Shown here piece by piece: positions 1-45,585 of a stretch of 45,585 bases of DNA (within the stretch, counting starts at the first letter, position 1; each line of letters starts with the position of its first letter). This stretch comes from Pseudomonadota bacterium (GTDB lineage Bacteria > Pseudomonadota > Gammaproteobacteria > Burkholderiales > Rhodocyclaceae). A program made the translations under genes and the position numbers. The notes under the pieces are model-generated. The model saw nothing but the letters and a program-made list of their open reading frames with translations, did no database searches and was not told where the DNA came from. Location: contig JAFEDK010000046.1 in NCBI GenBank assembly GCA_018241665.1, positions 188 through 45,772 of the forward strand. The letters are read 5' to 3'.

Positions 1-1
1 G

Positions 2-826
2 GGCCACGAGATCGTCGGCCGGGTGGTGCGGACCGGCGATGGCGTGGCGGGCTTCCAGGCGGGCCAGAGGGTCGGCGTGCCGTGGCTGGGGTGGACCTGC
101 GGCACCTGCCGCTACTGCACCAGCGGCCGGGAGAACCTGTGCGACGCGGCGCGCTTCACCGGCTACCAGATCGACGGCGGCTACGCCGACTACACCGTGG
201 CCGATGCCCGCTACTGCTTCCCGCTGGCCGAGACAGCTGCTTTGCCGGCCGCCACCGACCTGGCGCCGCTGCTGTGCGCCGGGCTGATCGGCTACCGGGC
301 GCTGCGCCTGGCCGGCGACACCGAGCGGGTCGGCATCTACGGCTTCGGCGCGGCGGCCCACATCATCGCCCAGGTGGTCCGCCACCAGGGGCACCGCTTC
401 TACGCCTTCACCCGCCCCGGCGATACGGAGAGCCAGGCTTTCGCGCGCCAGCTCGGCGCCAGCTGGGTTGGCGACGCGGGCCAGACGCCGCCGGAGCTGC
501 TGGATTCGGCGCTGATCTTCGCGCCGGCCGGGCCGCTGGTGCCGGCGGCGCTGCGCCACCTGGAGAAAGGTGGCCGGCTGGTGTGCGCCGGCATCCACAT
601 GAGCGACATCCCGGGCTTTCCGTATGCCGACCTGTGGGGCGAGCGGATCATCCGCTCGGTGGCCAACCTGACCCGCCAGGACGGCCTCGAATTCCTCGCA
701 CTGGCGCCGCGCATTCCGGTACGGACGGCGGTGACGGTGTTTCCGCTGGAGGAGGCCAACGCGGCGCTGGAGCGCCTGCGCCGCGGCGAGCTGCAGGGCG
801 CCGCGGTGCTGTCGCTGGCGGGATGA
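2..826 (+). CDS. Zinc-dependent alcohol dehydrogenase, 5' truncated by window edge
   Basis: The reading frame is open from the first base of the window, so the N-terminus is missing. The visible part begins GHEIVGRV, the catalytic-zinc glutamate region of medium-chain dehydrogenases. It then has the structural-zinc cysteines in the pattern C-G-T-C-R-Y-C-x7-C, followed by a nucleotide-binding Rossmann segment with GIYGFGAAAH. The family oxidises alcohols or reduces aldehydes with NAD(P) in the cytoplasm. The substrate cannot be told from sequence. It is convergent with the LysR gene downstream, only 13 bp away. An internal GTG near base 23 is not the true start because the conserved GHE motif lies upstream of it. 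Confidence 0.9.
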   Translation, partial: GHEIVGRVVRTGDGVAGFQAGQRVGVPWLGWTCGTCRYCTSGRENLCDAARFTGYQIDGGYADYTVADARYCFPLAETAALPAATDLAPLLCAGLIGYRALRLAGDTERVGIYGFGAAAHIIAQVVRHQGHRFYAFTRPGDTESQAFARQLGASWVGDAGQTPPELLDSALIFAPAGPLVPAALRHLEKGGRLVCAGIHMSDIPGFPYADLWGERIIRSVANLTRQDGLEFLALAPRIPVRTAVTVFPLEEANAALERLRRGELQGAAVLSLAG

Positions 827-839
827 TGGGCGCTTGGCG

Positions 840-1769
840 TCAGTGCCGGCGCAGCGTGGAGCGCAGCTGGATGCCGTCGTGCTCGCCGAAGAGTTCGGCG
901 ATCCAGTCCACGAAGACGCGGATCTTGCCCGACAGGTGGCGGTTCTGCGGATACACCAGGTTGAGCGGCATGGGCTCCGGAAACCAGTCGGCCAGCACCA
1001 GTTCCAGGCTGCCGCGCTCCATCGCGTCCTTCAGCACGAAGGCCGGGATCTGCGCGATGCCGAGCCCGGCCTCGGCGGCCGCCACGTAGCTGTTCTCGTC
1101 GTCGAGGGCGATGTGGCCGTCGAGGGACACCTGGATGCGCTGGCTGCCCTTGGCGAAGACCCAGTCGACGATCTTGCCGGTGCGCGGCAGGAAGTGGTTG
1201 ATGCAGCGGTGCCGCGTCAGCTCGTCCGGATGGCGCGGCGTGCCGTGCCGGGCCAGGTAGGACGGCGCCGCGCAGGTGGCGAAGTACAGCTCGCCGATGC
1301 GCCGCGCGACGAGGCTGGAATCCTCCAGTTCGCCGGTCCACAGCGCGCAGTCGATGCCTTCTTCGATCAGGTCGGCGCGGCGCTCGCTGCAGCCCAGCTC
1401 CAGTTCGATCTCCGGATAGCGTTCGAAGAAGCCGGGCAGTGCCGGCACGATCACCGAGCGCGCGATCAGCGTCGGCACGTTGACGCGCAACTGCCCGCCT
1501 GGCGTGGCGTGGCGCTGGGCCAGGGATTCCTCGGTTTCGCGGACGGCGGCGAGGATCGCCACGCAGCGCTCGTAGTAGGCCGCGCCGTCCGGCGTCACGC
1601 TGATCTGGCGCGTCGTGCGGTTGAGCAGCTTGACGCCGAGGGCCGCTTCCAGCTTCTGGATCAGCGTCGTTGCGGTCGCCTTGGGCAGGCGCAGGCTGTC
1701 GGCGGCGCGCGTAATTCCGCCGCTTTCGACGACGCGCACGAAGACTTCCATCGCTTGTAGCTTGTTCAT
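840..1769 (-). CDS. LysR-family transcriptional regulator
   Basis: A 309-residue protein, the usual size for the family. It has an N-terminal winged helix-turn-helix at about residues 1-60 (MNKLQAMEVFVRVVESGGITRAA...) and a C-terminal periplasmic-binding-like effector domain. The N-terminus, with LNRTTRQISVTPDGAAYYERC, resembles the subgroup often controlling dehydrogenase or efflux genes. It is divergent from trxA with a 118 bp shared intergenic region and convergent with the alcohol dehydrogenase. Its target and effector are unknown. LysR proteins often control a divergent neighbour, but trxA is a housekeeping gene, so this is only a possibility. Confidence 0.93.
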   Translation of the reverse strand: MNKLQAMEVFVRVVESGGITRAADSLRLPKATATTLIQKLEAALGVKLLNRTTRQISVTPDGAAYYERCVAILAAVRETEESLAQRHATPGGQLRVNVPTLIARSVIVPALPGFFERYPEIELELGCSERRADLIEEGIDCALWTGELEDSSLVARRIGELYFATCAAPSYLARHGTPRHPDELTRHRCINHFLPRTGKIVDWVFAKGSQRIQVSLDGHIALDDENSYVAAAEAGLGIAQIPAFVLKDAMERGSLELVLADWFPEPMPLNLVYPQNRHLSGKIRVFVDWIAELFGEHDGIQLRSTLRRH

Positions 1770-1887
1770 TGTTCGGTATTCTGAATGATCAATTCGGGTT
1801 TTGCCTGTTGAATCGAGAAAACGCGAACAATAGACTGGGGGCCTTCCGGTTCAAGACACCGGCTTCCCCTCTTCAACGGAGTACAGC

Positions 1888-2214
1888 ATGAGCGACGCAA
1901 TCAAGCACGTTACCGATTCTTCCTTCGAAACCGACGTCCTGCAGTCCACGACGCCGGTCCTGGTCGATTACTGGGCCGAATGGTGCGGCCCCTGCAAGAT
2001 GATCGCCCCGGCGCTGGACGACGCGGCCGTGAGCTTTGCCGGTCGCCTCAACGTCGCCAAGATCAACATCGACGAAAACCAGCAGATCCCCAGCCAGTAC
2101 GGCGTGCGCGGCATCCCGACGCTGATGCTGTTCAAGGAAGGCCAGGTCGTGGCGACCAAGGTCGGCGCGCTGTCCAAGTCCCAGCTGGCTGCCTTCATCG
2201 AAGCCAACCTGTAA
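1888..2214 (+). CDS. trxA: Thioredoxin
   Basis: A 108-residue protein with the complete thioredoxin fold and the active site WCGPCK at about residues 31-36. The conserved cis-proline loop GIPTLMLF is also present. It is a cytoplasmic dithiol-disulfide oxidoreductase that reduces protein disulfides, with electrons from thioredoxin reductase. The start ATG is preceded by CAACGGAGTACAGC, a good ribosome binding site. The gene stands alone and is followed by a strong hairpin terminator shared with the opposing downstream gene. Confidence 0.97.
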
Positions 2215-2288
2215 GAGGCTGGTTTGCCGGCGGGCTGCGGCCCACCGGAGGCGGCTACCTGCGGGTGGCCGCCGGCCGCACAAAAAGC

Positions 2289-2320
2289 AAAGGCCCGTCG
2301 CAAGGACGGGCCTTTGTTCT
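2289..2320. terminator. Bidirectional rho-independent terminator
   Basis: A perfect 11-bp stem, AAAGGCCCGTC / GACGGGCCTTT, with a 5-nt loop GCAAG. It lies between the convergent trxA and the small exported-protein gene. On the minus strand it is followed by GCTTTTTG, so it should stop transcription well in that direction. On the plus strand the stem itself supplies the T-run. Confidence 0.85.
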
Positions 2321-2373
2321 TCCTGCGGGTCGTGCCGGGATGCTCTCCCGCAAGACCCGCGGCACAAGCTGTC

Positions 2374-2601
2374 TTACTTGGCAGCTTCGGCGGGAGCGGC
2401 AGCAGCGGGAGCAGCAGCTTCAGCCTTCTTCGCAGCAACCTTCTTGTGCTTCTTCTTGGCCGGGGCCTTCTTGGCGGGAGCCGGGGCAGCAGCCGGAGCG
2501 GCGGCGGCTGCGTCGGCAGCCGGGGCAGCGGCGGGGGCTTCAGCCAGGGCGACGGAAGAGAAGGCAGCGGCGATAGCAAGAGCGACGAGCTTGTTGATCA
2601 T
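2374..2601 (-). CDS. Small exported Ala/Pro/Lys-rich protein
   Basis: A 75-residue protein starting MINKLVALAIAAAFSSVALA, a classic Sec signal peptide with an A-x-A type cleavage site. The mature part is almost entirely Ala, Pro, Lys and Glu, with a strongly basic stretch (KKAPAKKKHKKVAAKK) flanked by alanine runs, resembling the tails of histone H1-like proteins. The start was chosen at base 2601 because AAGGAGAACTTCC precedes it; an upstream in-frame start would hide the signal peptide. Similar short exported proteins are common in betaproteobacteria and have no established function. It is likely disordered and periplasmic or surface-associated. Confidence 0.8.
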   Translation of the reverse strand: MINKLVALAIAAAFSSVALAEAPAAAPAADAAAAAPAAAPAPAKKAPAKKKHKKVAAKKAEAAAPAAAAPAEAAK

Positions 2602-2787
2602 GGAAGTTCTCCTTGAACGGTTGATCTTTTGTGGCACCGTCGAAATGCGGTGCCTGCCTGTTCAAACGCGTCCGGAGGGCTGGCGTTGACAGGAATGTGG
2701 CCGTTTTTCCATTGAAATGTCAGATCGCGCCATAAGCCGGCCGCATGTATCCCAAGGAGGCGTCGGGCTGCTTCAAGTGAAGGGCGT

Positions 2788-3681
2788 TCAGTTCCAGTCG
2801 CTGTCGCCGCCCGAGCTGTCGTCCCACGACGAATTGTCGGAGATCCCGAAGTCCGTGCCGCCCATGTCGTTGCGGTCGACTTCCGGCGTGCCCAGGTCCA
2901 GTGAGCCCAGGTTGCTGTTGTCCGGCGAGGTGGCGGTGTCGCGGGGGACGGGCTTGCCGTCCTTGTCGAGGAAGTGGTGCATCAGTGCCTGTCCAGCCAC
3001 CATGCCGGCGCCGACCGCCGCGCCGGTGGCGAGGCCGCCCATCACCTGCGAGCCGAGGCCGGGCTGGCTGGGGGCCGGCGCACCGCCGTAGCCACCGGCA
3101 TAGGCTCCGCCGCTGCCGCCGCCATAAGGGGCTCCGCCCGCGCCGTAGGGCTGCAAGCCGCCACCGCCGTAGGACGCGCCGCCCATGGCGGGCTGCGCAT
3201 TGCGACGGCTCATGAAGCGGGCCACGAAGGCGATGAAGGCAATCAGCCCGACGCCGGTCAGCAGCAGCCCCCACGGGACGGAGGACTGGGCGACGGCGGG
3301 CGCGGCCGGCTGAAACGGAGCGGCGCTGGCGCCGCCTCCCGTCGTCTTGTGGCTGCCGCCGAGGATGTTCTTCAGCTCCTGCACGGCCTGGGGTTTGGCG
3401 AAGGGCAGGCCGGGGGCCAGTTTCTCGGCGGTCTGCAGTTCGCTCTCGGCCTTGTGCAGCTGGCCCTGCTTGGCGAGCAGCTCGGCTTCAACGTAGTGGG
3501 CCTTGCCGCTGTTGGGGTGGGCCTGCAGGACCTGGCGCATCATCGACTGGGCTTCGTCCAGCTTGCCCGCTTCGGCGGCCTGGTAAACCTGGTGCAGGCT
3601 GGGTTCGGCGGCGAGGACGGTGCCACTCATGAAGGTGGTGGCGGCAAGCATCATCAGGCCGATCAGGGTTTTTCGGGACAT
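2788..3681 (-). CDS. TPR-containing, glycine-rich membrane protein
   Basis: A 297-residue protein. Residues 1-24 form a signal peptide ending VLAAEP. Residues 27-110 look like tetratricopeptide helices (EAGKLDEAQSMMRQVLQAHPNSGKA, then a second repeat). One transmembrane segment lies at about residues 136-157, followed by a Gly/Tyr-rich linker with GGAPYGGGSGG-like repeats. A second glycine-zipper-like stretch (GGLATGAAVGAGMVAG) falls near residues 215-230, and the tail is acidic. The start at 3681 follows AGGAAGGAAACCTCG. A longer in-frame ORF reaching 4164 crosses a repeat element and was not used. The function is unknown; TPRs suggest an envelope scaffold. Confidence 0.82.
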   Translation of the reverse strand: MSRKTLIGLMMLAATTFMSGTVLAAEPSLHQVYQAAEAGKLDEAQSMMRQVLQAHPNSGKAHYVEAELLAKQGQLHKAESELQTAEKLAPGLPFAKPQAVQELKNILGGSHKTTGGGASAAPFQPAAPAVAQSSVPWGLLLTGVGLIAFIAFVARFMSRRNAQPAMGGASYGGGGLQPYGAGGAPYGGGSGGAYAGGYGGAPAPSQPGLGSQVMGGLATGAAVGAGMVAGQALMHHFLDKDGKPVPRDTATSPDNSNLGSLDLGTPEVDRNDMGGTDFGISDNSSWDDSSGGDSDWN

Positions 3682-3859
3682 CGAGGTTTCCTTCCTGTCG
3701 TTCCGGGTTCGCGGGGGCGCGGCGTGGCGCCCGAGGGCACCGTCGACCGACGGTACCGTGCACGCCAGAAAATAGGGATGCACCGCGTTGGACTCAAGAT
3801 GGGTTTTGCAACAAAACATTTGCGCCCCGGCCGTTCCACTGGTTTGGCAACGACACCCC

Positions 3860-3926
3860 GTGGGGGCGAATTCATTCGCCCTCCGCCGGTTGAACACAGT
3901 CCGTGGGCGAATGAATTCGCCCCCAC
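3860..3926. repeat. REP pair (BIME-like element), copy 1
   Basis: Two inverted 22-nt REPs at 3860-3881 and 3905-3926, separated by 23 nt. Each REP is a GTGG head followed by the imperfect palindrome GGGCGAAT-TC-ATTCGCCC. The outer flank repeats the head as CCCCACAAGA CCCCACAAGG. It sits in the 359-bp divergent gap between the TPR gene and the penicillin-binding protein gene. Apart from the remnant at 4015-4040, I see no other feature in that gap. Confidence 0.9.
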
Positions 3927-4014
3927 AAGACCCCACAAGGCCGGTGTGCGGGCACATTTCCGCTACACATGGGCGGCGAGGGGCTGCCCGATCTGTGTTA
4001 AAACGCGTTCCACC

Positions 4015-4040
4015 CGAGCACAGTCCGTGATTCGCCCCTG
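4015..4040. repeat. Truncated REP-element remnant at the PBP start codon
   Basis: GCACAGTCCGTG-ATTCGCCCCTG matches the right part of copy 1 (ACACAGTCCGTG...ATTCGCCCCCA), with the first arm of the palindrome deleted. The ATG of the penicillin-binding protein begins at the base after it, so the remnant occupies the place of the ribosome binding site. Confidence 0.6.
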
Positions 4041-6428
4041 ATGCCGCTACCCGCTCTTTCCGCTTTGCTGACGCAGGCCGTCGTCCGCGTCCGCCCCCTC
4101 CTCGAACGTCTGCGCCACCCCACCCGCCGAGGCGTGCTGCTGACCGTGGCCGCGCCGCCGGCACTGCTGCTGGCCTACGCGCTGATCCTGATCCCCTTCA
4201 CGCCGGGCATCAGCGACATCCGCAAGGCCAAGGTGGAGCAGCCGGCGCGGGTGCTGTCGGCGGACGGCAAGGAGCTGGCGGTGTTCAAGTGGGCCAACCG
4301 CCAGTGGGTCGGGCTGGCCGACATCTCGCCGCAGGTCACCGCAGCGCTGATCTCCACCGAGGATCACCGCTTCTACGAACACCACGGCATCGACTTCTAC
4401 CGCCTCGGCGGTGCCGCGCTGCGCACCTTCTCCGGCGACAAGCAGGGCGGCTCGACGCTGACCCAGCAGCTCGCCCGCAACCTGTTCCCGGACGATATCG
4501 GCCGCGCGCCGACGCTGACCCGCAAGCTGAAGGAAGCGATCACCGCGCTGAAGATCGAGGCCCTGTATTCCAAGGACGAGATCCTCGAGACCTATCTCAA
4601 CACCGTGCCCTTCCTCTACAACGCGTGGGGCATCGAGATGGCGGCGCGGACCTACTTCGACAAGTCGGCCAGGAATCTCGACGTGCTCGAGAGCGCCACG
4701 CTGGTCGGCATGCTGAAGGGCAACAGCTACTACAACCCGGTGATCAACCCGGAACGCGCCGCGACCCGTCGCAACACCGTGCTGGCGCAGATGGCCAAGC
4801 ACGGCAAGCTCGACGAGAACCGCCTGGCCGGGCTGCAGAAGAAGCCCCTGCGCCTCGACTTCGAGCGCCAGCTGGAGGCGCCCGGCGCCGCGCCGCACCT
4901 CGCCCAGCAACTGCGCAAGTGGCTGATCGCCTGGGCCGACCGCAACGACTACAACGTCTACGCCGACGGCCTGGTGGTGCGCACCACCATCGATTCCCGC
5001 CTGCAGGCCCAGGCCAACCAGGCCGTGCAGCGTCGCGGCCGCCAGCTGCAGGCGCTGGCCGACCAGGCGTGGAGCGGCCGGCGTGGGTGGACCGGCAGCC
5101 CGGAGCTGGTGGACGCCTTCATCAAGGAATCGAAGGAATACCGCAGCGCGCTGGCCGCCGGCCAGACGCCGGAGGAGGCCCTCAAGCGCCTGCGCGCCGA
5201 CCGCGCCTTCATGGACGCGCTGCGCCGCGACAAGACCCGCGTGCAGGTCGGCTTCATGGCCCTCGACCCGCGGGACGGCCAGGTGCGTGCCTGGGTCGGT
5301 AGCCGCGACTTCGTGCAGGACCCCTTCGACCATGTGGCCCAGGCGCGCCGCCAGCCCGGCTCGACCTTCAAGCCCTTTGTGTATGGCGCGGCCTTCGACA
5401 AGGGCATGAGCCCGGACGACACCATCGTCGACCAGGAGGTCGAGATTCCGCTGCCCGGCGGCGAGGTGTGGCGGCCCAGCGACGACGGGGCGCCGAGCGG
5501 GCGGGCGATGAGCCTGCGCGACGGCCTGGCCTATTCGAAGAACACCATCACCGCCCAGCTCATGCAGAAGGTCGGCCCGGCCCGCGTCGCCAAGCTGGCC
5601 AAGGCGATGGGGGTGCGCCAGAGCCCGCTGGAAGAGGTGCCGTCGCTGGCCCTTGGCACCAGCCCGGTGACGCTGAAGGAAATGGTCACCGCCTACGGCA
5701 GCATCGCCAACGGCGGCAGCTACATCGAGCCGATGCTGGTGATCCGTGTTGAGGACAGCGAAGGCAAGGTGCTGGAGGAGTTCGCCCCGGCCAAGCCGCA
5801 GGAAGTGCTGCCGCCGGCCACCGCCTACACCCTGATCGACGTGATGCGCGGCGTGGTGAACCGCGGTACCGGCGTCGGCATCCGCAACCAGTTCGGCATC
5901 CGCGCCGACGTGGCCGGCAAGACCGGCACCACCCAGGACAACACCGACGGCTGGTTCATCCTGATGCACCCGCAGCTGGTGGCCGGCGCCTGGGTCGGCT
6001 TCAACGACAACCGGGTGACGTTGCGCAGCGACTACTGGGGGCAGGGCGCCCACAGCGCGCTGCCGATCGTCGGCGACACCTTCAGCTACGCGCTGCGCAG
6101 CCGCCTCATCGATGCCAAGGAGCGCTTCGAATCGAAGGCCCAGCCGGGCCTGCTGGCGCGGGCCTGGGAATGGCTGTCGACGGGGCTGAGCGACTGGTGG
6201 CAGGGCTTGTTCAAGCGGCCCGAGCCGGCGCCCGAGGCGCCAACCCGCCGCATTACGCCGGTCGAGCCTGAGGCCCCGCCGCCGGTGCCCCCGGTGCCGG
6301 GGCCCGACGAGCCGTTGCCCGTGCCGGCGCTGCCGGAGCCGTCGCCGGACAGCGTGCCGCCTGTGCCTCCGGCCGACACCCCGCCGCCGCCGACGGTGCC
6401 CAGCCTCGACCCGTCGTCCGGGCGCTGA
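4041..6428 (+). CDS. Class A penicillin-binding protein (transglycosylase/transpeptidase)
   Basis: A 795-residue bifunctional peptidoglycan synthase of the PBP1 type. A membrane anchor lies at about residues 32-51. The glycosyltransferase 51 domain follows, with EDHRFYEHHG (Glu107) and GGSTLTQQLARNL (136-148). The transpeptidase domain has SxxK at Ser441-Lys444 (PGSTFKPF), SxN at Ser499-Asn501 (SKN) and KTG at 627-629. It polymerises and cross-links lipid II products on the periplasmic side. The last 70 residues are almost pure Pro/Glu/Ala/Val, an unusual tail. No good ribosome binding site precedes the ATG, which abuts a repeat remnant. The panE-like gene follows 5 bp downstream. Confidence 0.93.
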   Translation: MPLPALSALLTQAVVRVRPLLERLRHPTRRGVLLTVAAPPALLLAYALILIPFTPGISDIRKAKVEQPARVLSADGKELAVFKWANRQWVGLADISPQVTAALISTEDHRFYEHHGIDFYRLGGAALRTFSGDKQGGSTLTQQLARNLFPDDIGRAPTLTRKLKEAITALKIEALYSKDEILETYLNTVPFLYNAWGIEMAARTYFDKSARNLDVLESATLVGMLKGNSYYNPVINPERAATRRNTVLAQMAKHGKLDENRLAGLQKKPLRLDFERQLEAPGAAPHLAQQLRKWLIAWADRNDYNVYADGLVVRTTIDSRLQAQANQAVQRRGRQLQALADQAWSGRRGWTGSPELVDAFIKESKEYRSALAAGQTPEEALKRLRADRAFMDALRRDKTRVQVGFMALDPRDGQVRAWVGSRDFVQDPFDHVAQARRQPGSTFKPFVYGAAFDKGMSPDDTIVDQEVEIPLPGGEVWRPSDDGAPSGRAMSLRDGLAYSKNTITAQLMQKVGPARVAKLAKAMGVRQSPLEEVPSLALGTSPVTLKEMVTAYGSIANGGSYIEPMLVIRVEDSEGKVLEEFAPAKPQEVLPPATAYTLIDVMRGVVNRGTGVGIRNQFGIRADVAGKTGTTQDNTDGWFILMHPQLVAGAWVGFNDNRVTLRSDYWGQGAHSALPIVGDTFSYALRSRLIDAKERFESKAQPGLLARAWEWLSTGLSDWWQGLFKRPEPAPEAPTRRITPVEPEAPPPVPPVPGPDEPLPVPALPEPSPDSVPPVPPADTPPPPTVPSLDPSSGR

Positions 6429-6433
6429 GCGGC

Positions 6434-7318
6434 ATGGACACCCCCCGTTTCCCCCTCGCGGTCATCGGTGCCGGTGCGCTGGGCCTGCACTTTGCGGCCC
6501 GCCTGGCGACGCGGGGGCCGGTCGCCGTCATCGCCCGCAACCAAGCGCGGGCGGCCGCGCTGCGGGGGGGCGTGGACATTGGCGCTCAGCGCTACATGCC
6601 GGAGGTCTTTGCGCCAGAGGATGCGCCGGCGGCCGACTGGGTGCTGGTGCTCGTCAAGGCCGCCGACACCGCGGACGCGGCCCGTACGGCACGGGCGATG
6701 GCGCCGCGCGGTGTGCTGTCCCTGCAGAACGGCCTGACTGGCGCCATGCTGGCCACCGGCTGCGGTGCCATCCCGGCCGACCAGGGCATCACTACCGAAG
6801 GCGCCTTCCGCGACGGTGCCCGCGTGGTGCCCGCCGGCGCGGGGGAAACCCTGCTGCCGCCGGGCTTCGAGGCCGTCGCGGCGGCCTTGGCGGCGGCCGG
6901 CTTCCGCGCCCGCGTCGAGCCGGACATCGCCGCGGCGCGGCTCGCCAAGCTGTTGGTGAATGTGGCCATCAACCCGCTGGCGGCCCTGTTCCGGGTTCCC
7001 AATGGGGCGCTGCTGGAGGCCCCGCACCGGGGCTTGCTCGATGCGCTGGTGGACGAGGCCTGGCCGGTGCTGCATGGCGCCGGCCTGCAAGTCGATGCCG
7101 ACGCCGCACGGGCCCGGGTGCACGCCGTGGCGACGGCCACCGCCGGCAACCGGGCCAGCATGCTGCAGGACGTGCTGGCCGGCCGGCGCACCGAGATCGA
7201 CGCGATCACCGGCACGCTGCTGGCCATGGCGGCCGCGCAGGGCGTCGAGCTGCCGACGCACCGGGCGGTGTTCACGCTGGTGAAGCGCCTCGAAGGCTGC
7301 CCGTCGGTCTCCTCCTGA
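6434..7318 (+). CDS. Ketopantoate reductase family (2-dehydropantoate 2-reductase)
   Basis: A 294-residue protein with the N-terminal NADP-binding Rossmann motif GAGALGLHFA (residues 11-20) and the C-terminal ApbA/PanE domain. The catalytic-lysine region is KLLVNVAINPLAAL, matching the family pattern K-x3-N-x3-NP. The family reduces 2-dehydropantoate to pantoate for coenzyme A synthesis, but many paralogues act on other 2-oxoacids. The start is 5 bp after the penicillin-binding protein stop, so the two are probably co-transcribed. That pairing gives no clear functional link. PanE itself is possible but not proven. Confidence 0.85.
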   Translation: MDTPRFPLAVIGAGALGLHFAARLATRGPVAVIARNQARAAALRGGVDIGAQRYMPEVFAPEDAPAADWVLVLVKAADTADAARTARAMAPRGVLSLQNGLTGAMLATGCGAIPADQGITTEGAFRDGARVVPAGAGETLLPPGFEAVAAALAAAGFRARVEPDIAAARLAKLLVNVAINPLAALFRVPNGALLEAPHRGLLDALVDEAWPVLHGAGLQVDADAARARVHAVATATAGNRASMLQDVLAGRRTEIDAITGTLLAMAAAQGVELPTHRAVFTLVKRLEGCPSVSS

Positions 7319-7496
7319 GACTCGCGTATCGCGGCCGGCCGCCGCGCAGGCAGGATTTCTCCTACAGCGTTATCGGCTGCGTCGGACAGGGCACCGCCAT
7401 GCCGGGGGCCTATATTCAAGTCACCCTGACTGACATCGCGCGCCGGCTACATCCGGTTCCCGACGTTCCGCGATGCCGCACTCCAAGGAGACAGCA

Positions 7497-7808
7497 ATGA
7501 AGAACACCATCGCCACGCTTGCACTGTCCGGCCTGCTGGGTATTACCGCCGTGGGTTGTGCGGTGACCCGCGAACAATCCACCGTCGGTGAATACCTGGA
7601 CGACGCGACGATCACCACCCGCGTCAAGGCCAAGCTCGCCGAGGATCCGAAGGTGAGCGGCATGGCCATCGGGGTGGAAACCCTGAAGGGCGTGGTCCAG
7701 CTGTCCGGCTTCGCCAAATCCGCGGTCGAGAAGGGCCGGGCCGAAGAGATCGCCCGCACGACAGCCAGCGTGAAGGGCGTGATCAACGATATCGTCATCA
7801 AGCCCTGA
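7497..7808 (+). CDS. BON-domain lipoprotein
   Basis: A 103-residue protein with a lipoprotein signal peptide (LLGITAVGC, cysteine at about residue 18), followed by one BON domain (DDATITTRVKAKLAEDPKV...VETLKGVVQLSGF). BON domains bind phospholipid and occur in OsmY-like stress proteins; this one should be anchored at an envelope membrane facing the periplasm. The start at 7497 follows CCAAGGAGACAGCA. It is strongly similar to the other BON protein at 8835-9173. It ends with a clear terminator. Confidence 0.9.
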   Translation: MKNTIATLALSGLLGITAVGCAVTREQSTVGEYLDDATITTRVKAKLAEDPKVSGMAIGVETLKGVVQLSGFAKSAVEKGRAEEIARTTASVKGVINDIVIKP

Positions 7809-7856
7809 CGGTTCCGGGGGCGGCCTGGCCGCCCCGGGGGCGAGGACGGTACGAGG

Positions 7857-7891
7857 CGCCAGCGTCCGATGAGTCGCTGGCGTTTTTATTT
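7857..7891 (+). terminator. Rho-independent terminator after the BON lipoprotein
   Basis: An 8-bp stem CGCCAGCG / CGCTGGCG with a 10-nt loop, followed directly by TTTTTATTT. It is preceded by a second GC-rich hairpin around 7816-7838. Confidence 0.88.
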
Positions 7892-7921
7892 GTGGTCAGG
7901 GAGTGGAGGCGAATTTGTGTT

Positions 7922-7988
7922 GTGGGGGCGAATTCATTCGCCCATGGCCTGCGTTGAGCCGACTGCGGGCGAATGAATTCGCCCCCAC
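7922..7988. repeat. REP pair (BIME-like element), copy 2
   Basis: Inverted REPs at 7922-7943 and 7967-7988 with the same 23-nt spacing. A head-only remnant (CTGTGGGGGCGGAT) follows near 8010-8023. It lies between two convergent transcription units. Confidence 0.9.
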
Positions 7989-8085
7989 AGAGAGAGGGCC
8001 CCCGCTCCGCTGTGGGGGCGGATCTGTATCTGTTTGAGGGGAGACGCGGGAATGCGCTCCGCAGGCTGGCACATCCCCGTATCGA

Positions 8086-8496
8086 TCAGCCAGGATGGGC
8101 GCCGGGCCCGTCGGTGGTGGCGTGGACGTAGGCGAGCAGTTCGTCGAGCTGGAAGGATTTGTCGAAGAAGGCTTGCGCGCCGAGCATGCGGCAGCGTTCG
8201 CGCACGATGGGATGGGTGTGGTTGGAGAAGACCACCGCCCGCGGCGTGTCCGCGCCAGGCGGCAGGTCGTGAAGGGCGGCGAGCACCTTCAGCCCGGTGC
8301 CGCCCTGCAGTTCCAGGTCGATGATCGCCAGGTCGGGGTGAAGCCGGCGCAGGAGCTCGATGGCCGCCGCCTCGTTGTCGGCGGCGCCGACGATCTCGAC
8401 GCCGCCGGTCGCCGCCAGCATCTCGGCGAGCAGGTCGCGCAGCGCCAGCGAATCTTCGATCAGCACGATGCGCACGGGATGGTGGGCGCTGGCCAT
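8086..8496 (-). CDS. Stand-alone receiver-domain response regulator
   Basis: A 136-residue protein with only a CheY-like receiver domain. It has the acidic pair E14-D15, the phospho-acceptor Asp60 in LAIIDLELQGGTG, and a conserved Lys in AFFDKSF. It has no DNA-binding or enzymatic output domain. The start at 8496 gives a compact protein beginning just before the receiver fold; the longer frame upstream overlaps the neighbouring gene. It lies 13 bp after the small membrane protein gene, so the two are co-transcribed. It probably acts by protein contact or in a phosphorelay. A partner kinase could be the CHASE3 kinase 1.5 kb away, which is inference only. Confidence 0.85.
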   Translation of the reverse strand: MASAHHPVRIVLIEDSLALRDLLAEMLAATGGVEIVGAADNEAAAIELLRRLHPDLAIIDLELQGGTGLKVLAALHDLPPGADTPRAVVFSNHTHPIVRERCRMLGAQAFFDKSFQLDELLAYVHATTDGPGAHPG

Positions 8497-8509
8497 GTCG
8501 CGGGCCCGG

Positions 8510-8773
8510 CTAGTAGAGGGAAAGGGCTGCGGGCGGGCGGCATTCCTGCAGCACGCCCAGCGCCGAGGGGCCGAGCACGCGGTACACCTCTTCGAGGCTG
8601 CGCACGCAGGGTTCCGGCCGGCTGGTGGCGGACACATGGTGGGTGGTGCCGAACAGCATGCCGCCGCACAGCAGCAGGCTGCCGAGCAGGCAGGCGTGCA
8701 CGGTCCAGTCCCATTCGCCGGGTGGGGCCCAGGTGTGGCTGCGCTCCAGGCGTGGGAAAGTGGCGTGGGTCAT
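8510..8773 (-). CDS. Small membrane protein of unknown function
   Basis: An 87-residue protein starting MTHATFPRLERSH, with a good ribosome binding site (CAGGAGACGACC). A single hydrophobic helix lies at about residues 24-42 (WTVHACLLGSLLLCGGMLFG), and the soluble tail has two cysteines. I recognise no family. It sits between the BON-domain gene and the receiver-only regulator on the same strand, so it is probably a small envelope component of that unit. Confidence 0.65.
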   Translation of the reverse strand: MTHATFPRLERSHTWAPPGEWDWTVHACLLGSLLLCGGMLFGTTHHVSATSRPEPCVRSLEEVYRVLGPSALGVLQECRPPAALSLY

Positions 8774-8834
8774 GGTCGTCTCCTGGAAGTTCGGGACGGG
8801 GGGCTGCAACGGCCGGGCTGGCCGGCCGCCGTGT

Positions 8835-9173
8835 TTAACGCTGGATGATGATGTCGTTCCTGACGTCCTTCACGCCCTGGGTCGTCCGGGCGATTTCCTC
8901 GGCGCGCATCTTCTCCTTCGCCGACGGGGTGAAGCCGGACAGCTGGACCACGCCGTTGTGGGTCTCCACGCCGATGGCGGTGACCCGCACGGTCTTGTCC
9001 TCGGCGTGGCGGGCCTTCACGTTGGCGGTGATCGAGGCGTCGTCGATGAACTGGGCGGCAGCGGACTTCTCCGTGTCGTGGGACACCGGCTGGGGCTCGG
9101 CAGCCTGGGCGAGGCCGGCGGCCGCCAGGCTCAGGGTGGTGGCGACGAGCAGTCGGGTGAAGGGCTTGTGCAT
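8835..9173 (-). CDS. Periplasmic BON-domain protein
   Basis: A 112-residue protein with a cleavable Sec signal (MHKPFTRLLVATTLSLAAAGLAQAAEP) and one BON domain. It shares much of the sequence of the BON lipoprotein at 7497-7808 (AIGVET, GVVQLSGF, RAEEIARTT) but has no lipobox cysteine, so it should be soluble in the periplasm. The start at 9173 follows CAAGGAGAACCACC. It heads an apparent three-gene unit with the small membrane protein and the receiver protein, and is divergent from the LuxR-type regulator. Confidence 0.9.
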   Translation of the reverse strand: MHKPFTRLLVATTLSLAAAGLAQAAEPQPVSHDTEKSAAAQFIDDASITANVKARHAEDKTVRVTAIGVETHNGVVQLSGFTPSAKEKMRAEEIARTTQGVKDVRNDIIIQR

Positions 9174-9330
9174 GGTGGTTCTCCTTGAGGCTGTTGTCGG
9201 TATGCCGGGGCGCGGCGCGTGCCGCGCTTCCATGCTTCCCACTCTATGCGGCGGGCGGGCGGCGGGCTGTCCGACAAGGGCGGAACCGCGTGTAGGACTG
9301 CGCTGGCAGCGATGTCGGACTCCACGGGCT

Positions 9331-9357
9331 TTGCCGCCGGAGCCGGCTGGCTACAAT
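9331..9357 (+). promoter_or_regulatory. Possible promoter of the LuxR-type regulator
   Basis: TTGCCG at 9331-9336 and TACAAT at 9352-9357, with a 15-bp spacer that is shorter than ideal. The -10 match is good and lies about 30 bp before the start codon. It is weak evidence. Confidence 0.3.
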
Positions 9358-9387
9358 GAAGACTGTTGAATACGCGGAAAGGACCCC

Positions 9388-10023
9388 ATGCTGCGTCTGG
9401 CCATCGTCGATGATCACGGCATCGTGCGTGCCGGTTTCCGGGAAATGCTGGTGGACGAACTGGGCATCCGCATCGCCTTCGAGGCGGCCTCCGGCGAGGA
9501 GGCTCTGGAGAAGCTGCGCGAGCACGAATGCGACGTGCTGCTGCTCGACCTGTCCCTGCCGGGGCAGAGCGGCGTCGACGTGCTGCGTGTGGTGCGCCAG
9601 CGCCACGCCGACCTGAAGGTGCTGGTGCTCAGCGGTTTTCCGGAGGAGCGCTACGCGCTGCCGATGCTCCGCCACGGGGCCAACGGCTACCTGTGCAAGG
9701 ACTGCGAACGGGACGAGCTGCTGAAGGCCATCCAGACGGTGGCGCGGGGGCGGCGCTACATCTCGGGCCGCACCGCCGAGCTGCTGGCCGACGACCTGGC
9801 CGGGGAGTCCGCCGCGCCGGCCCACGAGAGCCTGTCGGAGCGGGAGCTGCAGGTCTTCCTGCGGCTGGCCCGGGGCGAGTCGGTGTCGGGCATCGCCGAG
9901 GCGCTGAACCTGAGCGTGAAGACGGTCAGCACCTATCGCTCGCGCCTGCTCGAAAAACTGGCCCTGGCCAGCAATGCGGAACTGGCCGCTTATGCCCTGC
10001 AGCACGGCCTGATGGTGTCCTGA
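9388..10023 (+). CDS. NarL/FixJ-type response regulator (REC + LuxR HTH)
   Basis: A 211-residue protein. The receiver domain covers about residues 1-120, with acidic residues D8-D9, phospho-acceptor Asp54 (LLLDLSLPG) and Lys in LCKDCERDEL. A LuxR-type helix-turn-helix follows at about residues 145-205 (LSERELQVFLRLARGESVSGIAEALNLSVKTVSTYRSRLLEKL). It should bind DNA as a phosphorylated dimer. The histidine kinase gene lies immediately downstream on the opposite strand with only 28 bp between stop codons, an unusual arrangement for a cognate pair. The divergent BON operon is a plausible target. Confidence 0.93.
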   Translation: MLRLAIVDDHGIVRAGFREMLVDELGIRIAFEAASGEEALEKLREHECDVLLLDLSLPGQSGVDVLRVVRQRHADLKVLVLSGFPEERYALPMLRHGANGYLCKDCERDELLKAIQTVARGRRYISGRTAELLADDLAGESAAPAHESLSERELQVFLRLARGESVSGIAEALNLSVKTVSTYRSRLLEKLALASNAELAAYALQHGLMVS

Positions 10024-10051
10024 CGGGGGGCCGCTGCGGCATGTGGCCGCG

Positions 10052-11494
10052 TCAGGCCGGGCGGCGCTGCAGCGGCATGCCGGCTTCGATCGTGCAGCCC
10101 TTGCCGGGTGCCGCCGTCACCGTCAGGTGGCCGCCGAACATCTGCACCCGGTGCTGCATGCCGGCCAGGCCGTGGCGGCTGAGCATCGGCGAGTCGGCAT
10201 CGAAACCGACCCCGTCGTCGCGGATCCACAGCTGCAGCTCGCCGTCGGCCACGTCGAGGCCGAGTTCCACATGGCTGGCATGGGCGTACTTGCGGATGTT
10301 GGTGAAGGCTTCCTGGGCGATGCGGAATACCGCCAGGGCCTGGTCCTCGGTGGGTTCCGGGTCGCTCCCGGGCAGCAGCAGTTCGACCGGAACTTCGCGG
10401 CTGAAGTCGTCGGCGAGGGCGCGCAGCGCCTCCACCAGGCCGAGCCCCTGCAGCAGCGGTGGGCGCAGGTCGTCGATGAGGCGCCGCTTGAGGGTGATGC
10501 CGGAGCCGATGGTATCGATGAGGCGCTTGAAGCGGTCGCGGATGTCCTGCCCGGTGCCCGGGCCGAGGCTGCGCAGCAGCCAGGCGGCGTCCATGCGGGC
10601 GGCGGTGAGGAGGGCGCCCAGCTCGTCGTGGAGTTCCCGCGCGAGCCGGCCGCGCTCCGCCTCGCGGGCGTTGGTGAGGTAGCTGGCCAGGTCGCTCAGC
10701 TCCCGCGTGCGCTGGCTGACCGTCGATTCGAGCCGGCTGTTCTCGTCGGCCAGCAAGGTCGCGACGCGGGCGCGCAGGCGGGCCCGCTGTTGCTGGACGC
10801 CGAACAGCACGATGAGCAGCCCGAGGGCGCCGACGGCGAGGGCCGTGACGGCCGTCTGCATGTGCTCCAGGCGCTGCAGGGAGTCGCGGGTCAGCTGCGC
10901 GTTGCTGGCTGCACGGCGCTCGTGCAGTGTGGTGATCGACAGGCGGATCTGGTCCATGAAGGCCTTGCCGGGGCCGGCCTGCTCCGGGCTGCCGCTGTCC
11001 TCGATGTCGCCGGAGGCGACGGCCCGGGCCAGGTGCCGGCGCTTGAGGGCGACCAGTTTCTTGAGCACCTCGAACTCGTCGCGGTCGGCGCTGCCAGCCG
11101 GAAAATCCCCTTCCATGGCGGCCAGCAGGCGCCCGACGCGGGCTTCGCTGTCCCGGTAGGGTTCCAGGTAGTCGTCATTGTGGGTCAGTATGTAGCCACG
11201 CACGCTGCTTTCCGCGTCCACCACGGTCAGCAGCAGGGCGTCCAGGCGGTCCAGCCGGGCGCGGTTGTCCTGTACGGTATGGACGGCTTCCAGGCCCAGG
11301 CGGGAGTTGTCCCGGCTGGTCGCCAGCAGGGTCAGCACGATGGCGCAGCCGGCGAGCAGCAGCACGTAGGGCCAGTAGCGCAGGGCCCGCATGTGCGCGC
11401 GCAGGTCGGCAAAACGGGATTTTCCGCTGGAAAGGGGATTGGGCATGCTGTCCACGGCCGGCTGGGGGAGGTGCGCGGCGGGTTTTTCCGCCAT
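10052..11494 (-). CDS. CHASE3-domain sensor histidine kinase (HisKA_3 type)
   Basis: A 480-residue protein if started at 11494, or 464 from a second ATG at 11446. Neither has a clear ribosome binding site; codon use favours the longer form. The order is a first membrane helix (YVLLLAGCAIVLTLLA), a periplasmic CHASE3 sensor (TVQDNRARLDRL...SSVRGYILTHNDDYLEPY), a second helix (VTALAVGALGLLIVLFGV), a coiled linker, the dimerisation/phospho-acceptor region RELHDELGALLTAAR and a HATPase_c domain (IAQEAFTNIRKYAHA, DDGVGFD). This kinase class partners NarL-type regulators, so the tail-to-tail LuxR regulator is the obvious substrate. The CHASE3 ligand is unknown. Confidence 0.92.
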   Translation of the reverse strand: MAEKPAAHLPQPAVDSMPNPLSSGKSRFADLRAHMRALRYWPYVLLLAGCAIVLTLLATSRDNSRLGLEAVHTVQDNRARLDRLDALLLTVVDAESSVRGYILTHNDDYLEPYRDSEARVGRLLAAMEGDFPAGSADRDEFEVLKKLVALKRRHLARAVASGDIEDSGSPEQAGPGKAFMDQIRLSITTLHERRAASNAQLTRDSLQRLEHMQTAVTALAVGALGLLIVLFGVQQQRARLRARVATLLADENSRLESTVSQRTRELSDLASYLTNAREAERGRLARELHDELGALLTAARMDAAWLLRSLGPGTGQDIRDRFKRLIDTIGSGITLKRRLIDDLRPPLLQGLGLVEALRALADDFSREVPVELLLPGSDPEPTEDQALAVFRIAQEAFTNIRKYAHASHVELGLDVADGELQLWIRDDGVGFDADSPMLSRHGLAGMQHRVQMFGGHLTVTAAPGKGCTIEAGMPLQRRPA

Positions 11495-11599
11495 GCTGCG
11501 CGTGGCTGTCGGACAGTGGTGGCGGCGTGACGGTTCCTGCCGCGCCGTCGCGGTGCCAGGCCCGGCGTGGTCGGACGGGGCAGGACGGAAGGAGTTGAG

Positions 11600-13528
11600 A
11601 TGACGGACGCAGGACGTGAGGATCCGCCGCCGCCGCGCCGCCGGAAGCGTTGGCGCGGACTCGTGGTATTGGCCCTGGCGGTGCTGGGAGGGCTCCTGTT
11701 CGACTGGAACATGTTGCGCGGGCCGATCGGCGACATGGTGTCGGCCCGCCTGGAGCGGGGCTTCCGCATCGCCGGGCCGCTGGACGTGGAGCTGTGGAGC
11801 CTGACGCCGTCGCTGTCGGCCGGCGACGTGCAGCTCGACAACGCGAGCTGGGGCAAGGTGCCGCAGATGCTGACGCTGCGGGAGCTGACGGTGAGCGTGG
11901 ACCTCATCCGCCTGCTGCGCGGCGAGCTGGTGCTGCCGCGGCTGGAGATCGACGGGCCGCGGCTGCAGCTGGAGGAGGATGCCCACGGGCAGGGAAACTG
12001 GCTGCTCGGCGCCCATGCCGAGGCCGTGCCGGTCGCACCGCGGCTGCGCGTCGGCACCTTGCTGGTCCGCGATGGCGAGGTGTCGGCCAATCTGCCGTCA
12101 CGCCAGACCGACCTGCAGCTGAGCATCGCCTCCGACGTGGTGGCCCGCCGGGTGCGCTTCGGCCTGGCCGGCCACTGGCGCGGCCAGGCCGTGCAGGCCG
12201 ATGGACAGGCTGGCAGCCTGCTGGACCTGGAACGCGCCGACCAGCCTTATCCGATTGAGGCCAAGGGCACGGTGGGGGCGACCCGCTTCACGCTCAACGG
12301 CCGCGTTGCCAACCTGCTGGCGCTGGCCGGGCTGGACGTGGATTTCAGCCTGTCCGGGCGCAGCCTGGCGGAACTGTATTCCCCCACCGGCGTGCCGCTG
12401 CCGGCCACGCCGCCGTTCCGGCTGGCGGCGCGCCTGCGCCACCAGGAGGGTGAATGGGCCTTCCGTGACATTGACGGGCGGGTCGGGCGCAGCGATGTGG
12501 CCGGCACGCTGAACATCGACCGCCGCGCGCCGCGCCAACGCATCGCCGGCACGCTGCGTTTCCGCCGCCTGGACCTGGCCGACCTGTCCGGCTTCATCGG
12601 CGCCCGCCGCGAATCCGGGCAGGCCGTCGCACCGCGGCCGGGCAAGGTCCTGCCGTCACGGCCGCTGGGCCTGGAGAAGATCGCCGCGGCGGATGTGGAT
12701 GTGGAATTCACCGCCGACGAGATCCGCAACAGCGGCCTGCCCCTCGACACGGCAGCGGGCCGGCTGCGCATCGACGACCGGCTGGTCAAGCTGTCGCCGC
12801 TCAAGCTGGGGCTGGCGCGCGGCCGCGTCGACGGTTCGGTCGAGCTCGACACCCGCCAGGCCGTGCCGGCGGCCCGCCTCGACATGCAGGCGGCGCGCCT
12901 GCGCCTGCGCGACCTGATGCCGGCGGAGGATACCCGCAAGCTCACCACCGGCCTGCTCGGCGGCCGGGCCAAGTTGGCCATGCGCGGCGTGTCGGTGGCC
13001 GAGCTGTTGGGCAGCGCCGACGGGGAGGCGGCTGTCGTGATGAATGGCGGCAGCACCAGCCTGTTGCTGGTCCGCCTGGCCAACCTGGACGTGGCCAACG
13101 GGCTGATGGCCTGGCTGGCCGGCGGCCAGCGCGAGGAGATCCGCTGCGTGATCGGCGACTTCCGGGCCCAGGCCGGGGTGCTGAAGACCCAGAACCTGCT
13201 GATGGACAGCCAGCGCATGCTGATCCGCGGCGAGGGCACGATCAGCCTGCGCGACGAGGCCCTCGACCTGCACCTGCGGGCAGCCGGCAAGGACGGCAGC
13301 CTGCTGGCCCTGCGCGGGCCGTTGAAGGTGGCAGGCAGCTTCGCCGCGCCGTCGGTGACGCCGGAGGCGCTGCCGCTGGGTGGCCGCATTGCGGCCAGCG
13401 TGGGCTTGGGCTTGGTGCTGCCGCCGCTGGCTTTGCTGCCCCTTGTCCAGATTGGCGATGCCGGCAGCGGCGCGGATCCTTGCGGGACGATGCTCGCGCG
13501 GGTCGGCGCGAAAGTGCGCCAGCCCTGA
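11600..13528 (+). CDS. AsmA-like family protein
   Basis: A 642-residue protein. A basic N-terminus (RRRKRWRG) is followed by one membrane helix at about residues 18-36 (LVVLALAVLGGLLFDWNML). Next comes the AsmA-type N-terminal domain (LDVELWSLTPSLSAGDVQLDNASWG) and a long beta-rich region ending with the AsmA C-terminal part. AsmA-like proteins are inner-membrane-anchored, largely periplasmic proteins linked to lipid transport to the outer membrane. The start follows GGAAGGAGTTGAG. It is divergent from the histidine kinase and convergent with the nir genes. Confidence 0.88.
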   Translation: MTDAGREDPPPPRRRKRWRGLVVLALAVLGGLLFDWNMLRGPIGDMVSARLERGFRIAGPLDVELWSLTPSLSAGDVQLDNASWGKVPQMLTLRELTVSVDLIRLLRGELVLPRLEIDGPRLQLEEDAHGQGNWLLGAHAEAVPVAPRLRVGTLLVRDGEVSANLPSRQTDLQLSIASDVVARRVRFGLAGHWRGQAVQADGQAGSLLDLERADQPYPIEAKGTVGATRFTLNGRVANLLALAGLDVDFSLSGRSLAELYSPTGVPLPATPPFRLAARLRHQEGEWAFRDIDGRVGRSDVAGTLNIDRRAPRQRIAGTLRFRRLDLADLSGFIGARRESGQAVAPRPGKVLPSRPLGLEKIAAADVDVEFTADEIRNSGLPLDTAAGRLRIDDRLVKLSPLKLGLARGRVDGSVELDTRQAVPAARLDMQAARLRLRDLMPAEDTRKLTTGLLGGRAKLAMRGVSVAELLGSADGEAAVVMNGGSTSLLLVRLANLDVANGLMAWLAGGQREEIRCVIGDFRAQAGVLKTQNLLMDSQRMLIRGEGTISLRDEALDLHLRAAGKDGSLLALRGPLKVAGSFAAPSVTPEALPLGGRIAASVGLGLVLPPLALLPLVQIGDAGSGADPCGTMLARVGAKVRQP

Positions 13529-13565
13529 CGCCCGGTTTGAAGCTACGCCTGCCTGGCCGGCAGGC

Positions 13566-14063
13566 TCAGCCGTCGCCGCCGATGCGCAGGCCGGTCTTCT
13601 TGAGGATGGCGGTGGAGAACAGCACGTCGCGGGCGCGGCAGGCGGCGCCGAGCAGTGTGGCGATCTCCTCCACGTGGGCCAGCACGGTGTCGCGGTCGCG
13701 CCCGTGCACCATCGCGAACAGGTTGTAGGGCCAGTCGGGCAAGGCCCGCGGACGCTCGTAGCAGTGGGTCACGAAGTCGAGGCGGCCGATGGCTTCGCCG
13801 AGCTCGCCGATGTGGGCGTCGTTCACGTCCCAGACCGACATGCCGTTGGCGGTGTAGCCAAGAGCGTAGTGGTTGGGTACCGCGCCGATGCGGCGGATCC
13901 GCCCGCCCTGCAACATGGCGGCAAGGCGCGTCTTGACCAGCGCCGCGTCGACGCCGAGCTGTTCGGCCAGCACATCGTAGGGGCGGGGCGCCAGCGGCAG
14001 GCCGGCCTGGGTGGCGATGATCAGGCGGCGCTCGAAATCGTCCGGCGGTAGCGTGTCCGTCAT
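13566..14063 (-). CDS. nirH: Siroheme decarboxylase subunit NirH (Lrp/AsnC-like)
   Basis: A 165-residue Lrp/AsnC-fold protein with the heme d1 signature VTHCYERPRALPDWPYNLFAMVHG, shared by the NirL/NirH branch. Together with NirG and NirDL it should decarboxylate siroheme to 12,18-didecarboxysiroheme, an intermediate in heme d1 synthesis. The helix-turn-helix remnant is retained but the family acts as enzyme, not regulator. The start ATG overlaps the nirG stop by 4 bp (ATGA), showing translational coupling. It is the last gene of its operon and meets the AsmA-like gene tail to tail. Confidence 0.9.
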   Translation of the reverse strand: MTDTLPPDDFERRLIIATQAGLPLAPRPYDVLAEQLGVDAALVKTRLAAMLQGGRIRRIGAVPNHYALGYTANGMSVWDVNDAHIGELGEAIGRLDFVTHCYERPRALPDWPYNLFAMVHGRDRDTVLAHVEEIATLLGAACRARDVLFSTAILKKTGLRIGGDG

Positions 14064-14551
14064 GCCTTCAGCCTCATGTCCACGAAGAACTCCCGCAGTT
14101 TGGGAAAGGCGAACACCGGCAGGCCGGTGGCGGCCTCGATGCGCGCCGTGGCGGCGGCGATGCCGTCCGGCGTTTCGGTGGCGAGTACGAACCACATGTT
14201 GAGGCGGTGCTCGCGCCGGTAGTTGTGGGCCACCTCGGGCAGCGCATTGACCGCCGCCGCCACCTCGTCGAAGCGTTCTTCTGGTACCGCCAGCGCGGCC
14301 AGCACGAAGCGCCCGCCGAGGCGTTCGATTTGGAACATCGGCCCGAAGCGCGTCAGCACGCGCGCGTCGAGCAGGCGCTGCAGGCGGGCGAGGAGGTCGG
14401 CCTCGGTGGTGCCGAGCTGTCCGGCGACTTCCCGGTAGGGCTCGTCACTGATCGGGAAGCCGCCCTGCAGCGCGTTGATGATGCGCCGGTCGAGCTCGTC
14501 GAGGACGGCCGGTGGCGGGCGGCGGGATGGGGCGCTCGAAGGGGCGTTCAT
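14060..14551 (-). CDS. nirG: Siroheme decarboxylase subunit NirG (Lrp/AsnC-like)
   Basis: A 163-residue protein with an Lrp-like N-terminal helix-turn-helix (LDELDRRIINALQGGFPISDEPYREVAGQLG) and the signature VAHNYRREHRLNMWFVLATE, typical of the NirD/NirG branch. It works with NirH and NirDL in siroheme decarboxylation. It overlaps nirDL by 4 bp upstream and nirH by 4 bp downstream. The assignment to G rather than D rests on position after a D-L fusion. Confidence 0.88.
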   Translation of the reverse strand: MNAPSSAPSRRPPPAVLDELDRRIINALQGGFPISDEPYREVAGQLGTTEADLLARLQRLLDARVLTRFGPMFQIERLGGRFVLAALAVPEERFDEVAAAVNALPEVAHNYRREHRLNMWFVLATETPDGIAAATARIEAATGLPVFAFPKLREFFVDMRLKA

Positions 14552-15537
14552 GCGGCGGCGAGCCCCTGCGGCGCTTGGTAGCGGGCGCCGCACTGCTTGT
14601 AGCAGTCGGTGGAGAACAGCACCGCGTGCGGGAAGGCGGCCAGGCCGACGGTGTCGGCCAGCTCGGCGCGGCGCGCCTCGACGGCAGGGCGGGATTGACC
14701 GTGGATCATGCAGAACAGGTTGTAGGGCCAGTCGGGGGTGGTGCGCCGACGGTAGCACAGGCTGACGCCGTCCTGGCCGGCGAGGGCGTGGCCGAGGGCG
14801 CTGACCTGCGCCTCCGGCACCGCCCACACGCACATCGCGTTGGCCTGCCAGCCCAGTTCCCGGTGCCGCACGACGACGCCGAAGCGGCGCAGCGTGCCGT
14901 CGGCGAGCCAGCGTTCGAGCGTGGCGAGCACGGCGTCTTCGCCGAGGCCGGCGGCGTGGCCAAGGGCGCGGAACGGCCGGGCGACCCAGGGCAGGCCATC
15001 GTGCAGGGCATCCACCAGACGCCAGTCAGCATCGTTCAGCGGTTGGCGCGGGCCGGCCGATGTGGCGTGGCGGGTGCGCCGGCCGTTGGCCAGGTCGAAG
15101 CCCAGGTCGATGTGGAATTCCTCGAGCAGCGGCAGGGCGATCGGCGGGCAGCCGGTGGCGGCGCCCATCTCGGCCAGCAGCGCGGCCAGCGCAGCCTCGT
15201 CGTGGGCGCTGGCGACGAACCACAGGTTGTAGCGGTGCTCGCGGCGGTAGTTGTGATTGACGCCGGCAAAGGCGCTGACGATGCGCGCCACGCGGGGCAA
15301 CTCGTCGACCGGCACGGCCATCGCGGCGAGGGTGCTGGCGCCCAGGCGGCGCGGCGCGAAGACGGCGCCGACCCGGCTGATCTTGCCGGCATTGCGCAGG
15401 CCGGCCAGCCGTGCCATGGCCTCGTCGGCGCTGCATCCGACCCGTGCACCGACGGCAGCCCAGGGCTCGGGAGCGAGCGGAAAGCCGCGCTGGAAGTCGT
15501 TGAGCAGCTGGAAGTCACGCGGATCGGCGGCGATCAT
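14548..15537 (-). CDS. nirDL: Fused siroheme decarboxylase NirDL
   Basis: A 329-residue protein made of two Lrp/AsnC-like halves. Residues about 1-153 are NirD-like, with GVNHNYRREHRYNLWFV. Residues about 165-329 are NirL-like, with VSLCYRRRTTPDWPYNLFCMIHG. In Pseudomonas nirD and nirL are separate; fused versions are known in other denitrifiers such as Paracoccus. The start at 15537 follows GAGAGGAGCCTGGCC. The frame stays open upstream through a 15-bp tandem repeat and a REP element, which would add Ala-Pro-Thr-Gly-Ser repeats, but that extension is not expected to be coding. It is the first gene of the nirDL-nirG-nirH translational unit. Confidence 0.92.
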   Translation of the reverse strand: MIAADPRDFQLLNDFQRGFPLAPEPWAAVGARVGCSADEAMARLAGLRNAGKISRVGAVFAPRRLGASTLAAMAVPVDELPRVARIVSAFAGVNHNYRREHRYNLWFVASAHDEAALAALLAEMGAATGCPPIALPLLEEFHIDLGFDLANGRRTRHATSAGPRQPLNDADWRLVDALHDGLPWVARPFRALGHAAGLGEDAVLATLERWLADGTLRRFGVVVRHRELGWQANAMCVWAVPEAQVSALGHALAGQDGVSLCYRRRTTPDWPYNLFCMIHGQSRPAVEARRAELADTVGLAAFPHAVLFSTDCYKQCGARYQAPQGLAAA

Positions 15538-15565
15538 GGCCAGGCTCCTCTCGTCCGGGGGATGT

Positions 15566-15685
15566 CTTGTGGTGGTGGAGCTTCCTGTGGTGGAGCTTCC
15601 TGTGGGGGCGCTTCCTGTGGGGGCGCTTCCTGTGGGGGCGCTTCCTGTGGGGGCGCTTCCTGTGGGGGCGCTTCCTGTGGGGGCG
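15566..15685. repeat. 15-bp tandem repeat running into a REP head
   Basis: Six perfect copies of CTTCCTGTGGGGGCG at 15596-15685, preceded by one variant unit (CTTCCTGTGGTGGAG, 15581-15595) and one degenerate unit. The last unit supplies the GTGG head of REP copy 3. It lies in the nirF-nirDL gap, within the nirDL leader. Confidence 0.95.
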
Positions 15686-15743
15686 AATTCATTCGCCCGC
15701 GGACTCTGGCGAGCCGGCATCGGGCGAATGAATTCGCCCCCAC
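15677..15743. repeat. REP pair (BIME-like element), copy 3
   Basis: Inverted REPs at 15677-15698 and 15722-15743 with a 23-nt spacer. It is located inside the nir operon, between nirF and nirDL, so the transcript would carry both hairpins. Confidence 0.92.
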
Positions 15744-15799
15744 GGGGTGCTTGAACCCCAAGGGCGGCTTGATCCTCGACGGATAGAGCGCAGCGCATC

Positions 15800-16984
15800 T
15801 CAAAAGCCGATGCGCTGGGCGCGGGACGTGAAGAAGATGCCCGACGGCGCGTCGGCCGGCAGCTCCTTGCGCACCGCGAAGCTGGCGGTGTCCACCACGG
15901 TGACCCGGTTGCTGTCCCGCGAGGACAGCCACACTTCCTCGCCGCGCGGCGTGAATTCCAGGTGCAGCACGGCCTTGCCGGGGCTGAAGGTGTGGATCAC
16001 ACGCTTTTCGACGGTGTCGATGACCTGCACCCACTCGTTGTCGGGGAAGGCGAAGTTCACCCACACCTGGCGGCCGTCCGGGCGCGCCATCACGAACACC
16101 GGCTGGCCCTTGACCGGAATGCGCGCCGCCTCCTGCCAGCTGCGCACGTCGGCGACCAGCACCTCGTGGCGGCCGACGGCCGGCAGCCAGGCCTGCCCGG
16201 CGGCCAGGGACCAGCCGCGCAGGTGGGGCATCTTGAAGACCGGTAGCTTCTCCTCGCCGCGGCCGTAGCCGGACAGGATCTTGCGGCTGCCGGCTTCCGG
16301 GTGCCACAGGTCGAGCAGGGAGATGCCGTCCTCGCCGAACAGGCCGGCCAGGAAGTAGCGGCCGTCGGGCGTGACCAGCCCGTCGTAGGGCTGCTTGCCG
16401 GCCGGGTAGCGGGTGGTGACCGGCTTGCGCGGGTCGCTGAGGTCGCTGACCCAGATCTCGTTGGCGTCGAACAGCGCGTAGGCGAAGCGCTGGCCCGGCA
16501 CGTCGGCCAGGCCGACGACGCGGGAGAACTTGCCCGGCGCGTACTCGGCGGGCACTTCGGCGAGCAGCTCCAGCGTATCGGCATCGAAGGCCTTGATGCC
16601 GCCCGGTTCGTAGTTCTGGGCGACCACCAGGCGGCCGTCCTGGGACACCGAGCCGCCGATGGAATTGCCGGCCTGGATGATGCGCCTGGCAATGCGGCGG
16701 GTCAGCAGGTCCACCTTGGTCAGCCCGCCGTCGCGGCCGAACACGTAGGCGTAGCGGCTGTCGCGGGAGAAGGCGACGTGGGCGTGGGACAGGTCGCCGA
16801 GGCCATCCACGCTGCCGAGGCTGCTGTCGTGGCTGTGTTCGACGATCTGCACGCGGCCGGTGGCGCGTTCGATGACCACGCCGAGGTCGCCGGTGCCGCG
16901 CAGCTCGGTGGGTGCGCTGGCGCAGGCGCTAAGGGCAAGGGCGGCCGCGAGGGTGCCGAGGGTGGTGAGGAGGCGCATGGTCAT
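15800..16984 (-). CDS. nirF: NirF, heme d1 biosynthesis protein
   Basis: A 394-residue beta-propeller lipoprotein homologous to the d1 domain of NirS. The signal peptide ends with the lipobox LSAC (LALSACAS), so it should be membrane-anchored on the periplasmic side. The body shows repeated blades, for example SHAHVAFSRDSRYAYVFGRDGG and LEFTPRGEEVWLSSRDSNRV. NirF acts late in heme d1 synthesis, reported as dihydro-heme d1 dehydrogenase. The ATG at 16984 overlaps the nirC stop as ATGA, which supports this start over the ATG 6 bp later. A 262-bp gap with a repeat array separates it from nirDL. Confidence 0.93.
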   Translation of the reverse strand: MTMRLLTTLGTLAAALALSACASAPTELRGTGDLGVVIERATGRVQIVEHSHDSSLGSVDGLGDLSHAHVAFSRDSRYAYVFGRDGGLTKVDLLTRRIARRIIQAGNSIGGSVSQDGRLVVAQNYEPGGIKAFDADTLELLAEVPAEYAPGKFSRVVGLADVPGQRFAYALFDANEIWVSDLSDPRKPVTTRYPAGKQPYDGLVTPDGRYFLAGLFGEDGISLLDLWHPEAGSRKILSGYGRGEEKLPVFKMPHLRGWSLAAGQAWLPAVGRHEVLVADVRSWQEAARIPVKGQPVFVMARPDGRQVWVNFAFPDNEWVQVIDTVEKRVIHTFSPGKAVLHLEFTPRGEEVWLSSRDSNRVTVVDTASFAVRKELPADAPSGIFFTSRAQRIGF

Positions 16985-17328
16985 TGCAGGCTCGGGAAGC
17001 CTTCCTTCAGGCGGGCGACGATCCAGCCGGCCTCGGCCTCGTCCATGAAGCGGTTCCAGCCGGGCATCGCGGTGCCGGGGCGGCCGTTCAGGATGGTGGC
17101 GACCAGGGATTCGTCGGGCAGTTCGGCGAGGCGTTCCGGCAGCAGGGCCGGGCCGAGGCCGCCAGCCAGGCGCATGCCGTGGCAGGAGCCGCAGTCCTGG
17201 CGGACCATGTGCACCAGCGTCTGCTGGCGCTCCGGCGTCGGTGCCGGCTCGGCGGCGGGGGCGGCGCTCACCGCCAGGGCGGTCAGGCCGAGCAGCACGG
17301 CCACGTGGATCAACAACGAGCGGTCCAT
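16981..17328 (-). CDS. nirC: NirC, small c-type cytochrome (c55x)
   Basis: A 115-residue periplasmic cytochrome with a Sec signal (MDRSLLIHVAVLLGLTALAVSAAPA), one heme c motif C46-G-S-C49-H50 and a likely Met ligand in GTAMPGW. NirC is the usual partner of NirF and can pass electrons to NirS or serve heme d1 assembly. The start at 17328 follows AAAAGGAGTTCTGCG. It is the first gene of nirC-nirF-nirDL-nirG-nirH. A perfect FNR/DNR box sits upstream at the class II position. Confidence 0.92.
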   Translation of the reverse strand: MDRSLLIHVAVLLGLTALAVSAAPAAEPAPTPERQQTLVHMVRQDCGSCHGMRLAGGLGPALLPERLAELPDESLVATILNGRPGTAMPGWNRFMDEAEAGWIVARLKEGFPSLQ

Positions 17329-17355
17329 CGCAGAACTCCTTTTGACGACGCCCTT

Positions 17356-17397
17356 ACAGTAGGTTGACCCGCCGGCAGGGTCATTGATGGGCATCAA
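17356..17397 (-). promoter_or_regulatory. FNR/DNR-regulated promoter of nirC operon
   Basis: On the minus strand a perfect palindrome, TTGAT-GCCC-ATCAA (17384-17397), is followed 22 nt later by a -10-like TACTGT (17356-17361). This is the spacing of FNR-class activators at -41.5. Between them lies a second dyad, TGACCC-N7-GGGTCA (17365-17383), over the -35 position, which could be a repressor site. Confidence 0.82.
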
Positions 17398-17458
17398 GAA
17401 GGCCGGGCCGGTGGGGTTGGGGTGGGGCGCTTGAACGATTGCTAAGGGGAGATTTCTT

Positions 17459-17525
17459 GTGGGGGCGAATTCATTCGCCCGCAGTCGGTCGATCGGAGTC
17501 CGAGGGCGAATGAATTCGCCCCCAC
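17459..17525. repeat. REP pair (BIME-like element), copy 4
   Basis: Inverted REPs at 17459-17480 and 17504-17525 with a 23-nt spacer. It lies between nirC and yigZ, which diverge. Its upstream flank (GGGGAGATTTCTTGT) resembles the 15-bp units beside copy 7. Confidence 0.92.
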
Positions 17526-17613
17526 AGGGGCATTCTCCAGGGGGGCCAGGGTCTTCCCCAGCTGGGCTGGCTTGGCCTTATCCTTGCGCCCTCGTCCCCG
17601 CACCCCTTGTCCG

Positions 17614-18204
17614 ATGCCCCAGACCCTCGCCGCTGCTGCCCACAGCGAACTGCTGATCAAGAAGAGCCGTTTCCTCGGTTGCGTGCAGCCGATGGCCGAC
17701 CGCGCCGAAGCCCAGCGCGTGGTGGCGGCGCTGAAGGCGCAGCATCCGGGGGCGGCCCATGTGTGCTGGGCCTTGCTGGCGGGCGGACAGTCGGCGGCGG
17801 TGGACGACGGTGAGCCCAGCGGCACGGCCGGGCGGCCGATGCTCGACGTGCTGCGCCACCAGGACCTGGAAGGCGTCCTGGCGACGGTGGTGCGTTACTA
17901 CGGCGGCGTGAAGCTGGGGGCTGGCGGCCTGGTGCGGGCCTATACGGACAGCGTGGCGCAGGCGCTGCTGGTGGCCGAGAAGGTCGCCATCGTGCGCAGC
18001 ACTTCGCTGCGCTGCGCGGTGCCCTATGCGCAGGAAGGGCTGGTACGGCGGGCGCTGGATGGCGTCGGGGCGGTGCTGCTGGGGGTGAGTCACGGCGAAC
18101 AGGTCGAATTCGCCTTCAGCTTGCCCGTGGATGCAGCGGCGGAACTGGCGGCCCGTCTCGACGAGGCCTGCCATGGGCGTCTGGTGTGGCTGGGGGAGGG
18201 GTAG
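17614..18204 (+). CDS. yigZ: YigZ/IMPACT family protein
   Basis: A 196-residue protein with the IMPACT/UPF0029 domain: HVCWALLAGG, DDGEPSGTAGRPML and VVRYYGGVKLGAGGLVRAY. The family is widespread, with a ribosome/GCN1-related eukaryotic homologue; its bacterial role is not settled. The start at 17614 is the first ATG that fits the fold; there is no clear ribosome binding site. It is the only plus-strand gene within the nir region and is flanked on both sides by REP pairs, so it may mark a rearrangement or insertion that split nirSM from nirCF. Confidence 0.9.
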   Translation: MPQTLAAAAHSELLIKKSRFLGCVQPMADRAEAQRVVAALKAQHPGAAHVCWALLAGGQSAAVDDGEPSGTAGRPMLDVLRHQDLEGVLATVVRYYGGVKLGAGGLVRAYTDSVAQALLVAEKVAIVRSTSLRCAVPYAQEGLVRRALDGVGAVLLGVSHGEQVEFAFSLPVDAAAELAARLDEACHGRLVWLGEG

Positions 18205-18248
18205 GAAGCGAAGTCCCGCGCAGTGAATGCCTGTGGGGGGTAATGCCT

Positions 18249-18315
18249 GTGGGGGCGAATTCATTCGCCCGCAGTCCGCTGATCGCAGTCCGCGGGCGAA
18301 TGAATTCGCCCCCAC
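18249..18315. repeat. REP pair (BIME-like element), copy 5
   Basis: Inverted REPs at 18249-18270 and 18294-18315 with a 23-nt spacer very similar to that of copy 4. The flank carries a 16-bp duplication ending in the head (AATGCCTGTGGGGGGT, then AATGCCTGTGGGGGCG). It lies between the convergent yigZ and nirM. Confidence 0.92.
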
Positions 18316-18368
18316 AGGTGGGCTCGCCGGCTGGATTCCTTCATCCGCCGCCGTGCCTGCCAGTGCGA

Positions 18369-18683
18369 TCAGCCCTTCAGGATCCAGCCCAGCACGTCCT
18401 TCAGCTCGGCGTCGCTGATCTTCTCGGCCGGGTTGGGCGGCATCGGGATCTGGCCCCAGTTGCCGGCACCGCCCTTGCGGACCTTGTCGGTGAGCTTGGC
18501 GACGGCGTCGCCCTGGCCCTTGTACTTGGCGGCGATGTCCTTGAAGGCCGGGCCGACCAGCTTCTTGTCCATCGAATGGCAGGCCAGGCAGCCGGCCTTC
18601 TGGGCGGACGCAGCCGGGTCGGCAAAGACGCTGCCGCTGGCGGCGGTGGCCAGCAGGGCGAGCAGCAGGAAGCGTTTCTTCAT
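18369..18683 (-). CDS. nirM: Cytochrome c551 (NirM)
   Basis: A 104-residue periplasmic cytochrome with a Sec signal (MKKRFLLLALLATAASGSVFA), heme c motif C32-L-A-C35-H36 and the Met81 ligand in the IPMPPNP loop of c551 cytochromes. It donates electrons to NirS. The start follows CTAGGAGACAAGAA. It is 61 bp downstream of nirS. A GC hairpin (GCCGCCC / GGGCGGC, 18708-18732) in that gap might adjust the relative level of the two messages. Confidence 0.94.
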   Translation of the reverse strand: MKKRFLLLALLATAASGSVFADPAASAQKAGCLACHSMDKKLVGPAFKDIAAKYKGQGDAVAKLTDKVRKGGAGNWGQIPMPPNPAEKISDAELKDVLGWILKG

Positions 18684-18744
18684 TTCTTGTCTCCTAGGCG
18701 AGGGGCCGCCGCCCAGGGGCTCCGGGGGCGGCTGGACACGATGC

Positions 18745-20499
<1,755 letters not shown>

Positions 20500-20546
20500 C
20501 TATCCCGCTTGCGGCGAAGAGTGCGCTTCGGGGCTATGCCCCTTCC

Positions 20547-20589
20547 TTGACTCGGGTCAAGTTCGAAAAAGGGAGTCGGCTGATAGATT
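20547..20589. promoter_or_regulatory. FNR/DNR/NNR-type box between nirS and nirE
   Basis: The perfect dyad TTGAC-TCGG-GTCAA is at 20547-20560. On the plus strand a -10-like TAGATT (20584-20589) begins 23 nt after it, which fits class II activation of nirE. On the nirS side the best -10-like sequence is poor, so control of nirS from the same box is likely by context but not visible. Confidence 0.7.
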
Positions 20590-20618
20590 GCGGTCGTCAT
20601 GATTCCGGGAGTTCCGCC

Positions 20619-21524
20619 ATGCCTCCGTCCACCGTTGCCAGCTTCGGCCTGCCAGCCGCCGGCACCCTGCGTGCCTTTGTCGATCAGCTCGTCGGTGGCC
20701 GCGGCAGCGCTCCGGCCGAGACCTTCAAGCCGCTTGCCAGCGGTGTCCGCCCGCCGGGCCGGGTGGCGCTGGTCGGCGCCGGGCCCGGCGACCCCGAACT
20801 GTTGACGCTGCGGGCCGCGCGGCTGATCGGCGAAGCCGACGCGCTGGTGGTGGATCACCTGGTCGGCGACGGCGTGCTGGATTTCGCCCGGCCCGAGGCG
20901 GAGCGCATCTACGTCGGCAAGGAGGCCGGCCACCACACCCTGCCGCAGGAGGAAATCAACCGCCTGCTGGTCGAGCTGGCCCGCGACGGCCGCCGGGTGG
21001 TCCGCCTGAAGGGTGGCGACCCCTTCATCTTCGGGCGTGGCGGCGAGGAGCTGGAGGAACTGCTGGCTGCCGGTATCCCCTTCGAGGTGGTGCCCGGCGT
21101 CACCGCTGCCTGCGGCGTGGCGGCCTACGCCGGGATTCCGCTGACCCACCGGGATTACGCCCAGTCGGTGGTGTTCGCCACCGGCCACCGGCGCGCCGGT
21201 GAATCGGCGCTGGACTGGACGGCGCTGGCCCGCCCGCATCAGACCGCGGTGATCTACATGGGCGTCGGCATGCTGCTGTCCCACTGCGCGGCACTGATCG
21301 CCCACGGCCGTTCGCCGCAGACTCCGGCGGCGCTGGTAGAGAACGGCACCACGCCGCGCCAGCGCATCGTCACCGGGACCCTCGAAACCCTGCCGGACAA
21401 GGCCACCCTGGCCGGCATCCGCCCGCCGGCGCTGCTGATCGTCGGCGAGGTGGTCAGCCTGGCGGGCAAGCTCGCCTGGTTCGACGGCGCGGCCACGGGG
21501 GCCGGGGCTGCGGTGATGGCGTAG
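20619..21524 (+). CDS. nirE: Uroporphyrinogen-III C-methyltransferase (NirE/CobA)
   Basis: A 301-residue protein with about 45 extra residues before the SAM-dependent tetrapyrrole methylase domain. The domain shows VALVGAGPGDPELLTLRAARLI, VVRLKGGDPFIFGRGGEE, PGVTAACGVAAYAGIPLTHRDYAQSV and YMGVGML. It makes precorrin-2 from uroporphyrinogen III, the entry to siroheme and heme d1. Its divergence from nirS next to an FNR/DNR box argues for the denitrification-specific NirE rather than a general CobA. The start at 20619 follows CCGGGAGTTCCGCC. Confidence 0.9.
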   Translation: MPPSTVASFGLPAAGTLRAFVDQLVGGRGSAPAETFKPLASGVRPPGRVALVGAGPGDPELLTLRAARLIGEADALVVDHLVGDGVLDFARPEAERIYVGKEAGHHTLPQEEINRLLVELARDGRRVVRLKGGDPFIFGRGGEELEELLAAGIPFEVVPGVTAACGVAAYAGIPLTHRDYAQSVVFATGHRRAGESALDWTALARPHQTAVIYMGVGMLLSHCAALIAHGRSPQTPAALVENGTTPRQRIVTGTLETLPDKATLAGIRPPALLIVGEVVSLAGKLAWFDGAATGAGAAVMA

Positions 21525-21552
21525 CACAGCTGGGCTGGTCGCTGGGGCATCC

Positions 21553-21619
21553 GTGGGGGCGAATTCATTCGCCCGCGGACTCCATTCAAGCGGCGGAGGG
21601 CGAATGAATTCGCCCCCAC
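21553..21619. repeat. REP pair (BIME-like element), copy 6
   Basis: Inverted REPs at 21553-21574 and 21598-21619 with a 23-nt spacer. The spacer read on the minus strand closely matches copy 1. It lies just after nirE in a 329-bp gap that also holds the dyad at 21631-21657. Confidence 0.92.
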
Positions 21620-21630
21620 GGATTCTTGTG

Positions 21631-21657
21631 GGATATGCACATCATTGGTGCATATCC
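21631..21657. promoter_or_regulatory. Perfect 10-bp inverted repeat, possible operator
   Basis: GGATATGCAC-N7-GTGCATATCC, followed by a further half-like GGTGCAT near 21671. There is no T-run, so a terminator is unlikely. It lies about 200 bp before the transglutaminase-DUF2126 start and just after nirE. Confidence 0.5.
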
Positions 21658-21853
21658 TGGTGTCCATTCTGGTGCATGTTCGGCGGCCTGTTGCCTGGCC
21701 GGCAAGCACCATCCCTCTTTTGATACTCCCAAAGCCCTTGTTTGGCGCCGGATTGCAACATCCGCGCAACGGGCGCGGCGTAAACCGCTTGGCGTGAAGT
21801 TTGCTACGTCAAGCAATGATTCTGAAAACCGCGCCCCAAGAACGGAGTATCCC

Positions 21854-24800
21854 GTGACCATCCATGTCGCCCTCAATCACCTGACCTCCTACAAGTACGA
21901 CCGGCCGATCAATGTCGGCCCGCAAGTCGTCCGTCTGCGGCCTGCACCCCACAGCCGCACGCGCATCCTGTCCTACTCCCTGAAGGTGCTGCCCAAGCCC
22001 CACTTCATCAACTGGCAGCAGGATCCGCAGTCCAACTATCTGGCGCGCCTGGTCTTCCCGGAGAAGGTCACCGAGTTCAGCGTGGAGGTGGACCTGGTGG
22101 CCGAGATGTCGGTGATCAATCCCTTCGACTTCTTCCTGGAGCCCGAGGCCGAGAACTTCCCGTTCGAGTACGCCGGCGCCCTCAGCCACGAGCTGGCCCC
22201 GTACCGCCTGAAGGACGAAGCCACGCCGGCCTTCAAGAAGTACCTGGACGGCATCTCCCGCGACAAGACCCGGGTGGTGGACTTCCTGGTCAAGCTCAAT
22301 GCCGACCTGCAGAACCACATCGGCTACGTGATCCGCATGGAGCCGGGCGTGCAGACGCCGGAAGAGACGCTCACCAAGCGCACCGGCTCGTGCCGCGACT
22401 CGGCCTGGCTGCTGGTCCAGCTGCTGCGTCACCTGGGCCTGGCGGCGCGCTTCGTGTCCGGCTACCTGATTCAGCTGAAGGCCGACGTGAAGTCCCTCGA
22501 CGGCCCGTCCGGCACCGAGGTGGACTTCACCGACCTGCACGCCTGGACCGAGGTCTACCTGCCCGGCGCCGGCTGGGTCGGCCTCGACCCGACCTCCGGC
22601 CTGTTCGCCGGCGAAGGCCACATCCCGCTGGCCGCCTCGCCCGATCCGTCGTCGGCGGCGCCGATCTCCGGTCTCATCGACGAGTGCGAGTGCGAATTCG
22701 AGCACCTCATGAAGGTGACCCGCGTGAAGGAAGCGCCGCGGGTCACCAAGCCCTACACCGAGGAGCAGTGGGCCGAGATCGAGGCCCTCGGCCACCGCAT
22801 CGACGTCGACCTCGACGCCAACGACATGCGCCTGACGATGGGCGGCGAGCCGACCTTCGTGTCGATCGACGACCCGGACGGCGCCGAGTGGAACACCGAG
22901 GCGATGGGCCCGACCAAGCGCGTCCGCGCCGAAGACCTCTATCATCGCCTGCGCGAGAAATACGGCCCCCACGGCCTGGCCCACTTCGGCCAGGGCAAGT
23001 GGTATCCCGGCGAGCAACTGCCGCGCTGGTCGCTGACCTGCTTCTGGCGCAAGGACGGCGAGCCGGTGTGGACCAACCCGGACCTGATCGCCGACGCCTC
23101 CGCGCCGGGCGACGTGGACGCCGCCCAGGCCAACCTCTTCCTCGCCGGCATCGCCGAGCGGCTGGCGCTGGACCCGCGGCGGGTCTTCCCGGCCTTCGAG
23201 GACGCCTTCTACTACCTGTGGCGGGAGCGCCGCCTGCCGGGCAACGTCGATCCCTTCGATGCGCGTCTCGACGACCCGCTCGAGCGCGACCGCATCCGCC
23301 GCGTCTATGAACACGGCCTGCCCAATCCGGTCGGTTACGTGCTGCCGGTCAGCCTCAACAGCTACACCGGCGACTGGCAGACCGGGCCGTGGTTCCTGCG
23401 CGACGAGCGCTGCTACCTGATCCCCGGCGACTCGCCGCTGGGCTACCGCCTGCCGCTGGATTCCCAGCCGTGGGTGGCGAAGGGCGACTATCCCTACGTC
23501 AATCCGCCGGATCACCACCAGGTCTTCCCGCCGCTGCCCGAGTATGCCGCCATCCGCCGCCAGCTGCCGGGCGGCCAGACCGCCGTGCTCAATGCGCTGA
23601 AGGACGGCGAGGCCGGTTTCGGCTCGTCCGCCGCGGCACGTGCCGCCGCTGCGCTGAAGGCCGCCCGCGACGCGGAGAAGCTGAGCCCCACCGACCGCCA
23701 GCCGGAGCCCTTCAAGTCCGCCGACTGGATCGTCCGCACCGCCATGTGCGCCGAGCCGCGCAACGGCACGATGCACATCTTCATGCCGCCGCTGTCCAGC
23801 CTGGAAAAGTACCTGGAGCTGGTCGCCGCCATCGAGGCGACCGCCGAGGCCCTCGGCACGCCGGTCGTCATCGAAGGCTACGAGCCGCCGTCCGACCCGC
23901 GCCTGACCCACTTCCGCATCACCCCCGACCCCGGCGTGATCGAGGTGAACATCCACCCGTCGCGCAACTGGGAAGAGCTGGTGGACCGCACCACCCACCT
24001 CTACGAGGCGGCCCACTACTCGCGCCTGACCACCGAGAAGTTCATGGTGGATGGCCGCCATACCGGCACCGGCGGTGGCAACCACTTCGTGCTCGGCGGC
24101 GCCACCCCGTCCGACTCGCCCTTCCTGCGCCGGCCGGACCTGCTGCGCAGCCTGATCTCCTACTGGCACAACCACCCGAGCCTGTCCTACCTGTTCTCCG
24201 GCCTGTTCATCGGCCCGACCAGCCAGGCGCCGCGCATCGACGAGGCGCGCAACGACTCGGTGTATGAAATCGAGACGGCCTTCCGCCAGTTCCCGAAGGC
24301 CGGCGAGGAGGTGCCGCCGTGGCTGATCGACCGCCTGCTGCGCAACCTGCTCATCGACGTGACCGGCAACACCCACCGCTCCGAGTTCTGCATCGACAAG
24401 CTGTACTCGCCGGACGGCCCCACCGGCCGCCTTGGCCTGCTTGAACTGCGCGCCTTCGAGATGCCGCCCCACGCGCGCATGTCGCTGGCCCAGCAGCTCC
24501 TGCTGCGCGGCCTGCTGGCCCGCTTCTGGGATAAGCCCTATGCGCCGGAGCGGCTGGTGCGCTGGGGCACCGAGCTGCACGACCGCTTCCTGCTGCCGCA
24601 CTTCGTCGAGCAGGACTTCAACGACGTGATGGAGGACATGCAGGGTCATGGCCTCGACTTCAAGCCGGAGTGGTTCGCGCCGCACATGGAGTTCCGCTTC
24701 CCGAAGATCGGCGACTTCGCGGTGCGCGGCATCGACGTGGAACTGCGCGGTGCCCTCGAGCCCTGGCATGTGATGGGCGAGGAGGGGGCTATCGGCGGCA

Positions 24801-25234
24801 CCGTGCGCTTCGTCGATTCGTCCGTCGAGCGCCTGCAGGTGAAGGTCTCCGGCATGTCCGACGACCGCTTCCTGCTGGCGGTCAATGGCCGCACGATCCC
24901 GCTGCAGCCCACCGGCACCGTCGGCGAGCACGTCGCCGGCGTGCGCTACCGGGCCTGGCAGCCGCCGTCCTGCCTGCACCCGACCATTCCGTCCCATGCG
25001 CCGCTGGTCTTCGACCTGGTGGACACCTGGACCGGCCGCTCCCTCGGCGGTTGCCAGTACCACGTGGCGCACCCAGGCGGTCGCAACTTCGAGACCTTCC
25101 CGATCAACGCCTTCGAGGCTGAGAGCCGCCGCCTGGCGCGCTTCTTCCGCATGGGCCACACGCCGGGCGAACCGGCGGTGAAGGCCTCGCCGGTGGAGAA
25201 GGAGTTCCCGTTCACGCTGGATCTGCGGCGCTGA
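21854..25234 (+). CDS. Transglutaminase-like protein with DUF2126 domain
   Basis: A 1126-residue protein. The order is a bacterial transglutaminase N-terminal beta domain (residues 1-85), a transglutaminase-like core with the triad Cys180 (RTGSCRDSA), His229 (DLHAWTEVYL) and Asp245 (GLDPTSG), and the large DUF2126 region filling the rest. The start is GTG at 21854, after ACGGAGTATCCC; an upstream in-frame region to 21626 crosses non-coding sequence. It heads the conserved trio with the ATP-grasp/alpha-E gene and a second transglutaminase. Iyer, Aravind and colleagues predicted this gene set to synthesise or attach a peptide-like product. The true substrate is unknown; the core could act as amidase, peptidase or transferase. 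Confidence 0.93.
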   Translation: MTIHVALNHLTSYKYDRPINVGPQVVRLRPAPHSRTRILSYSLKVLPKPHFINWQQDPQSNYLARLVFPEKVTEFSVEVDLVAEMSVINPFDFFLEPEAENFPFEYAGALSHELAPYRLKDEATPAFKKYLDGISRDKTRVVDFLVKLNADLQNHIGYVIRMEPGVQTPEETLTKRTGSCRDSAWLLVQLLRHLGLAARFVSGYLIQLKADVKSLDGPSGTEVDFTDLHAWTEVYLPGAGWVGLDPTSGLFAGEGHIPLAASPDPSSAAPISGLIDECECEFEHLMKVTRVKEAPRVTKPYTEEQWAEIEALGHRIDVDLDANDMRLTMGGEPTFVSIDDPDGAEWNTEAMGPTKRVRAEDLYHRLREKYGPHGLAHFGQGKWYPGEQLPRWSLTCFWRKDGEPVWTNPDLIADASAPGDVDAAQANLFLAGIAERLALDPRRVFPAFEDAFYYLWRERRLPGNVDPFDARLDDPLERDRIRRVYEHGLPNPVGYVLPVSLNSYTGDWQTGPWFLRDERCYLIPGDSPLGYRLPLDSQPWVAKGDYPYVNPPDHHQVFPPLPEYAAIRRQLPGGQTAVLNALKDGEAGFGSSAAARAAAALKAARDAEKLSPTDRQPEPFKSADWIVRTAMCAEPRNGTMHIFMPPLSSLEKYLELVAAIEATAEALGTPVVIEGYEPPSDPRLTHFRITPDPGVIEVNIHPSRNWEELVDRTTHLYEAAHYSRLTTEKFMVDGRHTGTGGGNHFVLGGATPSDSPFLRRPDLLRSLISYWHNHPSLSYLFSGLFIGPTSQAPRIDEARNDSVYEIETAFRQFPKAGEEVPPWLIDRLLRNLLIDVTGNTHRSEFCIDKLYSPDGPTGRLGLLELRAFEMPPHARMSLAQQLLLRGLLARFWDKPYAPERLVRWGTELHDRFLLPHFVEQDFNDVMEDMQGHGLDFKPEWFAPHMEFRFPKIGDFAVRGIDVELRGALEPWHVMGEEGAIGGTVRFVDSSVERLQVKVSGMSDDRFLLAVNGRTIPLQPTGTVGEHVAGVRYRAWQPPSCLHPTIPSHAPLVFDLVDTWTGRSLGGCQYHVAHPGGRNFETFPINAFEAESRRLARFFRMGHTPGEPAVKASPVEKEFPFTLDLRR

Positions 25235-25298
25235 GTACGGAGCCGGCCTCTCCGGGGGCCGGTTTTGCCGGGGGCTCCTCCCTCTGGGAGACGTCCTG

Positions 25299-25343
25299 CG
25301 CGAGGATTTCCTGAAGGGAGATTTCCTGAGGGGAGATTTCCTG
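25299..25343. repeat. Imperfect 15-bp tandem repeat beside REP copy 7
   Basis: Three consecutive units with period 15: GCGAGGATTTCCTGA, AGGGAGATTTCCTGA and GGGGAGATTTCCTGT. The last base leads straight into the REP head, the same arrangement as upstream of nirDL but with a different unit. Confidence 0.8.
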
Positions 25344-25426
25344 TGGGGGCGAATTCATTCGCCCGCAGGCGTGTCCCGGCCCGGAGGACTTTCCCGGCGC
25401 GGATGGTCGAATGAATTCGACCCCAC
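25343..25426. repeat. REP pair, copy 7, with long spacer and compensatory change
   Basis: The first REP (25343-25364) is standard. The second (25405-25426) reads GGTCGAAT-GA-ATTCGACC, so both arms changed together and pairing is kept. The spacer is 40 nt, not 23. With the tandem units it fills the 307-bp gap between the transglutaminase and ATP-grasp genes. Confidence 0.88.
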
Positions 25427-25541
25427 AAGGAGCCCCCACAGGCAATCTCCCTCCAGGGAAGCCCTCCCGCTTAACCAAAATCAACAACTTCCGTGCCGTC
25501 TGCGGCACGGTCGTGCGCGTGGTGTGTGCTAGTTTCGCAAG

Positions 25542-28070
25542 ATGCCCAGCTCCATCCTTGCCCATTACCCGTATCGACCCGACAGCTACGACGAGTTGTT
25601 CGGTGAAGAAGGCGTGCGCCCGCACTGGCAGGACTTCCTCGACCACATCGACGAATCCAGCGCCGACACCCTGAAGGTGCGTGCCGCCCAGCTCTCCCGC
25701 GGCATCCAGCAGAACGGTGTCACCTACAACGTGTATGCCGACCCCCGCGGTGCCGACCGCCCGTGGTCGGTGGACCTGCTGCCGCTGATCCTGCCCGCCG
25801 ACGAATGGCGCGGCATCTCGGCGGCGATCACGCAGCGCGCGCGCCTGCTCAATGCGCTGCTCGGCGACCTCTACGGCGCCCAGACGACCCTTTCCGAAGG
25901 CCTTCTGCCGCCGGAACTGGTGTATGGCCACAAGGGTTTCCTGTGGCCGTGCTCCGGCCTCAAGCCGCCTGGCGGCGCCTACCTGCACCTCTACGCGGCC
26001 GACCTGGCCCGCTCGCCGGATGGCCGCTGGTGGGTCATCGCCGACCGCACCCAGAGCCCGTCGGGCGCCGGCTACGCGCTGGAGAACCGCCAGCTGGTGT
26101 CGCGGGCTTTTCCCGACCTGTTCCGCGACATGCAGGTGCGCAGCCTGTCGGGCTTCTTCCGTGGCCTGCAGCGCAGCCTGGCGAGCCAGGCACCGACCGA
26201 CGGCGAGCCGCCGCTGACGGTGCTGCTGACGCCCGGGCCGTTCAACGAAACCTATTTCGAGCACGTCTACCTGGCCCGCAACATGGGCTTTCCGCTGGTC
26301 GAGGGGCAGGACCTGACGGTGCGCAACGACACGGTCTTCCTCAAGACGGTGTCCGGCCTCAAGCGTGTGCACGCGATCCTGCGCCGCCTCGACGACGACT
26401 TCTGCGACCCCGTGGAGCTACGCGCCGATTCCGCCCTCGGCGTACCCGGGCTGCTCGGCGCGGTGCGCGCCGGCAAGGTGCTGGTGGCCAACGCATTGGG
26501 CAGCGGCCTGCTCGAATCGGCGGCGCTGCCGGGTTTCCTGCCGGGCATCTGCCGCCACCTGCTCGGCGAGGAGCTGGCCATGCCGTCGGTGGCCACCTGG
26601 TGGTGCGGCGAGGAGCCGGCCCGCAAGGAGGTGCTGGAGAACCTGCGCAGCCTGGTCATCAAGCCGACCTTTCCGGGTGGCGGCAGCGAGGTCATCTTCG
26701 GCGACCAGCTCGGCGAGGACCAGTTCGAAGAGGTGGCCCGGCGCATCGAGGCCGAACCGTCGGCCTTCGTCGCCCAGGAGCTGGTCAAGCTGTCCCGCGC
26801 GCCGGCCTGGGGCGGCGGCCAGCGCCGCAAGCTGCTGACCCGCTCGATGGGCCTGCGGGTCTACGCGGCGATCACGCCGGAAGGTTACAACGTGCTGCCC
26901 GGTGGCCTGGCGCGTGTCGCTGGCGTGGATAACACGCGCATCCTGACCATGCAGAAGGGCGGCAGCAGCAAGGACACCTGGGTGCTGTCCGACGGCCCGG
27001 TGGCCAGCTTCAGCCTGCTCAACAACAACATCCGCGTCGGCGACCTGATCGAGGAAACCGGCACCCTGTCGTCGCGCCTGGCCGAGAACCTGTTCTGGTG
27101 CGGCCGCTATGGCGAGCGCTGCGACTCCGTTGCCCGGCTGGCCCGGCTGGCCTTGTCGCGGCTATCGGAGGGGCGGCGCTCGGAGCGCGCCGGCGCGCTG
27201 ACCATCATGCTCGAACTGGCGGCGGGGGCCGGCCTGGTGGAGTCCAGGGTGGGGAGCCTGCCGATCGCCAAGGCCGAACTGGACCTGTTCCGCGCGGTGC
27301 TCGACCGCCGCTCCGACAGCGGCCTGGCGGCCAACCTGCAGCGCCTCACCTGGTGCGCGACGCAGGCCCGCGAGCACCTGTCCCTCGACCACTGGCACGC
27401 CCTCAAGCGCCTGTCCGCCGAGCTGGAGGACGCCCGCGCGACGGTCACCGACGTATCGGCCTTGCTCGAATTCCTCGACGGTGCGCTGACCACCTTCGTG
27501 TCCCTGTCCGGCTTCGCGATGGACAACATGACCCGCGACACCGGCTGGCGCCTGCACATCGTCGGCCGCCGCGTCGAGCGCCTGGACAACCTGGCCCGCA
27601 CGCTGGCGCGCTTCCTGCGCAGCTACGGCGAAATCAACGGCCCGCTGCAGCGGGAGCTGGCGGTGGAGGCCCTGCTCGAGCTGTGCGACTCGATCATCAC
27701 CTACCGCACCCGCTACCGCGCCCAGCCCGAGCTGCTGCCGGCGTTGCACATGCTGACCACGGACGACGGCAACCCCCATGCGCTGGCCTTCCAGGTGCGG
27801 ATGGTGAGCAATTACCTGGCCCGCTTCGAGGCCGACGAGAAGGTGGACCTCGGCGTGGCCGAGCTGGAAGCCAGCTTCGCGGCGATCCGCAGCTTCCCGT
27901 GGGGGCGCCTGGAGGCGGTCTGCCCGGCCCTCGAGCGGGTTGACGCGAGCCGCCAGCTGGCCGGCCTCTTCGACCGCCTGGGCAGCGCCGGCCGCACGCT
28001 GTCGGACCGCCTGGCCATGCGTTTCTTCAGCCACGTCGGCCAGACCGGCCAGGCCACCTTTGCCGCCTGA
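25542..28070 (+). CDS. Circularly permuted ATP-grasp / alpha-E fusion protein
   Basis: An 842-residue protein. The N-terminal part, to about residue 480, is the circularly permuted ATP-grasp type 2 family (QQNGVTYNVYADPRGADRPWSVDLLPLILPADEW, GHKGFLWPCSGLKPPGGAYLHLYAADLARSPDGRWWVIADRTQ). From about residue 510 it is the helical alpha-E (DUF403) domain, starting RLAENLFWCGRYGERCDS. In many bacteria these are separate genes (COG2308 and COG2307); here they are fused. ATP-grasp enzymes form amide bonds through acyl-phosphates, so an amidoligase role is predicted. The next transglutaminase starts 7 bp downstream. No product is known. Confidence 0.92.
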   Translation: MPSSILAHYPYRPDSYDELFGEEGVRPHWQDFLDHIDESSADTLKVRAAQLSRGIQQNGVTYNVYADPRGADRPWSVDLLPLILPADEWRGISAAITQRARLLNALLGDLYGAQTTLSEGLLPPELVYGHKGFLWPCSGLKPPGGAYLHLYAADLARSPDGRWWVIADRTQSPSGAGYALENRQLVSRAFPDLFRDMQVRSLSGFFRGLQRSLASQAPTDGEPPLTVLLTPGPFNETYFEHVYLARNMGFPLVEGQDLTVRNDTVFLKTVSGLKRVHAILRRLDDDFCDPVELRADSALGVPGLLGAVRAGKVLVANALGSGLLESAALPGFLPGICRHLLGEELAMPSVATWWCGEEPARKEVLENLRSLVIKPTFPGGGSEVIFGDQLGEDQFEEVARRIEAEPSAFVAQELVKLSRAPAWGGGQRRKLLTRSMGLRVYAAITPEGYNVLPGGLARVAGVDNTRILTMQKGGSSKDTWVLSDGPVASFSLLNNNIRVGDLIEETGTLSSRLAENLFWCGRYGERCDSVARLARLALSRLSEGRRSERAGALTIMLELAAGAGLVESRVGSLPIAKAELDLFRAVLDRRSDSGLAANLQRLTWCATQAREHLSLDHWHALKRLSAELEDARATVTDVSALLEFLDGALTTFVSLSGFAMDNMTRDTGWRLHIVGRRVERLDNLARTLARFLRSYGEINGPLQRELAVEALLELCDSIITYRTRYRAQPELLPALHMLTTDDGNPHALAFQVRMVSNYLARFEADEKVDLGVAELEASFAAIRSFPWGRLEAVCPALERVDASRQLAGLFDRLGSAGRTLSDRLAMRFFSHVGQTGQATFAA

Positions 28071-28077
28071 AGGCCCC

Positions 28078-28995
28078 ATGAACCGTTCCGCCGCCTACAC
28101 CATCCTCCACGAAACCGAATACGCCCCCTGCGGCGTGCCGGTGTCGCTGGCCCAGCACCTGCTGCACCTGATTCCCCGCGAGCTGCCGTGGCAGAGCCGG
28201 GAGTCCGGGCGCATCGTCGTCGAGCCGGATCTGGCACGCCTGAGCGAGGGCGAGGACGCCTTCGGCAACCCGGTCGCCTGGCTGTCCCTCGACACACCCC
28301 ACGATGGCCTGCTGGTGCGCGCCGAAAGCCACGTCACGGTGAGCAGCCGGGAGCAGCCCGACCCCGAGGACTCGCCGCCTTGGGAAGGTGTGCGCGAAAG
28401 CCTGCGCTATCACCCGGAGCCGCGCGCTGCGGATTCCCTCGACGCGCTGCGCTACCTGTACGCCTCGCCGCGGGTGCCCTCCAGCGCTGCGCTGGCGGCC
28501 TTCGCCCGCGCAGCCTTCCGGCCAGGCGAGCCGCTGCTGGCCGGCGCGCAGGCCTTGATGGAGGTGATCTTCAAGACCTTCACCTTCGATGCCAAGGCCA
28601 CCGAGGTGAACACCCCGGTCCATGAGGTGCTGCAGCGCAAGCGCGGGGTGTGCCAGGACTTCGCCCACCTGATGATCGCCGCCCTGCGCTCGGTCGGCCT
28701 GCCGGCCCGCTACATGTCCGGCTACCTGCTCACCGACCCGCCGCCGGGCAAGCCGCGCCTGGTCGGTGCCGACGCCTCCCACGCCTGGGTGGCGGTGTGG
28801 TGCCCGAAGAACGGCTGGGTCGAGTACGACCCGACCAATGGTATCCAGCCCGACCTGCGCCACGTGACCCTCGGCTGGGGGCGCGATTTCCAGGACGTGT
28901 CGCCGCTGCGCGGGGTGATACTCGGCGGCCTTACCCAGGCGCCGGAAGTGCGCGTCACCGTGATGCCGGACGCCGAGCGGGCCGCGCCCGCCTGA
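28078..28995 (+). CDS. Transglutaminase family protein, second copy
   Basis: A 305-residue protein with the N-terminal beta domain (about 1-95) and a transglutaminase core with Cys192 (RKRGVCQDFAHLMI), His235 (DASHAWVAVW) and Asp251 (EYDPTNG). It is the third gene of the ATP-grasp/alpha-E unit and starts 7 bp after its neighbour's stop. In this family the domain is thought to be a protease or amidohydrolase-like partner of the amidoligase. It is much shorter than the DUF2126 protein and lacks any extra domain. Confidence 0.92.
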   Translation: MNRSAAYTILHETEYAPCGVPVSLAQHLLHLIPRELPWQSRESGRIVVEPDLARLSEGEDAFGNPVAWLSLDTPHDGLLVRAESHVTVSSREQPDPEDSPPWEGVRESLRYHPEPRAADSLDALRYLYASPRVPSSAALAAFARAAFRPGEPLLAGAQALMEVIFKTFTFDAKATEVNTPVHEVLQRKRGVCQDFAHLMIAALRSVGLPARYMSGYLLTDPPPGKPRLVGADASHAWVAVWCPKNGWVEYDPTNGIQPDLRHVTLGWGRDFQDVSPLRGVILGGLTQAPEVRVTVMPDAERAAPA

Positions 28996-29057
28996 TCGCG
29001 GTGGCGGGGGAATACTGAGGCCGTGCATCGGTGGCGGTGGCCGATGCCAGCCGGGCT

Positions 29058-29079
29058 GGGCGAATGAATTCGCCCCTAC
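29058..29079 (-). repeat. Single REP with GTAG head, copy 8
   Basis: On the minus strand it reads GTAG followed by GGGCGAAT-TC-ATTCGCCC. No inverted partner is visible nearby. GTAG in place of GTGG is an accepted head variant in REP families. Confidence 0.85.
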
Positions 29080-29149
29080 GGCATTCGGCAGCGCCATGGT
29101 CATGCCGGGTGCGGCGGCTTCGGCTACGATATGACGGACACCGAGCCAG

Positions 29150-30214
29150 ATGAGACCCCCTGTCGTGGATGCCCAGAATCCGGACCCCGCCGAGCCCGTG
29201 CAACGCCTGTTGGTGGTCGATGACGACCCCAACATGGTTCGCCTGCTGAGCCGCCTGCTGGTAGGCATGGCTCGCATCCACTTCGCCACCAGCGGCGAGG
29301 ATGCGCTGCTGCAGATCCGCCAGAACCCGCCGGACCTGGTGCTGCTGGATGCCGAGATGCCCGGCCTGGGCGGCTACGAGACCTGCCGCCAGCTCAAGGC
29401 CGACCCGGCGCTGGCCCATGTGCCGGTGATCTTCGTCACGGCCCACACGGATACCGCCTCGGAAACCCATGCCCTCACGATCGGCGCGGTGGACTTCATC
29501 CCCAAGCCGCTCAACCCGCCGGTCGTCCAGGCGCGGGTCCGCACCCACCTGGCCCTCAAGCGCCAGAGCGACGAGCTGCGTCGCCTGACCGCCACCGATG
29601 CGCTGACCGGTATTGCCAACCGGCGCGCCTTCGACGAAGGCCTGCAGTTGGAATGGCGGCGCGCCATGCGCAGCCGCGCGCCTTTGTCGCTGCTGATGGT
29701 GGACGTGGATTACTTCAAGCGCTTCAACGACACCTACGGCCATCCGGCCGGCGATACCTGCCTGCGGGCGGTGGCCCGCGTGCTGGCACAGACCGCCCGG
29801 CGGGCCGGCGACCTGGTGGCGCGCTACGGCGGCGAAGAGTTCGCGTTGTTCCTGCCGGCCACCACGGCCTTCGATGCCTTCCACCTTGGCGAGAGCCTGT
29901 GCCAGGGCGTCGCGGCGCTGGGGATTCCCCATGCCGCGTCGTCGGCCGCGGCGCATGTCAGCATCAGCGTCGGGGTCGCCACGCTGGTGCTGCCCTGCGA
30001 TGGCGCCGCCCCGCCCCGCGGCGCCTGCCATGACTGCGACCACGCGCCGCGTTGCCTGGCCGCCCCGGAGGCGCTGCTGGCCCTTGCCGACGAGGCGCTG
30101 TATGCGGCCAAGGCCATGGGCCGCGCGCGGGTGGTGGACCGGGTGGGCATCGTCGGGCCGGGCTACGATGCCGATCACCTGATCGAGCCGCGTGACGGCG
30201 GCGCGCCATGCTGA
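29150..30214 (+). CDS. Diguanylate cyclase response regulator (REC-GGDEF) with Cys/His-rich insertion
   Basis: A 354-residue protein. The receiver domain (about 17-135) has D24-D25-D26, phospho-acceptor Asp67 and Lys119. The GGDEF domain (about 145-330) has GGEEF at 227-231 and an inhibitory-site RxxD at 218-221, five residues upstream, so it should make c-di-GMP and be product-inhibited. Between the core strand SVGVAT and the final helix ADEALYAAKAMGRARV lies an insertion of about 28 residues containing Cys283, Cys293, His294, Cys296, His298 and Cys302. That is a possible metal or redox site and unusual for the family. The hybrid kinase gene follows 54 bp later and is the likely phosphodonor. 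Confidence 0.93.
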   Translation: MRPPVVDAQNPDPAEPVQRLLVVDDDPNMVRLLSRLLVGMARIHFATSGEDALLQIRQNPPDLVLLDAEMPGLGGYETCRQLKADPALAHVPVIFVTAHTDTASETHALTIGAVDFIPKPLNPPVVQARVRTHLALKRQSDELRRLTATDALTGIANRRAFDEGLQLEWRRAMRSRAPLSLLMVDVDYFKRFNDTYGHPAGDTCLRAVARVLAQTARRAGDLVARYGGEEFALFLPATTAFDAFHLGESLCQGVAALGIPHAASSAAAHVSISVGVATLVLPCDGAAPPRGACHDCDHAPRCLAAPEALLALADEALYAAKAMGRARVVDRVGIVGPGYDADHLIEPRDGGAPC

Positions 30215-30268
30215 GATCATGGGCAGCGTGATCGTCGGCTGCGCCGCGCCTTTCATTTCCGGAGCACC

Positions 30269-34057
<3,789 letters not shown>

Positions 34058-34097
34058 GAACGCGGGGCAGGCCACGGCGGCGCCCGCCCAGGCATGC

Positions 34098-35330
34098 TCA
34101 GGGCACCAGTACCAGGTTCTTGACCGTGGTGCTGCCGGGTGCGCCAAGGACAACCCCCGGTGCGGTGCTCTGGCCGCTGTAGCCGCTGGCTGTTGCGGTC
34201 ACGTTGTAGGCGCCGGGCGTCACCGCATCCGTCGTGAAGCTCAGCGCGTTGCCACCCGCATAGGCGGCCTTCAGCGGAGCTGCCAGCGGCAGGGTCAGGC
34301 TGTAGCTGGCGGACAGCGGATCGACCGCAGTCCACGCCACGTCGAGGATCTGGCCGGAAGTGAGCGCCTGGCGTACCGATACCTGTGCGTCGGTGAGCGC
34401 GACGGCGCTGGCGTTGGTGACCATGCCGGCCAGGCCGGCGCTGTTCGACGCGGGGGGATTGATCGGTGCCGTGAGCGGATTGACCGGCGTGGTGCCGGTA
34501 GCGAGGGACACGGGTACGCCGGTGACCGCCGCGGTGGTCAGGTTCTGGCCGCTCAGTACGACGGTGTAGTTGCCGCCTTCGGGCAGGTAGGCCAGTGTGA
34601 ACTTGCCGGTCGTCGCATCCGGTACGGTGGCCCGCAGGTTGTTGTCCGGGTCGCGGGTGGACACCACCATGCCCGGTGCGAGGGCCGGATTCACATAGCC
34701 GACGATGGCTGTCGTCAGGCGCTTTATGACCGCCACCACCGGCTTCAGGTTGTACTTGCCGGAATTGCCGGCCTTCACCACCGACTTGCAGGCGTCGAAG
34801 TCGAGCACCATGTCGGCGAGCTGGTTGCCGACTACGTCGAACCTGGCCTGCAGCTTGAAGCCACTCTGCTGGCCGCTGGGCGTGGTCAGCGCGATCTCGT
34901 TGTTCGATCCAGCCGGAACAATGGCATTGGCCAGCGGATTGGCGGGCGTCGGGTTGGCCGGGTTGTCGGCCAGCACCAAGCGCACCTGCTGGTAAGTCCC
35001 GGCGGGCAGAGGCAGGGAGCCCAGTTCCTGCAGCACCCCATTGGTCAGCCCGAGCAGGTCGATGCGCTGGGGTGGAATGTTGAGCTCACTCCAGCCCGCG
35101 TCATCGGTGCCGGCGGCGGCGCTCTGGTGGACGCGAATCTTGGTGACGGTTACATAGACATGCTCGTAGCCGCAGGACGGCGCGTCGGTCATCGCCAGTC
35201 GCAGCGTGCCGGTGTCCGCGCTCGAACCGCCACCTCCACCGCCACAGGCGGCAAGCCCCGATGCGATGAGCCCCAGTCCGAACCATTTGACCGCCTTGCG
35301 CACGGCGAAGGCGCGTGGATGCTGCGACAT
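34098..35330 (-). CDS. DUF4382 domain lipoprotein
   Basis: A 410-residue exported lipoprotein with lipobox LAAC followed by a glycine run (CGGGGGGSS). The DUF4382 domain starts at about residue 40 ([29 protein letters not shown]) and is followed by Ig-like or carboxypeptidase-regulatory-like beta repeats. It is predicted to sit on the outer membrane or surface. The start follows AAAGGGGACATC. The function of DUF4382 is not established. The gene is alone, convergent with the hybrid kinase. Confidence 0.85.
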
Positions 35331-35417
35331 GATGTCCCCTTTCAGATACGTTGTTTTTCGATTCTAGTGAGGGGTTCCGTTAGAGGAAGTAAGTGTCGGT
35401 AAGCAAATGTGCAGGGG

Positions 35418-35948
35418 TTAACAGGGGGCGACGTTGTCCTTTGTCTGCCGCCACTCGGCGAACCATGTAGTTAGCGCCCGGCTTTCACCGAGCTTGGCGA
35501 GGCGCTGGTCGATGGCATCGTGGTTGCCCCACACTACGTCGTCGAGCCGGCCTTCGGCCACGTGGGCTTCGATGTCATGGCAGTACAGGCCCTTGTCCCG
35601 CTGTGCGTAGAAGCCGTAGCTGCGGCAGGCTACCGGGCGATGGACGTAGACGAGGCAGGCGTCGGTCGTGGGGTCGAGAAGCGGGCAGGTGACGGGGCGC
35701 GCCGGAGAGGCGCCGAGGGTGGCCATCGCGGCGGTGATGTCTTGCAGGTGCTGGGGCGAAAGCGCGGCGAGGCCTTCCTGCAGCAGCGCCCATTCGGCGG
35801 CGGTGAGTTGCGGCACGTCGGCGAGGCGTCGGCAGCAGGTCGCGCAACCTTTGGCGCATAGCCAGTCCGGGTGAACGGCACGGATGTCGGCGACGCGGAA
35901 GTCGATGTCGGAATGGAGCTGGACAAGGGCAGGGCGATCGGCGGGCAT
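35418..35948 (-). CDS. YkgJ-family cysteine cluster protein
   Basis: A 176-residue protein with the cysteine cluster Cys31-x3-Cys35-x2-Cys38-Cys39 and later Cys88, Cys98, Cys108 and Cys123 (CPLLD, ACLVYVHRPVACRSYG). This is the zinc- or iron-chelating CxxxCxxCC family, of unproven role. The cluster is complete. It is co-directional with the DUF4382 gene (87 bp apart) but has no evident functional link to it. Confidence 0.87.
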   Translation of the reverse strand: MPADRPALVQLHSDIDFRVADIRAVHPDWLCAKGCATCCRRLADVPQLTAAEWALLQEGLAALSPQHLQDITAAMATLGASPARPVTCPLLDPTTDACLVYVHRPVACRSYGFYAQRDKGLYCHDIEAHVAEGRLDDVVWGNHDAIDQRLAKLGESRALTTWFAEWRQTKDNVAPC

Positions 35949-36075
35949 GGGCGAGGCGGGTGTCGATGGCGGGACGTCATTCTTGCACAGGCCCTGACGA
36001 GGCTAACGATGAGGCCGCAATCTCCGGTTGGTAGCGAATTCTCGTCCGCTGCCGCGCGGGATGCCCCACCGCCGC

Positions 36076-36552
36076 CTAGCAGCCCAGTTCCCGGTAACGC
36101 TTGCGCAGTGCGAAGAGGCGTTGCTGAACGGCGGCAAGCTCGGCTCCGCTGACTTGCAGCTCCTGGCGTTCGAGGGGTGGTATGTGGGTGTCGAGACGCC
36201 GGCATTCCTGCTGGGCGTCAGGGTTGAGCTTGACGCGGCGCTCGAAGGTAGCGTATTGCCTGCGGTCCATGCCGCTGAGCGGCTTGAGGGCGTCGGACAG
36301 TTGCTCCTTGAACTGTTCGCGCTGGACGTCGTGTCCGATTCGTTCCTCGCCGGACAGCTTGCTCACGCCTCGGGTCGGCTCCACGTCGATGCGCTGGGCG
36401 CCGAGGCAGGGTGAGTCGGAATAGACCGTCTTGCCGCCTTCGTCGCACTTGAAGATCGTGCGGGATGGTGGCGGCAGCGGCGGAGGCGACACCTGGGAGG
36501 CGGCGCCCAGGCTGGTGAGGCTGAGCAGCAGGGTGAGGGCGGCACGCGACAC
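36076..36552 (-). CDS. DUF4124-like exported protein
   Basis: About 158 residues if started at GTG 36552, which gives the signal peptide MSRAALTLLLSLTSLGAAS; an alternative GTG at 36612 adds 20 residues before it. The mature part has the DUF4124 pattern IFKCDEGGKTVYSDSPCLGAQ, then a helical, charged C-terminal half (REQFKEQLSDALKPLSGMDRRQYATFERRVKLNPDAQQECRRLD). It is likely periplasmic. Such proteins are common and uncharacterised in betaproteobacteria. Neither start has a good ribosome binding site. Confidence 0.75.
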   Translation of the reverse strand: MSRAALTLLLSLTSLGAASQVSPPPLPPPSRTIFKCDEGGKTVYSDSPCLGAQRIDVEPTRGVSKLSGEERIGHDVQREQFKEQLSDALKPLSGMDRRQYATFERRVKLNPDAQQECRRLDTHIPPLERQELQVSGAELAAVQQRLFALRKRYRELGC

Positions 36553-36682
36553 AGGAGGGGATTCCGTGGGTTCGAAGGGGGCAGTGTATGGGGCTGCCCT
36601 CGCATCGCCCACGGATTAGTCCACTTGCGACCCCGGCAAAAGCGCATTGAGTTCCGACGTGGATCACGCCGCTCCGCCGGGC

Positions 36683-37501
36683 TTACGGCAGTGCCGCGAT
36701 GAAATCCGCCACCAGGGTGACGATGGTCTCCGGCTTTTCCCGGTGCGGCATGTGGAAGGTGTCGGGGATGATCTCGACGCGGGCGGGGCCGCTGCTCAGT
36801 TCGCCGATCAGTTCGGGGTGGCGGGTCGAGCCGTACTCGTCGTGGAGGCCGTGGATGGCCAGCAGCGGACAGCTCACCTTCGGCAGCACGGGGTGCAGGG
36901 ACCAGTCGGCGAAAGCGGGGGCGAGCCAGGTCTCGGTCCAGGCGTCGAGCACCCAGCGGGCCTTGTCGCCGTGGTATCTGCGCAGGCGATCGACTTGCTT
37001 GTCGTCCTGGAACTGTTCCTTGGCGGTGAGGATGCCTTCGACCGTGCGGTCTTCCAGGAAGGCCTGGGCAGCGATGGTGATGACGGCCTTGCAGTCGTCG
37101 GGGAACTGGGCCGCGCAATTCACCGCCATGCCGCCGCCGACGCTGTGTCCAAGGATGATGAAGCCGGTGAAGCCGTAGTGGCGGCGCACGGCGGTGAAGT
37201 AGCTGCGGGCTTCGTCGGCGATGAAGTCGAGGCCCAGTGTGTCGTTTCGCGGGTCGGAGCGGCCGAAGCCCAGGCGGTCGTAGGCGATCACGCGGCGGCC
37301 GGTGGCGGCGCTGAGTTCGGCCGGGAAGTCGCGCCACAGCTCGACGCAGCCGAGGGAGTCATGCAGCAGGACGATGGGTTCGGCCGGCAGTGCGTCGGCG
37401 GCCGTGCCGGCGGGTGTCCAGACGCGGGTGAACAGGCGGCCGCGGGGATGATCGACCCAGATGTCTTGGACCACACTGGAGGGGGCGTCGAGTTCGGGCA
37501 T
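36683..37501 (-). CDS. Alpha/beta hydrolase
   Basis: A 272-residue alpha/beta-hydrolase-fold protein. The nucleophile elbow is GHSVGG with Ser120, the oxyanion region is VLLHDSLG near residue 45, and the C-terminal catalytic His is in FHMPHREKP. The start at 37501 is preceded by CAAAGGAGCAGTACCC. No signal peptide is visible, so it should be cytoplasmic. The substrate is unknown. It diverges from the SulP gene; the intergenic region holds a strong ACGTTAACGT palindrome. Confidence 0.9.
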   Translation of the reverse strand: MPELDAPSSVVQDIWVDHPRGRLFTRVWTPAGTAADALPAEPIVLLHDSLGCVELWRDFPAELSAATGRRVIAYDRLGFGRSDPRNDTLGLDFIADEARSYFTAVRRHYGFTGFIILGHSVGGGMAVNCAAQFPDDCKAVITIAAQAFLEDRTVEGILTAKEQFQDDKQVDRLRRYHGDKARWVLDAWTETWLAPAFADWSLHPVLPKVSCPLLAIHGLHDEYGSTRHPELIGELSSGPARVEIIPDTFHMPHREKPETIVTLVADFIAALP

Positions 37502-37615
37502 GGGTACTGCTCCTTTGGCGGTATTGGGGGCGGGCCGCGTCTGGCGCCGGAGCTGGATTGTCTGAAGATCCGGCATGCCGTGCTGTGAGCGTCGCGTCTT
37601 TGTCTTTGTATAACG

Positions 37616-37630
37616 TTGACGTTAACGTAA
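37616..37630. promoter_or_regulatory. Palindromic operator-like site before the alpha/beta hydrolase
   Basis: TTGACGTTAACGTAA contains the perfect 10-bp palindrome ACGTTAACGT, with a further ACGTT half-site just upstream (37613-37617). A TATACA-like -10 for the hydrolase lies beside it on the minus strand. It resembles, from memory, sites of MerR-type regulators such as LiuR. Confidence 0.45.
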
Positions 37631-37761
37631 GAATACGGAATCGGTAAATCCCCCTAGGGATAACCCTAGCGGCTGCGCCAAGGAATGCGGCGCACCCCGC
37701 TGGCCGGGTGGATTGCGCATAATCTTTCCATCCCGTGCCGAGTTGCCAGGTCTCGTCCGCC

Positions 37762-39402
37762 ATGTCGCCTCTTCGTGCCCTGCCTGCCGCTCCCAGCCTG
37801 CCCTGGGGCGACATCCTCGCCGGCTTGTCGGTGGCCGGTGTGTTGTTGCCGGAATCGGTGGCCTATGCGGCCATCGCCGGCGTGCCGCCGTCCCATGCGC
37901 TGCTGGCCGCGCTGCTCGGCCTGATCGTCTATCCGCTGTTCGGCACCAGCCGCTTCGCGATCGTCGCGCCGACCTCGTCCGCCGCGGCGATCTTCGCCAC
38001 TGCGGTGGCAGTGGGGGGGCCGGAGATGGGCTACGCGCTGGTGCTGCTGACCGGTGGACTGTTCGTGATGGCGGGCCTGTTGCGTACCGGTTCCATCGGC
38101 GCCTTCATCTCGCGGCCGGTGCTGCGTGGCTTCGCGTGGGGGCTGGCGGTGACCATCGTGCTCAAGCAGTTGCCGCATCTGGCCGGCGTGCGGGTGTCGG
38201 GCCACAACGCCTGGCAACTGCTGGCGGGCCTGTTTGAAGCGGCGGACGCGATCCACTGGCCCAGTGTCGCGCTCGGGGCCATCGCGCTGCTGCTGTGGCT
38301 GGCCGTGCATCACGGCTTGCGGCGAGTGGTCTTCCTGCCCCAATCGCTGGTGGTGCTGGCGCTGGGCATCGCGGCGTCCGCGCTCTTCGATCTGGGCGGG
38401 CGTGGCATCGCGCTGGTGGGCCACATCGAATGGGGCAGCCTGGCCCTGGCACTGCCGTCCCTGAGTGCCGAGCGCTGGTTGCGAATGGCGGAATGGGCGC
38501 CGGCGTTGCTGCTGATACTGTTCGCCGAGTCCTGGGGCTCCGTGCGCTCGCTGGCTTTGCAGAAAGGCGACACGCTGAATGCGGACCGGGAACTGCTGGC
38601 CATCGGCGCCAGCAACCTGCTGAGCGGCATCCTGCAGGGCTTGCCGGTGGGCGCGGGTTTCTCGGCGGCAGCCGCCAATTATTCGGCAGGGGCGCGCAGC
38701 AAGGCGGCCGGGCTGGCTGCTGCGCTGACCCTCGGTTTGTTGCTGTGGCACGCCCGCGATGCGCTGGGCCTGCTGCCGCTGCCGGTGTTGGCGGCGGTGA
38801 TGATCGGCATCCTGTCCCACAATCTGTGGCCGAAAGCGGTGATCACCGGCCTGCGGCTGGGCGGCGATGCGTGGCTGGCAGTGATGGCGGCGGTGGCGGT
38901 GCTGGCCTTCGGAGTGTTGTTCGGCATGTTGCTGGCTGTCGGCTCGTCCCTGTTGCTGGCGATTCATCGCTTCGCGCAGCCGGTGGTGGTGGAGCTGGGG
39001 CAGTTGCCGGGCACCCGTGATTATCAGGACTGCCAGCGCCATGCTGAGGCGCTCCGCATGCCGGGCTTGCTGATCCTGCGGGTCGATGAACCGTTGTTCT
39101 TCGCCAACGCGGAGCAGGCTTTCCAGTCGGTGCGTGCGATGGCCCTTGAGCGGCGGCCGGGCGTGGTGGTGTTGAGCCTGGAGGTGTGCGACGACCTGGA
39201 CGTGACGGCCAGCGAAGCGCTTGCCGAGCTGGCCGCCAACCTGCGCAGCGTCGGCATTGAACTGTCCCTGGCCCGCGTGAAGGACCGCATCCGCGACGCG
39301 CTGGCCCGTGCCGGCCTGATTGGTGAAACCGACCACGCCATCGCCGCCTACTGGAGCGTGGATGACGCCGTACAGGCCACGCAGTTGCGGCTGGGCGTTT
39401 GA
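37762..39402 (+). CDS. SulP-family anion transporter with STAS domain
   Basis: A 546-residue membrane protein with about 10-12 hydrophobic segments of the SulP type (LAGLSVAGVLLPESVAYAAIAGVPPSHALLAALLGLIVYPLFGTS; NLLSGILQGLPVGAGFSAAAANYSAGARSK). A cytoplasmic STAS domain forms the last 120 residues (GLLILRVDEPLFFANAEQAF, VVVLSLEVCDDLDVTASEAL). The family moves sulfate, bicarbonate or dicarboxylates across the inner membrane; the substrate cannot be told here. The start ATG at 37762 has only a weak ribosome binding site; a GTG 27 bp upstream is possible. Confidence 0.9.
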   Translation: MSPLRALPAAPSLPWGDILAGLSVAGVLLPESVAYAAIAGVPPSHALLAALLGLIVYPLFGTSRFAIVAPTSSAAAIFATAVAVGGPEMGYALVLLTGGLFVMAGLLRTGSIGAFISRPVLRGFAWGLAVTIVLKQLPHLAGVRVSGHNAWQLLAGLFEAADAIHWPSVALGAIALLLWLAVHHGLRRVVFLPQSLVVLALGIAASALFDLGGRGIALVGHIEWGSLALALPSLSAERWLRMAEWAPALLLILFAESWGSVRSLALQKGDTLNADRELLAIGASNLLSGILQGLPVGAGFSAAAANYSAGARSKAAGLAAALTLGLLLWHARDALGLLPLPVLAAVMIGILSHNLWPKAVITGLRLGGDAWLAVMAAVAVLAFGVLFGMLLAVGSSLLLAIHRFAQPVVVELGQLPGTRDYQDCQRHAEALRMPGLLILRVDEPLFFANAEQAFQSVRAMALERRPGVVVLSLEVCDDLDVTASEALAELAANLRSVGIELSLARVKDRIRDALARAGLIGETDHAIAAYWSVDDAVQATQLRLGV

Positions 39403-39416
39403 AGTCCGGAAATGAC

Positions 39417-39440
39417 AAAGGCCACCCGAAGGTGGCCTTT
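39417..39440. terminator. Bidirectional terminator between sulP and the tRNA operon
   Basis: A perfect 10-bp stem AAAGGCCACC / GGTGGCCTTT with a CGAA tetraloop. It lies 14 bp after the SulP stop and 13 bp beyond the tRNA-Lys CCA end, so it can serve both strands. Confidence 0.82.
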
Positions 39441-39453
39441 ACCGGTAATGCTG

Positions 39454-39529
39454 TGGTGGGTTGTGAGTGACTCGAACACTCGACCTACGGATTAAGAGTC
39501 CGCTGCTCTACCAACTGAGCTAACAACCC
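39454..39529 (-). tRNA. tRNA-Lys (anticodon CTT)
   Basis: A 73-nt cloverleaf plus encoded CCA. The acceptor arm is GGGTTGT / ACAACCC, the D arm GCTC-AGTTGGTA-GAGC, the anticodon loop CTCTTAA and the T arm GAGTG-TTCGAGT-CACTC. It is the last of three tandem tRNAs. Confidence 0.97.
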
Positions 39530-39541
39530 ACTTCTTGAAAC

Positions 39542-39617
39542 TGGAGCGGCAGAAGAGTCTCGAACTCTCGACCTCAACCTTGGCAAGGTTGCGCTCTACC
39601 AACTGAGCTACTGCCGC
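39542..39617 (-). tRNA. tRNA-Gly (anticodon GCC)
   Basis: A 73-nt cloverleaf plus encoded CCA. The acceptor arm is GCGGCAG / CTGCCGC with a U discriminator, and the anticodon loop is TTGCCAA on a CAACC/GGTTG stem. It is the middle gene of the tRNA operon. Confidence 0.97.
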
Positions 39618-39626
39618 ATTGAATTC

Positions 39627-39702
39627 TGGCTCCTCGACCTGGGCTCGAACCAGGGACCTACGGATTAACAGTCCGGCGCTCTACCGACTGAGCTATCGAG
39701 GA
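39627..39702 (-). tRNA. tRNA-Asn (anticodon GTT)
   Basis: A 73-nt cloverleaf plus encoded CCA. The acceptor arm is TCCTCGA / TCGAGGA with a G discriminator, and the anticodon loop is CTGTTAA. It is the first gene of the tRNA operon, next to its promoter. Confidence 0.97.
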
Positions 39703-39744
39703 ATAGATTTTTCGCTTTCGGATCAAGTCTTCAGCGAGTTGAAG

Positions 39745-39774
39745 ATTCTAACACCCATTTGATACTTTTGTGAA
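39745..39774 (-). promoter_or_regulatory. Sigma-70 promoter of the tRNA operon
   Basis: On the minus strand TTCACA (-35) and TAGAAT (-10) are separated by 18 bp, each with 5 of 6 consensus matches. The -10 lies about 43 bp before the tRNA-Asn 5' end. The sequence is AT-rich compared with its surroundings. Confidence 0.75.
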
Positions 39775-39832
39775 CATGTGGCGTTGTCCGACGCTCCATG
39801 CTCTGTGCAAACAGGAAGGGCTGCGATCTCCT

Positions 39833-40273
39833 CTATACCGTTTCCATGCGGCGGAATACCAGAGGTCGCCCGTTGTGGCTGAGCTTCACGAGCCAGGTGG
39901 CAAGGGCTGAGTCCATGTAGTCAGCATGCCCTGGGAACCAGTCCACAAGTGCCTGGGCATAGGCGCGGGCGACATCGTATCGGCCCTGCGCCACAACCTC
40001 CCGTACGTCATAGGCGGAGCTCAGCACCTTTTCATGTTCCTCGATATGGCATTCGCCGCCGCCAGGAAAGTCTGGAGCGTTCAGCCAGCTGTTCTCCTGC
40101 GTGAAATGGGCTTCGGCATGCTGGATGAAGGCTTCCAGGGCTGCCGGGATATCGGCATCACCGGCTTCTTGCAGTGCATGCACGCATTCGACGAATTCCT
40201 GGTGGGTGTCGTCGATGGCTTTGTGTCCCAGCAGGTAGCGATCGCTCCAGGTGAATTCCGGCATTGTTGTCAT
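39833..40273 (-). CDS. Bacteriohemerythrin
   Basis: A 146-residue single-domain hemerythrin with all seven di-iron ligands in place: His24, His56, Glu60, His76, His80, His116 and Asp121. The family binds O2 reversibly in the cytoplasm; a methanotroph homologue is reported to supply O2 to a monooxygenase. The start at 40273 follows CAAGGAGACACGCTG. It is the last gene of a same-strand series and lies 54 bp after the flavin reductase, so it is probably co-transcribed with an O2-using oxygenase system. A role as O2 sensor or store is also possible. Confidence 0.93.
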   Translation of the reverse strand: MTTMPEFTWSDRYLLGHKAIDDTHQEFVECVHALQEAGDADIPAALEAFIQHAEAHFTQENSWLNAPDFPGGGECHIEEHEKVLSSAYDVREVVAQGRYDVARAYAQALVDWFPGHADYMDSALATWLVKLSHNGRPLVFRRMETV

Positions 40274-40327
40274 CAGCGTGTCTCCTTGTTGCTGTTCGAT
40301 ATCTCTTGTGGTCGGGGCGGGCACGAG

Positions 40328-40834
40328 TCAGCCGATGGCTGAAGCCAGGGCGGGCAGGCCGATTGCATGGTATTCGCGTCCGAAATAGGTCAGTCCTGCG
40401 GCGGAGTTTCCTATCTTGACTGCCTGGACTTCGCAGATGAACAGATCGTGGGAGCCCAATGACTGTTGCTGCGTGATTCGGCAGTCAAAGCTGACCAGGG
40501 CCCCGCTCAGGGCCGGACTGCCGGTCAGGAGGCGTTCATGGGCGATCCGGGCAAGGCGTTCCGGCATCGTCACATTGCGGTCGGCAAAGAGTCGAGCTGC
40601 CTCCTGCTGTTCGGCTGCCAGCACATTGACGCAGAGCGCGCCGTTACCGCTGAAAATGGCATGTGCGTAGGATGAACGGTTGATGCAGGTGAGCAGGGTG
40701 GGGGGCTGATCGGTCACGCTGCAGACTGCCGTGGCGGTCATGCCGGCAAAGCCCTTTGGGCCATCGGTGGTGATGACATTGACGGCGCCGGTCAGACGGG
40801 CCATGCCATCGCGAAAAAGGTCGATGCTGACCAT
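40328..40834 (-). CDS. Flavin reductase (two-component monooxygenase partner)
   Basis: A 168-residue protein of the HpaC/StyB-like flavin reductase family (FRDGMARLTGAVNVITTDGPKGFAGMTATAVCSVTDQPPTLLTCINRSSYAHA, FSGNGALCVNVLAAEQQ). It reduces FAD or FMN with NAD(P)H and hands it to the oxygenase. The start at 40834 follows AAAGGAAACCTCC; the longer frame upstream has no signal peptide or homology. Its partner is most likely the StyA/IndA-like oxygenase encoded 1.4 kb upstream on the same strand. Confidence 0.92.
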   Translation of the reverse strand: MVSIDLFRDGMARLTGAVNVITTDGPKGFAGMTATAVCSVTDQPPTLLTCINRSSYAHAIFSGNGALCVNVLAAEQQEAARLFADRNVTMPERLARIAHERLLTGSPALSGALVSFDCRITQQQSLGSHDLFICEVQAVKIGNSAAGLTYFGREYHAIGLPALASAIG

Positions 40835-40952
40835 GGAGGTTTCCTTTTCTGAGCGTACTCGGACAGAGGCTGCCAAGTGCGGCAGCGCCGTCCTGACAGG
40901 GCGGAGCCGGGCTGGCTCCACCCTTGTTACGGCCTTTCTGTTGCGGGTTGGA

Positions 40953-42134
40953 TCACCACTTGAAAGCCATGGCGGTGCCGACCCAGTGCTGGGACATATC
41001 GACATTCACCCCGTTGCTCGGCCCGCTGCCGCGGACCTCGGAACCGAAGGCCCGGGCATACATGACGGATACCTCCCTGTCCTTGCCGAGGGCATAGGTG
41101 CCGCCCAGGGTGAAGTGATCCTGGGGCGTGACGGGAGCCAGATAGTCGAGGGTGGCGTTTTCACGGCTGACGATCTGCTGGCCATGGCTGACCCCGGTGC
41201 GCAAGGTCAGGGCTGGCGTGGCCTGCCAGGACACGCCCGCGCGGGTCACCGTCTGGCTGCGCCAGCCGAAGCCGGGTTCGCTGGCGGTCAGCGCGTTGGC
41301 CAGGGAGTCCAGGTCGCCCCAATTGACGCGCATCACGTCGGCCGCCACCACGATGCTCGCTGTCGGGCGCCAGGCCACGCCGATACCGTAGCGTTCCGGA
41401 ATGTCGAACTCACCGCGATTGGCCAGCAGGTGGCTGTACTTCTTGAGTTTGCCCATGCTGATGCGGGACGAGTACATCGCACCCAAGGTGAGCTGCTCGC
41501 TCACCTGGCCAGACCAGCCCATCTTGAAGCCGATTCCGGTCGAGGAGTCGGCCCCCGGACTTTCCACGCCGAGGGCATCGGGCACACCGTCAACCTTGAA
41601 GCGCTGATAGGCGAAATCAGCCGAGACGCCGAGTGCATAGCCAGGTGCAAGCTGAATGGCATAGGTCGGTGACGCGATGATCTGGGTCAGTTTGGCGCTG
41701 TCCTTGTCACGGCCACCCAGCAGAGGCGTGTCATACACGGTACTCACGCCGTTGCCATAGACCGAGATCCCGATGGATTGGTGGTCGTCGATGACCCGGT
41801 TGTAGCCCAGCTCAGGCACAGGGATGGCTTTGACGCCGTCCCCGTTGAACTCGGTGCCACCAAAGCTGGACTTGGGATCCACGATCACCACGGACAGTCC
41901 CAGATCGAGGCGATTGCCCACAAATGCCATGCCGGCCGGGTTGTTGGCAGCGGCGAGGGCATCCTGGGGCAGGGCAATGGATGCGCCGCCCATGCCCATG
42001 GCCTTGATGCCATAGCCGTGGGGCATTGGGCCGTTTGTCGCATGAGCGGACGAAAAGAGGGTGAGGGCCGCGACTGCGGTGCCCACGCGTATGCAAGCAG
42101 GACAGGAAGGGCGTCGGGTTGGGGGGTAGGTCAT
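40953..42134 (-). CDS. OmpP1/FadL/TodX-family outer membrane channel
   Basis: A 393-residue outer membrane protein with a signal peptide of about 32 residues ending SSAHA. The mature N-terminus has the FadL-type hatch region (GYGIKAMGMGGASIALPQDALAAANNPAGMAFVGNRLDLG), followed by a beta-barrel ending in aromatic AMAFKW. The family lets hydrophobic compounds such as fatty acids, toluene or styrene cross the outer membrane. Its place between the oxygenase and flavin reductase genes suggests uptake of the oxygenase substrate. The start follows CCGGAGCCCAAC. Confidence 0.92.
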   Translation of the reverse strand: MTYPPTRRPSCPACIRVGTAVAALTLFSSAHATNGPMPHGYGIKAMGMGGASIALPQDALAAANNPAGMAFVGNRLDLGLSVVIVDPKSSFGGTEFNGDGVKAIPVPELGYNRVIDDHQSIGISVYGNGVSTVYDTPLLGGRDKDSAKLTQIIASPTYAIQLAPGYALGVSADFAYQRFKVDGVPDALGVESPGADSSTGIGFKMGWSGQVSEQLTLGAMYSSRISMGKLKKYSHLLANRGEFDIPERYGIGVAWRPTASIVVAADVMRVNWGDLDSLANALTASEPGFGWRSQTVTRAGVSWQATPALTLRTGVSHGQQIVSRENATLDYLAPVTPQDHFTLGGTYALGKDREVSVMYARAFGSEVRGSGPSNGVNVDMSQHWVGTAMAFKW

Positions 42135-42212
42135 GTTGGGCTCCGGGATGCGTTTGTTCTTGCCAGTGCGTTGGCCGCCGGCGGTTGTAGGCTTGCCAAC
42201 GATGGGCGGAGT

Positions 42213-43442
42213 TCAGGCTGCCAGTGCCGTTTCTTCGATGAGTCGACCGGTTGCGTCCGGGTCGTAGAACCAGGTAGACAGGCTCTTGGGATCGTTGAAG
42301 GCGTCGGCAAACTTGTGGGCCAGTGCGCTGTTCTGGCAGCAGGTGCCCAGGAACTGCATGACATGGGGCGGCGGCGGAACGAGCATGCTGTTGGTGAAGC
42401 GGGCGGACCACTGGGCGTAGTCCCAGTACTGCTCCGCGAGGGCTTCCATCCAGGCGCGGTCGAAGCCGGCCGTGCCGCGGTTCACAATAGCGTCGAGGTA
42501 CATGCTGGCGCCCTTGGAGGCGTTGTTCGAACCCTGGCCGGTCATCGGGTCGTTCAGCACCAGTACGTCGCCGAGGCCGAGCACCGTCCGGCCGGAGGGC
42601 AGTACGCCGATCGCGTTGCGCACGGTGGGCGTTACGCGGCCAAACAGGATGCCGTTGTCGTCGGTCAGGCGGATGTCCTTGAAGCGCGGGGCTTCCCACG
42701 GGAAGAATTCGGCGATCAGGGCCTTGGTCATGGCCAGGTGGTCGGCCGGGGTTTTCACGGCATCCCAGCGGTCCATCGGGCCGCCGATCACGCATTCAAT
42801 GTTGATGATGTCGCAGGGGCCGGTGTGGGTCAGGGCGGGGAAATGCACCAGCTCGCCGACGCCGGGGTTGATGTTGATGTTCAGGGCCGTGAAGTCTTCC
42901 CGTGGCACCATGCCATGGACGTAGGTGAGGGCGATGGCGCGCTGCGGGCGGTCGAAGGTGCATCGGGCGCTGTCCCGCTCGAAGAGCTTGCCCAGTTCGC
43001 CCTTGCCAGTCGCCACGAGCACCAGGTCCGAGGTGGCCACCAGACGCTCCAGCTCGGCCATGTCCACGTCGCCGATCACCAGGTCGCCACCGAGGCGTTC
43101 GAATTCGTCCATCCAGCGCGGCATCTTGAGCCGTTGGTCCACCGACTGGCCACTGGCCGACATGCGTGAGCGGAAATCCAGCAGGGGGCCGGTTTCCGCA
43201 TTGCCGGCGCGGATGTGGGCGCCTTCGATCGGCGGGCATTCCGCGTCCCAGAAGGCAATTCCCAATTCCCTTTCGTGGCTCAGCGCCATGTCGTACATGG
43301 ACTGGCTGGAAAGAACCTTGCCCTTCGAAATCTCTTCGCCAGTGCGGTTGGATATGATCTTTACCGTATACCCTTTATTAAGAAGTCCAATACCCAGCTG
43401 AAGCCCAGCCTGGCCTGCTCCGACAATAGTGATATTGCGCAT
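42213..43442 (-). CDS. Styrene/indole monooxygenase-type FAD oxygenase subunit
   Basis: A 409-residue flavoprotein of group E monooxygenases. It has an N-terminal Rossmann motif VGAGQAGLQLG, the StyA-like block LVLVATGKGELGKLFERD...FDRPQRAIALTYVHG and the FAD-binding GLGDVLVLNDPMTGQGSNNASKGA. With reduced FAD from the flavin reductase it should epoxidise or hydroxylate an aromatic or vinyl-aromatic compound. The start region (ISNRTGEEI, LSSQSM) reminds me more of indole oxygenases (IndA/IifC type) than of StyA, which is recollection, not a search. An AraC regulator is encoded upstream, as in ind/iif clusters. The true substrate is unknown. Confidence 0.88.
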   Translation of the reverse strand: MRNITIVGAGQAGLQLGIGLLNKGYTVKIISNRTGEEISKGKVLSSQSMYDMALSHERELGIAFWDAECPPIEGAHIRAGNAETGPLLDFRSRMSASGQSVDQRLKMPRWMDEFERLGGDLVIGDVDMAELERLVATSDLVLVATGKGELGKLFERDSARCTFDRPQRAIALTYVHGMVPREDFTALNININPGVGELVHFPALTHTGPCDIINIECVIGGPMDRWDAVKTPADHLAMTKALIAEFFPWEAPRFKDIRLTDDNGILFGRVTPTVRNAIGVLPSGRTVLGLGDVLVLNDPMTGQGSNNASKGASMYLDAIVNRGTAGFDRAWMEALAEQYWDYAQWSARFTNSMLVPPPPHVMQFLGTCCQNSALAHKFADAFNDPKSLSTWFYDPDATGRLIEETALAA

Positions 43443-43534
43443 GTTCGCTTGCTCCGATTCTGAAGTCTGTTGGGGCCTATTCGTCTAGGCAATGTCAATT
43501 TCGGGCAAGTACAATCTATTGGCTATGCGCTTAT

Positions 43535-43566
43535 TGCAGGATGTGTGCAGTGAGTGCAATTTGCAC
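43535..43566. promoter_or_regulatory. TGCA-rich operator-like region upstream of the oxygenase gene
   Basis: Four TGCA motifs start at 43535, 43546, 43555 and 43562. The last two form the palindrome GTGCAA-T-TTGCAC (43554-43566). It lies about 95-125 bp before the oxygenase start codon in an unusually AT-rich gap, a reasonable place for an AraC-type activator. On the minus strand a TTGACA (43493-43498) lies downstream of it, without a good -10. Confidence 0.45.
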
Positions 43567-43602
43567 TTATTTGTCGGAATTGAGACAAAAAGAGATACTC
43601 AT

Positions 43603-44580
43603 TCATGGAACGCGCTTGAGGGTGTCGCTGGGCGACTCTCCGTAGCGCTTCCGGTATTCGGCGGCAAAACGGCCGAGCTCGAAGAATCCCCAGCGTGTCG
43701 CTACGCTGGTCACGTTCCGGAGCTTTCCGGTATCCAGCAATTCCTGGCGGACCTTTTCCATGCGCAAGTCCCTGAGATAGCGCATGGGGCTGACGCCGCG
43801 AAACTTCCGGAAACTGTTGTACAGCGTGCGCAGGCTGATTCCCGTCAGCTCGGCCAGCTGTTCGTTGGTAATGGCGCTGTCCAGGTGCGCGCGCATGTAG
43901 TCTTCCGCGACCTTGAGATGCCGGGGAAGGACCTCGGGCTCTGGTTTGCCTAAACTTTCGCTGAGGCTGTTGCCCTGCCAGACCAGCAGGCCCGACATGA
44001 TCAGTTGCTCGAATTGCGCGCGCATCAACGGGTGCGCCACCAGTTCGGGGTTCTGCTGCAGGCTGCGGAGAAGTTGGCGGATGGTCGTTTCCCAGGCCTG
44101 GCCACCGCCGCTTCGGGTATCCAGGTCCGTGTCGAATTGCAACGTCTGGCGTAATGGCCGGCCAAGGAGGTTGGCCGCATGGCGTTCCATGGCTTCACGC
44201 TCAATCCGGACGACCAGTTTCGAACAGTTTGAGCTCCAGTTCATGGAAAAGGACTGTCCCGGACAGTGGATTGTTCCACTTCCGGGCCGGCTTAATCGGG
44301 CTTGATCGCCTGACTCTATTCTGTCCTCGCCACGCAATGGCAATTGCACGAGAAAGAAGCCGTCGAGCTCCTGGGGCGCTACGTGGACATTCGCGCCGTA
44401 ACTCATGATGCTGAAACTCATGGCCGGCGTCCGCAAATAGCGGTGCTGATAGTTCAATTGCCCATGCCGATCCATCAGGGAAAGGCGGTGGTCACAGAAT
44501 ATCCCCGAGACCAATACCCGGGCCTCATCGAGATCCCTTGATTGCAGGAGCTCCAGAGCTGTCAGGCGATTGTTCTGCAT
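43603..44580 (-). CDS. AraC-family transcriptional regulator
   Basis: A 325-residue protein with an N-terminal AraC-binding-like domain of the XylS/AraC-like type (about 1-190) and a C-terminal double helix-turn-helix (about 225-325: NEQLAELTGISLRTLYNSFRKFRGVSPMRYLRDLRMEKVRQEL...ATRWGFFELGRFAAEYRKRYGESPSDTLK). Such regulators activate aromatic degradation operons in response to substrate. It is directly upstream of the oxygenase gene on the same strand with a 160-bp gap holding palindromic sites, so it likely controls the oxygenase-channel-reductase-hemerythrin set. The ribosome binding site is weak. Confidence 0.92.
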   Translation of the reverse strand: MQNNRLTALELLQSRDLDEARVLVSGIFCDHRLSLMDRHGQLNYQHRYLRTPAMSFSIMSYGANVHVAPQELDGFFLVQLPLRGEDRIESGDQARLSRPGSGTIHCPGQSFSMNWSSNCSKLVVRIEREAMERHAANLLGRPLRQTLQFDTDLDTRSGGGQAWETTIRQLLRSLQQNPELVAHPLMRAQFEQLIMSGLLVWQGNSLSESLGKPEPEVLPRHLKVAEDYMRAHLDSAITNEQLAELTGISLRTLYNSFRKFRGVSPMRYLRDLRMEKVRQELLDTGKLRNVTSVATRWGFFELGRFAAEYRKRYGESPSDTLKRVP

Positions 44581-44683
44581 TGCACACCCCGAGCAAAATG
44601 ACAGCGACCCACTTTATCTTTCAAGCTGCCGGTTTGTCTTCAATGTCTCAGCTTAAATCGTCGGCAGCGGTGAAAGGAACTGA

Positions 44684-45585
44684 TCAGACCAGATTGGCGG
44701 AAATAACTCCCCGTTCGCGCGCCATCGTGATGGCCGTATCCTCGATCATGTCCTCCTGCCCGCCGACCATGCCGCGACGGCCCAGCTCGACGAGGATGTC
44801 GCGGGCCGGCACGCCGTACTTCTTGGACGCACGCTTGGCGAACAGCAGGAAGGAGCCATACACGCCGGCGTAGCCGAGGGTCAGCGCATCCCGGTCGATG
44901 CGGATCGGGAAGTCCATGATCGGCACCACCAGGTCTTCGGCGACGTCGGTGATCTTGGCGACATCCACGCCGGTCTCGATGCCCATCAGGCTGCACACGG
45001 CGATCAGCACTTCCATCGGCGTGTTGCCGGCCCCGGCACCCAGGCCGGCGGCGGCCGCGTCGATGCGCGTCGCGCCCACTTCAATGGCGGCGATGCTGTT
45101 GGCGACGCCCATCGCCAGGTTGTGGTGGCCGTGGAAGCCCAGTTCGGTCTCGGGCTTCAGGGCTTCCCGCACTGCGCTGAGGCGCGCTTTCACCGTCTCC
45201 GGCAGCAGGTGGCCGGCGGAGTCGGTCACGTAGATGCAGTTGGCACCGTAGCTCTCCATTAGCTTGGCTTGCTTGACCAGCCCTTCGGGGCTGTTCATGT
45301 GGGCCATCATCAGGAAGCCGACGGTGTCCAGGTCGAGCTTACGGGCCATCGTGATGTGCTGTTCGGACACATCGGCCTCGGTGCAGTGGGTGGCGACGCG
45401 GATCGTGGAGACGCCCAGCTCCTTGGCCATCTTCAGGTGATCGACGGTACCGATACCGGGCAGCAGCAGCGCCGAAACCTTGGCCTGCTTCATCAGCGGG
45501 ATGACGGTGGACAGGTATTCCTCGTCGGTGTGGGCCGGGAAGCCGTAGTTCACCGAGCTGCCCCCGAGGCCGTCGCCGTGGGTGA
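44684..45585 (-). CDS. 4-hydroxy-2-oxovalerate aldolase, 5' part beyond window
   Basis: The visible 300 residues are the C-terminal majority of an HMG-CoA-lyase-like class II aldolase of the MhpE/DmpG/BphI type. It contains [15 protein letters not shown] at the window edge, [40 protein letters not shown] with the metal-binding HxH pair, and a C-terminal helical communication domain. It splits 4-hydroxy-2-oxovalerate into pyruvate and acetaldehyde, the last step of meta-cleavage of catechols, usually bound to an acylating acetaldehyde dehydrogenase. The frame is open to the last base, so the start lies outside. It implies a meta-cleavage operon continuing beyond the window. Confidence 0.93.

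Follow-up and report, generated by a model that had tools for sequence, protein, structure and literature searches.

REPINs in a Rhodocyclaceae genome, their probable RAYT partner and minisatellites at the element edges

The closest described counterparts of the elements analysed here are the REPINs of Pseudomonas fluorescens SBW25 (PMC3116915), in which an inverted pair of REPs makes up a unit that forms a hairpin, lies between genes and is present in hundreds of copies. The available text of that study also describes a cognate single-copy RAYT with adjoining REPIN clusters, tandem clusters of REPIN plus flank, and singlets regarded as remnants. All of these traits recur in the Rhodocyclaceae genome examined here, although REP sequence and lineage are different. 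A RAYT gene bordered by its own REPs is likewise the arrangement of the REPtron in the TnpA-REP groups (PMC8266576). In the available text of that paper, the E. coli TnpA-REP cleaves and joins at C|T, can join ends only with a 3' C and generates a 3'-OH, while loop positions are critical in group 3 REPs, for example the T in Marinomonas Mb. It also gives an in vitro guide rule for the Marinomonas RAYT, by which GTAG goes with CT or CA and GTGG with CC or CA. How REPINs spread is described as unresolved in the available text of both papers (PMC3116915, PMC8266576).

The REPINs and their RAYT

The window, a stretch of 45,585 nucleotides from contig JAFEDK010000046.1, contains six exact 67-bp elements, each composed of a 22-nt GTGG-headed REP, a 23-nt spacer and an inverted REP. 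Both REPs read GTGGGGGCGAATTCATTCGCCC with no mismatch in every copy, and positions and spacing are precisely those given in the initial annotation. A scan allowing up to three mismatches returned 15 REP matches in the window, against a maximum of 0 over 100 shuffles; beyond the six copies these sites include a seventh, looser pair and a lone GTAG-headed REP. The features are as follows, with strand given where one applies.

3860..3926: REPIN copy 1 (22-23-22), exact REPs, with a TPR gene (2788-3681) pointing leftward on one side and a penicillin-binding protein gene (4041-6428) pointing rightward on the other
3927..3937, reverse strand: brief duplication on the right edge of copy 1, with a period of 10 and reading TTGTGGGGTCTTGTGG in the inward direction
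7922..7988: REPIN copy 2, exact REPs, with a BON-domain gene on one side and a response-regulator gene on the other
15572..15685, forward strand: edge minisatellite that extends into copy 3 at its left REP, 15-bp unit GTGGGGGCGCTTCCT, 7.6 copies
15677..15743: REPIN copy 3, exact REPs, flanked by two genes that belong to a nitrite-reductase (nir) cluster and both point leftward
17459..17525: REPIN copy 4, exact REPs
18232..18247, forward strand: single 16-bp edge unit left of copy 5, TGTGGGGGGTAATGCC
18249..18315: REPIN copy 5, exact REPs
21553..21619: REPIN copy 6, exact REPs
25305..25348, forward strand: 15-bp tandem units that continue into the seventh pair at its head, GATTTCCTGAGGGGA, 2.9 copies
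25343..25426: a seventh pair of REPs, less strict than the others, with 40 nt between them and 2 mismatches in the right one
29058..29079, reverse strand: lone REP with a GTAG head, from the sequence scan

A long hairpin fold is obtained for each of the six copies, with z between -8.2 and -10.1. The spacers had been called related across strands, and indeed a count by eye gives 18 of the 23 positions in agreement between the copy 1 spacer and the reverse complement of the copy 6 spacer. The claim that all copies lie between genes also holds, as 8/8 REP sites in the window fall outside the 16 surrounding predicted genes checked, whose arrangement around the sites is variously convergent, divergent and tandem. 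A 416-aa ORF (14548-15798) overlaps copy 3 through an N-terminal extension only; because its domains begin near residue 95, the extension over copy 3 looks spurious. The genome encodes a cd1 nitrite reductase, and the best plasmid match of this gene is at 75%.

Genome-wide, we counted 649 exact REP cores and 757 at up to one mismatch, against 0 for the reversed control. These form 221 exact-core pairs with spacers of 20-26 nt, and among the stretches fetched first from this genome the spacer is exactly 23 nt in 48/59 pairs. Across the genus exact cores range from 0 to 649 per genome. G016, the nearest relative, has 36 exact-core REPINs, and the remaining 21 genomes have 0-3 apiece. Tandem modules of whole REP pairs plus flanks occur as 113- and 115-bp arrays at locus L008; these are BIMEs, a term that applies to them and not to the 10-18 bp edge arrays described below. 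Copy 5 gave no match in phages and plasmids (blastn, E<=0.01), the exact 22-nt REP none in viral contigs, and the REP core sequence none in a text search of published papers.

The initial annotation proposed that a RAYT encoded outside the window would serve the elements in trans, and suggested searching the genome for one bordered by the same REPs. A single RAYT match was found (G000:C3:133855-134301; 149 aa, no stops), with a REPIN approximately 40 bp past its stop and another approximately 110 bp ahead of its start. It scores 150 bits against NCBIfam REP_Tyr_transpos (cut-off 80), where the lack of any RAYT had been named as evidence against the proposal, and it is related to the TnpA-REP of PDB 4ER8 (E 1e-5). 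The translation contains PDHLH (HuH motif) and RYIVANP (catalytic tyrosine), residues that we assigned by eye. Seven RAYTs from the genus were compared, and among them REP type tracks RAYT clade: the REPs are GTGG-GGGCGAAT-TC for the RAYT of this genome, GTAG-GGGCGACT-TC for those of G013 C76, G013 C105 and G019, and GTRG-GTCGGACT-TC for those of G003, G018 and G013 C13. Of 16 loci tried for the RAYT tree, 11 yielded a row and five failed the motif filter (L003, L004, L006 and two of G006); the tree does not include the RAYTs of G022 and G008, which are broken or partial.

The 67-bp elements are thus very probably REPINs, non-autonomous hairpins served in trans by one RAYT (TnpA-REP, a HuH/Y1 nuclease). 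This enzyme would bind the single-stranded hairpin, cut beside the GTGG head and paste copies elsewhere, although we infer such movement and have seen no transposition. The RAYT search found none in G016, whose assembly of approximately 730 contigs may hide one; its 36 exact-core REPINs count against the reading, in that REPINs would persist beyond a detectable RAYT or would not depend on one strictly.

Minisatellites at the REPIN edges

What is new, and was not reported in the initial annotation, is that REPIN ends carry locus-specific minisatellites. The array statistics exclude REPINs with another REP up to 170 bp away (24/73 in the source genome, 0/36 in G016) and ends headed by neither GTGG nor GTAG; on this basis 18/91 isolated ends in the source genome have arrays, against 4/57 in G016 (p 0.035), a modest excess in the RAYT-bearing genome. 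In each unit TGTGG is followed by REP stem, in most cases 0-5 nt of it, and then by local flank. Several of the arrays have runs of N next to them in the present assembly. Arrays with GTAG heads and the same T also occur at the G019 RAYT locus, which has another REP type. In the GGGCGACT family 4/22 ends have arrays, two of them convincing, while edge arrays were seen at 0/46 ends of the GTCGGACT family and at 0/42 REP ends of RAYT loci outside the genus (L002 and L004-L007, L003 not being included).

We consider it an even chance that these arrays are made by ordinary replication slippage with no role for the RAYT, the polymerase stalling in the hairpin stem and the new strand re-pairing with a G-rich stretch a few nucleotides upstream. 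Consistent with this, the innermost unit enters the stem arm 0-5 nt past GTGG (once 7) in 49 arrays of at least two units, and the joints show microhomology, with a mean overlap of 2.9 nt against 0.62 for the null among the 16 arrays that have an outer tail identical to the native flank. A near-perfect 14-unit array in G016, where no RAYT was found, points the same way. However, two single-unit duplications (L008:12070 and L120) extend to the arm end and loop, so that the stall is not always at the stem base, and slippage does not explain the array excess in the RAYT-bearing genome. Nor does it explain the base before the head, which is T in 22/22 array ends (source genome plus G016, threshold 0.8) against 63/126 other ends (p 2e-6).

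In our overall reading the arrays would form after insertion, with synthesis that has entered the hairpin arm falling back by microhomology onto flank approximately 5-12 nt upstream and each such event adding one head-plus-flank unit. That arrays need this T before GTGG hints at a RAYT nick at C|T as the possible trigger. In such a scheme, which is plausible though we would not call it probable, the RAYT would nick C|T where the REP begins at its 5' foot. Extension of the 3'-OH C would proceed through TGTGG and enter the stem, the strand would fall back by microhomology, and the flank would be recopied to the C and rejoined to the enzyme-held T. The C|T chemistry of E. coli TnpA-REP, as given in the available text of PMC8266576, fits this scheme, and the bases before array-free ends (n=126; position -2 is C in 81% and position -1 is T or C in 89%) resemble that site. 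C is found at -2 in 15/18 array ends of the source genome, and in its fetched DNA not picked for arrays 23 (overlapping) pattern matches are T-headed and none has C, A or G. The T-preceded GTAG arrays at the G019 locus extend the pattern to a second REP type. On the other hand, the remaining 3/18 array ends have TT or GT rather than CT, C appears in 1/15 own array ends at the looser threshold of 0.75, and the T rule does not reach significance when the blind stretches (p 0.07) or G016 (p 0.11) are taken by themselves. The long array in G016 also speaks against it, and C|T cleavage by the RAYT of this genome is a prediction by analogy. The Marinomonas guide rule was not borne out, as T:C is 50:37 before GTGG and 13:12 before GTAG (p 0.65); CA is commoner before GTAG (8/34) than before GTGG (3/92; p 0.001).

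We offer only tentatively, and with some doubt, the view that edge minisatellites are an in vivo record of RAYT action, one TGTGG-plus-flank unit being added per visit through C|T nick, extension into the arm, fall-back and rejoining. If this were true, T-preceded ends would be RAYT-cuttable and growing and C ends locked, and a HuH nuclease would be a minisatellite maker whose activity has a countable readout.

Orthologous sites in relatives

The initial annotation suggested looking for clean presence or absence at orthologous gaps and took fixation in all relatives as evidence against mobility. We examined 23 REP clusters of the source genome, whose flanks could be paired at 12 sites in G016, 14 in G021 and 14 in G020; an intact REPIN is present at none of these sites (0/12, 0/14 and 0/14). 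The elements are not fixed in relatives, but clean presence or absence is rare, since most gaps differ by more than 67 bp and exact junctions and target sites are not readable. The copy 1 site holds a solo long palindrome in G016 and nothing REP-like in G020 and G021, whereas that of copy 2 lacks the element in G016 and has a diverged single palindrome in the other two. Approximately 250 bp is missing from all three relatives at the copy 3 site, copy 4 is missing from all three, and the copy 5 site has a different palindrome in relatives. At the copy 6 site in G016 just 8 nt, GTGGGGGC, lie between the same flanks, which we read as a remnant. Outside the 12 comparable sites, 13 G016 loci have BLAST matches to loci of the source genome. 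Eight were aligned (the flanks of L107, L109, L122, L123 and L127 being far apart, one-sided or weakly matched) and five of these have the same REPIN in both genomes. Between orthologous copies we observed collapse to a solo palindrome at two sites, one REPIN interior inverted in place, and one array of differing length.

That the elements are terminators or protein-binding sites held in place by selection is highly improbable: their intergenic positions and the other palindromes at two sites in relatives would suit it, but flanking genes are convergent, divergent and tandem alike, copies are missing from orthologous gaps and copy number in the genus runs from none to hundreds. We regard as equally remote the idea that the repeats derive from an IS200/IS605-like element or MITE that takes its own transposase gene along, for although the RAYT belongs to the Y1_Tnp family, it has a single match in the genome, is not itself spreading and scores 19.8 bits against the NCBIfam IS200 profile (below the cut-off of 55) and 150 bits against REP_Tyr_transpos; the multi-copy pattern of an IS200/IS605 insertion sequence with its own IS200-type transposase was not found.

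Significance and relation to known systems

The genus offers a population of more than 200 REPINs with a single RAYT, and sister species of which some have a detectable RAYT and others do not. The unit sequence, T-dependence and joints of the edge minisatellites point at a particular step. Array length with and without a RAYT is a possible in vivo measure of RAYT action, where the published assays in the text compared were in vitro, and the arrays would serve as fast strain markers if variable within species.

We found no description of head-plus-flank edge minisatellites in the portions of the literature compared, including the available text on SBW25 REPINs (Bertels and Rainey 2011, PMC3116915). 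Solo long palindromes have an unpublished mention for SBW25 in that text and are here mapped to two orthologous sites. Within the text of Di Nocera 2013 (PMC3733652), compared without its families figure, no GTAG family with the REP stem of this genome was found; those families resemble the present one in their head-to-head dimers, spacers of mostly 20-100 bp and clusters with flanks. The short perfect-palindrome REPs resemble those of group 3 TnpA-REP in the available text of PMC8266576, a likeness and not a group assignment. As described in the accessible parts of Nunvar 2010 (PMC2817692), the BIMEs and RAYTs of Stenotrophomonas share the GT(A/G)G head directly before a perfect palindrome with a small loop, RAYT-REP co-diversification and modular amplification beside the RAYT. 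Their BIME modules, however, hold whole REPs, whereas the edge units here consist of the head and usually a few stem bases.

REPINs of the window and its genome

All six 67-bp copies in the initial annotation were recovered exactly, each consisting of the 22-nt REP GTGGGGGCGAATTCATTCGCCC, a 23-nt spacer and an identical, inverted REP, and their genome-wide occurrence was confirmed. Searching the host assembly (5,425,507 bases in 55 contigs) gave 757 cores when one mismatch was tolerated and 649 exact cores, and 221 pairs of exact cores had spacers of 20-26 nt. The spacer was exactly 23 nt in 48 of the 59 pairs in the host stretches fetched first. The REP arms are near identical and the spacers related yet variable, a pattern expected of a unit made up of the whole pair. 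Two further elements occur in the window, and shuffled window sequence gave no REP matches.

25343-25426, a seventh, looser REP pair
29058-29079, a single REP with a GTAG head

The intergenic placement also holds, as all eight sites fall outside the neighbouring genes checked. The genes flanking them occur in tandem, convergent and divergent arrangements, and a nitrite-reductase gene cluster contains or adjoins copies 3-5. By eye, copy 4 (window 17445-17458) and the seventh pair (25329-25342) have the same flank, GGGGAGATTTCYT, immediately ahead of the head, and at the seventh pair it belongs to an edge-repeat unit; this could mean that REPINs can take edge units along when they move, or that one flank is a copy of the other. 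Also in the window are a gene cluster with a DUF2126 amidoligase, a circularly permuted ATP-grasp and a transglutaminase (21626-28995) and, on the minus strand, a Lys-Gly-Asn tRNA cluster (39454-39702). In the fetched host stretches L008 and L009, whole REPINs with their flanks are repeated in tandem at about 113-116 bp spacing (L008:5428-6116, L008:13279-13689 and L009:9631-9973), and, from L010:1724 onward, one REPIN is followed on its right, beyond the head, by a 7-bp repeat of a different kind (AAAGCCC).

The RAYT gene and REP types of the genus

A RAYT bordered by the same REPs, expected elsewhere in the genome, is indeed present; a Pfam search of the host genome returned one Y1_Tnp match. 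The protein is 149 aa without stops, scores 150 bits against the NCBIfam REP-associated tyrosine transposase (cut-off 80) and modestly matches the solved TnpA-REP structure 4ER8 (E 1e-5). The gene is flanked on the 3' side by two REPINs and on the 5' side by one REPIN and one REP, and the two L008 tandem arrays of whole REPINs and flanks, with periods of 115 and 113 bp, are found in the roughly 4 kb to either side of it.

RAYT matches were found in 9 of 23 genus genomes, the host included (E<=0.001), some of them weak or partial; of the 16 loci tried for the RAYT tree, a filter removed 5, leaving 11 rows. The REPs beside seven RAYTs mostly follow one plan (GTRG, an 8-nt stem arm and a 2-nt loop starting with T), and the stem sequence varies with the RAYT clade:

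host RAYT, stem GGGCGAAT
RAYTs of G013 (contigs C76 and C105) and G019, stem GGGCGACT
RAYTs of G003, G018 and G013 (contig C13), stem GTCGGACT

REPIN arrays of about 110-bp period and a different REP type flank the G003 RAYT on both sides (L078, 7397-8795). RAYT genes of G022 (L079 and L035) and G008 (L080 and L082) appear to be either divided between two frames or truncated at a contig end.

Orthologous sites

We compared 23 host REP clusters (window and L008-L010) with the three closest genomes, in which flank pairing succeeded at 12 (G016), 14 (G021) and 14 (G020) clusters. The orthologous gaps, whose comparison the initial annotation had proposed, held an intact REPIN at none of these sites. 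G016 carries a single long palindrome, GTGGGGGCGAATGAATTCGCCCCCAC, at the copy 1 site, just the 8 nt GTGGGGGC at the copy 6 site and a damaged REP at the L009:7630 site. In all three genomes the orthologue of window 18199-18369 (L071-L073) holds a near-perfect palindrome like a collapsed REPIN whose head has changed (GAGGGGGCGCATGAATGCGCCCCCTC in G021); it lies between convergent genes and may have been retained as a terminator.

Thirteen G016 loci had BLAST matches to host loci, and eight were aligned. Five share the REPIN with the host, orientation included, and a sixth is broken by N. At another (L132/L169) the REPIN interior is inverted, the spacers being identical at 21 of 23 positions after reverse complementing (by eye); this inversion at one site in two species probably arose when the inverted arms recombined or underwent cruciform exchange. 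At the last (L140/L014), G016 has a solo palindrome where the host has a REPIN. The host has 11 exact solo palindromes against 221 REPINs, and G016 has 16 against 36 (p 5e-7). No RAYT was detected in G016, and none of the three closest genomes has one at the locus matching the neighbour gene of the host RAYT. Because G016 lacks a detectable RAYT, its excess fits decay by between-arm deletion after RAYT loss, although one genome pair is not proof. Bertels and Rainey (PMC3116915) refer to long palindromes of this kind as an unpublished finding.

Edge minisatellites

Tandem units of 10-18 bp stand in front of many REPIN ends. The pattern TGTGG-N(7-12)-TGTGG-N(7-12)-TGTGGGG, whose matches may overlap, occurs 143 times in the host, 15 times in G016 and 0-2 times in each of 21 other genomes, where 14 of the 15 listed matches are one conserved sequence also among those of G016; the reversed control pattern gave 0 in the host and 0-1 elsewhere. 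Of 31 array groups in 27 host loci, retrieved on account of listed matches, 30 terminate at a REP head and one continues into N. At loci unselected for arrays (80% identity), repeats adjoin 18 of 91 isolated ends in the host (0.55 expected from shuffled flanks) and 4 of 57 in G016 (0.11 expected), a modest difference between genomes (p 0.035). Two convincing GTAG-headed arrays occur in the G019 RAYT locus; none was seen in small samples of GTCGGACT-family ends (0/46) and REP ends of RAYT loci outside the genus (0/42).

We dissected 49 host arrays of at least two units, restricted to TGTGG heads; 27 of the loci they came from had been picked for arrays. Innermost units consist of TGTGG, then 0-5 nt (7 in one case) from the 5' arm of the REP and last a locus-specific tail. 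In 16 arrays the outermost tail equals the adjoining native flank, with a mean joint overlap of 2.9 nt (0.62 expected); the other 33 have degenerate outer units or unrecognisable native flank. Two single-unit duplications (L008:12070 and L120 of G016) extend farther, to the arm end and loop, and units at opposite ends of a single REPIN can differ (L022:516, L156). Shared REPINs have five units in the host and none in G016 (L160/L110), or three and 14 (L012/L111), which means that arrays go on changing at their sites once the REPIN has inserted.

T directly precedes GTGG at all 22 array ends (18 host, 4 G016) and at 63 of 126 other ends (p 2e-6). The host alone gives p 3e-5; neither the blind host stretches (9/9 against 16/25, p 0.07) nor G016 (p 0.11) is significant alone. 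At a looser threshold of 0.75, in a smaller first sample, T stood at 14 of 15 host and 5 of 5 G016 array ends, and host DNA not selected for arrays gave 23 overlapping pattern matches with T heads and none with C, A or G. Among array-less ends, position -2 is C in 81%, and position -1 is T in 50%, C in 39% and A in 10%. According to PMC8266576, E. coli TnpA-REP cleaves C|T beside the REP, leaving a 3'-OH, and the attacking 3' end must be C. Given these bases, REPIN ends look like footprints of cleavage and joining, and the arrays resemble a side product of C|T nicking.

Plain slippage at a stalled hairpin has, in our judgement, an even chance of being the source of the arrays. Slippage primed by the RAYT, a more tentative proposal, would account for the T at all 22 array ends, which resembles the E. 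coli C|T cut; however, the long G016 array shows that expansion or persistence is possible where no RAYT can be detected, and the in vitro guide rule of a Marinomonas RAYT for GTGG heads (CC/CA) is not borne out.

Literature searches, which mostly did not cover subscription journals, returned nothing suggesting edge minisatellites, and the sections consulted of PMC3116915, PMC2817692, PMC3686654, PMC3733652, PMC8266576, PMC8049555 and PMC12306157 contain no description of them; we regard them as a new observation. As far as our searches show, the elements form a new REPIN/RAYT lineage, whose RAYT locus, with REPINs on both sides and REPIN arrays nearby, has the layout of a REPtron.
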